NCBI RefSeq assembly: GCF_001307295.1
Contig: NZ_CP012700.1
Coordinates: forward strand, 1,677,001-1,741,000
Length of the DNA: 64,000 bases
Reading direction: 5' to 3'
DNA from: Sphingopyxis macrogoltabida
GTDB taxonomy: Bacteria; Pseudomonadota; Alphaproteobacteria; Sphingomonadales; Sphingomonadaceae
How positions within the stretch are numbered: the stretch's first letter is position 1; every line of letters begins with the position of its first letter. The notes below the pieces were generated by a model. That model had not been told where the DNA came from. It did not search any database and saw nothing but the letters and a program-made list of their open reading frames with translations. This document shows, piece after piece, positions 1-64,000 of this stretch. The translations under genes were made by a program, and so were the position numbers.

Positions 1-1475
1 CCGTCTGGGCGGTTCCCGACGAAGATCCGGGCAACAAAGGCGGTTTTCGCGCGATCGTCGCGATTGCCGACGTCAGCTATTATGTCCGGCCCGACGGCGC
101 GCTCGATCGCGAAGCGCGGCGACGCGGCAACAGCGTCTATTTTCCAGACCAAGTCGTCCCGATGCTGCCCGAGACATTGTCGGCGGGCGTCTGCTCGCTG
201 AAAGCCGGGCAGGATCGCGCCGCGATGGCGTGCCATCTCGTGATCGACAAGCATGGCAAGGTGACGTCGTGGCGTTTCACACGCGCGCTGGTCCGGTTGC
301 GCGCCAACATTGCCTATGAACATGCGCAGGCGGCCTATGACGCCGACGAGCCCCGCGAGGGGTGGGATGCCGACGTCCTGCCGGCGCTCCGCAACCTCTG
401 GGCAAGCTGGACGCTGCTCGCAAAAGCGCGCGCGGCGCGCGACCCGCTCGACCTCGAATTGCCCGAGCGTCAGGTGATCCTAGACGAACAGGGCGGCATC
501 GCGGAAATCCGGGTTCGCGATCGCCTCGACGCGCACCGGCTGATCGAGGATTACATGATCGCGGCCAATGTCGCGGCGGCAAAGGCGCTCGAAGCGAAGA
601 AGTCACCAGTGATGTACCGCATCCACGAGCCGCCGAGCCGCGAGAAGCTCGTCAGCCTGAAGGACTATCTCGAAACCTTCGAACGGAGCTTCGCGCTCGG
701 GCAGGTCATCACCCCGGCAGTGTTCAACCGCCTGATCGACGGCTTTTCCGAAGACGATCGGCTGCCCGAAATCATGCAGGCGATTTTGCGCAGCCAGACG
801 CAGGCCTATTATGGCCCCGCCAACGCCGGCCATTTCGGCCTCGCGCTCGGCAGCTATGCGCATTTCACCTCACCGATCCGCCGTTACGCCGACCTGGTCG
901 TCCATCGCGCACTCGTCGATAGCTATCGCCTCGAAGTGCCCGGCAGGCCGAAGGACCTGCCCGCGCGCACCGGCCTTGGCGAGGCGGACGCCAAGGGCTT
1001 GTCGCACATCGGCGAAGCGATCAGCGCGCTCGAACGCCGCGCGATGGAGGCCGAGCGCGAGACTGTCGACCGTTATGTTGCCGCCTATCTGGCAACCAAG
1101 ACCGGCGAGATCGTCGCGGCGCGGATCACCGGCGTCCAGCCGTTCGGCTTTTTTGCAACGGTCGACGGGCTCGGCGGCGACGGGCTGGTGCCGGTGTCGA
1201 CGCTCGGCAGCGAGCGCTTTTTCTATGACGAGGCGGCTCGGACGCTCGACAGCGAGCATGGGCGGGTGAGCTATACGGTCGGCCAGCGGCTCGATCTGCG
1301 GTTGCTTGATGCCAACCCGATCAGCGGCGCGCTGCGCTTCGAACTGCCCAATGCGCCCGAGGGCGGTTTTCGCAATCGACCGCCGCGCCGCGACGGGGTG
1401 AAGAAGGCCGGCAAGCATATGGTCGGCAAACGCGGGCGTCCGGCGAATATCAAGCACAAGGGGCGGAAGCGCTGA
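1..1475 (+). CDS. rnr: Ribonuclease R, 3' part (5' end outside window)
   Basis: This is a 3'-5' exoribonuclease that degrades structured RNA in the cytoplasm. The reading frame is open from base 3, so the gene begins upstream; about 490 codons are visible. The first residues continue the RNB catalytic domain (VAIADVSYYVRP, then RRGNSVYFPDQVVPMLPE), just past the acidic metal-binding cluster, which is outside the window. The RNB core continues through HFTSPIRRYADLVVHRAL. An S1 RNA-binding domain follows (GEIVAARITGVQPFGFF), and the tail is very basic (ending KHKGRKR), as in RNase R rather than RNase II. The internal ATG at 162 is not the start, because conserved domain sequence lies upstream of it. 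Confidence 0.95.
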   Translation, partial: VWAVPDEDPGNKGGFRAIVAIADVSYYVRPDGALDREARRRGNSVYFPDQVVPMLPETLSAGVCSLKAGQDRAAMACHLVIDKHGKVTSWRFTRALVRLRANIAYEHAQAAYDADEPREGWDADVLPALRNLWASWTLLAKARAARDPLDLELPERQVILDEQGGIAEIRVRDRLDAHRLIEDYMIAANVAAAKALEAKKSPVMYRIHEPPSREKLVSLKDYLETFERSFALGQVITPAVFNRLIDGFSEDDRLPEIMQAILRSQTQAYYGPANAGHFGLALGSYAHFTSPIRRYADLVVHRALVDSYRLEVPGRPKDLPARTGLGEADAKGLSHIGEAISALERRAMEAERETVDRYVAAYLATKTGEIVAARITGVQPFGFFATVDGLGGDGLVPVSTLGSERFFYDEAARTLDSEHGRVSYTVGQRLDLRLLDANPISGALRFELPNAPEGGFRNRPPRRDGVKKAGKHMVGKRGRPANIKHKGRKR

Positions 1476-1502
1476 ACCCGTTACCTCCGCGGGAGCGACG
1501 TG

Positions 1503-2285
1503 TCAGTCCCCCGCCAGTTCCCGCAACAACGCCGCACTTTCCGCGTCGGCCGGAAAAAAGGCTTCGATCGCTAGTTCCGACAGGGTGATGTCGACCGGAG
1601 TGCCGAAGATCGTGACTGTCGAGACGAACGAGATGCGTCCGGCAGGGGTTTCCAGCGCCAGCGGCACCGCGATGCTGCTCACCGGCCCGGCGGCATTGTC
1701 GTTGGCCTCGACCGCATAGCCCGCGATCTCGTCGCGCAGCGATGCCAACGCCGGATCGGCACTCGCTTCGATCTGGAGGTCGAGCCGATGCAGGATATGC
1801 GCGCGCCACATCGCATAATTGGCGATCTGCGGTGCGAGGCCTTCGGGATGCAGCGCGAGGCGCAGCACATTGACCGGTGGCGCGAGGAGGTTGGGCGAAA
1901 CCTGCCCGATCAGGACCCCGACCGCGGCATTCGCAGCGACCATATTCCAGTGCCGGTCGACCGCGAGCGCCGGATAGGGCTCGTGCCCCTTCAGCACATG
2001 CTCGACGATCGCGCGCATCCCCGCCATTTCGGCGCTGTCGAGCGCGCGTTCTTGATAGTCGGGGGCATATCCCGCCGCGAGCAGCAACGCGTTGCGCGCG
2101 CGGTGCGGCACCTCGAGGCAATCGGCGATGCGCGCGAGCATCTGCGCGCTCGGCTTCGACCGACCCGTTTCGATAAAGCTCAGGTGGCGGGTCGAAATCT
2201 CGGTATCGAGCGCGAGGTCCATCTGACTCATCCGGCGGCGGGTGCGCCATTCGCGCAATTGTTCGCCCAGCGTCGCGACTTGCAT
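1503..2285 (-). CDS. XRE-family regulator with MmyB-like C-terminal domain
   Basis: A 260 aa DNA-binding regulator. Residues about 6-60 form an XRE helix-turn-helix (RRMSQMDLALDTEISTRHLS, then FIETGRSKPS). The rest matches the MmyB-like putative ligand-binding domain (NALLLAAGYAPDY, ALAVDRHWNMVAANAA) typical of actinobacterial and proteobacterial regulators of this type. It is divergent from the small membrane protein gene at 2406 with a 120-base gap, the usual arrangement of a regulator and its target; that link is inference. The start at 2285 gives the expected N-terminus directly before the helix-turn-helix. The ligand is unknown. Confidence 0.85.
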   Translation of the reverse strand: MQVATLGEQLREWRTRRRMSQMDLALDTEISTRHLSFIETGRSKPSAQMLARIADCLEVPHRARNALLLAAGYAPDYQERALDSAEMAGMRAIVEHVLKGHEPYPALAVDRHWNMVAANAAVGVLIGQVSPNLLAPPVNVLRLALHPEGLAPQIANYAMWRAHILHRLDLQIEASADPALASLRDEIAGYAVEANDNAAGPVSSIAVPLALETPAGRISFVSTVTIFGTPVDITLSELAIEAFFPADAESAALLRELAGD

Positions 2286-2333
2286 GAACGTCTCCTTTGT
2301 CCGGAGAGCTATACCTCAGCCTTCCTGTTTTCC

Positions 2334-2350
2334 ATTACCTCCGGCGTAAT
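2334..2350. promoter_or_regulatory. Weak inverted repeat between XRE regulator and membrane protein
   Basis: ATTAC and GTAAT arms are separated by 7 bases in the 120-base divergent gap. This is a possible operator of the XRE regulator, but the arms are short and could occur by chance. Confidence 0.25.
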
Positions 2351-2405
2351 CGACTGGCCGCATTTTCGGGATCACATGAGACGGGCATTTGAAAGGAGAA
2401 GCATC

Positions 2406-2798
2406 ATGTCCATCTTCAATCTCAAGAACACCCTGATCATCGACGCTATCACCTGCACGGCGTTGTTCATCCTCTGTGTGTTTGCGACCGCGACCGTCGC
2501 CGCACTGCTCGGCCTCCCCTCCGATGTGGTGACCGTTGCTGGCTGGATCGGCCTGCCTTCGGCGCTGCTGATGCTGTTCGTCGCCTATCAGAAAGCGCCG
2601 AGCAAAGGACTTGCCAACCTGATTGCGGTGGGCAACCTCGGCTGGGTCGCGGCAAGCTTTGCCGTGCTTGCAATCTTTGGCGGCCAGATGACGTGGCTCG
2701 GCATTGCTGTCGTCGCCGTCCAGGCGATCGTCGTCCTCGATCTTGCGATTTTCGAGGCGAAGGGCGCCGCCGCGCTGCCGCGGCTTGCAACCGCCTGA
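2406..2798 (+). CDS. Small four-helix membrane protein of unknown function
   Basis: A 130 aa protein with about four hydrophobic segments (around residues 10-35, 42-62, 72-93 and 96-115) and short loops, so probably an inner-membrane protein. The start at 2406 is chosen because AAAGGAGAAG lies just upstream; an in-frame extension to 1788 would overlap the opposing regulator gene. I do not recognise a family with a known function. Its divergence from the XRE/MmyB regulator suggests it is that regulator's target, possibly in a stress or substrate response. Confidence 0.75.
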   Translation: MSIFNLKNTLIIDAITCTALFILCVFATATVAALLGLPSDVVTVAGWIGLPSALLMLFVAYQKAPSKGLANLIAVGNLGWVAASFAVLAIFGGQMTWLGIAVVAVQAIVVLDLAIFEAKGAAALPRLATA

Positions 2799-2802
2799 GC
2801 CG

Positions 2803-3258
2803 CTAGCTCAGCGCATCGAGGCGGCTGATGTCGATGCCGCCCGGGACCAGCATCACCGGACAGGGGAGCGTGCCCGCATCCTGTCCGGTGAAATGCGCGA
2901 CCAAGGGTCCCGGCGCGCCTGACGACGCCGTCGCAAGCACCAGTGCCGCAATCTCCTCGTTCGCGCCGATCACCTCGCGCACCACCTCGGCGGGCTTGCC
3001 CGATTTGACCATGATCTGCGGCGTGACATTCGCTTCCTGCACCACCGCGTCGGCCGCCGCCGCGACCAGTTCCTCGGCATGTTCGCGCGCTTCGGCCTCG
3101 ATTGTCGCCTGGACGCCGCCGAAAGCCACGAAGTCCTGCGGGGCGACGATGGCGAGCACCATCACGCCGCCGCCCGTCCGCGCCGCGCGCCGGGCCGCAA
3201 AGCGCAGTGCCAGCGTCGCTTCGGGGCTGTCGTCGATCACCACCAGATACGTCCGCAT
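2803..3258 (-). CDS. Universal stress protein (UspA family)
   Basis: A 151 aa single-domain Usp. The first strand MRTYLVVIDDSPEATLALRF is typical, with the conserved Asp after the first beta strand. The C-terminal part reads LVLATASSGAPGPLVAHFTG and ends in CPVMLVPGG, as in UspA-fold proteins; the ATP-binding G-x2-G-x9-G-S/T motif is imperfect here. It is convergent with the membrane protein at 2406 (4-base gap). It probably acts as a soluble cytoplasmic stress-response protein; the partner is unknown. Confidence 0.85.
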   Translation of the reverse strand: MRTYLVVIDDSPEATLALRFAARRAARTGGGVMVLAIVAPQDFVAFGGVQATIEAEAREHAEELVAAAADAVVQEANVTPQIMVKSGKPAEVVREVIGANEEIAALVLATASSGAPGPLVAHFTGQDAGTLPCPVMLVPGGIDISRLDALS

Positions 3259-3428
3259 CGCCCCGACCCCTCGTTATGCTTTTGCAGCGCGAGATTGCTT
3301 CACATTCGTATGAAAGGCAAGTTCGGCCGCTGGACCTTGACCGGCGCAATGCTTATGGCGAGGAACAATCCGTAGCGGCAGGCATGCCCTGCAAGACTCA
3401 CGCCTGAAGATCGAGGACAAAAGCGACG

Positions 3429-4760
3429 ATGCCGATCGAACTCAAAATGCCCGCCCTTTCGCCGACCATGGAGGAGGGGACCCTTGCCAAATGGCTGGTG
3501 AAGGAAGGGGATGAGGTCAAATCGGGCGACCTGCTCGCCGAGATCGAAACCGACAAGGCGACGATGGAGTTCGAAGCGGTCGACGAAGGCGTGATCAGCC
3601 AGATCCTCGTCGCCGAGGGCACCGACAATGTGAAAGTCGGAACGGTGATCGCCGTGATCGCGGGCGAGGGTGAAGATGCGGGTGCCGCCAAGGCTGCTCC
3701 TGCACCGGCAGCGGCGGCCGCACCGGCTCCCGCCGAACCGAAGGCCGAGAAGCCTGCGCCGGCCAAAGACGTCGCCCCAGCGGAAGCTGGGGCCGCTCCC
3801 GTGAGCGCGCCGACGCCAGCGGTCCCAGCTTCCGCTGGGACGACGAAAGGTGGCGACCGCATCAAGGCGAGCCCGCTCGCGAAGCGCCTTGCCGCCGAGC
3901 AGGGCATCGACCTCAAGGCGTTGACCGGCACCGGCCCCGGCGGCCGCATCGTCAAGGCCGATCTTGAGGGCGCTCCTGCATGTGCCGTTGCACCCGCCGC
4001 CGCGCCGGCTCCTGTGGCTCCGGCAGCGGCGGCCGCACCCGCTGCCGCGGGCCCGATCCCCGATTTCGGCATCCCGCACGAGGACGAAAAGCTCAGCGGC
4101 ATGCGCAAGACGATCGCGCGCCGCCTGACCGAATCGATGCAACAATCGCCGCACATCTATCTGACCGTCGACATCCGCCTCGATGCGCTGCTCAAGCTGC
4201 GCGGCGAGCTCAACGCCAGCCTCGAAAGCCGCGGCGTCAAGCTCAGCGTCAACGACATGCTGATCAAGGCGCTCGCGATCGCGCTCGAACGCGTGCCCGC
4301 TTGCAACGTCAGCTTCGGCGGCGACGTGATGCGCCACTACAAGCGCGCCGACATCTCGGTCGCAGTCAGCATCCCGGGCGGCCTGATCACCCCGATCATC
4401 GTCGACGCGGGCGGCAAGTCGATGTCGAAAATCTCGACCGAAATGTCCGACCTCGCCGCGAAGGCGAAGGAAGGCAAGCTGCAGCCCGCCGAATATCAGG
4501 GCGGCACCGCCAGCATCTCCAACATGGGGATGATGGGGATCAAGCAGTTCACCGCGGTGATCAACCCGCCGCAGGCGATGATCATGGCGATCGGCGCGGG
4601 CGAGAAGCGGCCGTACATCGTCGACGATGCCCTGTCGGTCGCAACCGTGATGACCGCGACGGGCAGTTTCGACCACCGCGCCATCGACGGCGCCGACGGC
4701 GCGCTGCTCATGAAGACCTTCAAGGAACTGGTGGAAAGCCCGCTGGGGCTGGTCGCCTGA
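3429..4760 (+). CDS. pdhC: Pyruvate dehydrogenase E2, dihydrolipoyl acetyltransferase
   Basis: The core of the pyruvate dehydrogenase complex, which transfers acetyl groups from lipoyl-lysine to CoA. Domains in order: lipoyl domain at residues 1-78 with the lipoylation motif [12 protein letters not shown]; an Ala/Pro-rich linker; a peripheral-subunit-binding domain around residues 145-185 ([29 protein letters not shown]); a second Ala/Pro linker; and the catalytic domain from about 215 to the end, with the active-site sequence [13 protein letters not shown]. Length (443 aa) is normal. The E1 genes that usually precede pdhC are not here. The first linker carries an in-frame palindromic repeat (3770-3846), annotated separately. 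Confidence 0.95.
3770..3846. repeat. Palindromic REP-like pair inside the pdhC linker coding sequence
   Basis: Two inverted copies of a hairpin unit lie within the gene: CCAGCGGAAGCTGG at 3777-3790 and CCAGCTTCCGCTGG at 3826-3839. The flanks are also inverted (CGTCGCCCCAGCGG and CCGCTGGGACGACG). Intergenic relatives of this architecture occur at 40485 and 53241. The reading frame stays open and encodes an Ala/Pro/Thr-rich stretch in the flexible linker. Confidence 0.75.
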
Positions 4761-4769
4761 CGCGGGCAA

Positions 4770-5621
4770 TCAAATCGGCTTGCGCCACGTCGCGCTGAAG
4801 CTCGATCCGCCCATGCCGATCGACAGGCCGAACGGGCAGGTCAGGCTGGCGAGTGCGCGGGCGAGGCGCAGCTTCGCGGGCGACTGGCCCATCGCGGTGC
4901 GGGCGCGGCACCAGCTTTGCCCGCGGTCTTCCAGATCGATGTTGGTATAGCGGCGGAACGCGCGGAGGATCGGTAGCGGGTTGACGCCGCGCTGCATCGG
5001 TTCGCGGCGTAGGAGCCAGCGGTCGATAGCGCGCGGCCAGTAATTGACCAGCCAGCGCCCCGAATGCACCTCGCGCGGGGCCAGCCGGCTGGCGGTGCCC
5101 GACACGATGATGAGGCCGCCGGGTTTCAGCACTCGGTCGATCTCGGCCAGCACCGCCGGCAGATGATCGGGTGCGACATATTCGAGCACGCTGATGCACA
5201 GGATGATGTCGAAGCTGGCGTCGGCGAAGGGCAGGTGGCGCGTGTCGGGAAAGTGGCGCAGGTCGATGCGGTCGGCGACGCCATAGCGCGCGCAGTTTAG
5301 CCGCGCGAGGGAGACGGCGCCGGCGTCGACATCGATGGCGGTGACGCTTGCCCCGAGCGTCGCGGCGACGATCGAACTGGCCGCATAATTGCACCCGAAC
5401 TCAAGCAGCGCGGCGCCGTCGACGTCTCCCGCATAGGCTTCGATCAGGTGCCGCACGCCTTGCCATTCGACGCCGACATAGCCGCCGACCCAGCGGTCGT
5501 CGGGATCGAGGCCCATCTGTTCGGCCTGCGCGCGAAACTGCGCATCCATCGCCTTGTCGACGACGGCGGGCGCATCGGTGGCGGAACGGCGCGTGGGGGA
5601 ATAGCTATGGATCGGTTGCAT
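4770..5621 (-). CDS. Class I SAM-dependent methyltransferase
   Basis: A 283 aa protein. The SAM-binding motif I is LLEFGCNYAASSIVAATLG at about residues 90-108, followed by an acidic residue in VTAIDVDAGAVSLA. Motif IV is FDIILCISVLEYVAP, followed by LAEIDRVLKPGGLIIVSG. This is the Methyltransf_11/25 fold; the substrate cannot be told. The start MQPIHSYS at 5621 is preferred over longer in-frame starts because AGGA lies just upstream and the longer versions run into the divergent lpdA leader. It is convergent with pdhC (9-base gap) and divergent from lpdA, so it interrupts the usual pdhC-lpdA neighbourhood. Confidence 0.8.
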   Translation of the reverse strand: MQPIHSYSPTRRSATDAPAVVDKAMDAQFRAQAEQMGLDPDDRWVGGYVGVEWQGVRHLIEAYAGDVDGAALLEFGCNYAASSIVAATLGASVTAIDVDAGAVSLARLNCARYGVADRIDLRHFPDTRHLPFADASFDIILCISVLEYVAPDHLPAVLAEIDRVLKPGGLIIVSGTASRLAPREVHSGRWLVNYWPRAIDRWLLRREPMQRGVNPLPILRAFRRYTNIDLEDRGQSWCRARTAMGQSPAKLRLARALASLTCPFGLSIGMGGSSFSATWRKPI

Positions 5622-5790
5622 GGTCCTGAACGCGGCTCTAAGCGAAACGCGTGAAGCCATCCTTAACCGGCCTGAAACAAGAGCTTGCCGTAGCGGTCGG
5701 TCCGGCTCTCCGATTTGCGGTGGCGTCCTTGCCGCTCGGCGGTCTAAAGGATGTCCAGCTTTCACCGATCAGGCAAAAAGGGATGCCCGA

Positions 5791-7185
5791 ATGGCCAATA
5801 GTTACGACCTCATCGTTCTCGGTTCGGGCCCCGGCGGCTATGTCGCCGCGATCCGCGCCGCGCAATTGGGGCTGAAGACCGCGATCGTCGAGCGCGAGCT
5901 GCTCGGCGGCATCTGCCTCAACTGGGGCTGCATCCCGACCAAGGCGCTGCTGCGCTCGGCCGAAATCTATCACTATATGCAGCATGCCGGCGATTACGGG
6001 CTGAAGGCGGCCGAGATCAGCGCCGATATCGACGCGGTCGTGAAACGGTCGCGCGGGGTTGCGAAGCAGCTTAATCAGGGCGTCACGCACCTGATGAAGA
6101 AGCACAAGATCACCGTCCATATGGGCACCGGCAAGCTGACGGCGCCGGGCACGCTCGAAGTGACGGGCGAGAAGGGCAGCGAGACGCTGACCGCGAAGAA
6201 CATCATCGTCGCGACCGGCGCCCGCGCGCGCGACCTGCCGTTCGCGCCCGCCGACGGCAAGCGCATCTGGACCTATCGCCACGCGCTCGTGCCGCCCGAA
6301 ATGCCGAAGAAGCTGCTTGTCATCGGATCGGGTGCGATCGGGATCGAATTCGCGAGCTTCTACAAGGATATGGGCGCCGAGGTTACGGTCGTCGAAATGC
6401 TCGATCGGCTCGTGCCCGTCGAGGATGCCGATGTGTCGGCCTTCCTCGAAAAGGCACTCAAGAAGCAGGGCATGACGATCCACACCGGCGCTGGGGTCGA
6501 GGAGCTGAAGGCGACCGCGAACGGCGTCTCGGCGAAGATCAAGGGCAAGGACGGCAAGGTCGAAAGCGCCGAGTTCAGCCATGCGATCGTCGCCATCGGC
6601 ATCGTCCCGAACACCGAGAATATCGGGCTCGAAGCATTGGGCGTGAAAACGACCAAGGGCCATATCGACACCGACGCGATGTGCCGCACCAATGTCCCCG
6701 GCCTGTGGGCGATCGGCGACGTCACCGCGCCGCCGTGGCTCGCGCACAAGGCGATGCACGAATCGATCATCGCGGTCGAGGCGATCGTGGGTAATCATCC
6801 GCACGCAATGGACGTCCGCAACATTCCGGGCTGTACCTATTGCCGCCCGCAGATCGCCAGCGTCGGCCTGACCGAGGCGAAGGCCAAGGAACTGGGGTAT
6901 GAGGTCAAGGCCGGAACCTTCCCCTTCATCGGCAACGGCAAGGCGATTGCGCTCGGCGAGGCGGAAGGTTTCACCAAGACCGTGTTCGACGCGAAAACCG
7001 GCGAACTGCTCGGCGCACACATGATCGGCGCCGAGGTTACCGAACTCATCCAGGGCTATACGATCGGCAAGACCGCCGAGCTGGTCGAGGATGATTTCAT
7101 CGGCACCGTCTTCCCGCATCCGACATTGAGCGAAACGATGCACGAGGGCGTGCTCGCCGCATTCGGGCGGCCACTGCATATCTGA
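5791..7185 (+). CDS. lpdA: Dihydrolipoamide dehydrogenase (E3)
   Basis: An FAD flavoprotein disulfide reductase that reoxidises dihydrolipoamide in pyruvate and other 2-oxoacid dehydrogenase complexes. At 464 aa it has normal length. It shows the N-terminal FAD motif GSGPGGYVAAIRAAQLG, the redox-active disulfide GGICLNWGCIPTKALL, an NAD motif GSGAIGIEFASFYKDMGAEV, the second FAD motif GLWAIGDV, and the C-terminal active-site His in FPHPTLSE. The start MANSYD at 5791 follows AAGGGATG spacing; upstream in-frame codons are not conserved. It is the E3 partner of the pdhC product 1 kb upstream. Confidence 0.95.
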   Translation: MANSYDLIVLGSGPGGYVAAIRAAQLGLKTAIVERELLGGICLNWGCIPTKALLRSAEIYHYMQHAGDYGLKAAEISADIDAVVKRSRGVAKQLNQGVTHLMKKHKITVHMGTGKLTAPGTLEVTGEKGSETLTAKNIIVATGARARDLPFAPADGKRIWTYRHALVPPEMPKKLLVIGSGAIGIEFASFYKDMGAEVTVVEMLDRLVPVEDADVSAFLEKALKKQGMTIHTGAGVEELKATANGVSAKIKGKDGKVESAEFSHAIVAIGIVPNTENIGLEALGVKTTKGHIDTDAMCRTNVPGLWAIGDVTAPPWLAHKAMHESIIAVEAIVGNHPHAMDVRNIPGCTYCRPQIASVGLTEAKAKELGYEVKAGTFPFIGNGKAIALGEAEGFTKTVFDAKTGELLGAHMIGAEVTELIQGYTIGKTAELVEDDFIGTVFPHPTLSETMHEGVLAAFGRPLHI

Positions 7186-7206
7186 GGCCGTGCTGGCGGA
7201 TAGAAG

Positions 7207-7839
7207 TTGAACCCGTCGATCCTGCATTTCTCGCGCTGGGGCAATGTCTTCAAGACATTGTTCTTCGCGGGATTCGCGGCGCTGGCTTTCTTCTTCGCGG
7301 TGCTGCTCCATCGTGAGGCGGACGCGCCGCCGCAACGGGTTGCCTTGCCCGATATCGATCTGCCCGCACCGGCGCCGCACCGCGATCCGCTGGCGCCGGT
7401 CAAGATGCCCTTCCTTGTCGTCGCTGGCTGTGTCTGCCTCTTTTATGCCGGACGCCATGGCGCGCGAGCGATAGCACGGCAGGTCGCGGTGAGGATCGTC
7501 GACGGGCAACTTCACTTCCACGGAAGCCATGCCACCGCGCCGGCGATATTGCCCATTACCGATGTCGCGGAGTCGCTGTTCGACCGCGCCGACCGTCTGC
7601 CGGGTGAGGGCGACCGCGCGGCCCGGCTGGGCGCCCGGCTCCGCCACGGTCTCTACCTCCGCTATCGCACGCAAGGCGCGGCAGGCGAGCTGCGGCTGGT
7701 CGACAATGATTTCGACGGCGGCACCGAACAACTGTGCCGTTTTGCCGCGCATCTGGAGGCATGGCGCCAGTCGGCGGCGCGCACCACCATCGCGACTGAT
7801 TGCAGCGGCGGCGAAGCTTTGCCAGAAGGCTTGGCATGA
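7207..7839 (+). CDS. Unknown protein with two membrane segments
   Basis: A 210 aa protein with hydrophobic segments at about residues 15-35 and 65-84 and a soluble C-terminal half (from about residue 88). The predicted start is TTG at 7207, giving MNPSILHFSRWGN; no better ATG lies near. The stop overlaps the next gene's start (ATGA at 7836), so it is probably translated together with the PAP2 phosphatase. I do not recognise the family. The soluble half contains regularly spaced charged residues but no catalytic motif I can name. Confidence 0.6.
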   Translation: MNPSILHFSRWGNVFKTLFFAGFAALAFFFAVLLHREADAPPQRVALPDIDLPAPAPHRDPLAPVKMPFLVVAGCVCLFYAGRHGARAIARQVAVRIVDGQLHFHGSHATAPAILPITDVAESLFDRADRLPGEGDRAARLGARLRHGLYLRYRTQGAAGELRLVDNDFDGGTEQLCRFAAHLEAWRQSAARTTIATDCSGGEALPEGLA

Positions 7840-8489
7840 CGTTTTTATCGGATCGGCCTGCTTCGCCTTTTCCTGCCCGCGCGCTGTTGATCATCCTGCT
7901 GCTCTTCGCCGTGCTCAGCGGCGTCGTGATGGCAGGCTTTGCCGACGGCCTCGACCGTCGCATCGGAGGAGCGCTGGCGCTATCGGTCGACACGTCGCCG
8001 CACTGGCTGATCACCGCGATGCAATGGATCAGCTTCATCGGCGGCGGAACGCCGCGCTGGATCATCGTCATCCTGCTCTGCGGGCTTGTCTGGCGCTGGT
8101 GCGGGCCGCGCTGTGCGACGGCGCTCGCCGGGGCGTCGCTGCTGTCGAACCTTGCCTCCAGCCTGCTGAAGATCGCCTTCGGCCGCGCCCGGCCCGACCT
8201 CATCGAGCATCTGGACCATGTGTCGAGCGCCTCCTATCCCAGCGGCCATGCGACGAATGCGGCAGTCGTCTACCTGCTCCTCGCCTGGCTGACGCCGCCG
8301 CGCTGGCGGCCGCTGGCGTGGGCGCTTGCCGCGACCATGGTCGTCCTCAACGGCTTTTCGCGCATGACGCTCGGCGTCCATTGGGCGAGCGACATCGTCG
8401 GCGGAACGCTGCTCGGCGCGGCCTTTGCGTTGCTGGGGGCGTGGTGGGCCGGTGCGCGCAATGCGTCTCCGCCACTAAAGAATTTGTAA
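7836..8489 (+). CDS. PAP2-family membrane phosphatase
   Basis: A 217 aa integral membrane protein with the three phosphatase signatures of the PAP2 superfamily: KIAFGRARPD (K-x6-RP), SYPSGHATN (PSGH), and SRMTLGVHWASDIVGG (SR-x5-H-x3-D). About five or six hydrophobic segments flank them. Family members dephosphorylate phosphatidic acid, undecaprenyl diphosphate or phosphatidylglycerophosphate at the membrane surface; the substrate here is undetermined. It overlaps the upstream gene by ATGA, so the two are likely coupled. The 217 aa length fits the family. Confidence 0.9.
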   Translation: MTFLSDRPASPFPARALLIILLLFAVLSGVVMAGFADGLDRRIGGALALSVDTSPHWLITAMQWISFIGGGTPRWIIVILLCGLVWRWCGPRCATALAGASLLSNLASSLLKIAFGRARPDLIEHLDHVSSASYPSGHATNAAVVYLLLAWLTPPRWRPLAWALAATMVVLNGFSRMTLGVHWASDIVGGTLLGAAFALLGAWWAGARNASPPLKNL

Positions 8490-8533
8490 GCTCTCGCTGC
8501 TAATATTCGCCCGTGGGAAACGGGGGCAAGAAC

Positions 8534-8950
8534 ATGTCGCTTGGGAAAATTGTCGGGGTGATCGGCGGCCTGCTGCCGCTCGTCTATATCGGATATATGC
8601 TGCGTCATTTCATCGGCGTTGGCGGCGGCACGGCCGAAGGCATCGCCTGGATCGGCCTCGGCCCGACGGTGATCGGCCTGTCGATCGTCGGGATCCTGTT
8701 CGCCCTGCCGCTGATCGTCAAGCTGATCCGGGCCGGATCGGGCCTCAATCGCGTGCCCGGTGCCGGCAACCTGAAACCCGGCGAGGTGTCGTCGCCCGAA
8801 ACGATCGAGTTCGACGCCGATGCCGCCTTTGCCAACTATATGCGCGGGCGCGAAGCGCCAGGCGGAGCGGACCCGGTGGTGGAGCCGTTGCCGTCCGATC
8901 CGGCTTCGGTGACACCGCGTCCCGGCGGTTTCGGACGAAAGATCGTCTGA
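8534..8950 (+). CDS. Small membrane protein, unknown
   Basis: A 138 aa protein with two hydrophobic segments (about residues 5-25 and 38-62) and a polar C-terminal tail rich in Pro, Glu and Asp. The start MSLGKIVGVIGG at 8534 is preferred over a GTG at 8513. No family recognised. It follows the PAP2 gene by 44 bases on the same strand and precedes the exported amidohydrolase. Confidence 0.55.
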   Translation: MSLGKIVGVIGGLLPLVYIGYMLRHFIGVGGGTAEGIAWIGLGPTVIGLSIVGILFALPLIVKLIRAGSGLNRVPGAGNLKPGEVSSPETIEFDADAAFANYMRGREAPGGADPVVEPLPSDPASVTPRPGGFGRKIV

Positions 8951-9028
8951 CCCGATTTTTAGGCTGTCCTATTCAATCCCGTTTTGCCATCCAGTTTCCC
9001 GGATAACGAAAACGGGTTGGGGGCAAAT

Positions 9029-10363
9029 ATGCAATCGCGTGTGAAGTTCGGCAGTTTTCTGCGGAGAATCGCTTTTGGCGGCGTCGCGCTTTTCGCGGTG
9101 TCGGCGGTCTCTGCCGGGGCGCAGGAGGCCGAGGGGCAGACGGTCATCACCGCCGCGCGCTATATCGACGTGCTGACCGGCAAGACCGTCGACTATCCCG
9201 CCATCTTCGTCGGCGCGGACGGGCGCATCACCGGCATCGCCGACGCGCGGACGGTGAGGTGGGGCGCGAACATCAAGCATGTCGATCTTGGCAACCGGAC
9301 GCTGCTGCCGGGGTTGATCGACATGCATGTCCATCTCGACGGTCCCGCCGACATCGGCGGCTATCGCGGGCTCGAATTCACCGACAGCTTCTGGGGCATG
9401 ACCGCGGTCAAGAATGCGAACGACATGCTCGGCGCGGGCTTCACCACGGTGCGCAACGTCGGGTCGGACAATCGCAACGACATCGGGCTCAAGCAGGCAA
9501 TCGACGCCGGCTATGCGACGGGTCCGCGGATCGTTCCCGCAGGCTATGCGCTCGGCGCGACCGGCGGGCATTGCGACAGCACCTTTCTGCCGCCCAGCCT
9601 CGAAAAGAAGGATGGCAAGGAAGAGGGGATCGGCGATACGCCCGACGAACTGCGCTATCAGGTGCGTCGCCAGCGTAAATTTGGCGCCGAGGTGATCAAG
9701 GTCTGCGCGACCGGCGGCGTCTTCTCGCGCAACACCGAGCCCGGCCAGTTGCAGGTGTCCGAAAAGGAACTCGCCGCCATCGCCGACGAGGCGCATCAGT
9801 GGGGGCTGCGCGTCGCGGCGCACGCGCATGGCGCGGCGGGCATTCGTGCCGCGATCGCAGCGGGGATCGACACGATCGAGCACGTCAGCCTGGTCGATGA
9901 CGAGGGCATCCGCATGGCGCTCGCACGCAAGCGGCCGGTGTGGTTCTCGATGGATATCTACAACACCGAATATACGCAGGCCGAGGGTGCGAAGAATGGC
10001 GTGCTCGAGGATAATCTCCGCAAGGATCGCGAGATTGCGCAGATCCAGCGCGACAATTTCCGCAAGGCGCACCGCGCCGGGGTGCGGATGGTGTTCGGTT
10101 CGGACGCCGGGGTGATGCCGCACGGCGAGGTCGGCAAGCAGTTCCGCGTCATGACCGAATATGGAATGACCCCGCTCGAAGCGATTCAGGCGGCGACGCG
10201 CAACGCGGCGCAGGCGCTGGGGCGCGAGAGCGACGTCGGTGCGATCGCGGTTGGCCGCTATGCCGACATCGTCGCGGTCGACGGCGATCCGCTGGCCAAT
10301 GTGCGCGAGCTCGAAAGCGTCGATGCGGTGGTCAAGGGCGGGGTGCTGGTGAAGGGCGGGTAG
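9029..10363 (+). CDS. Exported amidohydrolase (metal-dependent hydrolase)
   Basis: A 444 aa protein with a signal peptide (basic start MQSRVKFGSFLRR, hydrophobic core FGGVALFAVSAVSAGA, cleavage near AGAQEAE). The mature part is an amidohydrolase-superfamily TIM barrel: metal-binding HVH in GLIDMHVHLDG, the bridging-Lys strand EVIKVCATGGVFS, His ligands in AAHAHG and DTIEH, and the final Asp in FGSDAGV. This resembles the group of periplasmic amidohydrolases that includes Xaa-Pro/Xaa-Arg dipeptidases and imidazolonepropionase-like enzymes; the substrate is unknown. The start at 9029 gives a complete signal peptide. Confidence 0.9.
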   Translation: MQSRVKFGSFLRRIAFGGVALFAVSAVSAGAQEAEGQTVITAARYIDVLTGKTVDYPAIFVGADGRITGIADARTVRWGANIKHVDLGNRTLLPGLIDMHVHLDGPADIGGYRGLEFTDSFWGMTAVKNANDMLGAGFTTVRNVGSDNRNDIGLKQAIDAGYATGPRIVPAGYALGATGGHCDSTFLPPSLEKKDGKEEGIGDTPDELRYQVRRQRKFGAEVIKVCATGGVFSRNTEPGQLQVSEKELAAIADEAHQWGLRVAAHAHGAAGIRAAIAAGIDTIEHVSLVDDEGIRMALARKRPVWFSMDIYNTEYTQAEGAKNGVLEDNLRKDREIAQIQRDNFRKAHRAGVRMVFGSDAGVMPHGEVGKQFRVMTEYGMTPLEAIQAATRNAAQALGRESDVGAIAVGRYADIVAVDGDPLANVRELESVDAVVKGGVLVKGG

Positions 10364-10373
10364 GGGCCCGCTT

Positions 10374-11156
10374 TCAATAGATCACCAGCTTGTCGACCAT
10401 CGCCTCGTGCATTTCGGGGGTGAGGTTGAGCACCGCCTCGGCATAGGTCGCAACATCGCCATGGTCGCGGCGGATCGTCGCTAGCGCCGCGTCGAGGAAG
10501 GCGGGATTGACCGACATCAGCGTGCGGATCGCATCGTCATGGATCTCGCCGCCGTAGCGTGCCCGGATCTGCGATGCGCCCTGCGCAATTCGCTCGTCGA
10601 TCTTTCCGGCGCTGTTGGTGAGCAGATAGTCCTGCATCAGATCGTCCTCATGGACGCCGAGCAGCCGGTGGACGACCGCAACGGCGAGACCCGTGCGGTC
10701 CTTGCCCGCGACGCAGTGGACGAGGCTGGGGGCATCATATTCCGACAAAGCGGCAAGATAGAGCCGCAGCGTTGCGACGAGGGCCGGGCGGTAGGGCATG
10801 CCGGCGTAGGTATCGATCATCCGCGCCCTCGCCGTCTCATTGTCGATGGCGCCGCCCGCCGCCTGCAAGTGCGGCGCGAGGCCTGCGGTCTGTCCGCCCG
10901 CGAACAGCACGCGCGCCGAGAAATTCTCGCTGCGCCGGCACGGGTGGACCTCGCGCTCATCGTCGCCGCGCAGGTCGACGATCGTCTCCAGCCCCAGCGC
11001 GTCGACCGCCGCAAGATCCTCGGGCGTCGCTTCCACGTGATGCGCCGAGCGCCACAATATGCCGCCCCGTAGCCGGCCGCCGCCCTCGACGGCATAGCCG
11101 CCATAGTCGCGGAAATTGTGGATACCCGAAAGCGGCAGGACGCGTTCGGCAAGCAT
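10374..11156 (-). CDS. Tyrosine-specific protein phosphatase-like (DSP/PtpB type)
   Basis: A 260 aa protein with the Cys-phosphatase signature HCVAGKDRTG (HC-x5-R) at about residues 151-160, and upstream RDYGG and LRGGILWRSAHH as in the Y_phosphatase3 (PtpB-like) family. These act on phosphotyrosine or phosphoinositides. The ATG at 11156 is preferred because GGGAGA lies 7 bases upstream; the ATG at 11162 overlaps the stop of the upstream crotonase as ATGA and would add two residues. The operon link with the crotonase suggests coexpression with acyl-CoA catabolism, though no direct metabolic role is evident. Confidence 0.85.
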   Translation of the reverse strand: MLAERVLPLSGIHNFRDYGGYAVEGGGRLRGGILWRSAHHVEATPEDLAAVDALGLETIVDLRGDDEREVHPCRRSENFSARVLFAGGQTAGLAPHLQAAGGAIDNETARARMIDTYAGMPYRPALVATLRLYLAALSEYDAPSLVHCVAGKDRTGLAVAVVHRLLGVHEDDLMQDYLLTNSAGKIDERIAQGASQIRARYGGEIHDDAIRTLMSVNPAFLDAALATIRRDHGDVATYAEAVLNLTPEMHEAMVDKLVIY

Positions 11157-11158
11157 GG

Positions 11159-11962
11159 TCATTCTCCCGTAAAAACCGGCGGCCGCTTTTCGACAAAGGC
11201 GTTGATCGCCTCGCGATTGTCGGCGGTTTCGTGCACGATCGCCTGATAGGCGGCGCTGATCTCGAGGATGTCGCTCATCCGGCTGTGCTGCGCTTCGCGA
11301 AGCAGCCGCTTGGTGAGCCGGAGCGCGCGCGGCGGGTTGCACACGATGCGCTCGGCGATGGCGATGGCGCGGTCCAGCAACTCCTCGTCGGGAACGACAT
11401 CCGTCACCAGACCATATTCCTTTGCCTGCGCGGCGTCAAAGCGGTCGCCGGTGAGGAACAGTTCGGCAGCACGCGGATAGCCGAGGACCTTCTGGAGCAG
11501 CCATGCGCCGCCGTCGCCGGGGACGATGCCGACCTTGATGAAGCTGCACGCAAATTTCGCGCTCTCGGCGGCAATGCGGATGTCGCAGGTGCAGGCGAGG
11601 TCGCAGCCGAGGCCGATGGCGTGGCCGTTGACCGCGGCGATCATCGGGATTTCGCAGTCCATCAGCGCGCGGATCACCGCCTGCACGCCCTTGCGGTAGT
11701 TGCTTCGCGTCGAATCGGGCTGGTCGAGAACGCCGATGCCGGTGCGGTCCTGCATCCCTTTCAGGTTCCCGCCGGCGCTGAACGCCTTGCCGCTGCCGGT
11801 GAGGATGACCGCGCTGACGCCGCGGTCGTCGCCGAGGGTGCGGAGCGTATCGATGATGTCCTGGCAATCCTCGTGCGTGCCGATCGCATTCATGCTCTCG
11901 GGCTTGATCATCGTCAGGATCGCGATCTTGCCCCGCCGTTCGACACTCAGAAACTCGCCCAT
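11159..11962 (-). CDS. Enoyl-CoA hydratase/isomerase family (crotonase fold)
   Basis: A 267 aa crotonase. The oxyanion-hole segments are KAFSAGGNLKGM and AAVNGHAIGLGC. By eye alignment to rat crotonase, the first catalytic Glu is Asp (GLGCDLACTCD) and the second is Phe (ACSFIKVG), while an Asp appears later in VPGDGG. It may therefore be an isomerase, hydrolase or other crotonase-fold enzyme rather than a standard hydratase. The start MGEFLSV is at 11962 with AGGGA upstream. It is divergent from the ACAD at 12013 (50-base gap) and overlaps the phosphatase gene downstream. Confidence 0.88.
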   Translation of the reverse strand: MGEFLSVERRGKIAILTMIKPESMNAIGTHEDCQDIIDTLRTLGDDRGVSAVILTGSGKAFSAGGNLKGMQDRTGIGVLDQPDSTRSNYRKGVQAVIRALMDCEIPMIAAVNGHAIGLGCDLACTCDIRIAAESAKFACSFIKVGIVPGDGGAWLLQKVLGYPRAAELFLTGDRFDAAQAKEYGLVTDVVPDEELLDRAIAIAERIVCNPPRALRLTKRLLREAQHSRMSDILEISAAYQAIVHETADNREAINAFVEKRPPVFTGE

Positions 11963-12012
11963 ATCTAAAATCCCTTTGCAGTTCGGGAAAGCTATTGCAT
12001 GGCCAGCGGGAC

Positions 12013-13152
12013 ATGCAAGGCTTTGCGCTCTATCCCTTCGATCCGCCCGGCGACATATTGGCACTACGCGCCGATTTGCGGGCGTGGCTCACCGACCACC
12101 AGCCGCAGGGCGATATCGTCGAACGCGCCAATTGCTGGGCCAGCTTCGACGCCGGTTTCAGCCGCGCCTTGGGGGCGGCGGGGTACATCGGAATGACGCT
12201 GCCGGCGCGCTACGGCGGCGGCGACCGCCACCCGCTCGAACGCTATGTGGTGATCGAGGAACTGCTCGCGGCGGGCGCCCCGGTCGGCGCGCACTGGATC
12301 GCCGACCGGCAGACCGGGCCGCTGATCCTGCGCTATGGCAGCGAAGAACAGCGGCAACGCTATCTGCCGGGAATCGCGAAGGGCGAGCTTTACGCCTGTA
12401 TCGGCCTGTCCGAACCCGGCGCCGGGTCCGACCTTGCCGCGGTACGGACAAGCGCGCGCGAAACCGCCGAGGGCTGGCGGATCAAAGGGCAGAAAATCTG
12501 GACGACGGGCGCGCATCTATCGCACGTCATCCTCGCGCTCGTCCGCACCGAGGAGGGCAGCGAACGCAACGCCGGGTTGAGCCAGTTGCTTGTCGATCTC
12601 GACACGCCCGGGATCACCATCCGCCCGATTATCGACATGGCGGGGAATCACGACTTCAACGAAATCTTCTTCGATGATGTGCTCGTTCCGCACGGCGCGT
12701 TGATCGGGACGCGCGGGGAAGGATGGAAGCAGGTCACCGCCGAACTCGGCCTCGAACGATCGGGGCCCGAGCGCTATCTGTCGAGCCATGCGCTGCTGGC
12801 GGCGCTGATCGACGCGGCGGGGTGCGACCCCGACCCGGCGGTTGCGGCGCTGATCGGCGAACTGACCGCCGAGATGTGGACGCTGCGCCAGCTTTCCATG
12901 TCGACCGCGGCGAAGCTCGCGGCGGGTGAGGACCCGATGGTCGAAGCTTCGGTGGTCAAGGAACTCGGCAATGCGTTCGAACAGGATATGCCGCGCCGAG
13001 TGCAGGCGGTGATTGATTGCGGGTGGGACGATGACGCCGATCTGGCGCGGCTGCTGCGCGCGCTGCTCATCGCGTCGCCGAGTTTCTCGCTCCGCGGCGG
13101 GACGCGCGAGGTGATCCGCGGGATCATCGCACGCGGATTGGGCCTGCGATGA
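12013..13152 (+). CDS. Acyl-CoA dehydrogenase, FAD-motif (large) subunit type
   Basis: A 379 aa ACAD that introduces an alpha,beta double bond into an acyl-CoA and passes electrons to ETF. FAD and substrate motifs include LSEPGAGSDLAAVRT and KIWTTGAH; the C-terminal helix reads RGGTREVIRGIIARGLG. It is paired with the short ACAD at 13149 (ATGA overlap). Such large/small pairs form alpha2beta2 heterotetramers in actinobacterial steroid catabolism, and the same is inferred here. The start at 12013 (MQGFALYPF) has a weak Shine-Dalgarno; a TTG at 11995 is possible. Confidence 0.9.
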   Translation: MQGFALYPFDPPGDILALRADLRAWLTDHQPQGDIVERANCWASFDAGFSRALGAAGYIGMTLPARYGGGDRHPLERYVVIEELLAAGAPVGAHWIADRQTGPLILRYGSEEQRQRYLPGIAKGELYACIGLSEPGAGSDLAAVRTSARETAEGWRIKGQKIWTTGAHLSHVILALVRTEEGSERNAGLSQLLVDLDTPGITIRPIIDMAGNHDFNEIFFDDVLVPHGALIGTRGEGWKQVTAELGLERSGPERYLSSHALLAALIDAAGCDPDPAVAALIGELTAEMWTLRQLSMSTAAKLAAGEDPMVEASVVKELGNAFEQDMPRRVQAVIDCGWDDDADLARLLRALLIASPSFSLRGGTREVIRGIIARGLGLR

Positions 13153-13868
13153 GCGGCGCCCGCGACATGCTGTGCGACACGGCAAGCGCCGTGTTCGCCG
13201 AAGCCGCCAGCGCGGGGATCGCGCCCGTCGAGGAGGCGGGCTTTGCCCTGTTGCTGGTGCCCGAGGCCGATGGCGGGTTCGGCGGCGACTGGGGCGATCT
13301 GAACGCTGTGTTGCGGATCGCGGGCGTTGCAGTGCCCGACCTGCCCGTCGCGACGCTGATCCTGTCAGGATTGGGCGACGTTGATCCTGCGCTGCACGCC
13401 GCTGCGACGGTCAGCCTGATGGCCGGTGCGATGGGGCAGGCGCTTGACCTGTCGATCGAGCATGTCAACACACGGCAGCAATTCGGCCGCCCGCTCGGCA
13501 AGTTTCAGGCAGTGCAGCAATCGCTTGCCGCGATGGCGTGCGAGGTGCGTGCGGTCGATGCCGCCGCCGCCGCGATGGCAAAGCGGCTCGATGCCGTGGA
13601 CTTCGATGCCGAGGCCGCCGGTTTCGAGATTGCCGCCGCCAAGCTGCGCGCCAATCGTGCGGTGGGTGTGGTGACCGCCGTCGCGCATCAGGTGCACGGC
13701 GCGATCGGTTTTACGCGCGAATATGACCTGCACCGCGTGACCATCCCGCTGATGCGCTGGCGCGGCGAGCATGGCAACGACGCGCATTGGGCGCAGCGAC
13801 TGGGGCGTCAGGTCGCCGGTTTCGGCGGGCGCGGCCTCTGGGAAGCGATGACCGAGCGCGCCGATTGA
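13149..13868 (+). CDS. Short acyl-CoA dehydrogenase subunit (partner of 12013)
   Basis: 239 aa, much shorter than a normal ACAD (about 380). It lacks the SEPGAGSD flavin loop of the central beta domain and keeps mainly the C-terminal helical domain, with GRPLGKFQAVQQSLA and HQVHGAIGFTREY. The N-terminal domain is reduced. It overlaps the stop of the large subunit by ATGA, which couples translation and supports a fixed-ratio complex. It is probably inactive alone and contributes to a composite active site, as known for FadE pairs; this is inferred from layout and motif complementarity. Confidence 0.85.
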   Translation: MSGARDMLCDTASAVFAEAASAGIAPVEEAGFALLLVPEADGGFGGDWGDLNAVLRIAGVAVPDLPVATLILSGLGDVDPALHAAATVSLMAGAMGQALDLSIEHVNTRQQFGRPLGKFQAVQQSLAAMACEVRAVDAAAAAMAKRLDAVDFDAEAAGFEIAAAKLRANRAVGVVTAVAHQVHGAIGFTREYDLHRVTIPLMRWRGEHGNDAHWAQRLGRQVAGFGGRGLWEAMTERAD

Positions 13869-13872
13869 GCCG

Positions 13873-15003
13873 TCAGCGTACCGCGCCGGCGCCGCGGAGC
13901 GCCGCGATCTTGTCCGCATCATAGCCGAGCCCCGCGAGCACCGCATCGCCGTCGCCGCCGACCGCCGGCGCCTGCCGCGGTGTGTCGTTGACCGTCGCCG
14001 AATAGCGCGGTGCCGGCGCGGGATGCGGGACGCCCGCAACCTCGACGAAGGTCTTGCGCTCAACATTGTGCGGATGGTGCGGCGCTTCGCTGAGCGACAG
14101 CACCGGCGCGAAGCAGACGTCGGTCATTTCCATCAGTTCGCACCATTCATCGCGCGTCTTCGTCGCGAACAGCGCGGCGACCTTTGCCTTTTTCGCAGGC
14201 CAATTCTCCTGATCGTCCTGCACATCGAAATCGGGGTCGGCGTCGAGCCCGGTCTTGGCGCGGAGCAGGGCATAGAATTGCGGCTCGATCGAGCCGATCG
14301 AGATGAACTTGCCGTCGCTGCACGTATAGGTGTCGTAATAGGGCGCGCCGCCGTCGAGGCGGTTCACGCCGGCCTCGTCCTTGATCATGCCGGCGCCGTG
14401 GAACCACCAGCTCATCCCCGCGAGCAGCGCCGAACCGTCGGTCATCGCGCAGTCGATGACCTGACCCTGGCCGGTCTTTGCGGCGTGCAGCAGCGCGCTC
14501 GACATGCCGAACGCCAGCATCATTCCGCCACCGCCAAAGTCGCCGACATAGTTGACCGGCGGCACGGGCTTTTGCCCCGCGAGCCCGACGGTGTGGAGGA
14601 CGCCCGACAGCGAGATATAGTTGATGTCATGACCCGCGGCCTGCGCATAGGGGCCGAACTGACCCCAGCCGGTCATACGGCCGTAGACGAGCTTCGGATT
14701 GTCGCCGAGCAACACATCGGGGCCGAGGCCGAGGCGTTCCATCACGCCGGGGCGATAGCCCTCGATGATGCCATCGGCGCTTTTGCAGAGGTCGCGCGCG
14801 ATCTGGACGCCCTCTGGGTTCTTCATATCGAGCGCGATAGAGGTGCGATTGCGCGACAGCGGATCGCGGGGGTCCATGAAGCCGCCGGGGCGGTCGATGC
14901 GGATGACTTCGGCGCCATGATCGGCGAGCATCATGCCGCAGAACGGGCCGGGGCCGATGCCGGCGAATTCGATGATACGGATACCCTGAAGCGGACCTGC
15001 CAT
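13873..15003 (-). CDS. Class III CoA-transferase family, alpha-methylacyl-CoA racemase-like
   Basis: A 376 aa CaiB/BaiF-fold protein. The N-terminal MAGPLQGIRIIEFAGIGPGP and the central GHDINYISLSGVL and NYVGDFGGGGM match alpha-methylacyl-CoA racemases, where the His in GHDINY and the Asp in GDFGGG are the proton-shuttle pair. It would equilibrate 2R and 2S methyl-branched acyl-CoAs before the 2S-specific ACADs, which fits a methyl-branched (isoprenoid or sterol side chain) substrate; that substrate is inferred. It is convergent with the short ACAD gene. The start MAGPLQG is at 15003. Confidence 0.88.
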   Translation of the reverse strand: MAGPLQGIRIIEFAGIGPGPFCGMMLADHGAEVIRIDRPGGFMDPRDPLSRNRTSIALDMKNPEGVQIARDLCKSADGIIEGYRPGVMERLGLGPDVLLGDNPKLVYGRMTGWGQFGPYAQAAGHDINYISLSGVLHTVGLAGQKPVPPVNYVGDFGGGGMMLAFGMSSALLHAAKTGQGQVIDCAMTDGSALLAGMSWWFHGAGMIKDEAGVNRLDGGAPYYDTYTCSDGKFISIGSIEPQFYALLRAKTGLDADPDFDVQDDQENWPAKKAKVAALFATKTRDEWCELMEMTDVCFAPVLSLSEAPHHPHNVERKTFVEVAGVPHPAPAPRYSATVNDTPRQAPAVGGDGDAVLAGLGYDADKIAALRGAGAVR

Positions 15004-15231
15004 GTCTTTTTCTCCCAATATGTCCCCTTGGCCATGCCGACGCGAAACGGGCAGCGCAAGGGTCAAGCGCCCCGCGCGAGATAGGATTTCTTTGCCGGCG
15101 GGATAGGGCGCCGGCCCCCGGAAATGCCGCGGCGCCGAATGTTGCACTAATGTGCCCGCGAACTTCAAATTGTTGTCAAAATGTCAGACTTCCGCAATCT
15201 GCCTGTCACGTCATGAGCGTATCGCGCCGTC

Positions 15232-16602
15232 ATGGAACGGGCATCCATCGCACTCGACCGCCGCGGCTTCGCCAAGGGGGTGATGGCCACCGCTTTCGCC
15301 GGGCTGGCGCTTCACAGCCGCTTTGTCTCCGCCGCGGTCCTCGTCGACGCCAACCGCTTCGGCGCGCCGGTTCCCGATCCGGCGGGCATCCTCGACCTGC
15401 CGCGGGGCTTTTCGTACAAGATCGTATCGCAGTTCGGCCAGACGATGAGCGACGGGCGACAGGTACCGAACAGCGCCGACGGCATGGGCTGCACGGCGCT
15501 GTCCGACGGGCGGCTGTGCCTGATGCGCAATCATGAGCTCGGCGCCGACGAGCTCAAGCACGGCGCCTGCCCGGTGGGCACCGCCGGCGATGCGGCGGCA
15601 TTCGACTGCTATCGCAGCGGCGGCGGCGAAGCTTTGCCGGGCGGCGTGTCGACGATCGTCCTCGATCCCGCCAGCCTTGCTGTCGAGGAGCAATATCTGT
15701 CGCTCGTCGGCACCATCTACAATTGCGCTGGCGGGATCACGCCGTGGGGCACGTGGCTGAGCTGCGAGGAAGATGTCTCGCGCGGCGGCGGGCTCCACAA
15801 GGAAGACCATGGCTGGGTGTTCGAGATTCCCGTGGCGCCCGGCGGGCTGGTCAGTGCCGAACCGATCAAGGCGATGGGGCGCTTCAATCACGAGGCGGCG
15901 GTCGTCGATCCGCGGAGCGGCGCGGTCTATATGACCGAGGATCGGCAGGACAGCCTATTCTATCGCTTCGTGCCTGCGGTGCCGGGTCAGCTTGCCAAGG
16001 GCGGGCGGTTGCAGGCGCTGGCTTTGGCGGATCCGGCGCTTGCGGACACGCGCAACTGGACGCGGCGCATACTGGCGACCGGCGGCTGGCACGATACGCG
16101 CTGGATCGACCTCGACGATGTCGAAAGTCCCAAGGACGACCTGCGCAAGCGCGGTGCCAAAGCCGGCGCGACGGTGTTTGCGCGCGGCGAGGGCATCCAT
16201 GGCGGCGATGGCGAGATCTATTTCACTTGCACGTCGGGCGGACCGGCGCGGCGCGGGCAGATCATGCGCTATCGCCCGTCGCCCGCCGAAGGCACGGCGG
16301 CCGAGGCGGCGCAGCCGGGGCAACTGCAGTTGTTCGTCGAAACGACGGACCCTGCGCATTTCAGCTTTGGCGACAATCTGAGCGTCGCGCCGAACGGCGA
16401 CCTGATGGTCTGCGAGGACCGGCGCGGCAGCCGGCCCGACAATTATCTGCGCGGGGTAACGCCCGAGGGGAAAGTCTATCCCTTCGCGCGGGTCAGCGCG
16501 GCGACCAAGGGGTCGGGCGTCTGCTTCGCGCCCGATGGCAAGACGATGTTCCTGAACCTTTACAACCCCGCGCGGACGATCGCGGTGCGCGGGCCGTTTT
16601 AG
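15232..16602 (+). CDS. PhoX-family protein (DUF839), Tat-exported
   Basis: A 456 aa protein beginning with a twin-arginine signal (LDRRGFAKGVMATAFAGLAL), so exported folded. The body has the PhoX/DUF839 beta-propeller motifs: NHE in CLMRNHELG, SCEED in GTWLSCEEDVSRGG, FNHEAAVVD, and GKTMFLNLYNP near the end. PhoX-type phosphatases use Fe3+/Ca2+ cofactors to hydrolyse phosphomonoesters; many DUF839 proteins are uncharacterised, so a phosphatase role is likely but not certain. The upstream gap holds three TGTCA elements (15174, 15182, 15204), possibly a degenerate Pho box. Confidence 0.85.
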   Translation: MERASIALDRRGFAKGVMATAFAGLALHSRFVSAAVLVDANRFGAPVPDPAGILDLPRGFSYKIVSQFGQTMSDGRQVPNSADGMGCTALSDGRLCLMRNHELGADELKHGACPVGTAGDAAAFDCYRSGGGEALPGGVSTIVLDPASLAVEEQYLSLVGTIYNCAGGITPWGTWLSCEEDVSRGGGLHKEDHGWVFEIPVAPGGLVSAEPIKAMGRFNHEAAVVDPRSGAVYMTEDRQDSLFYRFVPAVPGQLAKGGRLQALALADPALADTRNWTRRILATGGWHDTRWIDLDDVESPKDDLRKRGAKAGATVFARGEGIHGGDGEIYFTCTSGGPARRGQIMRYRPSPAEGTAAEAAQPGQLQLFVETTDPAHFSFGDNLSVAPNGDLMVCEDRRGSRPDNYLRGVTPEGKVYPFARVSAATKGSGVCFAPDGKTMFLNLYNPARTIAVRGPF

Positions 16603-16730
16603 GCCAGTCCCCCTCCCGCTGGCGGGAGGGTTAGGGGAGGGCATGTCCGAAAGGACAGGTGCCCATAAAACAGACCCTCCCCCGACCCCTCCCGCAGGCG
16701 GGAGGGGAGAGGAAAGGGTCGTTCTGTTCC
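16603..16730. repeat. Large imperfect palindrome between convergent genes
   Basis: Contains CCCTCCCGC/GCGGGAGGG at 16611-16630, a TGTCC-GAAA-GGACA hairpin with a GNRA-type loop near 16643-16657, and CCCCTCCCGC/GCGGGAGGGG at 16686-16707. The outer arms are also inverted relative to each other. It fills the whole gap between the PhoX-like gene and the thiolase gene. It could end transcription from both sides or be a dispersed repeat; there is no U-tract typical of an intrinsic terminator. Confidence 0.7.
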
Positions 16731-17981
16731 TCAGATGCGCTCGATGATGATCGCCGGTGCCATGCCGCCCGCGGCGCACATGGTGACGAGGCCGTAGCGG
16801 CCGCCCGAGCGCTCAAGTTCGTCGAGCGCGGTGCCGATCAGGATCGAGCCGGTGGCGCCGATCGGGTGGCCGAGCGCCATCGCGCCGCCGTTGATGTTGA
16901 CCTTCTCGCGGTCGAGGTCGAGGTCGCGGATGAACTTTTCGGCGACCACGGCGAAGGCTTCATTGATTTCCCAGACGTCGATGTCGTCTTTGGTCAGGCC
17001 CGCCTTTTCGAGGACCTTCTTCGCTGCCGGAACGGGGGCGTTGAGCATCAGCGTCGGGTCGTCGCCCTGATTGGCATAGGCGACGATGCGGGCGCGGGGC
17101 TTTAGCCCATGCTTGTCGGCATATTCTTTCGAGGTCAGGAGCAGCGCGGCGGCGCCATCGACGACACCCGACGAGTTGCCCGCATGGTGGACGCCCTTGA
17201 ACTCGAGATCGGGGTAACGGCGGGTGATCTGCTTGCGGAAGGTGACGCCGTCGCCAAGGTCGAAGTCTGCCAGCGCATCGAAGCTGGCCTTGAGGCCTGC
17301 AAGCCCTTCGGCGGTGGTTTCGGGGCGCGGGAATTCCTCGCGGTCCAATGCGACGCTGCCGTCTTCGTTATAGACCGGCACAACCGACTTGGCGAAGCGG
17401 CCTTCCTTGATCGCGCGGTCGGCGCGCTGCTGGCTGACGAGCGCGAGCGCATCGACGGCTTCGCGGGTGATGCCTTCCTTGGCGGCGATTGCGTCGCCGC
17501 AGACGCCCTGATGCGACTGCGGATGGATTTCGTCGAGCGCCGCGTTGCCCGAGCCCATGCCGAGCGGCTTGATGCCGGCATTGGCTTCCTCGGCGCCGAT
17601 CTGCGCCGTGTAGCTCATCATTTCGGTGCCGCCGGCGATGACGCAATCTTCCATGCCCGACATCACCGACGCGGCGGCGAAGTTGACGCTGCTGATGCCG
17701 CCGCCGCAGAAACGGTCGAGCGTGGTGCCCGATGCCTTGGTGTCATAGCCCGCCGCCAGCGCGGCCATGCGGCCGAGGTCGCCGCCCTGCTTGCCCTTCT
17801 GCGTCGAGGTCGACCAGACGATGTCGTCGACGGTCGCGGTGTCGAGGTTGTTGCGATCCTTGATCGCCTTCAGCACCGTCGCGGCGAGGTGCTGCGGGTG
17901 GAGGTGCGACAAGGCGCCCTTGCCGGGCTTGCCGATCCCGCGCGGGGTGCGGACGGCGTCGATGATATAGGCTTCGGTCAT
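16731..17981 (-). CDS. Acetyl-CoA C-acyltransferase (thiolase)
   Basis: 416 aa. Catalyses thiolytic cleavage of 3-ketoacyl-CoA, the last beta-oxidation step. The nucleophilic Cys is in TTLDRFCGGGISSVN; the second-domain motifs are WEINEAFAVVAEKF, GGAMALGHPIGATGS, and the acid/base Cys in TMCAAGGMAPA. It is the last gene of an operon with SDR (18017), ACAD (18812) and ACAD (20014), so all but the hydratase step of a beta-oxidation round is encoded together; the crotonase at 21192 lies just upstream. Confidence 0.93.
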   Translation of the reverse strand: MTEAYIIDAVRTPRGIGKPGKGALSHLHPQHLAATVLKAIKDRNNLDTATVDDIVWSTSTQKGKQGGDLGRMAALAAGYDTKASGTTLDRFCGGGISSVNFAAASVMSGMEDCVIAGGTEMMSYTAQIGAEEANAGIKPLGMGSGNAALDEIHPQSHQGVCGDAIAAKEGITREAVDALALVSQQRADRAIKEGRFAKSVVPVYNEDGSVALDREEFPRPETTAEGLAGLKASFDALADFDLGDGVTFRKQITRRYPDLEFKGVHHAGNSSGVVDGAAALLLTSKEYADKHGLKPRARIVAYANQGDDPTLMLNAPVPAAKKVLEKAGLTKDDIDVWEINEAFAVVAEKFIRDLDLDREKVNINGGAMALGHPIGATGSILIGTALDELERSGGRYGLVTMCAAGGMAPAIIIERI

Positions 17982-18016
17982 TTCACAGGGTTCCTTCTTC
18001 GAGGGGAGTTTTTAAG

Positions 18017-18799
18017 TTAACGCGGGGCCATGCGGATTGCGCCGTCGAGGCGCACGGCCTGGCCGTTGAAATAGCTGTTGCGGACCATCTCCATCGCGAG
18101 GCTGGCATATTCCTCGGCCTTGCCGAGCCGCTTGGGGAAGGGCACCGAGGCGCCAAGGCTGGCGAGCACCGGTTCGGGCAGGCCCGCGACCAGCGGCGTG
18201 CTGAACACGCCGGGCATGATCGCATTGACGCGGATGCCGAGATCCATCAGGTCGCGCGCCATCGGCAGCACGAGGCCGTTCACGCCCGCCTTCGCCGAGC
18301 CGTAAATGACCTGACCGATCTGCGCATCCTGCGCCGCCACCGAGGCAGTGAGGACGATCGCGCCGCGCTCGCCGTCTTCGAGTTCGGGCAGGGTCGCCAT
18401 GCCCTCGGCCGCGATCGAGGCGATGCGGTAGCTCGCGGTCAGGATGCCCGCGACGCCATAGGCATAATCCTCGGTCGGGGTGCGGCGGAAGGTGCCGGTC
18501 GCCTTGTCGAACGCCAGCGTCTTGCCGCGGCGCGAGGTCATCGCACAGTGGACGCAGATACGCTCCTGCCCGTGCGCCGAGCGTGCGGTCGCATAGCCCT
18601 CAAGAACCGACTGTTCGTCGGTGATGTCGACATGGACGAACAGGCCACCGATCGACGCCGCGACCTCTTTGCCGAGGGCATCGTTGATGTCGAAGATGGC
18701 GACCTTGACCCCGGCCGCGGCGAGCGTTTCGGCCGTGGCGCGACCGAGGCCCGAAGCGCCGCCAGTGACGACGGCTGCGGTGCTGTTATCGATCTTCAT
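18017..18799 (-). CDS. SDR, 3-hydroxyacyl-CoA dehydrogenase type II-like
   Basis: 260 aa short-chain dehydrogenase. Rossmann motif TGGASGLGRATAETLA, cofactor-selecting Asp in VAIFDIND (NAD-type), catalytic Tyr/Lys in YGSAKAG. The sequence resembles HSD17B10-type 3-hydroxyacyl-CoA dehydrogenases, which oxidise the 3-hydroxy group before thiolysis. It sits between ACAD and thiolase in one operon, which supports that step. A close paralogue lies at 61622 (shared openings AAVVTGGASGLGRA and endings NSYFNGQ..RLDGAIRM). Confidence 0.88.
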   Translation of the reverse strand: MKIDNSTAAVVTGGASGLGRATAETLAAAGVKVAIFDINDALGKEVAASIGGLFVHVDITDEQSVLEGYATARSAHGQERICVHCAMTSRRGKTLAFDKATGTFRRTPTEDYAYGVAGILTASYRIASIAAEGMATLPELEDGERGAIVLTASVAAQDAQIGQVIYGSAKAGVNGLVLPMARDLMDLGIRVNAIMPGVFSTPLVAGLPEPVLASLGASVPFPKRLGKAEEYASLAMEMVRNSYFNGQAVRLDGAIRMAPR

Positions 18800-18811
18800 G
18801 GACGGACCTCC

Positions 18812-20017
18812 TCAGGCCGGAATCTGGTTGAAGGGGACCCCCTTGTCGGGGCGATGATCCTGCGGCAGGCCGAGGATCTTTTCAGCGATCGTGTTGAGCA
18901 AGGTCTCGTCCGACCCACCCGCGATGCGGCCCGTCGGCGCGTTGATCCAGCTCGACGTCCAGTCCTCCTTCTGCGAGGCATGATCGTCATAGGTGAAGCC
19001 GTCCGATCCCTGCAGGTCGATCGCGAGTTCGGAGAGTTTCTGGCGCGAGCGCACCGCGACGAGCTTGTTGAGCGAGCCTTCGGGGCCGGGCGTCATGCCG
19101 GCCTGCATCATCGCCATCGCGCGCGCGGTGATCGACTGGAGTCCGCTGCGCATCGCATAATTACGCGCGATCTGCTGGCGGATGCGGCCATCCTCGATCG
19201 CCGGTTTGCCATTGAGTTCGGTGTCTTTCGCCAGTTCGACGAACAGGTCGAGGTGCGGACCGAAGCCCGCGCTGTCGGTCGCGACATAGCGTTCGATCAT
19301 CAGTGTCGCGATCGCGACCGCGAAACCGCCGCCGACCGGCGACATGCGATGATCGTCGCCAATCTTGACATCGTCGAAGAAGACTTCGTTGACGTGGCTG
19401 TCCCCGCCGACGAGCTTGATCGGGCGCACCGTGACCCCCGGCGCCTTCATGTCGACCCAGAAGTAAGTGAGCCCTTTGTGCTTAGGGACATTGGGGTCGG
19501 TGCGCACGACGATGACCCCATAGTCGCTGTAATGCGCCCAGCTCGTCCACACCTTCTGGCCGTTGATCTTCCAGCCGTTGCCGTCGGGCTCGGCCTTGGT
19601 GCGGAGACCGGCAAGGTCCGAGCCGCCGGCGGGTTCGGAGAAGAGCTGGCACCAGATCTCTTCGCCTTGCAGCGCCTTCAGCACCCGCTCCTTGACCCAC
19701 GCCTTGTCCTCGCCGAACTGCATCAGGACGGGGATCGGCATGCCGAGCGAGATGCCGAAGTAGAAGCTGGGGAAACCATGCTTCATTTCCTCGGTGTCGA
19801 AGGTGACCTTTTCGAGGTGGCCCTTGCCTTGGCCGCCGAACTCGGTCGGCCAATTGATTCCGGCATAGCCCGCGTCGAACTTCGCCTTCTGATATTTGCG
19901 GGCGAGCGCGAGGTCGTCGGCCTCGGACAGGCCCTTGCGTGCCGCCTTGCCATAGGTCGGCACCATCGATTCGAGCCAGGCGGCGGCCTTGGCGCGATAG
20001 GCTTCGAGATCGCTCAT
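18812..20017 (-). CDS. Acyl-CoA dehydrogenase, FAD-motif (large) subunit
   Basis: 401 aa ACAD with LFSEPAGGSDLAGLRT, GQKVWTSWAHYSDY, and C-terminal AGGSDETLLNTIAEKILGLP. It introduces the 2,3 double bond; FAD is bound at subunit interfaces. Start MSDLEAYR at 20017 overlaps the upstream ACAD stop as ATGA. Together with the gene at 20014 it forms the second large/small pair in the window. Confidence 0.9.
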   Translation of the reverse strand: MSDLEAYRAKAAAWLESMVPTYGKAARKGLSEADDLALARKYQKAKFDAGYAGINWPTEFGGQGKGHLEKVTFDTEEMKHGFPSFYFGISLGMPIPVLMQFGEDKAWVKERVLKALQGEEIWCQLFSEPAGGSDLAGLRTKAEPDGNGWKINGQKVWTSWAHYSDYGVIVVRTDPNVPKHKGLTYFWVDMKAPGVTVRPIKLVGGDSHVNEVFFDDVKIGDDHRMSPVGGGFAVAIATLMIERYVATDSAGFGPHLDLFVELAKDTELNGKPAIEDGRIRQQIARNYAMRSGLQSITARAMAMMQAGMTPGPEGSLNKLVAVRSRQKLSELAIDLQGSDGFTYDDHASQKEDWTSSWINAPTGRIAGGSDETLLNTIAEKILGLPQDHRPDKGVPFNQIPA

Positions 20018-21108
20018 GCGGCTTCTCCCGTCAGGCGGTCGACGAGAACGTCTTCCCAGAACAGCAAATTTCCCTGCTCGATCGCGAGGCTGCGCGCGCG
20101 GCGGGTGTGAAGGTGGAGGCCGAGCTCCCACGTCACGCCGATGCCGCCATGGATCTGCACGCAGTCGCGCGAGGCGGTGTCATAGGCTTCGGTCGCCGAG
20201 ATGCGCGCTGCAGCAGCCGCGGTAATGAAATCGGACTGACCCTCGCGCGACGCTGCGTGAATGCAGTTGGCGCGCGCCAGCTCAACGAGGCCGTAAATCT
20301 CGGCGATGCGATGCTTGATCGACTGGAAGGCGCCGATCGGTTGACCGAAGGCGCGGCGGGTGACGGCGTAATCGCGCGCAATTTCCATCATCGCTTCGGC
20401 GCCGCCCGCCTGCTCGTGCGCGGTGATCACCGCCTGCAAGGCGAGAATATGGAGAGCCGCCTCGCGTGCCGCGCCGCCGGTCACCAGCGTTTCGGCTGGC
20501 GTGTCCGCGAATTCGAGGTCAGCATAAAGGCGGCTGTTGTCGAAGCTGGCGATCGCGGTGCGCTTGACGTCCGCAAGCTCGGCGACCGCGAGCACCGGCA
20601 TGCCGGGGCCATTGGCAAAGACCACTGCGATGTCGGCGGCGAGGCCGGCCGAAACGCCGGTCATCACCCCGTCGAGCCGCTCGCCGGTCAGCGTCAGCGC
20701 CGGCCGCGCGGGGAGGGCGTTGGCGCCGCTGGCGAAGGCGACGGCGCCGATCGTCTCGCCGCTCGCGAGCCCGGGCAGCCATTTCGCCTTCTGGTCTTCG
20801 GTCCCGTAGAGTTCGATCGCCTTGGCGGCGCCGAAGTTCGACGTCAGGAAGGGCGCGCCGCTGAGCGAGCGCCCTGCCTGATGCGCGATCAGCCCGAGTT
20901 CGACGAGGCCGAGATCGAGCCCGCTATAGGCTTCGGGAAGCGCCAGTGCCGTCCAGCCCTGCTCCTTGGCCGTCGTCCAATAGCCTTCATGATAGCGGCC
21001 GCTGGTTTCGAGCAGAGGAAGCAGCTCTTCCTTGCTCACCCGGGCTTCGAGCACGCGACGCGACTCGGTCGCGATCGCCTGTTGCCCTTCGTCGTATAGA
21101 ATCGACAT
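20014..21108 (-). CDS. Acyl-CoA dehydrogenase, small-subunit type (partner of 18812)
   Basis: 364 aa. The N-terminal helical domain (ALPEAYSGLDLGLVEL) is present but the SEPxxGSD flavin loop is replaced by FASGANALPARP. The C-terminal domain has GQPIGAFQSIKHRIAEI and QIHGGIGVTWELGLHLHTRR. First gene of the operon 20014-18812-18017-16731, behind the palindrome at 21157. Start MSILYDEGQ at 21108; a longer in-frame start at 21126 adds six basic residues and lacks support. Confidence 0.88.
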   Translation of the reverse strand: MSILYDEGQQAIATESRRVLEARVSKEELLPLLETSGRYHEGYWTTAKEQGWTALALPEAYSGLDLGLVELGLIAHQAGRSLSGAPFLTSNFGAAKAIELYGTEDQKAKWLPGLASGETIGAVAFASGANALPARPALTLTGERLDGVMTGVSAGLAADIAVVFANGPGMPVLAVAELADVKRTAIASFDNSRLYADLEFADTPAETLVTGGAAREAALHILALQAVITAHEQAGGAEAMMEIARDYAVTRRAFGQPIGAFQSIKHRIAEIYGLVELARANCIHAASREGQSDFITAAAAARISATEAYDTASRDCVQIHGGIGVTWELGLHLHTRRARSLAIEQGNLLFWEDVLVDRLTGEAA

Positions 21109-21156
21109 GCGCGTTCGAGTCCTCACCCTTATGTGTTGAGATCATCCAACCGGACG

Positions 21157-21172
21157 TTGACGTAAACGTCAA
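21157..21172. promoter_or_regulatory. TTGACGT-AA-ACGTCAA palindrome, likely operator
   Basis: Perfect 7-base arms with a 2-base spacer, 49 bases upstream of the ACAD-ACAD-SDR-thiolase operon. From memory it resembles sites described for LiuR-type MerR regulators of branched-chain amino acid and fatty acid catabolism; no such regulator gene is in the window. Confidence 0.6.
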
Positions 21173-21191
21173 GCAGTAGTTGACGCTACGG

Positions 21192-21992
21192 CTAGCGAAG
21201 CGTGAATTTCTTGGCCTTGTCGGCCATCAGCGCGGCGCGGTTGACCTGCGGCACCCCGACCGGATTGCCGATCTGGCAATATTTGAGGCCTTGCTGCAGC
21301 GCGACGCTCCGCGGCAGGTCGAGCGATTCCCAGATCGCCTTGACCGATCCCGCCGTCGCGGCGGGGGGCTTTGCTGCGATCGTTGCGGCGAGTTCCTGCG
21401 CCCGCGGCCACAGATCCTCGAGCTTTGTAATCTCGCTGACGAGACCGATGCGCAGCGCGGTCCCCGCGCCGATGCGTTCGTCGTTGCCGAGCAGCACCAT
21501 GCGCAGCACATCGTGGAGCGGCATGTGATAGGTCATGCCGATCGGTTCGAGCGCGCTCGTCATCCCGTAAGTGACATGCGGGTCGAAGAAGGTTGCATCT
21601 TCGGAACAGATGATGATGTCGCTCTCGTTGAGCCAGTAAAAGGCGCCGCCTGCGGCCATGCCGTGCACCGCGGCGATCACCGGCTTCCAGCATTTCATCG
21701 ACTTGGGGCCGAGATAATTGCCGGGATCCTCGCAATGCCAGATGTTGGCGAGGTCGACGACCGTGCCGCCTTCCTTCTGCGATTCCTTGACGTCGACGCC
21801 GGTGCACCACGCCTTGCCGGGCGCCGCACGCAGCACGCAGCAATGGATGTCGTCGTTGCTGCCGACCCACTTCCACAGATGCTCGAATTCGTCCATCATC
21901 CGCTTGGTGAAGCTGTTCATCGCCCCGGGCCGGTTGATCGTGATCGTCGCGATATGGTCGGCGACGTCGACGAGGATGGTTTCATATTGCAT
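21192..21992 (-). CDS. Crotonase-fold protein with both catalytic Glu positions changed
   Basis: 266 aa. The crotonase fold is recognised from TITINRPGAMNSF, KAWCTGVDVKES and AAVHGMAAGGAFYWL. By eye alignment the two catalytic Glu residues of enoyl-CoA hydratase become Tyr (GGAFYW) and His (FFDPHVTYG), so standard hydration is unlikely. It ends 83 bases before the ACAD operon and is divergent from the ACAD at 22084, sharing the regulon motif at 22033. Start at 21992 (MQYETIL) is preferred because GGGAGAGG lies at suitable distance; 22016 has no Shine-Dalgarno. Confidence 0.88.
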   Translation of the reverse strand: MQYETILVDVADHIATITINRPGAMNSFTKRMMDEFEHLWKWVGSNDDIHCCVLRAAPGKAWCTGVDVKESQKEGGTVVDLANIWHCEDPGNYLGPKSMKCWKPVIAAVHGMAAGGAFYWLNESDIIICSEDATFFDPHVTYGMTSALEPIGMTYHMPLHDVLRMVLLGNDERIGAGTALRIGLVSEITKLEDLWPRAQELAATIAAKPPAATAGSVKAIWESLDLPRSVALQQGLKYCQIGNPVGVPQVNRAALMADKAKKFTLR

Positions 21993-22025
21993 GGCCAGCG
22001 ATTCCTCTCCCGGCATTTGTCATGG

Positions 22026-22046
22026 TTGACCTAGTTATACAACTCG
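22026..22046 (+). promoter_or_regulatory. Regulon motif copy 1 (TTGACCTAGTTATACAACTC)
   Basis: Core AGTTATACAACT at 22033-22044, one mismatch from the palindrome AGTTATATAACT. Located between the divergent crotonase (start 21992) and ACAD (start 22084). TTGACC could also serve as a -35 element, with TATGAC 16 bases later. Confidence 0.75.
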
Positions 22047-22083
22047 CTATGACACAGGTCGCAACAACGGGGCAAGTCCTGCG

Positions 22084-23175
22084 ATGAATTTCGACCTCAG
22101 CGATGAACAGAAAATGCTCGGCGAGCAAGCGCGCGCGCTGTTTGCCGATATGACACCTTTCGACCGGCTGCGCACGCTGATCGATTCGGGCGCCGAATGG
22201 GACGAGCCGCTGTGGCGCGCGCTCGCCGACATGGGCTTCCTCGGCGCCGCGATCCCCGAGGAGTATGGCGGGCTCGGCCTCGGCGCGCTCGATCTCGGCG
22301 TGATCATGGAAGCGCTTGGCGCCGCCAACGCGGCAGTGCCGTTCATGAGCTCGATCGTGCTGGCGGCCGAGGCAATCCGGCTGGCGGGCAGCGAAGCGCA
22401 GAAGGCTGCGTGGCTGCCGAAGCTGGCCAGCGGCGACGCGATCGCAACCTTCGCCTATGCCGAAGGGCCTGGGCCGGTGTTCGCGACGGGCGCGGGGCTG
22501 AAGGGCGGCAAGCTGACCGGCAGCAAGTCGCCGGTCGCCGACGCGGGAATTGCGGACATCGCCATCGTGCTCGTCGCAGGCGGCGGTTTTGTGCTGGTCG
22601 AACTCGATCAGCCAGGCGTGAAGCGCACCAAGCTCGACAGTTTCGACCAGCTTCGCCCGCACTTCCGGATCGATTTCGACGGGGCGGTGGCCGAGCCGAT
22701 GCCTGGCGTCGGCAAGCTCGATCGCCTCATCGATCAGGCGGCGGTGCAAGCGGCGTTCGAAGCGGTCGGGGCCGCCGAGGCGTGCCTGCACATGGCGCGC
22801 GACTATGCGATGGAACGCCAGATATTCGGGCGCCCGCTCGGGGGGTTTCAGGCGATCAAGCACAAGCTCGCCGATGTCGCGGTGGCGACCGAACTCGCCC
22901 GCTCCAATGCCTATTATGGCGGTTGGGCGGCCGAATCCTCGGCCGACGATCTGCCTGCCGCCGCGGCGGCGGCGCGACTGTCGGGCATCAAATGCCTCGA
23001 AATGGCGGCGCGCGAGAATCTGCAGGTACATGGCGGCATCGGCTATACCTTCGAGGCGAATTGCCATTTCTATTACCGGCGCGAGCGGATGCTCGCCGTG
23101 TATCTCGGCAACCGTGGCTTTTGGGCTGACCGGCTGCTGAACGCGCAACCGGGCAGTCAGGTAAAGGCGGCGTAA
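22084..23175 (+). CDS. Acyl-CoA dehydrogenase, small-subunit type (partner of 23177)
   Basis: 363 aa. N-terminal domain with IPEEYGGLGLGALDLG; no SEPxxGSD loop (FAYAEGPGPVFATG instead); C-terminal GRPLGGFQAIKHKLADV and QVHGGIGYTFE. First gene after regulon motif copy 1, followed after 1 base by the large subunit gene at 23177. Third ACAD pair. Confidence 0.9.
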   Translation: MNFDLSDEQKMLGEQARALFADMTPFDRLRTLIDSGAEWDEPLWRALADMGFLGAAIPEEYGGLGLGALDLGVIMEALGAANAAVPFMSSIVLAAEAIRLAGSEAQKAAWLPKLASGDAIATFAYAEGPGPVFATGAGLKGGKLTGSKSPVADAGIADIAIVLVAGGGFVLVELDQPGVKRTKLDSFDQLRPHFRIDFDGAVAEPMPGVGKLDRLIDQAAVQAAFEAVGAAEACLHMARDYAMERQIFGRPLGGFQAIKHKLADVAVATELARSNAYYGGWAAESSADDLPAAAAAARLSGIKCLEMAARENLQVHGGIGYTFEANCHFYYRRERMLAVYLGNRGFWADRLLNAQPGSQVKAA

Positions 23176-23176
23176 C

Positions 23177-24400
23177 ATGGATTTCAACGACAGCCCCGAA
23201 GAAGCCGCCTTCCGCGCCGAAGCCCGCGCCTGGCTTGCCGCCCATGCCCCTGTGCACGAACTTCCCGTCGGCGCAAAGATGCCCGATACCGAAGAGGCCG
23301 ACCGCGGTCGCGCGTGGATGCGCGAGCTTTACGCCGGCGGCTGGTCGGGGCTGACCTTTCCGAAGGCGCTCGGCGGGCGCGGCCTATCTGGAATCGAAGC
23401 GGTGATATTCGCGGAGGAAGAGGGCAAATATCATCTGCCGAAAGGACCGTTCACGTCGATCGGAACCGGCATGGCGCTCCCGGTGATCGCAAAACATGGC
23501 AATGACGAACAGCGGGCGCGCTTTATCGAAGCGACGCTGAAGGGCGACATCACCTGGTGCCAGCTCTTTTCAGAACCTGCCGCAGGTTCCGACCTTGCCG
23601 GGTTGCGCACCAAGGCGGTGCGGGCCGACGATGGCTCGGGCGACTGGATCGTCAACGGGCAGAAGGTCTGGTCGAGCTGGGCGCACCTGACCGACTGGGG
23701 CATCCTCGTCGTGCGCACCGACCCGACGGTGCCCAAGCACAAGGGGCTGACCTTCTTCGTCGTCGACATGAAAACGCCGGGGATCGAGACGCGGCCTATC
23801 CGCCAGATTTCGGGCGCCAGCGAGTTCAACGAGACCTTCCTGACCGACGTCCGCATTCCCGATGCCAACCGCCTCGGCGCCGAGGGCGAGGGCTGGGCGT
23901 GCTGCATGACGGTGCTGATGGGCGAGCGGCTCGGCTCGGGCGCGCACCGCAGCGGCGTGGAACCTTTGCTCGATTTCGCGGCCGCCACCCCCGATGGGCA
24001 TGGCGGAACGATGCTTGACGACCGGTCGATCCGCCAGCAGTTCGCAGAGGCGCTGGCCGAGGAGCAGGGCGAACGCTTTTTTCAGGCGCGCCTCAGGACG
24101 ATGGTGTCGAAGGGCGAGAACCCCGGCGCGCTCGCCGGGATGGTCAAGCTTGCCTATGCTTCGCGCTATCAGAAGACCAACGGCCTCGCGCTCGAACTGC
24201 GCGGCCTCGCGGGGATCGCGCCCGAAGCGGGCGATACCGCGACCGGCGACGTCCAGTACGACTATATCTATTCGACCGTGATGCGCATCGCGGGCGGCGC
24301 CGACGAGGTACTGCGCAACCAGATTGCCGAACGCGTGCTGGGGATGCCCGGCGAAGTGCGCATGGACAAGGACGTGCCGTTCGAGAAGCTGAACGGATAA
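23177..24400 (+). CDS. Acyl-CoA dehydrogenase, FAD-motif (large) subunit
   Basis: 407 aa with LFSEPAAGSDLAGLRT, GQKVWSSWAHLTDWG, EGWACCMTVLMGERLG and C-terminal AGGADEVLRNQIAERVLGMP. Forms the third pair with the 22084 product. The architecture resembles steroid-catabolic FadE proteins with long N-terminal helical arms. It ends at the palindromic element 24405-24481. Confidence 0.92.
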   Translation: MDFNDSPEEAAFRAEARAWLAAHAPVHELPVGAKMPDTEEADRGRAWMRELYAGGWSGLTFPKALGGRGLSGIEAVIFAEEEGKYHLPKGPFTSIGTGMALPVIAKHGNDEQRARFIEATLKGDITWCQLFSEPAAGSDLAGLRTKAVRADDGSGDWIVNGQKVWSSWAHLTDWGILVVRTDPTVPKHKGLTFFVVDMKTPGIETRPIRQISGASEFNETFLTDVRIPDANRLGAEGEGWACCMTVLMGERLGSGAHRSGVEPLLDFAAATPDGHGGTMLDDRSIRQQFAEALAEEQGERFFQARLRTMVSKGENPGALAGMVKLAYASRYQKTNGLALELRGLAGIAPEAGDTATGDVQYDYIYSTVMRIAGGADEVLRNQIAERVLGMPGEVRMDKDVPFEKLNG

Positions 24401-24404
24401 ATTT

Positions 24405-24481
24405 CGTCATTGCGAGCGGAGCGAAGCAATCCAGCATAGGCGTAAACCGCTCTGGATTGCTTCGCTGCGCTCGCAATGACG
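24405..24481. repeat. CGTCATTGCGAGCG palindromic repeat (REP-like)
   Basis: Long inverted repeat: CGTCATTGCGAGCGGAGCGA on the left and its complement ending CGCTCGCAATGACG on the right, with a 13-base loop. Sits between convergent ACAD and ligase genes. A second copy is at 48111. This motif family is widespread in alphaproteobacterial intergenic DNA and may act as a bidirectional terminator. Confidence 0.85.
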
Positions 24482-24494
24482 CGCTATTCGTAAG

Positions 24495-25994
24495 CTAAGC
24501 CGCCCGCCGCCGCTCTTCCGCTGCCTTGGTCAACGGCGCGACCAGATCCTTTTTCAGGATCTTGCCGTTCGGATTGAGCGGCATGACGTCCATCACGACC
24601 AGCGTTCGCGGCACCTTGTTGTCGCCGAGATGCGCCTTGCAGAAGTCGATGATCTCGTCCGCCGTTGCCTCGCCGCAGCCGGGGCGGAGCGTCACCGCGG
24701 CCGCGATATCCTCACCCAGCACCTCGTGCGGCACGCCGACCACCGCGGCCTGCTGGACCGCGGGATGGAGGTGGAGCACCGTCTCGATCTCGAGCGGGGT
24801 GATATTGTAGCCGCCGCGGATGATCAGTTCCTTCGACCGGCCAGCCATGATCAGGTCGCCGTCTTCGTCGACGAAGCCGAGGTCGCCGGTCTTGGTCCAG
24901 CCGCCCTTGAAACCCGCCTCGGTCGCCTCGGGGTCGTTCCAGTAGCGACGCTGATGTTTCTGCCAGCCATAGATTTCGCCGACAACACCCGGTTCGGTGA
25001 CGACATTCCCTGCGTCGTCGCGAATCTGCATATGCGCGGGCATCTTGCCGACGCAGCCGGGCTTCAGCACCTGTTCCTGACTGCGCGTCCCGATGCCGAC
25101 GCCGCCTTCGGACATGCCATAGCTGTTGCGGATACGCAGGTGCGGCCAGAGCTCGGCCGCCCGCTTTACCGAATCGTGCGGCAGCGGTGCGGTGCCGGTC
25201 ATCAGATATTTGACCCCGGCCATGTCGTAGGTCGCGACATCGGGGTGGTCGAGCACCAGCCGCAGCATCGACGGCACCAGATAGACGAGGTCGGGCCGCT
25301 TTTCCTTCGCGAGTTCGAGGAAGCCCTTGGGGTCGAATTTCGGTTGGGTGATCGCAGTGGCGCCGCCGCGCGCGGGCAGCATGACGATCCCGATATTGCC
25401 GCCCGATCCGGTGAGCGGCAGGGCGTTCAGCGTCGAGCGCGAGCGGTCCTGATTATACCCGGTGACGCCCGTCATCAGGTCGGGATGCGAGATCACGACG
25501 CCTTTGATCTTACCCGTTGTCCCCGACGTGCCGAGGATTTCGGCATCGGCTGCCGGATCGAGGCTCGCCTGATCGGGCAGCGCGGCGAAGTTACGCGGCA
25601 TATCGTCGACGTGCCAGCAGCCGGCGAGATCGAGACCCTTCACCAGATCGGGGGCGTCGGTCAGGCAGAAACGCGGTCCGCACAGCGCGGCGTAATCGGC
25701 GACTTCCTTCGGGTTGAGCCGGGTGCTGATCGGGCAGGCGATGCCGCCGGCGCGAAACACCGCAAACACCGCGATCGCCATTTCGACCGCGTGCGCGTTG
25801 CTGATCGGCAGGAAGACGCGGTCGCCGGGAACGAGCCCCGCTGCAGCCAGTCCGCCGCCGATTTCATCGGCCTCACGGTCCCATTCGGCAAAGCTGATCT
25901 GCCGCCTGACGTCGTCGTGTGCGATCTCATCGGCCTGGTGCGACGCGCGCACCTTCAATGCATCGCTGATGCGGCGAACTTCCATTGGCGACAC
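24495..25994 (-). CDS. Acyl-CoA ligase (AMP-forming, FadD-like)
   Basis: 499 aa. Activates a carboxylic acid to acyl-CoA via an acyl-adenylate. P-loop ILGTSGTTGKIKGVV; A5-type NSYGMSEGG; hinge motif KTGDLGFVDEDGDL; GRSKELIIRGGYNITP; catalytic Lys in NPNGKILKKDL. It is divergent from the double-hotdog hydratase with regulon motif copy 2 between them, so it likely activates the island's substrate or an intermediate. GTG at 25994 has AAGGGG close upstream; ATG at 25985 is the alternative. Confidence 0.92.
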   Translation of the reverse strand: MSPMEVRRISDALKVRASHQADEIAHDDVRRQISFAEWDREADEIGGGLAAAGLVPGDRVFLPISNAHAVEMAIAVFAVFRAGGIACPISTRLNPKEVADYAALCGPRFCLTDAPDLVKGLDLAGCWHVDDMPRNFAALPDQASLDPAADAEILGTSGTTGKIKGVVISHPDLMTGVTGYNQDRSRSTLNALPLTGSGGNIGIVMLPARGGATAITQPKFDPKGFLELAKEKRPDLVYLVPSMLRLVLDHPDVATYDMAGVKYLMTGTAPLPHDSVKRAAELWPHLRIRNSYGMSEGGVGIGTRSQEQVLKPGCVGKMPAHMQIRDDAGNVVTEPGVVGEIYGWQKHQRRYWNDPEATEAGFKGGWTKTGDLGFVDEDGDLIMAGRSKELIIRGGYNITPLEIETVLHLHPAVQQAAVVGVPHEVLGEDIAAAVTLRPGCGEATADEIIDFCKAHLGDNKVPRTLVVMDVMPLNPNGKILKKDLVAPLTKAAEERRRAA

Positions 25995-26025
25995 TATCCC
26001 CTTGCTTCGATATGAAGCATGTATT

Positions 26026-26043
26026 ACCTAGTTATATAACTCG
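26026..26043 (+). promoter_or_regulatory. Regulon motif copy 2 (ACCTAGTTATATAACTCG)
   Basis: Perfect palindromic core AGTTATATAACT at 26030-26041, between divergent ligase (start 25994) and double-hotdog hydratase (start 26062, only 20 bases away). Confidence 0.8.
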
Positions 26044-26061
26044 TGACAAGGGAGATATGCG

Positions 26062-27348
26062 ATGGCCGAGGCGAAAAGCGACATCAAGCAAAGCGATGAG
26101 TGGCAGAAAGCCGTCGCCTACGAGATTACCGACGAGGATATCGAGCGGCAGCGCAAATTGCTGGGCTTCGATCAGGCAGCGAAGACCCGCGAATATATCA
26201 CCACCGCGACCGAAGATAATATCCGCAACTTCGCGCACGGCATGGGCGACGACAAGCCGCTCTACACCGACCCCGCCTACGCGAAGAAGACGCGTTGGGG
26301 CAGCGTGATCGCACCGGGCATGATGGCGGGCATCATCAACAAGCCGATGAAGGGCGACCCGGTGCCCGACGAGATCAAGGCGCTGAAAAAGAGCCTGTTC
26401 CGCGGCATCCATGTCTTCGTGTCGGGTTCGCAATGGGACTTTTATCGCCCCATCTATCCGGGCGACACCATCTACAGCTTCAACGGCGACGAGAGCTGCG
26501 AGGTCAAGCAGTCCGAATTTGCGGGCCGCTCGGTGATCACCGTCCGCCGCGACGTCAAGATGAACCAGCGCGGCGAGGTCGTCGCAGTCTATCGCATCCT
26601 GCGCGTCCTGACCGAGCGCAAGACGGCGGCGAAGAAAGGCAAATATTCGGCGATCGAACCCGCAAGCTATACCGACGAGGAAATGCAGGCGATCGAGGAT
26701 ATTTACGCCAAGGAACAGGTCCAAGGCGCGGAGAAGCGCTGGTTTGAAAGCGTGGAGAAGGGCGATTCGGTGGGGTTGCAGGCCAAGGGCCCGCTGACCG
26801 TCACCGACGTTATCTGCTTCCATGCGGGCGGTTACGGCTTCGTGCCCTATGCGCCGACCGCCAACCGCCTCGCGCACAAGAATCGCCAGCGCATCCCCGC
26901 CTTCTATGTGAAGAACGAGCATGGCATCCCCGACGTCGCGCAGCGGCTGCACTGGGACCCGGTGTGGGCGCAGGCGATCGGCAACCCGATGGCCTATGAC
27001 TATGGGGTGATGCGCGAGAATTACCTGTGGCAATATCTCAGCGACTGGGCGGGCGACGACGCGGTGATCACCCACATCCACGACGAAATCCGCAAGTTCA
27101 ATTATATGGGCGACGTCCAGCGCGTCACCGGCGAGGTGCTCGCAAAGCGGCAGGAAGGCGGGCAGAGCCTCGTCGACGTTGCGGTGAAATTCACCAACCA
27201 GCGCGACGAGGAAACGGTGCGTGCAACCGCGACGATCGCGCTGCCGAGCAAGGATCGCCCGCTGCCGCTCTATCCGCAGGTGCCCGACGAGCTCGCCGAC
27301 AAGGCGGTGCGCATGCTGGCGCGTCATCGCGAGCTCGGCGGGGATTGA
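26062..27348 (+). CDS. Double-hotdog MaoC-like enoyl-CoA hydratase
   Basis: 428 aa with two hotdog domains: an N-terminal FAS1-like/MaoC dehydratase domain (GDDKPLYTDPAYAKKTRWGS, VIAPGMM) and a C-terminal domain (GNPMAYDYGVMRENYLWQYL, SDWAGDDAVIT). Such proteins hydrate bulky 2-enoyl-CoAs, for example in sterol side-chain degradation. It heads a five-gene stretch with two crotonases downstream. Likely the general hydratase of the island, since most crotonases here lack the hydratase Glu pair. Shine-Dalgarno AAGGGAG precedes the start. Confidence 0.85.
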   Translation: MAEAKSDIKQSDEWQKAVAYEITDEDIERQRKLLGFDQAAKTREYITTATEDNIRNFAHGMGDDKPLYTDPAYAKKTRWGSVIAPGMMAGIINKPMKGDPVPDEIKALKKSLFRGIHVFVSGSQWDFYRPIYPGDTIYSFNGDESCEVKQSEFAGRSVITVRRDVKMNQRGEVVAVYRILRVLTERKTAAKKGKYSAIEPASYTDEEMQAIEDIYAKEQVQGAEKRWFESVEKGDSVGLQAKGPLTVTDVICFHAGGYGFVPYAPTANRLAHKNRQRIPAFYVKNEHGIPDVAQRLHWDPVWAQAIGNPMAYDYGVMRENYLWQYLSDWAGDDAVITHIHDEIRKFNYMGDVQRVTGEVLAKRQEGGQSLVDVAVKFTNQRDEETVRATATIALPSKDRPLPLYPQVPDELADKAVRMLARHRELGGD

Positions 27349-27394
27349 TTCACTTGCCGTTCGCCATGAAGATCGGGGCAGGGGAGGCCCAGCG

Positions 27395-28189
27395 ATGTCC
27401 GAAGTGCTGATCGACAATGATGCGGGGGTCCGTACCATCACCCTCAACCGGCCCGACCGGCTCAACGCGCTGACCAGCTCGATCATGGCGCCGCTCGCCG
27501 ACGCCTGCGCCGATGCAGCGCGCGATGCGTCGGTGGGCTGCGTTGTGGTGACCGGGGCCGGGCGCGGCTTTTGTGCCGGCGGCGACCTCAAGGAAGGGGG
27601 CGCCGACAAGGCGGTCGTGCCCACCAATGCCGAGGTCGGCAGCCGCACCGAACAGGGCTTCGTGCGGCTGCGCACTTTCATGGAGACCTCCCGCCTGCTC
27701 CACGAAATGCCCAAGCCGACGATCGCGATGGTCAACGGGCCGGTCGCGGGCGCGGGGATCGGCATCGCGGGAGCGTGCGACCTGCGTTTCGCAGGCAGGA
27801 GCGCGAGTTTCTTGACCGCCTTCGACCGCATCGGCGCGGGGGGCGATTTCGGATCGACCTGGTTCTGGACCAAGATCGTCGGAACCGGGGTCGCGCGCGA
27901 ACTTTTCCTGCTGGGTGAGAAGCTGTCGGGGGAGGAAGCCTTCGCCAAGGGCCTCTACACCCGCCTGTTCGACGACGAAGCACTGCGCGACGAAACGATG
28001 ACGGCGGCGCGCCGCCTCGCCGACGGGCCGCGCATGGGCTATCGCTATATGAAGACGAACCTCAACAATGCCGAGGATTGGGCCTTCGAGGCCGCGCTCG
28101 ATGCCGAGGCGCTCAATATGGGGCTGTCGACCAGCGCCACCGCGATGATCTGGCGCGAGAAGAAGAAGGCCGAAAACCCCGATGGCTGA
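27395..28189 (+). CDS. Crotonase-fold protein, atypical active site
   Basis: 264 aa. Fold shown by TITLNRPDRLNALTSS, GRGFCAGGDLKEGG and AMVNGPVAGAGIGIAG. The catalytic Glu positions are Gly (GAGIGIAG) and Phe (LTAFDRIG), so it is unlikely to be a normal hydratase; the nearby Asp in GGDFGSTW might serve. Preceded by GGGGAGG; overlaps the next crotonase by 8 bases. Confidence 0.88.
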   Translation: MSEVLIDNDAGVRTITLNRPDRLNALTSSIMAPLADACADAARDASVGCVVVTGAGRGFCAGGDLKEGGADKAVVPTNAEVGSRTEQGFVRLRTFMETSRLLHEMPKPTIAMVNGPVAGAGIGIAGACDLRFAGRSASFLTAFDRIGAGGDFGSTWFWTKIVGTGVARELFLLGEKLSGEEAFAKGLYTRLFDDEALRDETMTAARRLADGPRMGYRYMKTNLNNAEDWAFEAALDAEALNMGLSTSATAMIWREKKKAENPDG

Positions 28190-28979
28190 TTTGGAGCATA
28201 TCCGCATCGATCGCCATGACGGCGGCATCGCGGCGGTCGTCGTCGCGCGCGCCGACATCGGCAATGCGTCGTCGCCCGAAATGCTCGGCGAGATTCGTGA
28301 CGCCTTCGCGGCCTTGTCCGGTGACCCCGATATCCGCGCGATCGTCTTTGCCGCCGAGGGCAAGCATTTCTCGGTCGGTGCCGATTTTGCCTTTCTGCAA
28401 AAGCTGACAGGCATGTCGGCGAGCGAGATCAAGGGCACCGTCTACGCCAATTTTCAGGGCGCCGCGCGCGCCATCTATCGTTGCCCCAAGCCGACGCTCG
28501 CACTCGTACAAGGCGCGGCGGTGACGGTCGGCTGCGAACTGGCGCTCGCTTGCGATTTCCGTATCGCCGCCGACAATGCGATGTTTCAGGAAAGCTGGAT
28601 CAAGCTCGGCATCATGCCGCCGCTCGGCGGGACCTTCCTGCTGCCGCGCATCGTCGGGCTCGGCCGCGCGATGGAGATGTGCCTGCGCGGCAAGCAGGTA
28701 CGCGCCGAGGAAGCGCTGCACATCGGCCTGGTCGGCGAAGTCGTCGCCCGCGACGACCTCGACGCGCGCGGTATGGACCTGGCGCGCGAACTCGCGGCCT
28801 CGGCGCCGCTCGCCTATGCGACAGTCAAACAGTCGATCCAGCGCGCGCTCGAAAGCAGCATGGAGGCCGAATGGCAGGCGAACCTGCCCAATCAGGCCTT
28901 GCTGCTCGGCAGCGAGGATCATCGCGAAGGGCTGGCGGCGGTGACCGAGAAGCGCGCGCCGCAATTTCAGGGGCGCTAG
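28182..28979 (+). CDS. Enoyl-CoA hydratase/isomerase family protein
   Basis: 265 aa crotonase. Oxyanion segments HFSVGADFAFLQ and GAAVTVGCELALACD; the first Glu is kept (GCELAL), the second is Trp (FQESWIKLG). One-Glu crotonases include isomerases. It overlaps the preceding crotonase by 8 bases and ends 4 bases into the convergent thioesterase gene. Confidence 0.88.
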   Translation: MADLEHIRIDRHDGGIAAVVVARADIGNASSPEMLGEIRDAFAALSGDPDIRAIVFAAEGKHFSVGADFAFLQKLTGMSASEIKGTVYANFQGAARAIYRCPKPTLALVQGAAVTVGCELALACDFRIAADNAMFQESWIKLGIMPPLGGTFLLPRIVGLGRAMEMCLRGKQVRAEEALHIGLVGEVVARDDLDARGMDLARELAASAPLAYATVKQSIQRALESSMEAEWQANLPNQALLLGSEDHREGLAAVTEKRAPQFQGR

Positions 28980-29773
28980 GTCTTTTCGAGTTTCTGCCCC
29001 GCGGCGACGAAGATCGTCTGCGTTCCCTTGGCATAGACGCCCTCGGCATCGGCGAAGACCGTCTGTGCGAGCGCATGGCCGTTGCCCGCGCCTTCGGTGA
29101 AGGCATCGAGCAGGAACCAGTCGCCGCGCGGCATGCGGAAGAACTGGATCGAGATATCGAGATTGGCGTAGCTCCACTCGTGCGCGAAGGTCGCGCTGCC
29201 CACGCCGTTGCCGAAATCGGCGAAGAGACACGCCTTCGCGAAGGGCGAGGCGGGCACGCCCGCCACGACTTCGCCGTCCATCCGCATCCACGACACACCG
29301 CGCCCCGGCTCGCGCACCCGGCCCATGATCGGGCGCGTCCGGATCGCCCCGGCCATGCTCGCGCCAACGAGGAAATTGTCCTCGGCCACATCATCGGGCG
29401 CCGGGTGCGGCTGCGGCGCAGGGAAAGCCGGGGTGTCGAGGTGGCGCGCGAGCAGCACATGCGCCTGTGCCACCGGCCGTTCGGCGGCGAGCAGTTCGAT
29501 GCGATGCAGTTGCGCCTGCCGTCCCTGCCGCACCGGCACGATACGCGGCACCAGCGGCGCACGCGGGACGATGCCGAGGATATCGATCGTCAGGCGGCAG
29601 ATTTCGAAATCGGGATCGAAACCGGCGCTTTCGACGATGTGGCCGATCAGCGCCGCGATCGGCCCGCCCGCGACCGCATTGGCGAACCAGGGATTGCGGG
29701 CAAGACCCGAAGGGAGAAAGGCTTCGCCTTCGGCGGTGAAATAGTGCGGAATGGTGTCGGGGTCGATGCTCAT
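28976..29773 (-). CDS. Acyl-CoA thioesterase (TesB-like double hotdog)
   Basis: 265 aa. Pattern of the TesB-like acyl-CoA thioesterase group: N-terminal hotdog with NPWFANAVAGGPIAALIGH and C-terminal hotdog with SYANLDISIQFFRMPRGDWF, LLDAFTEGAG. Releases CoA from acyl-CoA, possibly to recover CoA from stalled intermediates. Divergent from the ACAD at 29869 with regulon motif copy 3 between. Catalytic residues not assigned by eye. Confidence 0.75.
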   Translation of the reverse strand: MSIDPDTIPHYFTAEGEAFLPSGLARNPWFANAVAGGPIAALIGHIVESAGFDPDFEICRLTIDILGIVPRAPLVPRIVPVRQGRQAQLHRIELLAAERPVAQAHVLLARHLDTPAFPAPQPHPAPDDVAEDNFLVGASMAGAIRTRPIMGRVREPGRGVSWMRMDGEVVAGVPASPFAKACLFADFGNGVGSATFAHEWSYANLDISIQFFRMPRGDWFLLDAFTEGAGNGHALAQTVFADAEGVYAKGTQTIFVAAGQKLEKT

Positions 29774-29812
29774 CGATCGCCTCTACCACGCCCGCCCTAC
29801 CGCACAACATAT

Positions 29813-29833
29813 TTGACGTAGTTATATAACTCG
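29813..29833 (+). promoter_or_regulatory. Regulon motif copy 3 (TTGACGTAGTTATATAACTC)
   Basis: Perfect core AGTTATATAACT at 29820-29831, preceded by TTGACG. Between divergent thioesterase (29773) and ACAD (29869). Confidence 0.8.
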
Positions 29834-29868
29834 GGCATAGGATTCGACACGACGATGGAGAGCGAGCG

Positions 29869-31080
29869 ATGGACCTGAGCTATGGCGAGGCGGCGGAGAC
29901 CTTCCGCGCCGAGGTGCGTGCCTTCCTGTCGCTCCACTGGCCGCCGCCGTCCGACCTGCGCGGCGGCGACCTCAAGCAGTTTGTCCGTAACTTTCGCGCG
30001 CTCGCGACCGAACAGGGCTATCTCCATCGCGCGATCCCCAAACGGTACGGAGGTTCCGAGCAACCGGTCGATGTCATTCGCGCACAGGTGATCCGCGAAG
30101 AGTTCCAGCGTGCACGGGCCCCCATGGAGGTCGGCGGCAACGGCATGAACATGACCGTGCCGACGCTGCTCGAAAAAGGGACGGAAGAGCAGAAGGAGCT
30201 CTTCATCCGCAAGACCGTTGAGGGCGATTATATTTGGGGGCAGGGCTATTCGGAGCCCGGATCGGGTAGCGACCTCGCGAGCGTGCGGACCAAGGGCGAA
30301 TTATCCGCCGACGGCAGCAAATGGATCATCAACGGCCAGAAGATCTGGACCTCGCAGGGAATGCAATCGACGCACATGTTCATGCTCGTGCGCACCGAGC
30401 CCGACGCGCCCAAGCATGACGGCATCACCTATCTGTTGATCGACCTCGACCAGCCGGGCGTCACGCGCCGCCCGATCCGTCAGATGACGGGAGAGGAGGG
30501 CGATCATACCTTCTGCGAATTCTTTTTCGACAATGCCGAGACGCCGGTGAGCTGGCAGGTCGGCGAGCGCGGGCAGGGCTGGTATGTCAGCCGCACGACC
30601 CTGAAGCACGAACGTGCGAGCATCGGCGGCGCCGACGGGCTGGGCAAGCAGTTCGCCAAGCTGGTCGATCTCGCCAAGGAGGTCGGCCGCATCGACGACC
30701 CGATCGTGCGCGACAAGCTCGCCCAGATCGAGGGTTCGGTCCTGTCGCACCGCTATTCGAGCTATCGCATCTTCAGTTGCGCCGCGGCGGGCGAGGACCC
30801 CGGCCCGGTGGCGCTGATGATGAAGCTGCTGCTCACCGAGATCGGGCACGAGATGGCGTTGCTGGCGCAGGAACTGATCGGCGAACATGGCTTCCTCGAG
30901 CCCGCGGGCGCGGGCGGGCGTGGCAATCGCGGGCCGCGCGGGCCCGAAAAATGGCTCGACCAGATCATGGGCAGCCTCGGCAATTCGATTGCCGGCGGTG
31001 CGTCGAACATCCAGCGCAACATCATTGGCGAACGCGGCCTCGGGCTGCCGCGCGACCTCGCGATGAGCGGGGAGCGCTGA
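29869..31080 (+). CDS. Acyl-CoA dehydrogenase, FAD-motif (large) subunit
   Basis: 403 aa with GYSEPGSGSDLASVRT, GQKIWTSQGMQSTHM, and C-terminal AGGASNIQRNIIGERGLGLP. First gene of a six-gene operon (ACAD, ACAD, WS/DGAT, DUF7064-like, NMO-like) under motif copy 3. Partner of the short subunit 1 base downstream; fourth pair. Confidence 0.92.
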   Translation: MDLSYGEAAETFRAEVRAFLSLHWPPPSDLRGGDLKQFVRNFRALATEQGYLHRAIPKRYGGSEQPVDVIRAQVIREEFQRARAPMEVGGNGMNMTVPTLLEKGTEEQKELFIRKTVEGDYIWGQGYSEPGSGSDLASVRTKGELSADGSKWIINGQKIWTSQGMQSTHMFMLVRTEPDAPKHDGITYLLIDLDQPGVTRRPIRQMTGEEGDHTFCEFFFDNAETPVSWQVGERGQGWYVSRTTLKHERASIGGADGLGKQFAKLVDLAKEVGRIDDPIVRDKLAQIEGSVLSHRYSSYRIFSCAAAGEDPGPVALMMKLLLTEIGHEMALLAQELIGEHGFLEPAGAGGRGNRGPRGPEKWLDQIMGSLGNSIAGGASNIQRNIIGERGLGLPRDLAMSGER

Positions 31081-31081
31081 C

Positions 31082-32065
31082 GTGCATTTCCACCTGACCG
31101 AAGAGCAGGCAGCCATTCAGGACGCGGTGCGCGGTACGCTGGCCGACAGCTGGCCGATGGAGCGTGTCCATGCCTTTGCCGATGGCGACGCCGATTTCGA
31201 CCGCACAAGCTGGTACGCGCTGATGGCCCTCGGGCTTGGCGGGATGCTGGCGCCGGACAGCGGCATGGGGCTGCTCGACGCGGCGCTCGTCTGCGAAGTC
31301 GCGGGTGAGGCGGCAGCGGCAGGCCCGCTGATCGGGCAATTGCTGGCCGTCGCGGCGGTGGCCGCGAGCGGGCGGGGCGATGCCGAGGCGCTCATAAGCG
31401 GCAAGACGATCGCGACGTTGATCCATGGCGGCAGCGATTACGCCCCATCCGCTCGCGCTGCCGACCTGTTCTTGATCGTCGATCGCGCAAAGGGCGTCCG
31501 TCTGGTTGCAGCCGCCGATGTCACCATCGAAGCTGTGAAAGCGGCCGACCGGACTCGTCCGATGTCGAAAGTCTCCATCGCCGATGGCACAGGCGAAGCG
31601 CTTTTCGCTGCCACCGATCAGATGACCGGGCGTCTCGCCGACGCCGCGCTCGTCCTGGTCGCCGCCGACGCGCTCGGCGGCGCGCAGAAGGTCACCGACA
31701 TGAGTGTCGCCTATGCCAAGGAACGCGAGCAGTTCGGCCAGCCGATCGGGCGTTTCCAGGGCCTCAAACACCAACTCGCGCATATGGCGCTCGACGTCGA
31801 ACCGGCGCGCGCGCTCGTCTGGTACGCGGCCTATGCATGGGATGCGCAGCTTCCCGACGCGCCGCGCGCCGCGGCGATGGCGAAGGCGCATCTCTGCGAC
31901 GTCTATGTCCGCGCGACGCGCGCGGCGGTCGCGGCGCATGGCGGCATCGGCTATACGTGGGAATATGGCCTCAACTACTGGTTCCGCCGCGCGATGGCCG
32001 ACCGCGCCTGGCTCGGCAGCCCCGCCGAACATCGTGCGCGGGCTGCGACCCTCGCGGGCTGGTAG
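31082..32065 (+). CDS. Acyl-CoA dehydrogenase, small-subunit type (partner of 29869)
   Basis: 327 aa, GTG start at 31082 (MHFHLTEEQAAIQDAV). Lacks the SEPxxGSD loop; the C-terminal domain shows GQPIGRFQGLKHQLAHM and AAHGGIGYTWEYGLNYWF. Shorter than a full ACAD. Its start lies right after the stop of the large subunit. Confidence 0.88.
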   Translation: MHFHLTEEQAAIQDAVRGTLADSWPMERVHAFADGDADFDRTSWYALMALGLGGMLAPDSGMGLLDAALVCEVAGEAAAAGPLIGQLLAVAAVAASGRGDAEALISGKTIATLIHGGSDYAPSARAADLFLIVDRAKGVRLVAAADVTIEAVKAADRTRPMSKVSIADGTGEALFAATDQMTGRLADAALVLVAADALGGAQKVTDMSVAYAKEREQFGQPIGRFQGLKHQLAHMALDVEPARALVWYAAYAWDAQLPDAPRAAAMAKAHLCDVYVRATRAAVAAHGGIGYTWEYGLNYWFRRAMADRAWLGSPAEHRARAATLAGW

Positions 32066-32068
32066 ACG

Positions 32069-33433
32069 GTGAACGATCCGCTGACCCTTGCGCCGGGTGT
32101 GCGGCGGCTGCGCCCCGACGATCATTTCATGATCCTGTCGGAAACCGACGCCTCGCCTATGCACGTCGGCGCGCTAATTCTGCTCGACGTCCCGGCCGAT
32201 GGGCAGGACGATTTCGCCGCGGCGATCCGCCGCCAGTTCGCCGACCGGCTCCCCGCCACCCCCTTGCTCGTGCGGCTGCACGAGGCGCCCGACGGTTATG
32301 ACAGCGACGTCTGGGCCGACATCGCACGCGCCGATCTCGAAACGCTGGTCGCGGTCGAGCCGCACGACGGCGCGTGGAGCGAGGCCGAGCTTTACGATGC
32401 GGTCGCGCGGCTCAACATGCGCCGCCTCGACCTGTCGGGCCCGCCGTTCGCGGCGCACCTGTTCGAACGGCTCGCCGAGGGCGGCAGCGCGATCTACCTC
32501 AAGATGCATCACAGCGTCGCCGACGGCATCGGCTTTCAGACGGTGCTCGGCCTGCTGAGCGACGCCGCACCGCCGGCGACCGCGCGCTTCGCCGATGCAA
32601 GGCTGCCCGAACCGGAGAAATGGCGTTGCAAGGCCGATGCGCGCTTCGCGGACGAAGAGGCGCTGCGCGCGGCGCAATCGGCACGGCGCAAGCAGGCCCT
32701 CGCCGAACTCGACGCGTTCAAGGACGACCGCGAACCGACGCCGCAGCTTGCGATGTCGGGTCCGACCTCGGACAAGCGCCGCTATGCGACGATCAGCCTG
32801 CCGGTGGCGCGCGTGAAAGCGGCGGGGAAGGCGCTGGATGCGACGGTCAACGATATCTTCCTGACGCTCGCGAGCACCGCGCTGCGCAATTATCTCGGCG
32901 AAATGGGCGATCTTCCCGATACGCCGCTCGTGATCAATTCGGCGCGTTCGTACCGCCGCGACGAGCATGGGTCTTTCGGCAACCGAATCGTAGCGCTGCA
33001 TCCTCATCTCGCGACGCATCTCGTCGATCCGGTCGCGCGGCTGCGCGCGATCCAGGCGTCCATGGCGAAGGAGATGCAGCGGACAGCGCACGACGAGGCG
33101 CTGCTCGACGCTGCCGAAAAGCCTTATGGCGCGCGCGATCGGCGTGCTGCGTTCGCTGAGCGTCTGGCGGGCGGCAAGCGCCTGCTTCCCGGCAATCTGA
33201 CGCTGTCGAACGTTCCCGGCCCGGCCGAGGCGCGTAGCTATGCCGGTTTCCGCCAGCGCCACAATTATCCGGTCCCGATCATCGGTTCGGGCCGCTTCCT
33301 CAACATCACTTCGCGGCGCAGCGGCGACAATCTCGACATGGGCGTAATCGCCGATGCCGAAAAGATCGCCGATGTCGGCCGCATCGCGGCGCTGTTCACC
33401 GCTGCACTGGACGAACTGGAGATCGTCGCATGA
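32069..33433 (+). CDS. WS/DGAT-family acyltransferase
   Basis: 454 aa wax ester synthase/diacylglycerol acyltransferase family protein. Active-site motif HHxxxDG in LKMHHSVADGIGF at about residues 148-160; C-terminal domain NDIFLTLASTALRNYL and the conserved NLTLSNVPGP. These enzymes esterify acyl-CoA with an alcohol or diacylglycerol. Its place within a degradation operon suggests it esterifies the substrate, an alcohol intermediate, or stores acyl groups; the acceptor is unknown. GTG start at 32069; stop overlaps the next gene (ATGA). Confidence 0.9.
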   Translation: MNDPLTLAPGVRRLRPDDHFMILSETDASPMHVGALILLDVPADGQDDFAAAIRRQFADRLPATPLLVRLHEAPDGYDSDVWADIARADLETLVAVEPHDGAWSEAELYDAVARLNMRRLDLSGPPFAAHLFERLAEGGSAIYLKMHHSVADGIGFQTVLGLLSDAAPPATARFADARLPEPEKWRCKADARFADEEALRAAQSARRKQALAELDAFKDDREPTPQLAMSGPTSDKRRYATISLPVARVKAAGKALDATVNDIFLTLASTALRNYLGEMGDLPDTPLVINSARSYRRDEHGSFGNRIVALHPHLATHLVDPVARLRAIQASMAKEMQRTAHDEALLDAAEKPYGARDRRAAFAERLAGGKRLLPGNLTLSNVPGPAEARSYAGFRQRHNYPVPIIGSGRFLNITSRRSGDNLDMGVIADAEKIADVGRIAALFTAALDELEIVA

Positions 33434-34488
33434 CCGAAGACCTTGCCTTCAAGCCCGAAGACGACCGCTACCACCAACTCTCCGATGATCCCTATGAGAC
33501 CGAGACCAACTGGTGGTCGTTCAACATCCCCGAACGCAAGATCGGCTGCTGGATCCACGCGCCCTATTATCCCAATCGCAAGGCGATCACCTGGCGCATC
33601 TTCGCTTGGGACGACGAGGGATATGATCAGGCGCGCATGGCCTATTACCGCAAGGTCGAGGAAGCGCCGATGCCCGACGCCCCCGACCTGACCGACATCA
33701 CCTTCCCCGGCGACAAGAATGGCGGCGGCTATAGCCTCAGGATGCTCGAGCCGGGGATGAAATATCATCTGCAATATGAGGACCCGGCCCGCGGCTTTGC
33801 GCTCGATTTCACCCACACCGGCCTGCACGAACCGCATCGCTTTCCGCCGGGCAAGCCGCCGTTCATGGCGACGCCGCATTACGACCAGCTCGGCCATGTC
33901 GAGGGCTGGATGACCCTGCGCGGCGAGAAGATTCGCATCGACGGCATCGGGGTGCGCGACCGGACGTGGGGGCCGCGCGGCGGGCCCTATGCTGCGAGCC
34001 CCAAAGTCTATGCCAGTGACATGGAGCGCGTGAAATACCCCGGTGGCGCACGCTGGCGCGAGATCGAGCGCGAGCGTGGCCGCGGGCGCATCCAGTACAT
34101 CTTCGGCCATCGTCGCGACGGTACCGGCTTCCTCGGCTTTGCGCGCGTGCAGGACGGCGACGCCGACGGCTGGTCGCCGATGAATGCCGGCTGGATCCGC
34201 CGCGACGGGCAGTTCGGCAGCCTCGACACTGCCCGGTCGCGGATGCGCGTCTTTCGCAGCCCCAAGACCGGCTGGAGCATGCATATGCAGGTCGAGCTCG
34301 TCGACGAGCATGGCCGCGAGATGAAGAGCGAGGGCTTCACCGTCTCGACAATGAGCGAGGCCGGATATGGCGTGAACCAGTTGATGCGCTGGGACATTGA
34401 CGGCGGCATCGGCTGGGGCGAGGATCAGGATGTATGGAATCCGCAGCATTATCTGCGGATGCTCGATGCGCTGAAAGCTACCGTTTGA
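33430..34488 (+). CDS. DUF7065/DUF7064-type protein (CrtC-like fold), unknown
   Basis: 352 aa. Tryptophan- and tyrosine-rich N-terminal half (ETNWWSFNIPERKIGCW) and a C-terminal half with HVEGWMTLRGEKIRIDG and GIGVRDRTWGPR. The GxGxRDxxWGxR segment is characteristic of the DUF7064 family, a lipocalin-like fold group distantly related to hydroxyneurosporene synthase CrtC and frequent in steroid/terpenoid catabolic clusters. The reaction is unknown; a water-adding or hydrophobic-ligand-binding role is plausible. Family assignment is from memory. Confidence 0.65.
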   Translation: MTEDLAFKPEDDRYHQLSDDPYETETNWWSFNIPERKIGCWIHAPYYPNRKAITWRIFAWDDEGYDQARMAYYRKVEEAPMPDAPDLTDITFPGDKNGGGYSLRMLEPGMKYHLQYEDPARGFALDFTHTGLHEPHRFPPGKPPFMATPHYDQLGHVEGWMTLRGEKIRIDGIGVRDRTWGPRGGPYAASPKVYASDMERVKYPGGARWREIERERGRGRIQYIFGHRRDGTGFLGFARVQDGDADGWSPMNAGWIRRDGQFGSLDTARSRMRVFRSPKTGWSMHMQVELVDEHGREMKSEGFTVSTMSEAGYGVNQLMRWDIDGGIGWGEDQDVWNPQHYLRMLDALKATV

Positions 34489-35423
34489 CGGCAATATTTT
34501 CCGCACTGTCGCTGCCGCTGATGTGCGCGCCGATGAGTTTTGCCTCATCGGTTCCCTTGGCTGTCGCCTGCTGCCGCGCGGGCGTGGTCGGGGGCTGGCA
34601 GGGCGGCACGATCACCCCGTCCGAACAGTTCGAACATTATCTGAAAGCGCTCGCCGGGATCGACGGTGCGCCGCCGATCGTCAACATGCCTGCGCGATGG
34701 GGTACCGATCCCGCGGCGGCCGACCGGCTCGGCCTGCTCGAACGCTATCGAGTGCCGCTCGTCCTCTCCAGTCTCGGCGACCCGTCCGCGCTGGTCGAGC
34801 GCGTCCATGGCTGGGGCGGGCGTGTCGTTCACGACGTGACGACGATGAAGCACGCCGAAAAGGCGATCGCCGCCGGCGCCGATGGGCTGATGCTGACCTG
34901 CGCGGGGGCGGGCGGGCATACGGGGTTCCTGACCCCGATGGCATTTGTTCCGGCGGTGCGGCGAATGTTCGGCGGGCTGCTGATCGTCGCGGGCGGCATT
35001 GCCGATGCGCATGGCATTGCGGCGTCGCTGGCACTCGGCGGCGACATCGCCTGTATGGGCACGCGCTTTATCGCGACCCCCGAAAGCGGGGTGGTCGAGG
35101 GGCATCGGACCATGATTCCCGCCGTGAGCGCTGACGACATCGTCGCATCGGCGGCGATGAACGGCGTCCCGGCGCACTGGATGCGGCAGTCGATCGAGGC
35201 GGTCGGGCTCGACGTAAAGGCTTTACCAAACGTCCGCTCGCCGATGCCCAAAGGCGTGATGCCCTGGCGCGACATCTGGAGTGCGGGGCAAAGCGCCGGG
35301 CTGATCGATGCGGTGGAGCCCGTCGCCGAGCTGGTCGCGCGGTTGAAGTGCGAGTTCGAGGCGCTGCCCGCGACCACCGACTGGCGTACACGCCTCGCGA
35401 CAATTGCGGCGGACTGGTCCTAG
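34485..35423 (+). CDS. Nitronate monooxygenase-family flavoprotein
   Basis: 312 aa FMN-dependent TIM barrel of the NMO/2-nitropropane dioxygenase family: N-terminal LPLMCAPMSFASSVPLAVAC, phosphate-binding strands ADGLMLTCAGAGGHTG and LLIVAGGIADAHGIA, and MGTRFIATPES. It starts at TTG 34485 overlapping the previous stop (TTGA). Members of this fold act as NMOs or as FMN reductases in acyl-CoA catabolism (IpdC in steroid ring degradation). Function here is inferred only from context. Confidence 0.82.
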   Translation: MTAIFSALSLPLMCAPMSFASSVPLAVACCRAGVVGGWQGGTITPSEQFEHYLKALAGIDGAPPIVNMPARWGTDPAAADRLGLLERYRVPLVLSSLGDPSALVERVHGWGGRVVHDVTTMKHAEKAIAAGADGLMLTCAGAGGHTGFLTPMAFVPAVRRMFGGLLIVAGGIADAHGIAASLALGGDIACMGTRFIATPESGVVEGHRTMIPAVSADDIVASAAMNGVPAHWMRQSIEAVGLDVKALPNVRSPMPKGVMPWRDIWSAGQSAGLIDAVEPVAELVARLKCEFEALPATTDWRTRLATIAADWS

Positions 35424-36421
35424 TCCATCACCAGCACGATCCGTCCGGCGCTCTTGCCGGTCGCCGCATCCTCCATCGCGGCGCGAAAATCCTCGAGAGC
35501 GTAGCTGCGCGCGACGGCAGGCTTCAGCTTTCCTTCGGCGGCGAGCGCGAACACGGTGTCGCGATTGGCTTCGCTCTTTTCGGGCTCGAAGATGCCGAAC
35601 TGGCGGACATCGACGCCGATCAGGCTGGCACCTTTGAGCAACGGCAGGTTGGTCCGCAGTGCCGCAATCCCGGCGGGGAAGCCGATCACCAGATGGCGCC
35701 CGTTCCACGCGAGCGAGCGAAAGGCCGGATCGGTTGCTTCGCCGCCGACCGGGTCGAACACGACGTCGACGCCCTTGCCGTCGTTCGCGGCCTTCACCTG
35801 CTCGCGCCAGTCGTCGCCGCGTGCATCGATGACCGCATCGGCGCCACCGGCCGTCGCCAGCATGCGCTTGCCGTCGCTCGATGCCGACCCGATCACCCGG
35901 GCGCCGAGATGCTTGCCGATCTGCACCGCCGCGTAGCCGGTAGCGCCGCCCGCGCCGAGGACGAGCAAGGTCTCGCCCGCCTTCAATTGCCCGCGATCGG
36001 CCAGCGCGTGCCAGGCGGTCGCATAGCTGACCGGGAATACCGCGGCTTCCTCGAACGACAGTGCTTCGGGCATTTTGCGCACCGTGCGCGCTGGCAGGTT
36101 CGTGACATTGGCGAACATCCCGCCCCAGCCGCTGGCGACGGCCCTGTCGCCGACCTGCAGCCCCTCGACCTCGGCGCCGACTGCGATGATGACGCCTGCA
36201 CATTCGCTGCCGGGAATGAAGGGCACCGGCGGCTTGACCTGGTAACCGCCTGACGCGGTTAGCACATCGACGAAGCTGATCCCTGCGGCCTTGATAGAAA
36301 TGCTAACTTGTGTGGGCGAGGGCGGACCGGGATCATGATCGACAAGGCGGTAGTTGTCGGGCGGACCGAGCTCGTCGGCCATGACGGCGCGGGGCATTGC
36401 GTTTGGCGACGCGTTGGGCAT
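35420..36421 (-). CDS. Zinc-independent MDR oxidoreductase (quinone oxidoreductase-like)
   Basis: 333 aa medium-chain dehydrogenase/reductase. GroES-like N-terminus (FIPGSECAGVIIAVG) and NADPH Rossmann motif LVLGAGGATGYAAVQIGKHLG; AVIDARGDDW and VFDPVGGEA are typical of NADPH:quinone oxidoreductases or enoyl reductases (QOR type). No zinc-site Cys pattern. Convergent with the NMO gene (4-base overlap); divergent from the second NMO gene with regulon motif copy 4 between. Start 36421 follows AAGAGGTG. Confidence 0.88.
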   Translation of the reverse strand: MPNASPNAMPRAVMADELGPPDNYRLVDHDPGPPSPTQVSISIKAAGISFVDVLTASGGYQVKPPVPFIPGSECAGVIIAVGAEVEGLQVGDRAVASGWGGMFANVTNLPARTVRKMPEALSFEEAAVFPVSYATAWHALADRGQLKAGETLLVLGAGGATGYAAVQIGKHLGARVIGSASSDGKRMLATAGGADAVIDARGDDWREQVKAANDGKGVDVVFDPVGGEATDPAFRSLAWNGRHLVIGFPAGIAALRTNLPLLKGASLIGVDVRQFGIFEPEKSEANRDTVFALAAEGKLKPAVARSYALEDFRAAMEDAATGKSAGRIVLVMD

Positions 36422-36448
36422 AGGGGACACCTCTTGTCAGGATGATTT

Positions 36449-36473
36449 TAGAAGTATAACTAGGTTATATAAG
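36449..36473 (-). promoter_or_regulatory. Regulon motif copy 4 (TATAAC-TAG-GTTATA)
   Basis: 15-base palindrome TATAACTAGGTTATA at 36455-36469; on the minus strand it reads ACCTAGTTATAC, the shared consensus. Between divergent MDR (36421) and NMO (36493). Confidence 0.7.
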
Positions 36474-36492
36474 AACGGAAGGGGCTAGGCTG

Positions 36493-37473
36493 ATGGCTTT
36501 CAAGACGCGGATCACCGAAATGCTTGGGATCGAACATCCGATCGTCCAGGGCGGTATGCAAAGTGTGGGTACGGCGCAAATGGCGAGCGCGGTGTCGAAC
36601 GCCGGCGGCCTTGGCATCATCACCGCGCTGACCCAGCCCAGCCCGCAGGCGCTCCGCGACGAAATCGAGAAATGCCGGTCGCTGACCGACAAGCCGTTCG
36701 GCGTGAACCTGACCGTTTTTCCGACGATCAATTCGCCCGATTACAATGCCTATGCCGACGCCGTTGTTGAAAGCGGCGTCAAGATCATGGAGACCGCCGG
36801 TACCCCCGCGGTGCGCGAAATCTGGGCGCGGGTGAAGCCGCACGGGGTCACCATTCTCCACAAATGTACCGCGGTGCGCCACGCGCTCTCCGCCGAGAAA
36901 GCGGGCTGCGACATCATTTCGATCGACGGTTTCGAATGCGCCGGGCATCCGGGCGAGGACGATATCCCCGGGCTGATCCTGATCCCCGCGGCGGCCGACA
37001 AGGTCAAGATTCCGATGCTCGCGTCGGGCGGCTTCGGCGACGGGCGCGGTCTGGTTGCGGCGCTCAGCCTCGGCGCCGAGGGCATCAACATGGGCACACG
37101 TTTCTGCGCGACGAAGGAAGCGCCCATCCATGACAATGTGAAGCAGGCCTATATCGACAATGACGAGCGCGGCAGCTTCCTGATCTTCCGCAACTTCAAG
37201 AACACCGCGCGCGTCGGCCGCAGCGCGGTCAGCGAAGAAGTCGTCCGTCGCCTCGCCGAGCCCGACGCGAAGTTCAGCGACGTGCAGGAACTTGTTGCGG
37301 GCACCGCGGGCCGCGAATTGCTTCAGACCGGCGACTTGAACAAGGGCGTCTTCTGGGCGGGGATGATCCAGGGGCTGATCCACGATATCCCGACCTGTCA
37401 GGAACTGATCGACCGGATCATTTCGGAAGCCGAAGCGATCCTCGACCAGCGGCTGGCGGGTTTTCGCACCTGA
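36493..37473 (+). CDS. Nitronate monooxygenase-family flavoprotein
   Basis: 326 aa. Classic N-terminus TEMLGIEHPIVQGGMQSVG, then NAGGLGIITALTQ, SIDGFECAGHPGEDDIPG, MLASGGFGDGRGLVAALSLG and GINMGTRFCAT. FMN-binding TIM barrel. Close in style to NMOs and to IpdC-like proteins of steroid catabolism. Immediately behind regulon motif copy 4; convergent with the SDR at 37478. Confidence 0.88.
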   Translation: MAFKTRITEMLGIEHPIVQGGMQSVGTAQMASAVSNAGGLGIITALTQPSPQALRDEIEKCRSLTDKPFGVNLTVFPTINSPDYNAYADAVVESGVKIMETAGTPAVREIWARVKPHGVTILHKCTAVRHALSAEKAGCDIISIDGFECAGHPGEDDIPGLILIPAAADKVKIPMLASGGFGDGRGLVAALSLGAEGINMGTRFCATKEAPIHDNVKQAYIDNDERGSFLIFRNFKNTARVGRSAVSEEVVRRLAEPDAKFSDVQELVAGTAGRELLQTGDLNKGVFWAGMIQGLIHDIPTCQELIDRIISEAEAILDQRLAGFRT

Positions 37474-37477
37474 CGCG

Positions 37478-38224
37478 CTATTGCTGACCGCCGTCGACGC
37501 GCACCAGCGCCCCGGTCGTATAGGACGACGCGGGGCTGGCGAGCATCAGCGCGGCGGTCACAATCTCCTCGGGCCGCCCCGGGCGGCCGAGCGCCACGGG
37601 CTGCGTCTCGCGCTTCTTCGCGTCCCAGGCATCGGCGATGTCGGTCAGGAACGGGCCGGGGCTGATCGTGTTGACGCGCACCTTCGGCGCATATTCGCGG
37701 CTCAGCGACACCGACATCGCATTGAGCGCCGCCTTTGCCGAACCATAGGGAATGACCATCGGCAACGCCGTCAGCGCGCCGGTCGAACTGATATTGATGA
37801 TACAGCCGCCGTCGCCTTCGCTCATCCGGTGCGCAACCTGGCTCGCGAGGCGGAACGGCCCCTTGAAGTTCAGGTTGAGCACCGAATCGAACAGCGTCTC
37901 GGGCATCTCGTGGCTGGGGCAGGCGGGCGACATGCCGGCGTTGTTGATCAATATGTCGATGCGCCCGAACGCGGCGTAGCTCGCGTCGATCAACGCATCG
38001 ATCTCGTCCCAACGTCCGCAATGGACGCCATGCGCCAGCGCCTTGCGTCCCAATGCGCGGCATTCTTCCGCCACCGTCTCGCAATTCTCGATCTTGCGGC
38101 TGGCGACGACGACATCGGCGCCGCGTTCGGCGAGCGCTTTCACCATGCGATAGCCGAGCCCGCGCGATCCGCCGGTGACGAGCGCGACCTTGCCGGTGAA
38201 ATCGAACAGCGGATCGGGGGTCAT
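37478..38224 (-). CDS. Short-chain dehydrogenase/reductase
   Basis: 248 aa SDR: TGGSRGLGYRMVKALAERG, NNAGMSP, Ser in NISSTGAL, Tyr/Lys in PYGSAKAAL. VVVASRK after beta-2 suggests NADP preference. It follows the alpha/beta hydrolase with only a 1-base gap. Substrate unknown; likely oxidises a hydroxyl or reduces a keto group in the island pathway. Confidence 0.88.
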   Translation of the reverse strand: MTPDPLFDFTGKVALVTGGSRGLGYRMVKALAERGADVVVASRKIENCETVAEECRALGRKALAHGVHCGRWDEIDALIDASYAAFGRIDILINNAGMSPACPSHEMPETLFDSVLNLNFKGPFRLASQVAHRMSEGDGGCIINISSTGALTALPMVIPYGSAKAALNAMSVSLSREYAPKVRVNTISPGPFLTDIADAWDAKKRETQPVALGRPGRPEEIVTAALMLASPASSYTTGALVRVDGGQQ

Positions 38225-38225
38225 C

Positions 38226-39185
38226 TCATTCTCCTGAAGGGGCCGTCATCGCTGCGGCGGCAGCCATCAGGCCGGCGTTGCACCGATCCGCGACGGCGGC
38301 GCCGGGTACGGCGTTGAAGGCATGGATCGCGCCGGCATAGCTGTGCAGCTCGACGGGCACGCCCGCCGCAGTCAGCCGCCGCGCATAATCGAGATTTTCG
38401 TCGAAGAAGAGGTCGAGGCTGCCGGTCACGATATAGGCGGGCGGCAGGTTCGCGAGGTTGTCGGTCAGGCTCGGCGAAAACCAGCCCTTGCGATCGTCGG
38501 CGGCGGCATAGTCTCCCTGCAGCGCGCGCCAGCCGAAGCGATTGCTCGCGCGCGTCCAGATGAATTCGCCGGTCGTCGGATTGGCATAGGGGCAGGCGTC
38601 GCTCCCGGTGCGATGGTCGAGCATCGGATAGGTCAGGAGCTGCCCCGCGATCGCCGGACCGCCGAGGTCGCGCGCCATGATCGCGAGCGCTGCAGCGAGC
38701 CCGCCCCCCGCGCTTTCGCCCGCGACGACGATCCGGCCCGCATCGAAGCCGAGCGCACCGGCTTGGCCCGCGAGCCACACCAGCGCCGAATGACAATCCT
38801 CCTGCGGCGCGGGGAAGGGATGTTCAGGTGCCAGCCGGTACTCGACCGACGCGACAGGCACGCCCGCCGAGACGGCCAGCATCGCGGGGCTGGTCTGGAT
38901 CTGCTTCGCCGACCCCATGACCATGCCGCCGCCGTGGATATGCAGGATAGCGCCGCCGCCCGGCCTGGTCTCGGTCGGACGGTAGAGATAGACGGTGATA
39001 TCGGGCCCGCCATGTACCGACGGAATGACGATCTCCTCGGGCAGGATCGCGGGCGGCGGCATGATAGCATAGGCGCGGCCCGCCTGCTCGCGCAGCTCGG
39101 CGATCGGCGCCGACGCCAGATCGACCGGCGGGAACATGTCGAGCAACGGCGCGATCTGCTTGTCGACGAGCGGACGGGTGGTCAT
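38226..39185 (-). CDS. Alpha/beta hydrolase (HSL-type esterase)
   Basis: 319 aa. Hormone-sensitive-lipase group: oxyanion HGGG in LHIHGGGMVMGS, nucleophile Ser in VVAGESAGGGLAAA, and His in SYAGAIHAFNAV; Asp likely in TGSLDLFFDENL. Hydrolyses esters or lactones. Start MTTRPLV at 39185 has GAAAGGAGAG upstream. In an operon with the ACAD10/11-like gene and the SDR; may release ester-bound substrate or intermediate. Confidence 0.9.
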   Translation of the reverse strand: MTTRPLVDKQIAPLLDMFPPVDLASAPIAELREQAGRAYAIMPPPAILPEEIVIPSVHGGPDITVYLYRPTETRPGGGAILHIHGGGMVMGSAKQIQTSPAMLAVSAGVPVASVEYRLAPEHPFPAPQEDCHSALVWLAGQAGALGFDAGRIVVAGESAGGGLAAALAIMARDLGGPAIAGQLLTYPMLDHRTGSDACPYANPTTGEFIWTRASNRFGWRALQGDYAAADDRKGWFSPSLTDNLANLPPAYIVTGSLDLFFDENLDYARRLTAAGVPVELHSYAGAIHAFNAVPGAAVADRCNAGLMAAAAAMTAPSGE

Positions 39186-39199
39186 GCGAAACTCTCCTT

Positions 39200-40474
39200 T
39201 CAGCCCCGCGCCCGGATCGCCGCCAGCCGGGTCGGGATATGCTCGCTCGGGAACAGCCCCGAAGCGGGGGTGGCGTTCCTGAGATACGCCTTGGCGACCT
39301 GCACCTTGTGCACTTCGGTCGGGCCGTCGGCCAGTGCCATTGCGGGCAATCCCATCCACATGTCGGCGAGCGGCAGCTCGAGCGTCATGCCGAGGCTGCC
39401 GTGGAGCTGGATCGCCCGCTGGACGATGTCGTGATAGACCTTTGCCATCTGCACCTTGCACATCGCGATATGCGTGCGTGCCGCGCCATGCGGTTCGTTG
39501 TCGATGATCCACGCGGTCTTGAGCACGAGCAGGCGGAATTGTTCGAGCTCGATGATCGAATCGGCGATCGCGCCCTGCACGAACTGATGCTCGCTGAGTT
39601 GCTTGCCCTGCGTCCGGCGCGACACGGCGCGTTCGAGCATCATGTCGATCGCGCGCTGGCATTTGCCGACGGTACGCATCGCGTGATGGACGCGCCCGCC
39701 GCCGAGCCGCGCCTGCGCGACCTTGAACCCCTCGCCGGGCCCGCCCAGCATCGCATCGAGCGGCACGCGCACCTTGTTGTAGCGGATATAAGCGTGCGTG
39801 CCGTCGTCTTCGCCCTTGCTGTCGCCCATCGTCTGCGAGTGACGGATGAACTCGACCCCCGGGGTGTCGGTGGGGACGATTAGCATCGACATTCGGCCAT
39901 GCGGCGGGTTCTCGGGATTGGTCACCACCATCACGATCAGGAAGGCGGCGAAGCGCGCGTTCGACGAGAACCATTTCTCGCCCTCGATCACCCATTCATC
40001 GCCTTCCTGCCATGCGCGGCAGGTGAATTCCTTGGGGTCGGCGCCCGCCTGCGGCTCGGTCATCGAAAAGCAGGAGACAATGGTGCCGTCCATCAGTGGC
40101 TGGAGATATTTTTCCTTCTGCGCGTCGGTGCCGAACATCGCGAGGATCTCGCTGTTGCCGGTGTCGGGCGCGGCGGTACCGAACACGGTCGGCGCCCAAT
40201 AGCTGCGCCCCAAAATCTCGTTCATCAGGGCGAGGGTGAGCTGGCCGTAGCCCGGCCCGCCGAGTTCCTTGTCGAGGTGGCAGCCCCACAGTCCCTGCGC
40301 CTTCACTCGCTCTTGCAGCGGTGCCATGTAGGCGCGCGATTCCTTGTTCGCGACATCGTAAGGCGCGCCATGGCCGGGGAAGAGCAGGTCCATCGGCTCG
40401 CATTCCTCGCGGACGAATTTCGCCATCCAGTCGAGCTTCGCCTGCAATTCGGGTTCGATGCGGAAATCGATCAT
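39200..40474 (-). CDS. ACAD10/11-like acyl-CoA dehydrogenase
   Basis: 424 aa. Diverges from the other ACADs: FSMTEPQAGADPKEFTC in place of SEPGAGSD, then VIEGEKWFSSNARFA, AQARLGGGRVHHAMR, and C-terminal DGPTEVHKVQVAKAYLR. This matches the ACAD domain of ACAD10/ACAD11 and bacterial LvaC-like proteins, which remove phosphate from or rearrange 4-phosphoacyl-CoAs. The kinase partner is the next gene upstream (40575), separated by a palindromic repeat. It is not one of the paired ACADs. Confidence 0.88.
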   Translation of the reverse strand: MIDFRIEPELQAKLDWMAKFVREECEPMDLLFPGHGAPYDVANKESRAYMAPLQERVKAQGLWGCHLDKELGGPGYGQLTLALMNEILGRSYWAPTVFGTAAPDTGNSEILAMFGTDAQKEKYLQPLMDGTIVSCFSMTEPQAGADPKEFTCRAWQEGDEWVIEGEKWFSSNARFAAFLIVMVVTNPENPPHGRMSMLIVPTDTPGVEFIRHSQTMGDSKGEDDGTHAYIRYNKVRVPLDAMLGGPGEGFKVAQARLGGGRVHHAMRTVGKCQRAIDMMLERAVSRRTQGKQLSEHQFVQGAIADSIIELEQFRLLVLKTAWIIDNEPHGAARTHIAMCKVQMAKVYHDIVQRAIQLHGSLGMTLELPLADMWMGLPAMALADGPTEVHKVQVAKAYLRNATPASGLFPSEHIPTRLAAIRARG

Positions 40475-40484
40475 GTCTGCTCCT

Positions 40485-40562
40485 CGTCATCTCGGCGGAG
40501 GCCGGGATCTCTCCCTGTCTTTGTCCCGCAACGTCGAGACCCCGGCCTTCGCCGGGGTGACG
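40485..40562. repeat. REP-like palindromic element (CCCCGGCCTTCGCCGGGG)
   Basis: Paired hairpin units: CTCGGCGGAGGCCGGGATCT on the left and ACCCCGGCCTTCGCCGGGGT on the right, with GTCATC/GTGACG flanks. It separates the ACAD10/11-like gene from the phosphotransferase gene within a co-directional run. Confidence 0.85.
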
Positions 40563-40574
40563 AAGGGGTGTCGA

Positions 40575-41642
40575 TCACCCGATCAACCGGATCAATTTCT
40601 CGGCTTCGGCGAAATTGCCGCGTACCAGGCGGTCGAAGAAGCGCCCGGTCTCGGCGCTCAGGATACCCTTAGCCGCCTGCGCGACCTTATATTCGAGGAT
40701 GCACCCGCCCTTGAACATCGCGAGGATCAGATAATAGTCGAAGCTTGCCATGCTGCGGCCGGTGCCCGCGGCATAATGCGCCATCAGCTCCTGCCGCGTC
40801 GGCCAGTCCATGACGTTGTAGAGCGCCTTTTCGGGGACATGGCCGGGGAAGCGGTCGTCGCGAATGCCGTTGCAGAACCAGGCGAGGTCGAGCAGCGGAT
40901 CGGCGATCGTCGACAGTTCCCAGTCGATCAGTGCGGTCAGCCGGCACGGCGGATCGAACGCGAAGAGCGCGTTGGGCGTCCCGACATCGCCATGGATGAT
41001 GCCCGGACGGAAATCGCCGGGTCGGTTCGCGCGCAGCCAGTCGCGGGCGAGCGCATAGCCGCGCAGTTCGCGCCATTCGAAATCGTAAAGCTGTTTGTAG
41101 CTTTTGATCTGGCCTTCCCAGCGATCGACCTGCCGTTCGAGGAAATTGTCGGGGCGGCCGAAATCCTCCAGCCCCACCGCTTTATAATCGACATTGGCGA
41201 GCGCAATCAGCCCGTCGACCATCGCGAAGGGCACTTCGCGCGCGTACGGCGGTTTGTCGAAGGGCGGGCGATCGTGGATCTTGCCGTTGGTCAGATCGGC
41301 GGGCCAGCCGGTGACAAGGTCCATGACATAGAAGGGGGCGCCGATAACTTGCGGGTCGGCGCAGCTACCGTGGCAGATCGGGTGGGGAACATCGGTGCCG
41401 TTCAATGCGGTCAGCACACGCGCTTCGCGCAGCACGCTTTTCTCGCTCCCCGGCGGCGGCACCGCGGGCGGACGGCGCAGGATCAGCGTCTGCGCACCGC
41501 GATCGAGCGACAAGATGACGTTCGACGTACCGCCGTGAATCTTTTCGACCTTCAGCGGCCCGTCACCGAGCGCGGGGATATTGGCGTCGAGCCATTCGGT
41601 CAGCCGTGCGGGATCGGCGAGCCCTTTCACCTCGCCGCTCAT
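40575..41642 (-). CDS. Phosphotransferase (APH fold), ACAD10/11 kinase-domain-like
   Basis: 355 aa. APH-family kinase: ATP-lysine strand LILRRPP, catalytic loop GIIHGDVGTPNALF (HGD-x4-N), and metal-binding LIDWELSTIADPLLDLAW. This type is the N-terminal domain of human ACAD10/ACAD11 and is the separate LvaA protein in Pseudomonas levulinate catabolism, where it phosphorylates 4-hydroxyacyl-CoA. Paired with the ACAD at 39200, it points to handling of a 4-hydroxyacyl-CoA. Its start overlaps the MarR gene stop (ATGA). Confidence 0.9.
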   Translation of the reverse strand: MSGEVKGLADPARLTEWLDANIPALGDGPLKVEKIHGGTSNVILSLDRGAQTLILRRPPAVPPPGSEKSVLREARVLTALNGTDVPHPICHGSCADPQVIGAPFYVMDLVTGWPADLTNGKIHDRPPFDKPPYAREVPFAMVDGLIALANVDYKAVGLEDFGRPDNFLERQVDRWEGQIKSYKQLYDFEWRELRGYALARDWLRANRPGDFRPGIIHGDVGTPNALFAFDPPCRLTALIDWELSTIADPLLDLAWFCNGIRDDRFPGHVPEKALYNVMDWPTRQELMAHYAAGTGRSMASFDYYLILAMFKGGCILEYKVAQAAKGILSAETGRFFDRLVRGNFAEAEKLIRLIG

Positions 41643-42097
41643 CCATCGCGCTCCCTCAGATAGGCTTCGATGTCGGTGCGGATCGCGTGTATCCGCGCCG
41701 CGGCATCGGCGAAGGCTTCGCTGCCGACACGGCCGACGACCGCCCGGGTTACCGCACTGGCGCGGTCATGGTCGGCGGCTTTCAACGCGTGCCCCGCATC
41801 GGTCGCGACGATCAGCGAGGCGCGCTTGTGGTCGGGGTTGTTGCCGAACGCGACGAGGCCGAGTTCGGCCAGGCGATTCGCGGCACGCTGCACGACCTGT
41901 CGCGGGTGCCCGAGACTGCGTCCGATCTGCGCGACCGTCGGGGGCGCAGCGGCATTCACCACCGCGGTCAGCACCGTCAGTTCCATCTCCGGCAGGCCGC
42001 TCGCGGCGCGCGTGTCGGCATAGAGCGCGCGCATCCGCCCGCGCAGCCGCGACACCTCGTCGGCGAATCGTTCGAAATCGGTGAAGCGCTGTGACAT
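41639..42097 (-). CDS. MarR-family transcriptional regulator
   Basis: 152 aa winged-helix regulator: VAQIGRSLGHPRQVVQRAANRLAEL is the recognition region, followed by the wing NNPDHKRASLIVATDAG. It opens a run with the phosphotransferase, ACAD10/11-like, hydrolase and SDR genes. Palindromes at 42108-42132 upstream are good autoregulatory operator candidates. The ligand may be an acyl-CoA or a phenolic-like compound, as in other MarR proteins. Confidence 0.88.
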   Translation of the reverse strand: MSQRFTDFERFADEVSRLRGRMRALYADTRAASGLPEMELTVLTAVVNAAAPPTVAQIGRSLGHPRQVVQRAANRLAELGLVAFGNNPDHKRASLIVATDAGHALKAADHDRASAVTRAVVGRVGSEAFADAAARIHAIRTDIEAYLRERDG

Positions 42098-42107
42098 GGA
42101 ACTTCGA

Positions 42108-42132
42108 TGTCAAATTGACACTTAAGTGTCAA
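42108..42132. promoter_or_regulatory. Overlapping palindromes, likely MarR operator
   Basis: TGTCAA-A-TTGACA at 42108-42120 overlaps the perfect 18-base palindrome TTGACACTTAAGTGTCAA at 42115-42132. Located 10 bases upstream of the MarR start, where a repressor would block transcription. Confidence 0.75.
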
Positions 42133-42138
42133 TAATCT

Positions 42139-42561
42139 TCAGCGGCTCGCCATCTTCGCGAATAACGATCCTTCGGCCTGCCAATCGATCCGGACCCGCC
42201 GATGCGCGAAGCGCCAGCCCTCCGCTGTCCGTGCCAGCCGGTCGTCGTAGGTGCCGCTGTGATCGGGACCGAAATTGCTGTGCACGGTGAAATAGCTGCG
42301 CGCCGTCGCGGCATCGCCATCGACCGCGATCAGCGGGTTGGTGATATGATGCCGGATGAAGGTCAGCCGCGGGTCGCGCGTTCCCGAAGACAGCGACGCC
42401 TCGATCTCGGCGGGGCCTTGCGGCGCCTTGCCGAGGTATTCGAGCACGCCGTCCGCGGCGAAGCAGGCGGTCATCGCGTCGAGCCGCCCGCGGTCGCCAT
42501 TATAGGTATAACGCGCGAGCAGGTCACGGATCGCATCGCGGTCGGTGGCAAGGTCAGCCAT
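42139..42561 (-). CDS. SnoaL-like/NTF2-fold protein
   Basis: 140 aa. Begins with the pattern of SnoaL_4 proteins: LATDRDAIRDLLARYTYNGDRG, LDAMTACFAADGVLEY, then FIRHHITNPLIAVDGD and RRVRIDW. The NTF2-like cone fold serves as dehydratase, isomerase (ketosteroid isomerase relatives) or small-ligand binding. It overlaps the SMP-30 gene by 8 bases. Start 42561 chosen from MADLATD and the overlap. Confidence 0.78.
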   Translation of the reverse strand: MADLATDRDAIRDLLARYTYNGDRGRLDAMTACFAADGVLEYLGKAPQGPAEIEASLSSGTRDPRLTFIRHHITNPLIAVDGDAATARSYFTVHSNFGPDHSGTYDDRLARTAEGWRFAHRRVRIDWQAEGSLFAKMASR

Positions 42562-43414
42562 TGTAATGAAGCTCCAGTCCGGGTTCGTCCCAGCGCAGCC
42601 TGACGAGCCGCCCGCTGGTCGAAAGCGTAATCCATGCATCGCTCATATCCTCGCCGCCAAAGGCGAGGTTGGTGACATAGCGTTCGCCCGGGATCTCATA
42701 TTTCCGCAAGGTGCCGTCAGGGGCGATCGTGGTGATGCCGCCTTCATAGAGGGTCGCGACGCAGATATGACCCGCAGCAGTTACCGCGAGGCTGTCGAAG
42801 CCGACCGGTCCGGGCGCGGTTGCGACCCATTCGGGCCGCTGTTCCTCGACCTTGCGATCGTAACGCCACAAACGAGCCTGATGCGTGTCGGCGACATAGA
42901 CATGCTCGCCGCCGGGCGAGAGGCCCACGCCGTTGTACGACACCGCATGGCGGTTGATCGCGGTGATCGCCGAGCCATCGGACAAAGCGCTGAACAGCCC
43001 GCTCGCGGTGCGGATGCCATCGTGCGTCTTGCCGAGGTCGGTGAACCACATCCGTCCGTCGGCGTCGAAGACGATATCGTTCGGGGCTTCGAGCGCGATA
43101 CCGCCGCATCTATCGTAGAGGCGTTCAAATTTGCCGGTTGCCAGATCGACGCGCTCGATGCGCCCCTCGTGGCCCGATCCGCGCGCATTCTGGAATCTGA
43201 CGAGGTCGAGCCCGCCGTTGTTGCACACATAGAGCGCGCCATCGGGTCCGATCGCGGCGCCATTGGGGCCGCCGCCGATGTCGCAGACCGTCTCGGTCCG
43301 CCCATTCCAGCAGCGCGTGATCCGCCCTGCGGCAAGTTCAACGACCATCACCGACCCATCAGCCATCACCACCGGCCCCTCGGGAAAGGCGAGCCCTTCG
43401 GCGACGATCTCCAT
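42554..43414 (-). CDS. SMP-30/gluconolactonase-family protein
   Basis: 286 aa beta propeller: LAFPEGPVVMADGSVMVVE, GGPNGAAIGPDGALYVCNNGG, EAPNDIVFDADGRMWFTD, SYNGVGLSPGGEHVYVADT. Metal-dependent lactone hydrolases share this pattern, with the Asp/Asn/Glu metal ligands plausible at the E of FPEG and the N/D of PND and VADT. It may open a lactone ring formed by oxidation. Start at 43414 is favoured over 43417 since AGGAGAG then has proper spacing. Regulon motif copy 5 lies just upstream. Confidence 0.85.
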   Translation of the reverse strand: MEIVAEGLAFPEGPVVMADGSVMVVELAAGRITRCWNGRTETVCDIGGGPNGAAIGPDGALYVCNNGGLDLVRFQNARGSGHEGRIERVDLATGKFERLYDRCGGIALEAPNDIVFDADGRMWFTDLGKTHDGIRTASGLFSALSDGSAITAINRHAVSYNGVGLSPGGEHVYVADTHQARLWRYDRKVEEQRPEWVATAPGPVGFDSLAVTAAGHICVATLYEGGITTIAPDGTLRKYEIPGERYVTNLAFGGEDMSDAWITLSTSGRLVRLRWDEPGLELHYNG

Positions 43415-43426
43415 CATTCTCTCCTA

Positions 43427-43443
43427 TATAACCTAGTTATGTA
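43427..43443 (+). promoter_or_regulatory. Regulon motif copy 5 (TATAACCTAGTTATG)
   Basis: Reads ACCTAGTTATG with an inverted TATAAC arm in front (43427-43441). Lies 13 bases upstream of the SMP-30 start and 55 bases before the SDR at 43496. Confidence 0.7.
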
Positions 43444-43495
43444 TGTCTTGACACGCGCCGGGCGAACGCGCAACCCTGTGCGGAGGGAGAGACAC

Positions 43496-44377
43496 TTGCC
43501 GGTTCCAGCACATCATATCGTGGCGACCCCGCCGCCGTTCGACATGCCGCCCTATCCGGGCGACATTTTTGCGGGGCAGACCGTCCTCGTCACCGGTGGC
43601 GGTTCGGGCATGGGGCTGGCGATGGCCAAGGCGTTCGCGCAAGGCGGAGCCAACGTCGCGGTGATGGGTCGCAGCCTCGACCGCGCGCAGGACGGCGCTG
43701 CGCAACTCGACGCGCTCGGCGTCCGCAGCCATGCAATAAGCTGCGACGTCCGCTTGCCCGACGCGGTGGCGGCCGCCTTTGACGAGGCCGAAGATGCGCT
43801 CGGACCGGTTTCGCTGCTGGCCAACAATGCCGGCGCCAACTTTCCCGTCCTTGCCGAGGATATCTCGCCCAACGCGTGGAATGCGGTCACCCGCATCGCG
43901 ATCGACGGGACCTTTCTGTGCTCGACCGAATTCGCACGGCGCCGCATCGCAGCCGGGCAGGGCGGGGCTATCGTCAACAACAGCGCGCAATATATCTGGA
44001 CCGGCTTTCCCGGCGACGCGCACAGCGCGGCCGCGAAGACCGCGCAGGCAACGATGACACGGAAGCTTGCCGCCGACTGGGCACCGTACGGCATTCGCGT
44101 CAATGCCATTGCCGCCGGTTTCTTTCCGCACGAAGGGTCGGTTTCGGGTCGCCGCGAGGAAGGCGTCGAGCCGCTGCAGAACATGACCCCCGCGGGTCGC
44201 ACCGGGAGCATCTGGGAGTTCGGCTGGCTGTCGGCCATGACCTGCACGCCGCTGTTCGGCGGGATGACGGGACAGGTGATCGTGCAGGACGGCGGCGAAA
44301 GCCTGCGCCGGTCGCTGATCATGCCCGACTTCGTTCCGCCGCGTGAACGCGCCGATGGCCCGTGGGGATGGCAATGA
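43496..44377 (+). CDS. SDR, 2,4-dienoyl-CoA reductase-like
   Basis: 293 aa. VLVTGGGSGMGLAMAKAFA Rossmann motif, NNAGANFPVLAEDISPNAW and AHSAAAKTAQATM where DECR-type SDRs have Ser before AAK instead of the classical Tyr. Family members reduce 2,4-dienoyl-CoA with NADPH. C-terminal SLRRSLIMPDFVP is shared with the SDR at 55183. Start is TTG 43496 with GGAGGGAGA upstream (no nearby ATG). First gene of a three-SDR operon. Confidence 0.85.
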   Translation: MPVPAHHIVATPPPFDMPPYPGDIFAGQTVLVTGGGSGMGLAMAKAFAQGGANVAVMGRSLDRAQDGAAQLDALGVRSHAISCDVRLPDAVAAAFDEAEDALGPVSLLANNAGANFPVLAEDISPNAWNAVTRIAIDGTFLCSTEFARRRIAAGQGGAIVNNSAQYIWTGFPGDAHSAAAKTAQATMTRKLAADWAPYGIRVNAIAAGFFPHEGSVSGRREEGVEPLQNMTPAGRTGSIWEFGWLSAMTCTPLFGGMTGQVIVQDGGESLRRSLIMPDFVPPRERADGPWGWQ

Positions 44378-44877
44378 GCGGCTGGCTGGCGGGCAAACGC
44401 GCGCGTGTCGAGGGTCGCAATGCAGCGATTGTGCAGGCGCTGGAAGGAGCCGGAGCGACGCTGGTTGCCGATGGCGATTGCGATATCTGGATTCACATCG
44501 CGCCGCCCACGGCGACGAAAGCAGCGCACGATCTCAGCCATGCAGAATGGCGCGCGAGTCTCGACGCGGGGCTCGACCGCCGCTTTCTCGGCGCGAAGGA
44601 TTTCGCCGCCGCCTGTCGCGTTCGCGGTGAAGGCGGCGCCGTACTGTTCGTCGGCGCGCCCGAACAAGCGCTGGGTGCCGATCAGGCCGCAGCGGCGGGC
44701 GCGCTCGGCAACCTCACCAAGACGCTCGGGGTCGAATGGGCACGCGACGGGATTCGCGTGAACAGCATCTTGACGCGCGAAGACGGTCCGACGCTCGGCA
44801 ATCTCGTCACCTATCTGGTGAGCGATTATGCCGCCTATGTCACCGGCGCGGTGATGGGGATCGGCCTCGATGACTGA
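44374..44877 (+). CDS. Truncated/degenerate SDR homologue
   Basis: 167 aa, about two thirds of a normal SDR. The TGxxxGxG cofactor motif is missing and the YxxxK pair is replaced (GADQAAAAGALGNL), but the C-terminal SDR features KTLGVEWARDGIRVNSIL and YAAYVTGAVMGIGLDD remain. It starts with an ATGA overlap and overlaps the next gene by 8 bases, so the frame is kept under selection. Likely non-catalytic, possibly a partner of an adjacent SDR. Confidence 0.75.
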   Translation: MSGWLAGKRARVEGRNAAIVQALEGAGATLVADGDCDIWIHIAPPTATKAAHDLSHAEWRASLDAGLDRRFLGAKDFAAACRVRGEGGAVLFVGAPEQALGADQAAAAGALGNLTKTLGVEWARDGIRVNSILTREDGPTLGNLVTYLVSDYAAYVTGAVMGIGLDD

Positions 44878-45730
44878 CCGGATGCGGCTCGATGGGCGGA
44901 CGGCCTTTGTCACCGGCGGCGGCGGCGGGATCGGGCGCGCCATCGCGTTGCGGCTTGCCGAAGCCGGCGCCGATATCGCGATCTTCGATATCTTTCCGGA
45001 ACGCGCCGAGGAAGCCGCGGCGCGGGTCCGGGAGCATGGGGTGCACGCCATCGCCATCCCCGGCGACGTGATGGACAGCGACGCGCTGCGGACCGCGATC
45101 GACCGGACGGCGCGCGAGCGGGGCCGCCTCGACATCCTGATCAACAACGCCGGCGGCGTGTCGGCGCGGCCCTTCCTCGAACAGAGCGAGCGCAGCATGC
45201 GAAAACATGTCGACATCAACCTGATGTCGATGCTGATCGCGACGCAGGCGGCGGCGAAGCACATGGTCGCGGGCGGGCACGGCGGCGCGATCGTCAATGT
45301 CGCGAGCATCGAGGCCAGCCGCGCGGCGCCAAACTTTGCCGTCTATGCCGCATGCAAGGCGGGGATGCTCAGCTTCACCAAATCGATGGCGGTCGAACTG
45401 TCGGCGCACGCGATCCGCGTCAACTGCATCGCACCCGATCACACGATCACTCCCGGAAATCAGGGCAATCGCGCCGGACCGGTCGATCCTGCGACGTGGA
45501 AGATACGTAGCGACGCCGAGGCCGATGCGATGAACCGGCTGATCCCGCTCGGGCGCGAAGGAATCGATCTTGAATGCGGCGATGCGGCGCTGTTTCTGGC
45601 TAGTCCGATGGCGGCCTATATCACCGGCACGCTGCTTCCCGTCGATGGGGGGACTTGGGCGTCGTCGGGCTGGGTGCGCGGCAGAAACGGCAAATGGACG
45701 TTGAATGAAGGACTGTCCTTTGGTCATTAA
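44870..45730 (+). CDS. Short-chain dehydrogenase/reductase
   Basis: 286 aa SDR with VTGGGGGIGRAIALRLAEAG, NNAGGVSARPF, Ser in VNVASIEASR, and YAACKAGM (Tyr/Lys). Acidic residue in FDIFPER suggests NAD. Overlaps the degenerate SDR gene by 8 bases, last of the operon 43496-44374-44870. Substrate unknown. Confidence 0.88.
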   Translation: MTDRMRLDGRTAFVTGGGGGIGRAIALRLAEAGADIAIFDIFPERAEEAAARVREHGVHAIAIPGDVMDSDALRTAIDRTARERGRLDILINNAGGVSARPFLEQSERSMRKHVDINLMSMLIATQAAAKHMVAGGHGGAIVNVASIEASRAAPNFAVYAACKAGMLSFTKSMAVELSAHAIRVNCIAPDHTITPGNQGNRAGPVDPATWKIRSDAEADAMNRLIPLGREGIDLECGDAALFLASPMAAYITGTLLPVDGGTWASSGWVRGRNGKWTLNEGLSFGH

Positions 45731-45836
45731 CTTAAAGAAATCGCGCCAACATTGCGGGGGTGTGGCAAAACCCCTACAGACCGCGCTAGGGTAGACCCCG
45801 ATTTCAACAACCCGGGGCAGGGGCAGGATTTTGCAG

Positions 45837-46607
45837 ATGGAAAACGGCAACGCACGCATCCGGGTACCGAAGACATCCGAACTGGTCGCCGACCAGATTC
45901 GGGCCCAGATCGTCCGCGGCGAACTCAACGAAGGGGATTCCCTCCCGCCCGAGGGCACGCTGATGGCGACGCTCGGCATTTCGCGGCCGACGCTGCGCGA
46001 GGCCTTCCGCATTCTCGAGGCCGAAAATCTGATCAGCGTCGTGCGCGGATCGCGCAGCGGCGCCCGCGTCCATCGCCCGTCGACCGAACTGGTGTCGCGT
46101 TACGCGGGCTATGTGCTCGAAGCGCAGGGCACGACGATCGCCGACCTTTACGCGGCGCGGCTTGCGATCGAGCCGACCGTCGTGCGCTGGCTGGCGACGG
46201 CCAAGGGACAGACGCCGGATTTCGCGCGGCTGAAGCAGGTGCTCGCCGACCTGGAAGAGATGCTCAAGACCGAGAGCTATGCCGAGTTCGTCGATAATGT
46301 CTCGATCTTCCACCAGACACTCGTCGAGGCGACCGGCAACAAGACACTGAGCTTTATGAATCGCATGTTGCTCGACCTCGGCCGCCACCACCAGAACGAC
46401 TATCAGCGCCGCCATCCGCGGACGACCGAAGACAAGTACAAGAGCCTTCGCGCCGGTCACAAATCCTTCGAGAAGCTGGTGACGATGATCGAGGACGGCG
46501 ACGTAGAGGGCGCGGTCGCGCATTGGCGCCTGCACCTGCGCAATGCGAACGAGACCTGGGGCGCGCGCGGCGAGGCCGAACGGATCGTCGACTCGCTCCA
46601 CGGATGA
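45837..46607 (+). CDS. GntR-family regulator (FadR/FCD type)
   Basis: 256 aa. N-terminal winged helix: IRAQIVRGELNEGDSLPPE, ISRPTLREAFRILEAENL, RGSRSGARV; the C-terminal helical FCD domain has the metal/effector pattern with conserved D and H residues (DNVSIFHQTLVEATGN, RAGHKSFEKL). Acyl-CoA or carboxylic-acid responsive in many relatives. Start ATG at 45837 (TTG at 45831 possible). Overlaps the ligase start by ATGA, so regulator and ligase are cotranscribed. A possible reader of the AGTTATATAACT motif, unproven. Confidence 0.9.
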   Translation: MENGNARIRVPKTSELVADQIRAQIVRGELNEGDSLPPEGTLMATLGISRPTLREAFRILEAENLISVVRGSRSGARVHRPSTELVSRYAGYVLEAQGTTIADLYAARLAIEPTVVRWLATAKGQTPDFARLKQVLADLEEMLKTESYAEFVDNVSIFHQTLVEATGNKTLSFMNRMLLDLGRHHQNDYQRRHPRTTEDKYKSLRAGHKSFEKLVTMIEDGDVEGAVAHWRLHLRNANETWGARGEAERIVDSLHG

Positions 46608-48106
46608 ACTTTATCGAGGCGATGATCGCCGCGGCGGCGCGGACGCCGGACGCGCCGTTGACCGTGGCGTCCGATATCCGGCCCGCGGCTTCCACGCTCG
46701 GCGAGGTCGTGCAGGCGGGGCGCCATATGGGAACCCGTATGACCGCAGCAGGGATCGCGCCCGGCGATATCGTCGCGTGCATGGTCCCGAACTGGCGCGA
46801 ATGGCTCGTCGTTGCGGTCGCGGCGGCGCAGGCGGGGGCGGTAATGCTGCCGGTCGTCACCATCTATGGCGCGAAGGAACTCGGTTTCATCCTGCGGCAG
46901 TCGGGCGCGCGCTGGCTGTTCACGCCCGACCGCTTTCGCAATGTCGATTATCGGCAGGTCGTTGCGGATTGCGGCGAGCTGTCGGCGCTCGATCGCCATA
47001 TCGTCACCGGTCCCGATTTTGCGGCGCTCGAGGCGCCGTGTGTGATCGCCGAACCGGCGCGGGTTGCCGACGGCGAACTTGCGCTGCTGGTCTATACCTC
47101 GGGGACGACCGCCGATCCTAAGGGTGTCATGCATTCGGCGCGCACCTTCCTTGCCGAACTGGCGTCGATGCGCGAAATGCGCGGGGAGACCGACGACGAT
47201 GCCGTCATCTCGCCCTGGCCGCCGGGCCATGTTGCGGGTGCGTTGTCGATGTACCGCTTCCTGTGTCAGGGAACGCCGCTGGTGCTGATGGACCAGTGGG
47301 ACGCGGGCCTCGCCGCCGAACTGATCGACCGGCACAAGGTTACATCGTCTTCGGGAACGCCCTTCCACCTGTCGGGGATGATGGCCGCCGCCGATGCGCA
47401 TGGCCACGACCTGACCTCGCTCCGCCAATATCTCGTCGGCGCGGCGCCGGTGCCGCCGTCGCTGATCGCGCGCTGTCAGGAGCAGGGACTCGCGGTCTAT
47501 CATTGTTACGGATCGAGCGAACATCCCACCGTCACCTCGGGGGTCGTCGACGATCCGCTCGACAAGCAGCTTCACACCGAAGGCCGGGTGATTCCGGGCT
47601 CGGAACTCCGCTTCGTCGACGACGACGGTAACGACGTCGCGCCGGGCCGGGACGGTGAGATCTGCACGCGCGGCCCCGAGCTGTTCATGGGCTATTTCGA
47701 TCCGTCGCTGGGCGAGGGCGCGTTTCTGCCCGGCGGGTGGTACCGCACCGGCGATATCGGCCGTGTCGACGAGAACGGCTATCTGCTGATCACCGACCGC
47801 AAGAAGGATATCATCATCCGCGGCGGCGAGAATATCTCGTCGAAAGAGGTCGAGGCGCTGCTCCTCGCGCATCCGAAAATCGCCGATGCCGCCGCGGTGG
47901 CGGCGCCCGACGAGCGGATGGGGGAGGTGGTGCGCGCTTGCGTCGTGCTCGCGACCGGTGCCACGCTATCGCTCGACGAACTGCGCGAATATTTCTTCGC
48001 TGCGGGCATCGCGAAACAGAAGACCCCCGAGCGGCTCAGCATCCTGCCCGAGCTGCCGCGCAATGCGTCGGGCAAGGTGCTGAAGCACGAGCTGCGTCGG
48101 ACATAA
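46604..48106 (+). CDS. Acyl-CoA ligase (AMP-forming)
   Basis: 500 aa. Motifs: LVYTSGTTADPKGVMHS, CYGSSEHPT, YRTGDIGRVDENGYLLITD, RKKDIIIRGGENISSKEVE, and catalytic Lys in NASGKVLKHEL. Similar to cyclohexanecarboxylate- or long/medium-chain acyl-CoA ligases. Coupled to the GntR gene by ATGA. Second of three ligases in the window; probably activates a different intermediate than the 24495 ligase. Confidence 0.92.
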   Translation: MNFIEAMIAAAARTPDAPLTVASDIRPAASTLGEVVQAGRHMGTRMTAAGIAPGDIVACMVPNWREWLVVAVAAAQAGAVMLPVVTIYGAKELGFILRQSGARWLFTPDRFRNVDYRQVVADCGELSALDRHIVTGPDFAALEAPCVIAEPARVADGELALLVYTSGTTADPKGVMHSARTFLAELASMREMRGETDDDAVISPWPPGHVAGALSMYRFLCQGTPLVLMDQWDAGLAAELIDRHKVTSSSGTPFHLSGMMAAADAHGHDLTSLRQYLVGAAPVPPSLIARCQEQGLAVYHCYGSSEHPTVTSGVVDDPLDKQLHTEGRVIPGSELRFVDDDGNDVAPGRDGEICTRGPELFMGYFDPSLGEGAFLPGGWYRTGDIGRVDENGYLLITDRKKDIIIRGGENISSKEVEALLLAHPKIADAAAVAAPDERMGEVVRACVVLATGATLSLDELREYFFAAGIAKQKTPERLSILPELPRNASGKVLKHELRRT

Positions 48107-48110
48107 CCTC

Positions 48111-48203
48111 CGTCATTGCGAGCGAAGCGAAGCAATCTCCAGCCTGCCGTCTTACAGGCCGATAGCTGGAGATTGCCGCGTCGCTTCGCTCCTCGCAATG
48201 ACG
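48111..48203. repeat. CGTCATTGCGAGCG palindromic repeat (REP-like)
   Basis: Left arm CGTCATTGCGAGCGAAGCGA, right arm ending CTCCTCGCAATGACG, with inner arms AATCTCCAGC/GCTGGAGATT. Second copy of the 24405 element, again between two convergent genes. Confidence 0.85.
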
Positions 48204-48209
48204 GGTATG

Positions 48210-48998
48210 TCAGTTGCGCATGATGAAGCCGCCGTCGATGTTGAGCGCCTGACCAGTGATCCAATCGCCGGCGGGCGAGCAGAGCAGCAGCAGCGCGCCG
48301 ACCAGGTCCTGCGGTTCGCCCCGCGGCTGCTTCACGACCCGCGCCATTGCTGCCTGCACGAACGGGCTTTCGTCGGGGGTCAATGCCTTGCCCGCGTCGG
48401 ACATCGTCATTCCCGGCGCGATGGCATTGACGTTGACGTTCATCCGTCCGAGCTCGGTCGCGAGTGTCGTCGTCAGCCCGAGCAGCGCGACCTTGCTGAT
48501 CCCGTAGGTCGTTTGCGCGGGGAAACCGCCCGCAGAGAGCTGGTTGACGATCTTGCCGCCGCCGCGCGCCTGGAACAGCGGTACCGCTGCTTTCGAGCAG
48601 ATCAGCGCGCCGGTCAGGTTGACGCGCATTAGCTTGTCGAAATCGGCGATGCTCGTCTGGATCGCGGGGGTGCCGACAGCTTCGACCATCAGCGCAGCGT
48701 TGTTGACGAGAATATCGAGCCCGCCGAAGGTCGCGCTGGTGGCTTCCATCATCGCCGCGACCGATGCTTCGTCGGCGATATCGACCTGTACTGCGATCGC
48801 CTTGCCACCGGCTTCATTGATCTCGCCCGCGACGCGTTCGGCGCCTTCCGCGTTCAGGTCGGCGACGACGACGCTCGCCCCCGCATTGGCGAGGCCCATA
48901 GCATAGGCGCGCCCGATGCTGTTACCGCGCCCGCCGGCGCCGGTGACGATCGCCACCTTGCCGTCGAGCCGGAACCGGTCGTTGGTGAAATCGGCCAT
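48210..48998 (-). CDS. Short-chain dehydrogenase/reductase
   Basis: 262 aa SDR: VTGAGGRGNSIGRAYAMGLA (a G-rich motif with an inserted RGNS), NNAALMVEAVGTP, Ser in VNQLSAGGF, and TTYGISKVAL (Tyr/Lys). VVADLNAEGA gives NAD preference. Last gene of the P450-ALDH-SDR operon; likely oxidises the hydroxylated product of the P450. Start 48998 (AGGAAG upstream); the GTG at 49004 overlaps the ALDH stop. Confidence 0.88.
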   Translation of the reverse strand: MADFTNDRFRLDGKVAIVTGAGGRGNSIGRAYAMGLANAGASVVVADLNAEGAERVAGEINEAGGKAIAVQVDIADEASVAAMMEATSATFGGLDILVNNAALMVEAVGTPAIQTSIADFDKLMRVNLTGALICSKAAVPLFQARGGGKIVNQLSAGGFPAQTTYGISKVALLGLTTTLATELGRMNVNVNAIAPGMTMSDAGKALTPDESPFVQAAMARVVKQPRGEPQDLVGALLLLCSPAGDWITGQALNIDGGFIMRN

Positions 48999-49000
48999 GA

Positions 49001-50482
49001 TCACGCTTCCTGCTTCGGGAAGATCGGGGCGCCGACGCCGATGGTGACGGTCTTGTAGTGAAGGAATTCGTCGATCCCGGCCTTGCCTCCCTCCTTGCCG
49101 AAGCCCGAGATGCCGATACCGCCGAAGGGCGTGTGCGGATTGATCTGGAAACCGCCATTGTTATAGACGCCGCCCGCGCTCAGCCGCTCGGACAGGCGGT
49201 GGACGCGCTGCAGATCGTTCGACTGGATATAGGCGGCGAGGCCATATTCGCTGTTGTTGGCGATCGCGACCGCCTCATCCTCGGTGTGGAATTTCATCAC
49301 GACGACCGCGGGGCCGAAAATCTCGACCTGACTGATCTCGTGATCGGGGTCGGCATCGACGATCAGCGTCGGCTCGATGAAATTGCCGTCGGCCAGTTCG
49401 CCGCCGCAGCGTCCGCCGCCGAGCTCGAACTTTGCTGCACCGTCGACCTTCGCACGCTCGAACATGCCGAGAATACGGTCGACCGCGGCCTTGTTGATCA
49501 CCGGCCCGACCGCGACGCTCGGGTCCATCGGATCGCCGACCTTGAACTGCCCGATGATGGCTTTGAGCCGCGCGACGAAATCGTCATAGACGTCGGCATG
49601 GACAAGCTGGCGGGTGGGGAGGGCGCAGCCCTGTCCCGACAGGCAGCCGACGGTCCAGAACACCGCGCGTTCGGCCGCCGCCTGCAAATCACAGTCGGGA
49701 AAGACGAGGCTCGCCGACTTGCCGCCGAGTTCCATCACCGACGGCTTGATCTCCTCGGCGCAGGCGGCGAGAATCTTGCGGGCGGTTATCGGCCCGCCGG
49801 TGAAGCTGATCTTGCGGATTTTCTTGTGCCGGACGATCGCCTCGCCCGCCTCGGCGGTGCCGGGCAGGATCGACAGCACGCCGTCGGGAACCCCGGCCTG
49901 CTTGCACAATTGGGCGAACATCTCGGGCGCGAACGGCGTGATTTCGGCGGGTTTGCAGATCACGCAATTGCCCGCCGCGAGCGCCGCCGCGACCTTCATG
50001 CCGAGCGAGATCAGCGGGCCGTTCCAGGTAATGATGATGCCGACGATGCCGATCGGCTCGGGTACCGTGTAGCTGAGTTCGCCGCGCGTATCGAAGGTCG
50101 AGATCAGCTCGCCCGACATCTTGTCGCACCAGCCGGCATAATAGCGCGTCCAGCCGACCGCGGTATCGACGCCGCGCTCGCCGACCATCAGCGTCGTGCC
50201 GCCATCGAGCGCCGCCATTTCGGCGAGGGTGCGCTTGTTCGCCTCGAGCAGGTCGGCGAGCCGGTTCAAAATGTCGCGCCGCGTTTCGGGTGGGGTCCGG
50301 CGCCAGTCCTCCTGCACCCCCGCCGCCCTCGCGACCGCTTCCTCGACTTCCTTTGCGCCGGCAAGCGGAATGTCCGCCTGCACGACCTGTTTAACCGGAT
50401 GCAGGTGCGGGTGTGTCCCGCCGCTGCCGCTCGTGCGCTGTTCATGTCCCAGATGGAGATGTACTGCCGGTGCGCTGGCCAT
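49001..50482 (-). CDS. Aldehyde dehydrogenase
   Basis: 493 aa NAD(P)-dependent ALDH: WNGPLISLGMKVAAALAAGN, catalytic Glu in VMELGGKSASLVF, nucleophile Cys in CLSGQGCALPTR, and EIFGPAVVVMKF. Oxidises an aldehyde to an acid for CoA activation. Located between the P450 and the SDR in one operon, so it probably handles an aldehyde formed from a terminal alcohol produced by the P450. Confidence 0.93.
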   Translation of the reverse strand: MASAPAVHLHLGHEQRTSGSGGTHPHLHPVKQVVQADIPLAGAKEVEEAVARAAGVQEDWRRTPPETRRDILNRLADLLEANKRTLAEMAALDGGTTLMVGERGVDTAVGWTRYYAGWCDKMSGELISTFDTRGELSYTVPEPIGIVGIIITWNGPLISLGMKVAAALAAGNCVICKPAEITPFAPEMFAQLCKQAGVPDGVLSILPGTAEAGEAIVRHKKIRKISFTGGPITARKILAACAEEIKPSVMELGGKSASLVFPDCDLQAAAERAVFWTVGCLSGQGCALPTRQLVHADVYDDFVARLKAIIGQFKVGDPMDPSVAVGPVINKAAVDRILGMFERAKVDGAAKFELGGGRCGGELADGNFIEPTLIVDADPDHEISQVEIFGPAVVVMKFHTEDEAVAIANNSEYGLAAYIQSNDLQRVHRLSERLSAGGVYNNGGFQINPHTPFGGIGISGFGKEGGKAGIDEFLHYKTVTIGVGAPIFPKQEA

Positions 50483-50506
50483 AATCTTGTCTCCCGATGA
50501 AAATTG

Positions 50507-51700
50507 TCAGGCGTCCCACGCCAGATGCAGATGTTCGAGCGCCATCACGCTGCCGCCGCGGCAGGTCTCGTCGCCCTTGGTGACTTGCCGGAAATGGCCG
50601 ATGCGGCCGAACCAGGCGCGATAGAAGACGATCAGCTCCATCCGCGCCAGATGCAGGCCAAGGCAGGTGTGGATGCCCGATCCGAACGCGGCGTGCCGAT
50701 AGAATTGACGCTCGACCGACACTGTTTTGGGGTCCTCGGTCAGCCCCTCGTCCCAGCCGACGAGCGGCAGCGGGGCGAGGATGCAGTCGCCGGCGAAGAG
50801 CTTTACGCCTTCGAGTTCGGTGTCTTCGACGACATAGCGCGGGGTCGCGACGAAGGCGTAGCGCCGCAGCAATTCCTCGACGAGATTGGGGATCACCGAC
50901 GGGTCGTCGATCGCGCGCTGGCGAAGGGTATCGTCGTGCGCGAGATGGCGCATGCCGAAGCTCATCGCATTGGTCACCGTGTCGAGCCCGGCGAGGAACA
51001 TCAGGAAGCCGATCGACATCAGCTCCTCGAAACCGAGTTTGCGCCCATCGACTTCGCTGACGATGATTTTCGAGATCATGTCGTCGCGCGGCTCGGCCAT
51101 GCGCTGCTGGATCAGTTCGGCGAGATGGCCGACGATTTGCTGCGCCAGATTGTTGCGGACCTCGTTGCTCGCCTGCGAATGAAAAAAGCCGGTGACGAGG
51201 TGGCGGAACTCGTCGAACTTCTCCATCGGAAAGCCGAACAATTCCATGAACACCGCGACGGGAAGGCGCGATCCGATCGCCTCGACGAATTCGCATTCGC
51301 CCTTGCCGGTCACGCCGTCGAGCAACTGGTCGGTCCAGGCGGTCACCCGGTCTTCGAGCGGTTCGATGGCTTTCGATTCGAAGAAGGGGCGGAGCATCTG
51401 CCGGTATGGCCGGTGCTCGGGCGGATCGAGCATCTCCGGAATCATCTTCGGCTGGTCGGGATTGGGCGGGATCGACAGGTAACGGCTCGAGAAGATCTCG
51501 GGATGTCGCACGACATGCTGCACCGACGAACCCGTGTTGCACACCCAATGGCCGCCATGGGCATTGGTCCAGAACACCGGCGGCGCGGTTTCCTTGAGCT
51601 CCCAATAGCGCGCGTGGCAATCGGCGAGCACGCCGGGGTCGGCGATATAATCGAACTCATGCACCGGTGTACGCACCGGTTGCACTGACGACTCGGTCAT
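50507..51700 (-). CDS. Cytochrome P450 (CYP101-like)
   Basis: 397 aa soluble bacterial P450. I-helix AGLDTVTNAM, ExxR in LVEELLRRYAF, heme loop FGSGIHTCLGLHLARMEL with the Cys ligand. Overall style (MLDPPEHRPYRQMLRPFF, FMELFGFPMEKFDEF) is that of P450cam and other terpene hydroxylases. It needs a ferredoxin and reductase, which are not in the window. First gene of the P450-ALDH-SDR operon, facing the TetR gene across a perfect palindrome. Start 51700 has AGAGGAGAGG upstream. Confidence 0.93.
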   Translation of the reverse strand: MTESSVQPVRTPVHEFDYIADPGVLADCHARYWELKETAPPVFWTNAHGGHWVCNTGSSVQHVVRHPEIFSSRYLSIPPNPDQPKMIPEMLDPPEHRPYRQMLRPFFESKAIEPLEDRVTAWTDQLLDGVTGKGECEFVEAIGSRLPVAVFMELFGFPMEKFDEFRHLVTGFFHSQASNEVRNNLAQQIVGHLAELIQQRMAEPRDDMISKIIVSEVDGRKLGFEELMSIGFLMFLAGLDTVTNAMSFGMRHLAHDDTLRQRAIDDPSVIPNLVEELLRRYAFVATPRYVVEDTELEGVKLFAGDCILAPLPLVGWDEGLTEDPKTVSVERQFYRHAAFGSGIHTCLGLHLARMELIVFYRAWFGRIGHFRQVTKGDETCRGGSVMALEHLHLAWDA

Positions 51701-51719
51701 CTATCCTCTCCTCTTGCGT

Positions 51720-51743
51720 ATATGTAAACGACTGTTTACATAT
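51720..51743. promoter_or_regulatory. 24-base perfect palindrome, likely TetR operator
   Basis: ATATGTAAAC-GACT-GTTTACATAT between P450 and TetR starts. Arms are perfect complements. The position 19 bases from the P450 start and 20 from the TetR start fits repression of both genes. Confidence 0.85.
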
Positions 51744-51763
51744 TGAGTCAACGGGGAGTGAGC

Positions 51764-52327
51764 ATGGCCGCGACGATTACCGATACACCCGCGCGCGACG
51801 CCGACCGGACGCGGCAGGCAATCCTTGATGCTGCGCAGCAAATATTCGCCGAAAAGGGGTTCGCCGAAGCCGGCGTCCGCGACATCACCGCGCTTGCCGG
51901 CGTCAACCCGTCGCTGGTCAGCCGCTATTTCGGCGGCAAGCTCAAGCTTTTCGAGGCGGCGCTCGACGCGGCGCTCAACACGCGGATGATGACCGACCTG
52001 CCCAAGGACAGCTTTGGCAAGGCGATCATGGAGCGCTTTGCCGACGACGACGACCGCGTCAGTCCGCTGCCGATGATGTTCAGCGCCGCGTCGGACAGCG
52101 AAGCGCGCGCGGTGGCGCAGCGGCTGCTGCGCGAACGTGTGTTCGAACCGCTCAAGCACTGGTTCGGCGGCAAGGATGCCGACGTGAAGGCGGCGCGCTT
52201 CATGATGGTCTCGCTCGGTTTCTTCGCCTATCGCGACCAGCTTCCGCTCGCCGAGTTCGCAGGGCGCGTCGAACCGGGGCTGCGCCGCTGGCTGGAAAGG
52301 GAATTCCAGGCCATCGTCGACGACTGA
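51764..52327 (+). CDS. TetR-family regulator
   Basis: 187 aa. N-terminal TetR helix-turn-helix TRQAILDAAQQIFAEKGFAEAGVRDITALAGVNPSLVSRYFGGK pattern (given in part: AGVNPSLVSRYFGGK) and an all-helical ligand domain. Divergent from the P450 operon. Start ATG 51764 with GGGGAGTG; a TTG at 51743 lies inside the palindrome and is unlikely. Downstream ACAD operon is convergent. Confidence 0.92.
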   Translation: MAATITDTPARDADRTRQAILDAAQQIFAEKGFAEAGVRDITALAGVNPSLVSRYFGGKLKLFEAALDAALNTRMMTDLPKDSFGKAIMERFADDDDRVSPLPMMFSAASDSEARAVAQRLLRERVFEPLKHWFGGKDADVKAARFMMVSLGFFAYRDQLPLAEFAGRVEPGLRRWLEREFQAIVDD

Positions 52328-52333
52328 CATCGC

Positions 52334-53221
52334 TCAGGCCGCGAGCAGCGCCGCCGTTTCGGCGGGGACAATGAACTGCAGCAAATGCGCGCGCTTCAGG
52401 CACAAATGCGGATGCGCCTCGTCGGTCATGCCGATCCCGCCGTGGACCTGGATATTCGCGCGGCCGTTGTCGAGGGCGGCCTGATCGGCGAGCCGTTTTG
52501 CTGCGGCAATATGGAATGCAGCATCGATGTCATCGGCGTCGAGCGCACAGGCGGCGTAATAGAGCTGCGATCGTGCGACCGCTGCACGCACGGCCATGTC
52601 CGAACAGAGATGCTTGAGCGCCTGGAACCAGCCGATCGGCCGATCGAACTGCTGGCGGAGCTTCGCATAATCCGCCGCCATATCGCGCGCGGCATCGGCG
52701 CAGCCGACGGCATAAGCGGCGGTGAGGAGTTGGAGGTGGAGCAGCGCGCGCGGATCGTCGACGGGCTCGATCTCTGCAGGACAGACGATCCGCGCCAGCG
52801 GGGTGGACTGGTCGAGCGAAGATGTTGACGATAGCTGGCCTGCGAGCGGGAAACAGGCGAGGCCGTCGCCGAATGCGCCGAGCGCGCGCGAGGCTTCCAC
52901 CCCATCCAGTATCCGAACATGTTCTTGCGCGGGTAAGGCGAGTGCCGCCTTGCCGGCAGCACCGGTCCAGCGTGCGGCGACTGCGGTCGACAGCAGCGCG
53001 ACCGGTGCAAGGAACCGCCCCAGTTCGGCGAACAGCAGCGTCTCGGTCGCATGATCGAGTCCCATTTCCGGAGCGGTCATGCCGGTCCAGCCCATGGTGT
53101 CGAGTTGCTGCCATAGCCCCGCCGACCGCGAGCGGGCGCCTACGAGCGGCATATGATCGCTGCACCAGTCGGCGGTTGCGGTCTGCAGCGCGATCTGTTC
53201 GTCGTTCGGCGTCAGGTCCAT
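52334..53221 (-). CDS. Acyl-CoA dehydrogenase, small-subunit type (partner of 53280)
   Basis: 295 aa. Reduced N-terminal domain; no SEPxxGSD loop; C-terminal DRPIGWFQALKHLCSDM and QVHGGIGMTDEAHPHL. Separated by 58 bases, containing a single REP-like unit, from the large subunit gene. Fifth ACAD pair, this time with the large gene first. Confidence 0.88.
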   Translation of the reverse strand: MDLTPNDEQIALQTATADWCSDHMPLVGARSRSAGLWQQLDTMGWTGMTAPEMGLDHATETLLFAELGRFLAPVALLSTAVAARWTGAAGKAALALPAQEHVRILDGVEASRALGAFGDGLACFPLAGQLSSTSSLDQSTPLARIVCPAEIEPVDDPRALLHLQLLTAAYAVGCADAARDMAADYAKLRQQFDRPIGWFQALKHLCSDMAVRAAVARSQLYYAACALDADDIDAAFHIAAAKRLADQAALDNGRANIQVHGGIGMTDEAHPHLCLKRAHLLQFIVPAETAALLAA

Positions 53222-53240
53222 GCGGAGTCCTTCGTTTCTG

Positions 53241-53262
53241 GGCACCGGCCTGCGCCGGGGCG
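53241..53262. repeat. Single REP-like unit (CACCGGCCTGCGCCGGGG)
   Basis: One CCGG-CCTGCG-CCGG hairpin in the 58-base gap between the two ACAD genes, same family as 40485. It may adjust the relative expression of the two subunits. Confidence 0.55.
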
Positions 53263-53279
53263 CGATGCCCGCTGCGCGT

Positions 53280-54431
53280 TCATCGCGACTTGGGCAGGCC
53301 GAGCAGCCGCTCGCCGATGATGTCACGCTGGATCTGCGCCGTGCCGCCCGCGATCGTCGCGGCAAATCCGCGGAGGTAATCGCCAACCGCATCGTCGCTG
53401 CCATAGGCGAAGTCGATGATGTCTTCGCCCATCAGCAGCACCGCCATGCGTTCGAGCCGCTGGCCGAGTTCGGAGGTGAAGAGCCGGATCACCGACGCCT
53501 CGGGTCCCGGCTGGCCGGTGCGTACGACCTCCGAGATGTTGCGATAGGTCATCGCGCGCACCGCCGCGACCTCGGCGCGCATCTGTGCGAGCTGGTCGGC
53601 AATGCGGTCGTCCTTGATCATGCCGTTTGCGCGGGCTTTCGCGATCAGTTCCTCGATCTCCTGGCTCTGCTTGACCTGGTCGGCGATGAAGCCGGTGCCG
53701 CGCTCGAAGCTCAGCGTCGACATCGCGACCTTCCACCCGTTGCCGAGCCCGCCGACGACATTGGCCAGCGGAATGCGCACATCGTCGTAGAAGACCTCGG
53801 CGAATTCGGTGAGCCCTGACATCTTCCTGATCGGCCGCACGGTGATGCCCGGCGCATGAATGTCGCAGATCACCCAGCTCAACCCCTTGTGCCGCAGCGA
53901 CCCTTCCTCGGTCCGCAGCACCAGTTCCTGCCAGTCGGCGACATGGGCGAAGCTCGTCCAGATCTTCGACCCGTTGACGACCAGTTCGTCGCCCTCGATC
54001 CGCCCGCGCGTCTTGATGCCCGCGAGATCCGATCCGGCGCCGGGTTCCGAAAAGCCCTGACACCAGATCGCCTCGCCCTTCAGGATGCGCGGCAGATGAT
54101 ACGCCTTCTGTTCCTCGCTCGCATTGAGAATCAGGGTCGGGCCACCATGGTTGATCCCGACGAAATTCGCGCCGATCCATGGCGCATGCGCCTTGGCATA
54201 TTCCTCGAGCCAGATGACCTGCTGCACGATCGACAGCCCGCGCCCGCCATAGTCGGTCGGCCAGTTGATCCCCGCCCAGCCGGCGTCGAACAGCCGCCGC
54301 TGCCACGCCTTGTCGAAGTCGATCGCATCGGCCGCATCGAGCGGGCGCTTTTCGGCCGGTACATTGGCGTGCAGCCACTCACGGCACTCTTCGCGAAAGC
54401 GCATTTCCTCGGGCGAAGATCCGATGTCCAT
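53280..54431 (-). CDS. Acyl-CoA dehydrogenase, FAD-motif (large) subunit
   Basis: 383 aa. GFSEPGAGSDLAGIKT, GSKIWTSFAHVADWQE, and C-terminal AGGTAQIQRDIIGERLLGLP. Its start overlaps the crotonase stop by one base (TGATG). Pairs with the small subunit at 52334. Part of the operon 56096-55183-54431-53280-52334 transcribed from the regulon motif copy 6 region. Confidence 0.92.
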   Translation of the reverse strand: MDIGSSPEEMRFREECREWLHANVPAEKRPLDAADAIDFDKAWQRRLFDAGWAGINWPTDYGGRGLSIVQQVIWLEEYAKAHAPWIGANFVGINHGGPTLILNASEEQKAYHLPRILKGEAIWCQGFSEPGAGSDLAGIKTRGRIEGDELVVNGSKIWTSFAHVADWQELVLRTEEGSLRHKGLSWVICDIHAPGITVRPIRKMSGLTEFAEVFYDDVRIPLANVVGGLGNGWKVAMSTLSFERGTGFIADQVKQSQEIEELIAKARANGMIKDDRIADQLAQMRAEVAAVRAMTYRNISEVVRTGQPGPEASVIRLFTSELGQRLERMAVLLMGEDIIDFAYGSDDAVGDYLRGFAATIAGGTAQIQRDIIGERLLGLPKSR

Positions 54432-55186
54432 CAGCCGGCCCTTTTCGCTGTGGCGATCGGCTCGCCCTTCTTGCGCATCTCGGGATCGAACCCGGCGTTG
54501 CGCATCAGCTCGTGGTTCAGGCCAGCGGCGATCCCCATGCCGTCGGTGTCGTAGATCAGCCGCTTGTTCTCGGCATTGCTGTGGCGGCTGTTGCCGAGGA
54601 TCAGCGCGGCGAGTTCGGCGACCTTGGCGTCGAGGTTTTCGTCGGGCACGCAATAATTCGCCAGCCCCATCGCGATCGCATCCTCACCCGCATAGGGCTG
54701 GCACGTCAGCATCATCTCCAGCGCCTTCGCCTGTCCGACGCGGCGCGGCAGCCGCTGCGACAGCCCCCATCCGGGCACCAGCCCCCTTTTGCCATGCGTG
54801 TCGGCGAAGCGTGCGCTCGTGCCGCAGACGATGAAGTCGGCGGCGAGCGCGAGTTCGAGCCCGCCGGTGTAGCAAGTGCCGCGAACCTTCGCGATCACCG
54901 GCTGACGCAGCTTTGTGAGCCGTTCGACGATCAGCATCTCCTGCCGCAACCAGCCGAGCGCATCGGCGTGCGGCGGCGATTTGAGGTCGTGGCCTGCGCA
55001 GAAATGCTCGCCCGCGCCGGTGATCACCACCAGCCCGGCATCGCGGACGCCCTCCTCGATATCGCGGATATGCGCGCGAAATTCGCGGAACAGTTCGCGG
55101 TTTATCGCATTGCGCTTGTCGGGCCGGTTGAGCGTCAGCGTGCAGACGCCGCCGACATCCTCGCGCAGGACCAGCGGCTCGCTCAT
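54431..55186 (-). CDS. Enoyl-CoA hydratase/isomerase family protein
   Basis: 251 aa. LTLNRPDKRNAINRELF, EHFCAGHDLKSPP, KVRGTCYTGGLELALAAD. First Glu kept (GLELAL); second position is His (FADTHGKRG). Such one-Glu crotonases often act as isomerases. Overlaps the upstream DECR-like SDR gene by ATGA. Confidence 0.88.
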   Translation of the reverse strand: MSEPLVLREDVGGVCTLTLNRPDKRNAINRELFREFRAHIRDIEEGVRDAGLVVITGAGEHFCAGHDLKSPPHADALGWLRQEMLIVERLTKLRQPVIAKVRGTCYTGGLELALAADFIVCGTSARFADTHGKRGLVPGWGLSQRLPRRVGQAKALEMMLTCQPYAGEDAIAMGLANYCVPDENLDAKVAELAALILGNSRHSNAENKRLIYDTDGMGIAAGLNHELMRNAGFDPEMRKKGEPIATAKRAG

Positions 55187-56094
55187 GCGCCGTCCCCGCG
55201 CGTCTTCGCGATGGCATCGCGCGCGCTGCCGCTTTCCATCGCGCGCTTTCCGAACTGCTCGCGGATCGGCACGAACTCGGGCATTACGAGACTGCGGCGC
55301 AGCCAGTTGGCGGCGTCGACCACGAGCGTGTGCCCGCTGATGTAGGTCGCATAGGGCGAGCACAGGAAGGTCGCCGCCCAGCCCAGTTCGCGTACTTCGC
55401 CGACGCGCATCCCGGGGATCGTATTGTCGCCGCGCTCGCCTTCGCGGTGGCGCGTCATGTGCGCGGGCAGATCGTCGTGCGGGAAACGCCCCGGCGCGAT
55501 GCAATTGACCCGGATGCCGTCGGGCGCCCATTCGACCGCGAGGCTCTGGGTGAGGTTGGTCACCCCCGCCTTCGCCGCCGCCGAATGCGAGGTGCCGGGA
55601 CCGCCGGTCCAGCTGTAGGTCGCGCCGATGTTGAGGATCGCGCCCGGCAACCCCGCCGCCAGCCGCCGCACCGCAAATTCGCGGCTGCAATTATAGGTGC
55701 CGTTGAGCACGATATCGACGACGGTGCGAAAGCCGTTCGGGGTCATCTCTTCGGCGGGCGCCGGGAAATTGCCCGCGGCATTGTTGATCAGCACATCGAC
55801 CGGGCCGAGCTTCGCTTCGATCTCGTCGAAGGCGCGCGCGATCGCATCGGGATCGCGCACGTCGCAGGCAACCGCAATTGCTTCGGCGCCGACCGCCTCG
55901 ATCGCGGCGATGCCCGCCGCGAGATGGTCGGGCTTGCGGCTCAGCACCGCGACCTTCGCGCCCAATCGCGCAAACTCGACCGCCATGCCCTTGCCAAGCC
56001 CGGTGCCGCCGCCGGTGACCGCGACGACTTGTCCTTCGTAAGTGCCATCGGGCAGCGCCTTGGCGCCGACGGGGGGAGGGGGAGGGAGCGCCAT
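55183..56094 (-). CDS. SDR, 2,4-dienoyl-CoA reductase-like
   Basis: 303 aa. VAVTGGGTGLGKGMAVEFARLG, NNAAGNFPAPAEEMTPNGF, HSAAAKAGVTNLTQSLA, and C-terminal NWLRRSLVMPEFVP. NNAAGNF and SAAAKAG are characteristic of DECR proteins, which reduce 2,4-dienoyl-CoA using NADPH. Paralogue of the 43496 SDR. An operon with two crotonases, an ACAD pair, and this reductase suits a substrate with double bonds at even positions. Confidence 0.88.
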   Translation of the reverse strand: MALPPPPPVGAKALPDGTYEGQVVAVTGGGTGLGKGMAVEFARLGAKVAVLSRKPDHLAAGIAAIEAVGAEAIAVACDVRDPDAIARAFDEIEAKLGPVDVLINNAAGNFPAPAEEMTPNGFRTVVDIVLNGTYNCSREFAVRRLAAGLPGAILNIGATYSWTGGPGTSHSAAAKAGVTNLTQSLAVEWAPDGIRVNCIAPGRFPHDDLPAHMTRHREGERGDNTIPGMRVGEVRELGWAATFLCSPYATYISGHTLVVDAANWLRRSLVMPEFVPIREQFGKRAMESGSARDAIAKTRGDGA

Positions 56095-56095
56095 C

Positions 56096-56875
56096 CTATT
56101 TCCCCTTGTAGCTCGGCGCGCGCTTCTCGCGGATCGCGGCGCGGGCTTCCTGATAGTCGGCGGTCTTGAACAGATAGCTCTGCGCGTAGAGCTCGGCACG
56201 CGTGCCCGTGCGGATCGTCGGGCCGTGCATCAGATTGATCATCTCCTTCGCCAGCGCGAGGTTGATCGGCGGCCGCGCCGCGATATCGCGCGCGATCTCC
56301 AGCGCCCTCGCGTCGAGCTCCTCGGGCGCGACGACGAAGTCGACCGCCCCCCATTCGAGCGCGGTCGCGGCGTCGATCTTCTGCCCCGACATCACCATAT
56401 ATTTGGTGCGCGACGGCCCGATCAGCGCGGTCATCATCTGCGTGCCGCCGGTGTCGGGCAGCACGCCGTATAATATCTCGGGCAGCGCCAGCTTCAGTGT
56501 GGTGTCGCTGACGCGGATATCCGCCGCGAGCGCCAGTTCGCACCCGCCGCCGATCGCGCCGCCCTTCAGCGCCGCGATGATCGGCTTGGTCGATTCCTGC
56601 ATCTCCAGCCGCCCTTCCTGGTGCCGGCGGATGAAGTGGAAATCGCTTTCGTCGCGCGCGCGGTGGCCGAGCACATTGGTGTCGCGCCCCGAACAGAAGC
56701 TTTTGCCGTTGGCGCGGATCAGGATCGTGCTGGTCTCGGTTTCCTCCAGCGCTTCGCCGAGCAATTTCTGGAACAGCGACGACATCGCATCGTCCATCGC
56801 ATTGTGCCGGTCGGGCCGGTTCAGCGTCAGGATGCGCAATGCGCCTTCGCGCTCGCTCAGGATCAGGTCGGCCAT
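56096..56875 (-). CDS. Enoyl-CoA hydratase (canonical Glu pair)
   Basis: 259 aa. RILTLNRPDRHNAMDDAM, KSFCSGRDTNVLG, ALKGGAIGGGCELALAAD (first Glu), ALPEILYGVLPDTGG (second Glu). It is the only one of six crotonases in the window that keeps both hydratase glutamates by eye alignment. Start MADLIL at 56875 (GGGAGCGGAG upstream); 56887 is a possible earlier start. First gene of the operon, divergent from the SDR at 56960. Confidence 0.92.
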   Translation of the reverse strand: MADLILSEREGALRILTLNRPDRHNAMDDAMSSLFQKLLGEALEETETSTILIRANGKSFCSGRDTNVLGHRARDESDFHFIRRHQEGRLEMQESTKPIIAALKGGAIGGGCELALAADIRVSDTTLKLALPEILYGVLPDTGGTQMMTALIGPSRTKYMVMSGQKIDAATALEWGAVDFVVAPEELDARALEIARDIAARPPINLALAKEMINLMHGPTIRTGTRAELYAQSYLFKTADYQEARAAIREKRAPSYKGK

Positions 56876-56909
56876 CTCCGCTCCCATTTTCTTTTCGGCA
56901 GGGCTTGCA

Positions 56910-56930
56910 CGACTTGTATAACTAAGTCAA
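56910..56930 (-). promoter_or_regulatory. Regulon motif copy 6 (TTGACTTAGTTATACAAGTC on minus strand)
   Basis: Near-identical to copy 1. Between divergent hydratase (56875) and SDR (56960). Confidence 0.75.
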
Positions 56931-56959
56931 TTATGTCGAAACGCTAGGGGAGAGAGAAA

Positions 56960-57724
56960 ATGGCGGAGCTCAGCGGCAAGACCGCGCTCGTCACCGGCGC
57001 GTCGCGTGGCATCGGCGCCGCGATCGCCCGCCGACTCGGGCAGGCGGGCGCGCATGTCGCGGTCAATTATGCGGGCAGCAAGGATGCCGCCGACGCGCTC
57101 GTCGCCGAGATCGTCGCCGATGGCGGCCAAGCCTTTGCGGTGCAGGCCGACGTCGGCACCATGGCGGGCATCGAGTCCATGCTCGCCGCGTGCGATGCGG
57201 CGTTCGGCGGCACCCCCAATCTCGACATCCTCGTCAACAACGCCGGGGTCGGCGGCGAGGGCGACGCGGGCAGCCTCCGGAAGTGCGACGAGGCGCTGTT
57301 CGACCGGATGATCGCGGTGAATCAGAAGGCGCCGCATTTCATCACCCAGCTCTGCCTCGATCGTCTCCGCGATGGTGGACGCATTCTCAACATCGGCTCG
57401 CTCGGCGGGCGCTCGGCGCTGCCGCCCTTCGCCGCCTATGCCGCGACCAAGCGCGCACTGCAGAGCCTGACGATGTCGACCGCGGTCGTCGTCGGCCCGC
57501 GCGGCATCACCTGCAACCTCGTCGCCCCCGGCGCAGTCGATACCGAATTCAACAAGACGCTCTCCGAAAAGCCCGGCTGGGCCGAGGCGACGTCGAAGCT
57601 CACCCCGATGAAGCGCCTCGGCGTGCCACAGGATATCGCGGGCGCGGTGATGATGCTCTGCCGCGACGAGGCGCATTGGGTCACCGGCCAGATCGTCGAA
57701 GCGAGCGGAGGGCTGTTCCTGTGA
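56960..57724 (+). CDS. Short-chain dehydrogenase/reductase, tandem copy A
   Basis: 254 aa SDR: VTGASRGIGAAIARRLGQAG, NNAGVGGEGD, Ser in NIGSLGGRS, YAATKRAL (Tyr/Lys), C-terminal HWVTGQIVEASGGLFL. The opening and closing segments are nearly identical to the next gene. First gene of the second, rightward operon under motif copy 6. Stop/start overlap GTGA with copy B. Confidence 0.9.
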   Translation: MAELSGKTALVTGASRGIGAAIARRLGQAGAHVAVNYAGSKDAADALVAEIVADGGQAFAVQADVGTMAGIESMLAACDAAFGGTPNLDILVNNAGVGGEGDAGSLRKCDEALFDRMIAVNQKAPHFITQLCLDRLRDGGRILNIGSLGGRSALPPFAAYAATKRALQSLTMSTAVVVGPRGITCNLVAPGAVDTEFNKTLSEKPGWAEATSKLTPMKRLGVPQDIAGAVMMLCRDEAHWVTGQIVEASGGLFL

Positions 57725-58485
57725 GCGACCTTGTTGGCAAGACCGCGCTCGTCACCGGCGGCTCGCGCGGTATCGGCGCCGCGATCGTGCGGCGGCTGGG
57801 GCAGGCGGGGGCGCATGCCGCGGTGAACTATGCGGGCAGCAAGGACGCCGCCGAGGCGCTGGTCGCCGAGATCGAAGCGGCGGGCGGCAGGGCCTTCGCG
57901 GTGCAGGCCGACGTCTCGTCGCTTGTGGGGATCGAGGCGCTATTCGCTGCTTGCGACGCGGCCTTCGGCGGCGCGCCCAATCTCGACATATTGATCAACA
58001 ACGCCGGGGTTGGCCGCGGCGGACGCGACGGCACGCTCAAGGGCGCGGGCGAGGCGCTGTTCGACGAACTTTTCACGGTCAATGTGAAGGGCCCGCATTT
58101 CGTGACGCAAGCCGCGCTGCCGCGGCTGCGCGACGGTGGGCGGATCGTCAACATCGGGTCGATGTCGGGCAAGGTCGGCCAACCCTTCGCTGCCAGCTAT
58201 GCGATGACCAAGCGTGCGATCCAGAGCCTGACCTTCTCGACCGCGCTCGCGGTCGCCAAGCGGCAGATCACCTGCAACTGCATCGCCCCCGGCGCGGTCG
58301 CGACCGAATTCATCGCCGCGCTTCGCGAACAGCCGGGCTGGGACGAAGCGACCGCGAAACACACCCCAATGGGCCGCCTCGGCGAGCCCGAGGATATCGC
58401 AGGCGCGGTGATGATGCTGCTCGGCGACGATGCGCGCTGGGTCACCGGGCAGGTGATCGAGGCGAGCGGAGGCCTCGCGCTCTGA
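57721..58485 (+). CDS. Short-chain dehydrogenase/reductase, tandem copy B
   Basis: 254 aa SDR, GTG start: VTGGSRGIGAAIVRRLGQAG, NNAGVGRGGRDG, Ser in NIGSMSGKV, YAMTKRAI (Tyr/Lys), C-terminal RWVTGQVIEASGGLAL. Clear tandem duplicate of 56960 with equal length. Divergence in the substrate-loop region (FIAALREQPGWDE versus FNKTLSEKPGWAE) suggests related but not identical substrates. Confidence 0.9.
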   Translation: MSDLVGKTALVTGGSRGIGAAIVRRLGQAGAHAAVNYAGSKDAAEALVAEIEAAGGRAFAVQADVSSLVGIEALFAACDAAFGGAPNLDILINNAGVGRGGRDGTLKGAGEALFDELFTVNVKGPHFVTQAALPRLRDGGRIVNIGSMSGKVGQPFAASYAMTKRAIQSLTFSTALAVAKRQITCNCIAPGAVATEFIAALREQPGWDEATAKHTPMGRLGEPEDIAGAVMMLLGDDARWVTGQVIEASGGLAL

Positions 58486-59984
58486 TGGCGCTGATGACCG
58501 AAAAATTGCGCGCGATCATGGCGCTCGATCCCGACCGGACGCAGATCGATTTCGGCGGTACCGACTATAGCTGGCGCCAGATCGCCGACACCGTCCGCGC
58601 GATCGAGGCGGCGCTCGATGCGATGGGTCTGCCCGAGGACGCGCGTGTCGGCGTCATGCTGCGCAACCGCCCCGGCCATGTCGCCGCCATCGTTGCGGTG
58701 CTTTCGACTGACCGCTGCATCGTGACGCTCAACCCGATCCTGCCCGACGCGAAGCTCTTCGCCGACGTCGAACAACTCGGCCTGCCCGCGATCATCGCCG
58801 ACGCCACGGACCTCGCGCGCCCGGGCCTCGCCGAAGCGCTCGCCCGTGCCGGTTCGGCGGTGATCGAAATCGACCCTTTTCTGGACGGCGTGCGCGTCGT
58901 GCAGGGCGAGGTCCGCACGCAAATCCAGACCTCGCCCGGCGTCGCGATCGAGATGCTCACCAGCGGCACCACCGGCACGCCCAAGCGCGTACCGCTCAGC
59001 CGCGACGCCTTCGACGCCAGCTTTCGCGGCTTCACCAAATATGAGCGCGGGCGCAGCTTCGACGATCCGCCGCGGCTCAATTCGGGCTGCACGATGGTGG
59101 TCAACCCGCTCACCCATATCGGCGGCATCTACGGCTGCATCGGCGCGCTCGCGGCGGGGCGGCGGATCGCGCTGCTCGAAAAATTCAGCGTCGACGCCTG
59201 GGTGTCTGCGGTGCGCCGCAACCGCCCCGCAGTTGCCTCGGCGGTCCCGTCGGCGGTGCGCATGCTGCTCGATGCCGACGTCGATCCCGCAGACTTATCC
59301 AGCCTCAAGTCGCTGATCACCGGCACCGCGCCGCTCTCGCCCGACCTCGTCGACGCCTTCATGGCGAAGTACGGCATTCCGATCTGCAGCAATTATGGCG
59401 CAACCGAATTCGCCGGCGCGATCGCCGGCTGGACGATCGACGATTTCCGAAAGCTCTGGCCCGAAAAGCGCGGCGCGGTCGGCCGCGTCCACGCCGATAT
59501 CGAGGCGCGCATCGTCGATGCCGAAACCGGAGCGATCCTGCCGCACGGCACAGGGGGCCTGCTCGAGATCAAGGGTCAGCAGCTCGGCAACGACCTTGAA
59601 TGGCTGCGCACTACCGACCGCGCCGTCCTCGACGCCGACCGCTTCCTCTTCATCAGGGGCCGCGCCGATAATGCGATCATCCGCGGCGGCTTCAAGATTC
59701 ACCCCGACGATGTCGTCACCGCGCTGAACGACCATCCGGCGATCCGCGAGTCCGCAGTCGTCGGCGTGCCCGACGAGCGCCTCGGCGCCGTCCCCGCCGC
59801 CGCGATCATCCTCAAGGACGGCGCCCCCACGCCCGCGGCCGACGACCTCAAAGTATGGCTCAAAGACCGGCTGATCGCCTATCAGGTCCCGGTTCATATC
59901 CGCATCGTTCCCGACTTCCCGCGCACCCCGTCGATGAAGCCCTCGGCGCCGGGGCTGCGCGCGCTATTTGCAGGAGAGAGCTGA
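58485..59984 (+). CDS. Acyl-CoA ligase (AMP-forming)
   Basis: 499 aa. EMLTSGTTGTPKRVPLS, SNYGATEFAG, FLFIRGRADNAIIRGGFKI; C-terminal Lys in TPSMKPS. Starts TGATG after the SDR. The third ligase; the P-loop ends TPKR rather than TPKG, and the C-terminal lysine context differs from the two other ligases, so its substrate may differ. Confidence 0.88.
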   Translation: MALMTEKLRAIMALDPDRTQIDFGGTDYSWRQIADTVRAIEAALDAMGLPEDARVGVMLRNRPGHVAAIVAVLSTDRCIVTLNPILPDAKLFADVEQLGLPAIIADATDLARPGLAEALARAGSAVIEIDPFLDGVRVVQGEVRTQIQTSPGVAIEMLTSGTTGTPKRVPLSRDAFDASFRGFTKYERGRSFDDPPRLNSGCTMVVNPLTHIGGIYGCIGALAAGRRIALLEKFSVDAWVSAVRRNRPAVASAVPSAVRMLLDADVDPADLSSLKSLITGTAPLSPDLVDAFMAKYGIPICSNYGATEFAGAIAGWTIDDFRKLWPEKRGAVGRVHADIEARIVDAETGAILPHGTGGLLEIKGQQLGNDLEWLRTTDRAVLDADRFLFIRGRADNAIIRGGFKIHPDDVVTALNDHPAIRESAVVGVPDERLGAVPAAAIILKDGAPTPAADDLKVWLKDRLIAYQVPVHIRIVPDFPRTPSMKPSAPGLRALFAGES

Positions 59985-60802
59985 TGGAAAGCTTCGCTGG
60001 AAAATCGGTGATCGTCACCGGCGGCGGCAAAGGAGTCGGGCGCGGCATCGCCGAGGCCTTCGCCGCCGCAGGCGCCGAAGTGATGCTCGGCGCGCGCACC
60101 ATCTCCTACGCGGAAGATGTGAAGGCGGGGATCGAGAAGGCCGGTGGCATCGCCGAATGTTTCGCGGCCGACATAGCGAAACACGCCGACTGCCGCGCGC
60201 TCGTCGAGGCAACCGTGCAGGCCTTCCGTGGCGTCGATATCGTCGTCCACGCCGCCGCTGACATCCCGCACGGCGGGCTCGGTCATGTCGACGACGACCG
60301 GCTCGAGGCGGGCTTCGCGAGCATCGCCAAGGCGGCCTGGTGGCTGCTCGACGCCGCGCGGCCACATCTGTCGAAAGCGACCGATGGCGGCCGTTTCATC
60401 GCGATCGGTTCGATCAACGGCACCTTCAACGTCGTCCCCAACATGACCGCCTATGGCATGGCGAAGGCCGCGCTCGACGCTTTCATCCGCGCCGCCGCGG
60501 GCGATGTCGTCGGCGAGGGAATCACCGTCAACGCGATCAACCCCGGCCTCGTCGCCAGCGATCGCGCCAAGGCGGTGCTCGGCGACGAAGGCCTCGCCGC
60601 TTATGGTGCGACCGTTCCTGTCGGCCGCGCGGGCACGCCCGCCGACATCGCGCATGCCGCGCTGTTCCTCGCGTCGGCGCGCTCGGACTATATCACCGGC
60701 ACGACGATCAAGATGGACGGCGGCTCGACCGTCGCAGCGTCGCCGGGGCGCAACGACATCCTGCAGGACCGGCTCAAGCTTCAGCGCGGAAAGGCGCCCT
60801 GA
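59984..60802 (+). CDS. Short-chain dehydrogenase/reductase
   Basis: 272 aa. VTGGGKGVGRGIAEAFAAAG, HAAADIPHG in place of NNAG, AIGSINGTF (Ser), AYGMAKAAL (Tyr/Lys), YITGTTIKMDGGST. The NNAG motif variant is atypical. AGGAGAGAG Shine-Dalgarno just before the ATG. Overlaps the ligase stop (TGATG). Confidence 0.88.
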   Translation: MESFAGKSVIVTGGGKGVGRGIAEAFAAAGAEVMLGARTISYAEDVKAGIEKAGGIAECFAADIAKHADCRALVEATVQAFRGVDIVVHAAADIPHGGLGHVDDDRLEAGFASIAKAAWWLLDAARPHLSKATDGGRFIAIGSINGTFNVVPNMTAYGMAKAALDAFIRAAAGDVVGEGITVNAINPGLVASDRAKAVLGDEGLAAYGATVPVGRAGTPADIAHAALFLASARSDYITGTTIKMDGGSTVAASPGRNDILQDRLKLQRGKAP

Positions 60803-60803
60803 C

Positions 60804-61598
60804 ATGGACCTCGGGATCAAGGGCAAGGTCGCGCTGGTCTTCGGCGGTTCGAAGGGCATCGGCCTCGGCTGCGTGCGTGAATTTGCGCGCGAAGGGTGCA
60901 GTACCGTTATCGCGGCGCGGACGCAGGCGACCATCGATGCTGCCGTCGCCGAAGTGCAGGCAGCGGGCGGTGCGGTCATCGGCATCTCCGCCGACTGCAC
61001 CCGCAAGGACGGGATCGCCCGGGCAGTGCAGGCCGCGACCGACGCGTTCGCCCCGCCCGATATTCTCATCTTCAACGTCGACTCCGGCCCCAAGGGCAGC
61101 TTTCTCGACGTCGACGACGACACGTTCGCCGCCGCGAACAATAACAATGTTATGGCCTTTCGCTGGGCGGTTCAGGCGGTCATCCCGCATATGCAAAGGC
61201 AGGGCTGGGGCCGCATCCTCACTATCGGCACCAATTCGGTAAAGGCGCCGCACCGCAAGCTCGCGCGCGCAGCGCAGAACACCTATCGCGTCGGCGCGCT
61301 CGCGCTGTCGAAGACGCTCTCGGCCGAGCTCGGCCCGATGGGGATCACCGTCAACACGCTCGGCACCGGGGCAATCGCAACGCCGCAGTTCAAGGAGGTG
61401 TTCACCAAGATCGCCGCCGAGCATGGCCAGTCCTATGACGAGCATATCGCTGTACGGACGAGCGCCTATCCGATCCCGCGTATGGGGACGCCCGAGGATA
61501 TGGCTGCCGCAGCGGCCTTCCTCTGCTCCGACCGCGCCGGCTTCATCACCGGGCAGGTGCTCGTCGTGGATGGCGGCAATCTGGAAGTTCTGCAATAA
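60804..61598 (+). CDS. SDR-family protein with non-canonical active site
   Basis: 264 aa. VFGGSKGIGLGCVREFAREG; FNVDSGPKG in place of NNAG; AQNTYRVGALALSKTL, where alignment on SKTL puts Gln and Arg at the Tyr and Lys positions. This is the atypical BKR-like SDR group that lacks the full catalytic tetrad. C-terminal FITGQVLVVDGGNLEVLQ normal. Activity uncertain. Confidence 0.8.
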   Translation: MDLGIKGKVALVFGGSKGIGLGCVREFAREGCSTVIAARTQATIDAAVAEVQAAGGAVIGISADCTRKDGIARAVQAATDAFAPPDILIFNVDSGPKGSFLDVDDDTFAAANNNNVMAFRWAVQAVIPHMQRQGWGRILTIGTNSVKAPHRKLARAAQNTYRVGALALSKTLSAELGPMGITVNTLGTGAIATPQFKEVFTKIAAEHGQSYDEHIAVRTSAYPIPRMGTPEDMAAAAAFLCSDRAGFITGQVLVVDGGNLEVLQ

Positions 61599-61621
61599 TT
61601 AGCAATCAAAGGAAGTAAGGC

Positions 61622-62416
61622 ATGAAACTCGACAGCAATATCGCAGCGGTGGTGACCGGCGGCGCCTCGGGCCTCGGCCGCGCCAGCGCCGAAGCGCTCG
61701 CCGGTGCAGGGGTGAAGGTTGCGATCTTCGACGTCAACGAAGAGGGCGGGAAGGCGGTCGCCGATGCGATCGGCGGCGTCTTCTGCAAGGTCGACATTAC
61801 CAGCGAGGACAGTGTGCTCGCGGGCTATGAAGCGTCGCGCGCGGCGCACGGGCAGGAGCGTGTCCTCGTCCATTGCGCGCAGATATCGAAGGGCGGGAAA
61901 ACGGTCCGCTACGACAAGACCACCGGTGGTTATGTCCGTTATTCGACCGATGATTATGCCTTCTCGGCGCAGGGCATCCTCATCGCCAGTTATCGCCTCG
62001 CATCGCTCGCCGCGCTTGGTATGGCCAATGCCGATCCGCTGAACGAGGATGGCGAACGTGGTTCGATCGTGCTCACCGCGTCGGCCGCGGCGCAGGATGC
62101 GCAGATCGGGCAGGTCGGTTACGGCTCTTTGAAGGCCGGAGTGAACGGTCTTGTCCTGCCGATGGCGCGCGATCTGATGGACATCGGCATCCGCGTCAAT
62201 TCGATCATGCCGGGTATTTTCGCGACGCCGCCGATGTTGGCGGTGAAGGACAAGGCGCCCGCGATCTTCGAGGGGCTGGCGGCGTCGGTGCCGTTTCCGA
62301 AGCGCCTCGGCAAGCCCGAGGAATTCGGGTCGCTTGTCCTTGAACTTGCGCGCAACAGCTATTTCAACGGGCAGAATCTGCGTCTCGACGGCGCGATCCG
62401 CATGCCGCCCAAATAG
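61622..62416 (+). CDS. SDR, 3-hydroxyacyl-CoA dehydrogenase type II-like
   Basis: 264 aa. VTGGASGLGRASAEALAGAG, FDVNEEGGK (NAD), YGSLKAGV (Tyr/Lys), NSYFNGQNLRLDGAIRMPPK. Paralogue of the 18017 SDR with matching length and shared blocks throughout. Likely oxidises a 3-hydroxyacyl-CoA of the island substrate. Confidence 0.88.
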   Translation: MKLDSNIAAVVTGGASGLGRASAEALAGAGVKVAIFDVNEEGGKAVADAIGGVFCKVDITSEDSVLAGYEASRAAHGQERVLVHCAQISKGGKTVRYDKTTGGYVRYSTDDYAFSAQGILIASYRLASLAALGMANADPLNEDGERGSIVLTASAAAQDAQIGQVGYGSLKAGVNGLVLPMARDLMDIGIRVNSIMPGIFATPPMLAVKDKAPAIFEGLAASVPFPKRLGKPEEFGSLVLELARNSYFNGQNLRLDGAIRMPPK

Positions 62417-62435
62417 ACCGGAACAGGACAGAGAT

Positions 62436-63455
62436 TTGAACGCACCCCAGCAGTTTCCGTTTGCCCGCCAGTCGGCGGGTCCCGCGCCGCTGCGCCGTCC
62501 GGGGTCGATCCGGCGGACCACGTCGATCGATTCGGACTGGCCCGACGGCTTCGGCGAACCATGGATCATGACCGGGCGGGGACGCGACTTGCTGACCCCG
62601 TTCGATGGTGGTGCGATCGAGGTTGCGAGCGGCGGTTTCACCATCAAGGCGTCGCCGCTGCGCGAGATACTGGCGATCGATATCTCCGCCGACCATCCAC
62701 GGGTCGACGAGATGGTCGGGGTGCGCGCGGGCGGCGCGAGCCGGACGGCACTGGCCGACGTGCTGGGCGACCTGCGCGGCACGCCGCTGTTCCAGGTGCT
62801 CGACGATTATGCCGGTGCCAGTCTTGTCGCCGGGTGGATCTGGTCGCGCTGGAGCGACGACTGGCATCAGCGGATGGCGAGCAACCGCGCCAGATCGGGC
62901 GCGAGCAGCAAGGGGCGGATGGTCAACATTTGTACCGGCTTCACCGAAGGCGGCAGTTCGCTGACCGCGGACGGCGACGTCGATCACAGCGACCAGTCGG
63001 CGACCGAGGTCGGCCCGCTGGCGAATCCCGACGACCCTATCGGCTGGCACGACATGCCGGTGCAACAGGGACGCCCGCTCGCCCGCCGGGCACGGCGAAT
63101 CGACGTGTGGCGCGGCGAAGGGGTGCTGAAGGTCGATGCCGCCTTTCAGGACAGCGGCCCGAACCCGCAGGGGACGCGTACCGCGATCCACGAATATCGC
63201 GTTTATGCAGAGGTCGCCGAACGCAACGGCACCTTGCTTTCGCTCCAGGCGCTGCCGCTGATCCTGCCGTTCCGCGAATGCCCCGGCGCCTCGATGAAGG
63301 CGACGCGGATGGTCGGGCAGCACGTCGGCGAGTTCCGGCAGGCGGTTCTCGACACGCTGGTCGGCACGGTCGGCTGCACCCACCTCAATGACGTCCTGCG
63401 TGCGCTGGCCGACGTCCCCGTCTTGGCAAGTTTGTTGCCGAAAGAAGCGGAGTAG
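62436..63455 (+). CDS. DUF2889-domain protein
   Basis: 339 aa, TTG start at 62436 (AGGACAGAG upstream; the first ATG is well inside). N-terminal RRPGSIRRTTSIDSDW, middle EVASGGFTIKASPLREILA, C-terminal LPLILPFRECPGASMKATRMVG and GTVGCTHLNDVLRALAD. The pattern CPGA...CTHL is the DUF2889 signature; two Cys and a His might bind a metal. Function unknown. Last gene before the TonB receptor. Confidence 0.75.
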   Translation: MNAPQQFPFARQSAGPAPLRRPGSIRRTTSIDSDWPDGFGEPWIMTGRGRDLLTPFDGGAIEVASGGFTIKASPLREILAIDISADHPRVDEMVGVRAGGASRTALADVLGDLRGTPLFQVLDDYAGASLVAGWIWSRWSDDWHQRMASNRARSGASSKGRMVNICTGFTEGGSSLTADGDVDHSDQSATEVGPLANPDDPIGWHDMPVQQGRPLARRARRIDVWRGEGVLKVDAAFQDSGPNPQGTRTAIHEYRVYAEVAERNGTLLSLQALPLILPFRECPGASMKATRMVGQHVGEFRQAVLDTLVGTVGCTHLNDVLRALADVPVLASLLPKEAE

Positions 63456-63512
63456 CGCGATTTTTTCGCCCTTTCCGCAGCGGAAGGCGTAATCCACTTG
63501 TCTGTCTTGTTA

Positions 63513-63531
63513 GACTTAGTTATATAACTGG
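63513..63531 (+). promoter_or_regulatory. Regulon motif copy 7 (GACTTAGTTATATAACTGG)
   Basis: Perfect core AGTTATATAACT at 63518-63529, 45 bases before the TonB receptor start. Only copy that is not between divergent genes. Confidence 0.8.
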
Positions 63532-63574
63532 CCAAGCGAGGACGCCAGGAAGCCTCGTGGGGAGGATGTTGACC

Positions 63575-64000
63575 ATGATTTTCAAGCAGAATCGCGATTC
63601 GGCCCGATTGCTTGCGGCGGTCTCGCTTGGCGCGATTGCGCTTTCGGCTGTCCCCGCCTTTGCCCAGGCGGCGCCCGAAGAGACCCAATATGACGATGAC
63701 GCGATCGTCGTCATCGGCGTGACCAAGCAGGACGCGAACATCCAGGAAACGCCGATCGCGATCACCGCATTCAGCGGCGAGACGCTGACCGAACAGGGCA
63801 TTTCGAAGGTCGAAGACATCGCGAGCTTCACCCCCGGGTTCAACATCCGCGGTGCGGGCAACAATCCCACCGCCTTCTCGCTCGCGATGCGCGGGCAGGT
63901 CCAGAACGACAATATCGCGACGCTCGAGCCATCGGTCGGTACCTATCTCGACGAAATGTATATCGCGCGCGCCTATGGCCTCAACGTCGAACTCGTCGAT
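63575..64000 (+). CDS. TonB-dependent receptor, 5' part (runs off window)
   Basis: 142 codons visible, no stop. Signal peptide (basic MIFKQNRDSARLL, hydrophobic AVSLGAIALSAVPAFA, cleavage near AFAQAA), TonB-box-like DDAIVVIGV, then the plug domain: QETPIAITAFSGETLTEQG, IASFTPGFNIRGAG, SVGTYLDEMYIARAYG. An outer-membrane active transporter for a large or hydrophobic compound. Start ATG 63575 has GGGGAGG 9 bases upstream; the ATG at 63566 is too close. Motif copy 7 lies upstream, which makes it the likely importer of the island's substrate. Confidence 0.92.
   Translation, partial: MIFKQNRDSARLLAAVSLGAIALSAVPAFAQAAPEETQYDDDAIVVIGVTKQDANIQETPIAITAFSGETLTEQGISKVEDIASFTPGFNIRGAGNNPTAFSLAMRGQVQNDNIATLEPSVGTYLDEMYIARAYGLNVELVD

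Follow-up and report, generated by a model that had tools for sequence, protein, structure and literature searches.

The locus examined here, a window of 64,000 nucleotides from Sphingopyxis macrogoltabida, raises the question of whether a short motif repeated between its divergent operons marks a single regulon and, if so, which protein reads it. The initial annotation had proposed that seven copies of the motif define a regulon of 43 kb, with the GntR/FadR gene at 45837 as the best local candidate for its regulator. We consider it quite probable that 11 putative operators place almost the whole of a catabolic island reaching past the window under one local regulator, most likely the repressor encoded by that gene, which we term GntR1.

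Specificity, placement and conservation of the motif

A consensus search of the 64-kb window allowing up to 3 mismatches returned 12 matches where shuffled sequence leads one to expect 0.16; they cluster at seven places and thereby recover all seven copies at agreeing coordinates (Table 1; the consensus matches of the two minus-strand copies start at 36451 and 56913). Five of the seven window sites fit ACNTRGTTAWAYAWS exactly (expected 0.00). Copies 4 and 5 are weaker in their right part and bear the ATAAC-TAG/CTA-GTTAT arrangement, the half-sites described for them earlier. By our gene calls all seven copies are intergenic, six of them in divergent gaps and the seventh before a TonB-dependent receptor, as had been claimed. 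The palindromic core noted before, AGTTATATAACT, is not the whole of the constraint, which over 100 non-redundant sites takes the form ACYTAGTTATAYAAST.

The motif is specific to the island, both in a pattern search of the 5.1 Mb genome and in a matrix scan of 180 kb. Exact TAGTTATAYAAC occurs five times in the genome, always within one 74 kb stretch that extends past the window, and eight of the nine genome matches to the 15-mer with at most one mismatch belong to the island; at three mismatches the whole-genome pattern search yields only noise, a reversed control giving 95 and 100 matches. A weight matrix, built from ten of the 11 sites, scores 11 sites at 23 bits or more within the 180 kb, located at C1:1699026-1773137 and all of them intergenic in an island of which intergenic DNA makes up 4.6%, and no match of at least 15 bits in simulated DNA (6 x 180 kb). 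A further match at C1:288896 was set aside, scoring below 14 bits on the matrix. Four of the sites lie outside the window (C1:1745511, 1747561, 1764893 and 1773137), so the regulon proposed earlier stands but spans 74 kb rather than 43 kb. Within the island, sites are found in nine of the 11 divergent gaps and in none of the 10 convergent ones, and they head 67 of the 76 genes. One motif therefore precedes several transcription units and is absent elsewhere in the genome. Scans of the window for tRNA genes and Rfam families found nothing.

Table 1. Positions of the putative operators and associated genes (window coordinates unless prefixed C1)
Feature	Position	Strand	Context and basis
S1, candidate operator (ACCTAGTTATACAACT)	22029..22044	+	divergent gap, enoyl-CoA hydratase (21992, -) / acyl-CoA dehydrogenase (22084, +); PWM 33.7
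S2, candidate operator	26026..26041	+	divergent gap, acyl-CoA ligase (-) / FAS1/MaoC-type dehydratase (+); 20 bp to + start codon; orthologous site L078:528
S3, candidate operator	29816..29831	+	divergent gap, acyl-CoA thioesterase-like gene (-) / acyl-CoA dehydrogenase (+)
S4, candidate operator, weaker right half	36450..36465	-	divergent gap, Zn-dehydrogenase (-) / nitronate-monooxygenase-like gene (+)
S5, candidate operator, weaker right half	43431..43446	+	divergent gap; heads two directons: SGL, SnoaL, MarR (-) and SDR genes, GntR1, ligase (+)
S6, candidate operator	56912..56927	-	divergent gap, enoyl-CoA-hydratase-like (-) / SDR-like (+), both named by eye; orthologous site L077:9826
S7, candidate operator	63514..63529	+	45 bp ahead of the start codon (63575) of the TonB-dependent receptor
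S1 minus directon, five genes	16731..21992	-	thiolase, SDR-like (by eye), two acyl-CoA-dehydrogenase-type (one by eye), enoyl-CoA hydratase
S3 plus directon, five genes	29869..35423	+	acyl-CoA dehydrogenase, second one (by eye), WS/DGAT-type acyltransferase, Rv3169-like and FabK-like (both calls below NCBIfam cut-offs)
MarR-family gene	41639..42097	-	in S5 minus directon; absent from the initial annotation; rejected as binder
GntR1, GntR/FCD regulator, 256 aa	45837..46607	+	proposed binder of all sites; domains, co-occurrence, upstream sites
Palindrome TATGTAAAC-GACT-GTTTACATA	51721..51742		probable TetR1 operator; divergent gap without regulon motif
TetR1	51764..52327	+	probable local regulator of motif-less module; gap placement
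TonB-dependent receptor (start)	63575..64000	+	801 aa, runs past window end; directly behind S7
GntR2	C1:1745585-1746307		second GntR gene, 4.6 kb outside window; absent from the initial annotation

The motif is also kept in related genomes. A site of at least 20 bits is present in 37 of 47 sphingomonad-side loci, and orthologous TonB receptors are preceded by sites in the same way as the receptor behind S7. When two orthologous gaps were aligned (39 and 40 sequences) without reference to the motif and with motif-less loci retained, the motif formed the best 15-column window and the most conserved block in both, with a conservation of 0.77 against a mean of 0.37 in one gap and 0.85 against 0.39 in the other. 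The exact motif occurs in 24 of 80 genomes of the genus and is absent from the remaining 56. Genome-wide specificity, intergenic placement, conservation in orthologous gaps and absence from those 56 genomes together support the earlier reading of the seven sites as one shared regulon.

The candidate regulator

Among the five island regulators found (the two TetR genes being compared only in part), GntR1 is the best candidate. It combines an N-terminal GntR winged helix-turn-helix (PF00392, 62.2 bits, cut-off 27) with a C-terminal FCD domain (PF07729, 73.3 bits, cut-off 24.3), and orthologs of at least 71% identity are present in 24 of the 24 motif-positive and in none of the 56 motif-negative genomes of the genus, a co-occurrence confounded by linkage, because gene and sites travel in one island. 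With the refined matrix, 15 of 38 homologs of at least 48% identity have a site in the 300 bp upstream of the gene, a count in which part of the sites belonged to the matrix training set, as do six of 12 weaker homologs, five of the six being from Rhodococcus. Both lines of evidence support the choice of the gene at 45837. Eight plasmid records contain a GntR1 match, of which two from Rhodococcus and that of S. paeninsulae were looked at; in the two Rhodococcus stretches all matches of at least 9 bits (5/5 and 8/8) fall in gaps, and in each stretch one of these gap matches precedes a GntR1-like gene. Within the genus itself, none of the 16 GntR1 copies examined has a site within 300 bp, so control there would have to act via S5 or another operon-head site.

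The correspondence between protein and motif is looser at greater distance. GntR1-like genes of 48-54% identity occur without the exact motif in five genomes (G280, G283, G289, G141 and G194), and G283, G289 and two g73 genomes hold only weak matches of 13 to 16 bits. The helix-turn-helix of the GntR1-like proteins from these last four is nearly identical to that of GntR1, and its residues did not discriminate motif-rich from motif-poor relatives. In two genomes (G190 and G291) there is a single motif match but no GntR1 match of at least 48%. Of the usual FCD metal ligands GntR1 keeps just two and GntR2 none, as judged by eye from alignments.

GntR2 was at first favoured as sole binder, S8 being in its own promoter, and was dropped on genome co-occurrence and on a palindrome of its own. 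That GntR2, alone or with GntR1, would bind the motif as a master repressor autoregulated via S8 seems to us unlikely, although several observations point that way: S8 sits in the GntR2/amidohydrolase gap of this genome, 33 of the 42 listed GntR2 gaps contain the motif (some loci being duplicates), 22 of the 24 genus genomes with the motif also have GntR2, both proteins have the recognition helix SRPTLR[EQ]A, and redundant GntR pairs have been described in Corynebacterium (PMC2230225). Yet the motif and a GntR1-like gene occur without GntR2 (E 1e-15) in G211, which is 100% complete in 3 contigs, and in three g38 genomes, whereas S. wenxiniae has GntR2 (43%) with neither GntR1 nor motif, and OAS761 likewise has GntR2 without either. 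Parasphingopyxis and Henriciella possess the motif, and GntR2-like genes were found there too. In the GntR2 promoter there is moreover another conserved palindrome, AACAGRTAYCTGTT, and AGRTAYCT, which occurs just twice in 180 kb, has both its copies in that promoter; retention of AGRTAYCT in Sphingobium Sx8-8 despite loss of the S8 motif suggests a separate GntR2 operator, even though 12 of the 42 GntR2 gaps are without it. GntR2 thus seems to have another operator.

The chance that yet another regulator binds the motif, be it the MarR protein, one of the two TetR proteins or the product of an unlinked gene, we judge to be very small. MarR operators are often A+T-rich palindromes, and the MarR-family gene at 41639 is located within the S5 minus directon; a search of 60 genomes at E 1e-12 nonetheless led to its rejection as binder, with no match to it in 14 motif-positive genomes (G263, one of the 14, being 73% complete), and the gene is present in the motif-free G285 and G286. 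TetR1 was not found over the 78 kb around the G211 island, where the motif does occur, and the two divergent gaps that have no site each hold a TetR gene with a palindrome of its own. The two TetR modules appear to stand outside the regulon.

Promoter geometry and the proposed circuit

How GntR1 would act on these operons is suggested by where the sites fall. As read from the sequence, TTGACC-N16-TATGAC spans S1 and, on the minus strand, TTGACT-N17-TTTAAT spans S8, and the site in the S9 gap is closely preceded by a conserved ctggacaa...catatc. The TTGAC noted earlier before copies 1, 3 and 6 is there, but it does not hold as a general feature: TTGA[CT] takes the place of a -35 box in only six of the 100 non-redundant sites, and promoter overlap accordingly rests on few cases. 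At S2, S4, S5, S9 and S10 the distance between the end of the core and a start codon is 11 to 28 bp. Placement over core promoters suggests a repressor, and we regard it as decidedly improbable that the sites serve an activator; some FCD regulators do activate, as described for CitO (PMC4746285), and the S11 site lies 73 and 86 bp from start codons, but S2, S5, S9 and S10 end 11 to 20 bp before the called start codon and should therefore cover the -10/+1 region. The initial annotation had also allowed for a plain -10 element. The core does include a TATAAC-like sequence, but the probability that the motif is only the constitutive -10 box of A+T-rich divergent gaps is negligible in our view, given its roughly 16 constrained positions, its absence from most genus genomes (56 of 80), and a genome scan that speaks against such a reading: the 12-mer has no further exact copy outside the island in 5.1 Mb, and a refined-matrix match of 10 bits occurs in none of 84 upstream windows taken from this genome as controls.

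We propose that GntR1 is a repressor of the FadR subfamily (FCD) which, through the 11 operators ACYTAGTTATAYAAST, would hold almost the entire catabolic island under a single local regulator and would also control its own operon via S5. A dimer would sit on a 16-bp dyad, ACYTAGTT / AACTARGT with a degenerate right half, which in divergent promoters falls either between the -35 and -10 boxes or on the start of transcription, such that one bound dimer could silence both divergent operons. Entry of a pathway intermediate, probably an acyl-CoA or a carboxylate, into the FCD domain would release GntR1, and receptor, transporter, ligases, dehydrogenases, hydratases and thiolases would come on together.

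The dyad centre probably differs from that of AGTTATATAACT. A site from Rhodococcus, ACTTAGTTAACTAAGT, forms a perfect dyad, and centre 11.5 is preferred because of the 17 Rhodococcus sites, some of them near-copies of each other, for which it scores 4.29 against 3.64 and 3.4; with the sphingomonad sites alone, centres 13.5 and 7.0 score 5.9 and 5.45 against 5.0 for 11.5. TAGTTATAYAA fits TNGT-N3-ACNA fully only where position 15 is C (25 of 100 sites).

It is possible, although we advance it tentatively, that regulator and operator travel together across phyla and, in sphingomonads, form part of a two-tier circuit serving one steroid- or terpenoid-like substrate. Proteins of the GntR1 type from Sphingomonadales, Henriciella and Rhodococcus (the last at 38-46% identity) would then have kept reading almost the same 16-bp dyad beside the same Ltp/ChsH2-type thiolase genes. 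The sphingomonads would have added GntR2 as a second tier, itself a target of GntR1 through S8 and with its own palindrome 64 bp away, and the two TetR sub-modules would stay outside the circuit. As to the substrate, the literature gave related steroid clusters and no match.

Relation to known systems

GntR1 resembles the FadR (FCD) subfamily (NanR, LldR, PdhR, FadR) in having a winged helix-turn-helix and an FCD domain above Pfam cut-offs, and its nearest solved structure by sequence is NanR (6on4), but no NCBIfam model reaches its cut-off. The A+T-rich dyad with its TAGT core is close to the operator consensus published for the subfamily, TKGT/ACMA (PMC4494728), and differs in that the perfect Rhodococcus dyad, TAGT-TA-ACTA, has a GT-to-AC spacing of 2 instead of the usual 3, and in the degenerate right half of the sphingomonad sites. 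Judged by title, none of the papers retrieved describes such a GntR regulon in sphingomonads, and among the texts searched the motif letters were found in print solely as the 12-mer, in a mouse-genetics paper.

The KstR regulon of actinobacterial cholesterol catabolism likewise sets one local repressor over dozens of steroid-like beta-oxidation genes, but KstR is a TetR protein, and its operator and genes differ from those of this island. Local repressors have been proposed for steroid clusters of sphingomonads, for example EdcR and the TetR/AraC genes of bsd in Caenibius tardaugens, and these clusters share with the island a two-subunit ACAD, a MaoC hydratase and a ligase (PMC12882949; PMC8700777). 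The bsd cluster differs in its TetR and AraC regulators and cluster-local palindromes, GntR being absent from the main text of its description (PMC12882949), whereas a single GntR/FCD regulon would here span about 67 genes.

Such a regulon would make a single unit, open to testing and with a named candidate regulator and operator, out of some 80 kb of anonymous beta-oxidation genes, of relevance to Sphingopyxis, Novosphingobium and other sphingomonad genomes bearing such islands. With the operator known, a reporter assay could be used to search for the substrate, a compound that frees GntR1 from its site being the pathway inducer. If, as it appears, the operator has been preserved between alphaproteobacteria and Rhodococcus plasmids, it also offers an example in which to study how regulator and operator move together with a catabolic pathway. 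Two GntR regulators per catabolic circuit, with FadR-type operators, are described in Corynebacterium glutamicum as well; that pair shares its sites and is redundant (PMC2230225), whereas here the second protein seems to own a separate palindrome. The names GntR1 and GntR2 are common to C. glutamicum and this island by coincidence.

Distribution of the motif in the host genome

The seven copies of an operator-like motif described in the initial annotation are borne out: 12 consensus matches fall at the seven places where it had put them (0.16 expected), and by the gene calls all seven are intergenic: six occupy divergent gaps, and S7 stands 45 bp ahead of a TonB-dependent receptor. The inverted half-sites of S4 and S5 also hold, the right side being weaker. 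Pattern searches of the genome (5,098,553 bases) gave nine matches to the originally described 15-mer with at most one mismatch, eight of them inside C1:1699029-1773154 on contig C1, of which the window is 1677001-1741000; all five genome-wide copies of the exact TAGTTATAYAAC fall in that same stretch, C1:1699029-1773154. A weight matrix trained on ten sites was run on 180 kb around the catabolic island, the remaining genome being covered by pattern searches; it returned 11 sites of at least 23.3 bits, ten of them the training sites, all intergenic and four beyond the window. Six simulated sequences of 180 kb each reached a top score of 12.9 bits, and among 12 loci outside the island scored from a 3-mismatch pattern list the top was 17.5 bits, at the intergenic C1:2542534.

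The island (C1:1693731-1774719) contains 76 called genes, 67 of which lie in site-headed directons, same-strand runs inferred from strand alone, that of S11 on the minus strand including an uncalled stretch of 0.8 kb. Sites occupy 9 of the 11 divergent gaps and none of the 10 convergent gaps of the island, whose DNA is 4.6% intergenic. The Pfam products of these directons include acyl-CoA dehydrogenases, enoyl-CoA hydratase, AMP ligase, MaoC/FAS1-type dehydratase, thiolases, CaiB-type CoA transferases, ChsH2-type OB proteins, a TonB receptor and an MFS transporter. By sequence, the nearest solved structure to the Ltp-type thiolase is 6ok1, a lipid-transfer protein, and the Ltp/ChsH2-like pairs suggest that side chains of steroid-like or branched type are cleaved. 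The other nine genes form two blocks with one TetR gene apiece, the TetR1 block including P450-like and aldehyde-dehydrogenase-like genes (window 49001-51664).

In one scan of named genomes, the Ltp-type thiolase as query gave 78 loci, of which 47 (L087-L128, L141-L143, L151, L153) were treated as sphingomonad-side, a set that takes in Henriciella L128 and some unclassified bins. A site of at least 20 bits is present in 37 of these, usually ahead of the receptor and the thiolase and within the GntR2/amidohydrolase gap; ten have none of that strength. When two orthologous gaps were aligned with MAFFT, blind to the motif and with motif-less loci included, the motif formed the top 15-column block in both (thiolase gap, 0.77 vs a mean of 0.37 in the 39 sequences left of 47 after near-duplicate removal; amidohydrolase gap, 0.85 vs 0.39 in 40). 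G056 belongs to a different genus and has a rearranged island; even there, orthologs of genes in the S1, S2, S6 and S8 units have sites ahead of them, and S9 has a weak one (15.0 bits). On genome-wide specificity, intergenic placement and conservation in orthologous gaps, the island-wide regulon first claimed is real.

A short Amidohydro_3 match (L032:9505-10023, 172 aa) covers the profile end only and is perhaps a gene remnant. A tyrosine-recombinase-type integrase (PF13356 and PF00589; L033:937-2220, C1:1777937-1779220) lies a few kb beyond the rightmost site, with a tRNA-Lys on the same flank (L033:11560); the island may once have been mobile.

Coordinates of sites, regulator genes and palindromes of the island
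Feature	Position	Remark
Matrix sites beyond the window	C1:1745511, 1747561, 1764893, 1773137	
MarR	window 41639	regulator gene
GntR1	window 45837	regulator gene
TetR1	window 51764	regulator gene
GntR2	C1:1745585	regulator gene
TetR2	C1:1753849	regulator gene
Palindrome TATGTAAAC-GACT-GTTTACATA	window 51721-51742	arms perfect; adjoins TetR1
Palindrome TTGACG-TATC-GTCAA	C1:1754495-1754630 (L031:17495-17630)	separates TetR2 from a divergent block of four genes lacking the regulon motif

Candidate regulators

We posit that GntR1, the GntR/FCD protein favoured in the initial annotation, is likely to regulate all the sites of this island-wide regulon; co-occurrence with the motif across genomes makes it the best candidate. 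That co-occurrence is confounded by linkage, and its weight rests on discordant genomes. The exact motif ACNTAGTTATAYAAS occurs in 24 of 80 genus genomes. At E 1e-30, 27 of the 80 match GntR1, exactly those 24 with at least 71% identity; the other three hold relatives of 37-44% and lack the motif. Among 199 family genomes, the motif is found in six (our own, G056, three g38 genomes, and G190) and GntR1-like genes of at least 48% in our own, G056, the three g38 and two g73 genomes. The exact motif was not found in the two g73 genomes despite these genes, and G190 has a single site, which may be chance, and no GntR1 match. GntR1 was not found at E 1e-15 in four of 21 named genomes (S. wenxiniae, Sphingobium OAS761, S. 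azotifigens, Sphingomonas TDK1), where the exact motif is also absent and the loci give no refined-matrix match of 11 bits. G280, G283 and G289 carry GntR1-like genes and no exact motif, with two strong variants in G280 and weak ones only in the others, and the Cellvibrionaceae bin G291 combines a single motif match with a GntR1-like gene of 38%. MarR, absent from 14 motif-positive genomes in a search of 60, was rejected as the binder.

That GntR2 binds the regulon motif, alone or together with GntR1, strikes us as unlikely. It is present in 22 of the 24 motif-positive genus genomes and none of the remaining 56, the two without it being G239 (fragmented) and G211 (100% complete); two of the four named genomes without GntR1 keep GntR2-like genes (43% and 34%). 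Its promoter (L031:8510-8585, C1:1745510-1745585) carries AGATACCT at the S8 edge and, 64 bp away, AACAGRTAYCTGTT by the start codon, and holds two AGRTAYCT elements, the second within AACAGRTAYCTGTT; none occurs elsewhere in the 180 kb. In 42 GntR2 gaps, some of them duplicates or close relatives, there are 45 copies vs 0.36 in shuffles, with at least one in 30 gaps and none in 12, and Sphingobium Sx8-8 (L111) has kept AGRTAYCT and lost the regulon motif. To judge from sequence, this palindrome is probably a separate GntR2 operator. The FCD domain of GntR2 (L031:8585-9307) lacks, by eye, the metal-ligand histidines, and GntR2 may therefore sense something else or nothing.

Our confidence in GntR1 is slightly lowered, and that in the GntR2 alternative slightly raised, because no own-genus copy (0 of 16) has a site within 300 bp upstream, and because of the 12 GntR2 gaps without AGRTAYCT. 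In our own genome, GntR1 lies in the S5 directon. With a refined matrix built from 100 sites (cut-off 10 bits within 300 bp upstream), matches precede 15 of 38 GntR1 homologs of at least 48% identity, some of these 15 being in the training set, and 6 of 12 weaker homologs, the Rhodococcus sites lying outside that set.

Promoter geometry and sites beyond the family

At S2, S5, S9 and S10, 11 to 20 bp separate the site end from the called start codon, too little to accommodate a promoter in between. S1 is spanned by TTGACC-N16-TATGAC and S8, on the minus strand, by TTGACT-N17-TTTAAT; in the S9 gap a conserved ctggacaa...catatc stands immediately upstream of the site. TTGA[CT] is at the left edge of only 6 of 100 sites. 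With this geometry, a single dimer could shut off the two promoters of a divergent pair at once. The two TetR-block palindromes are probable local TetR operators.

Among FadR/FCD-type catabolic regulons this one is new, and what takes it beyond the routine is its size, its second GntR layer and its cross-phylum operator. In 13 actinobacterial loci, 18 of 213 upstream windows have a match, neighbouring genes sharing matches, all in three Rhodococcus loci; the ten others have no upstream match. Of eight plasmid records with a GntR1 match, two supplied annotated Rhodococcus stretches, in which every match of at least 9 bits (5 of 5 and 8 of 8) lies in a gap, the GntR1-like promoters included. Some Rhodococcus matches are weak, and some nearly repeat each other from locus to locus. 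A simulated null for one stretch gave five matches of at least 9 bits in 600 kb. The site at L135:9507 contains ACTTAGTTAACTAAGT, a perfect dyad. Seventeen distinct Rhodococcus sites favour a dyad centre of 11.5, which centres of 13.5 and 7.0 outrank on sphingomonad sites alone.

The 850-kb Sphingomonas paeninsulae plasmid NZ_CP032828.1 (L244, L245), of Antarctic soil origin, has similar catabolic genes, GntR1-like (54%) and GntR2-like (42%) genes, and a few motif-like sites.
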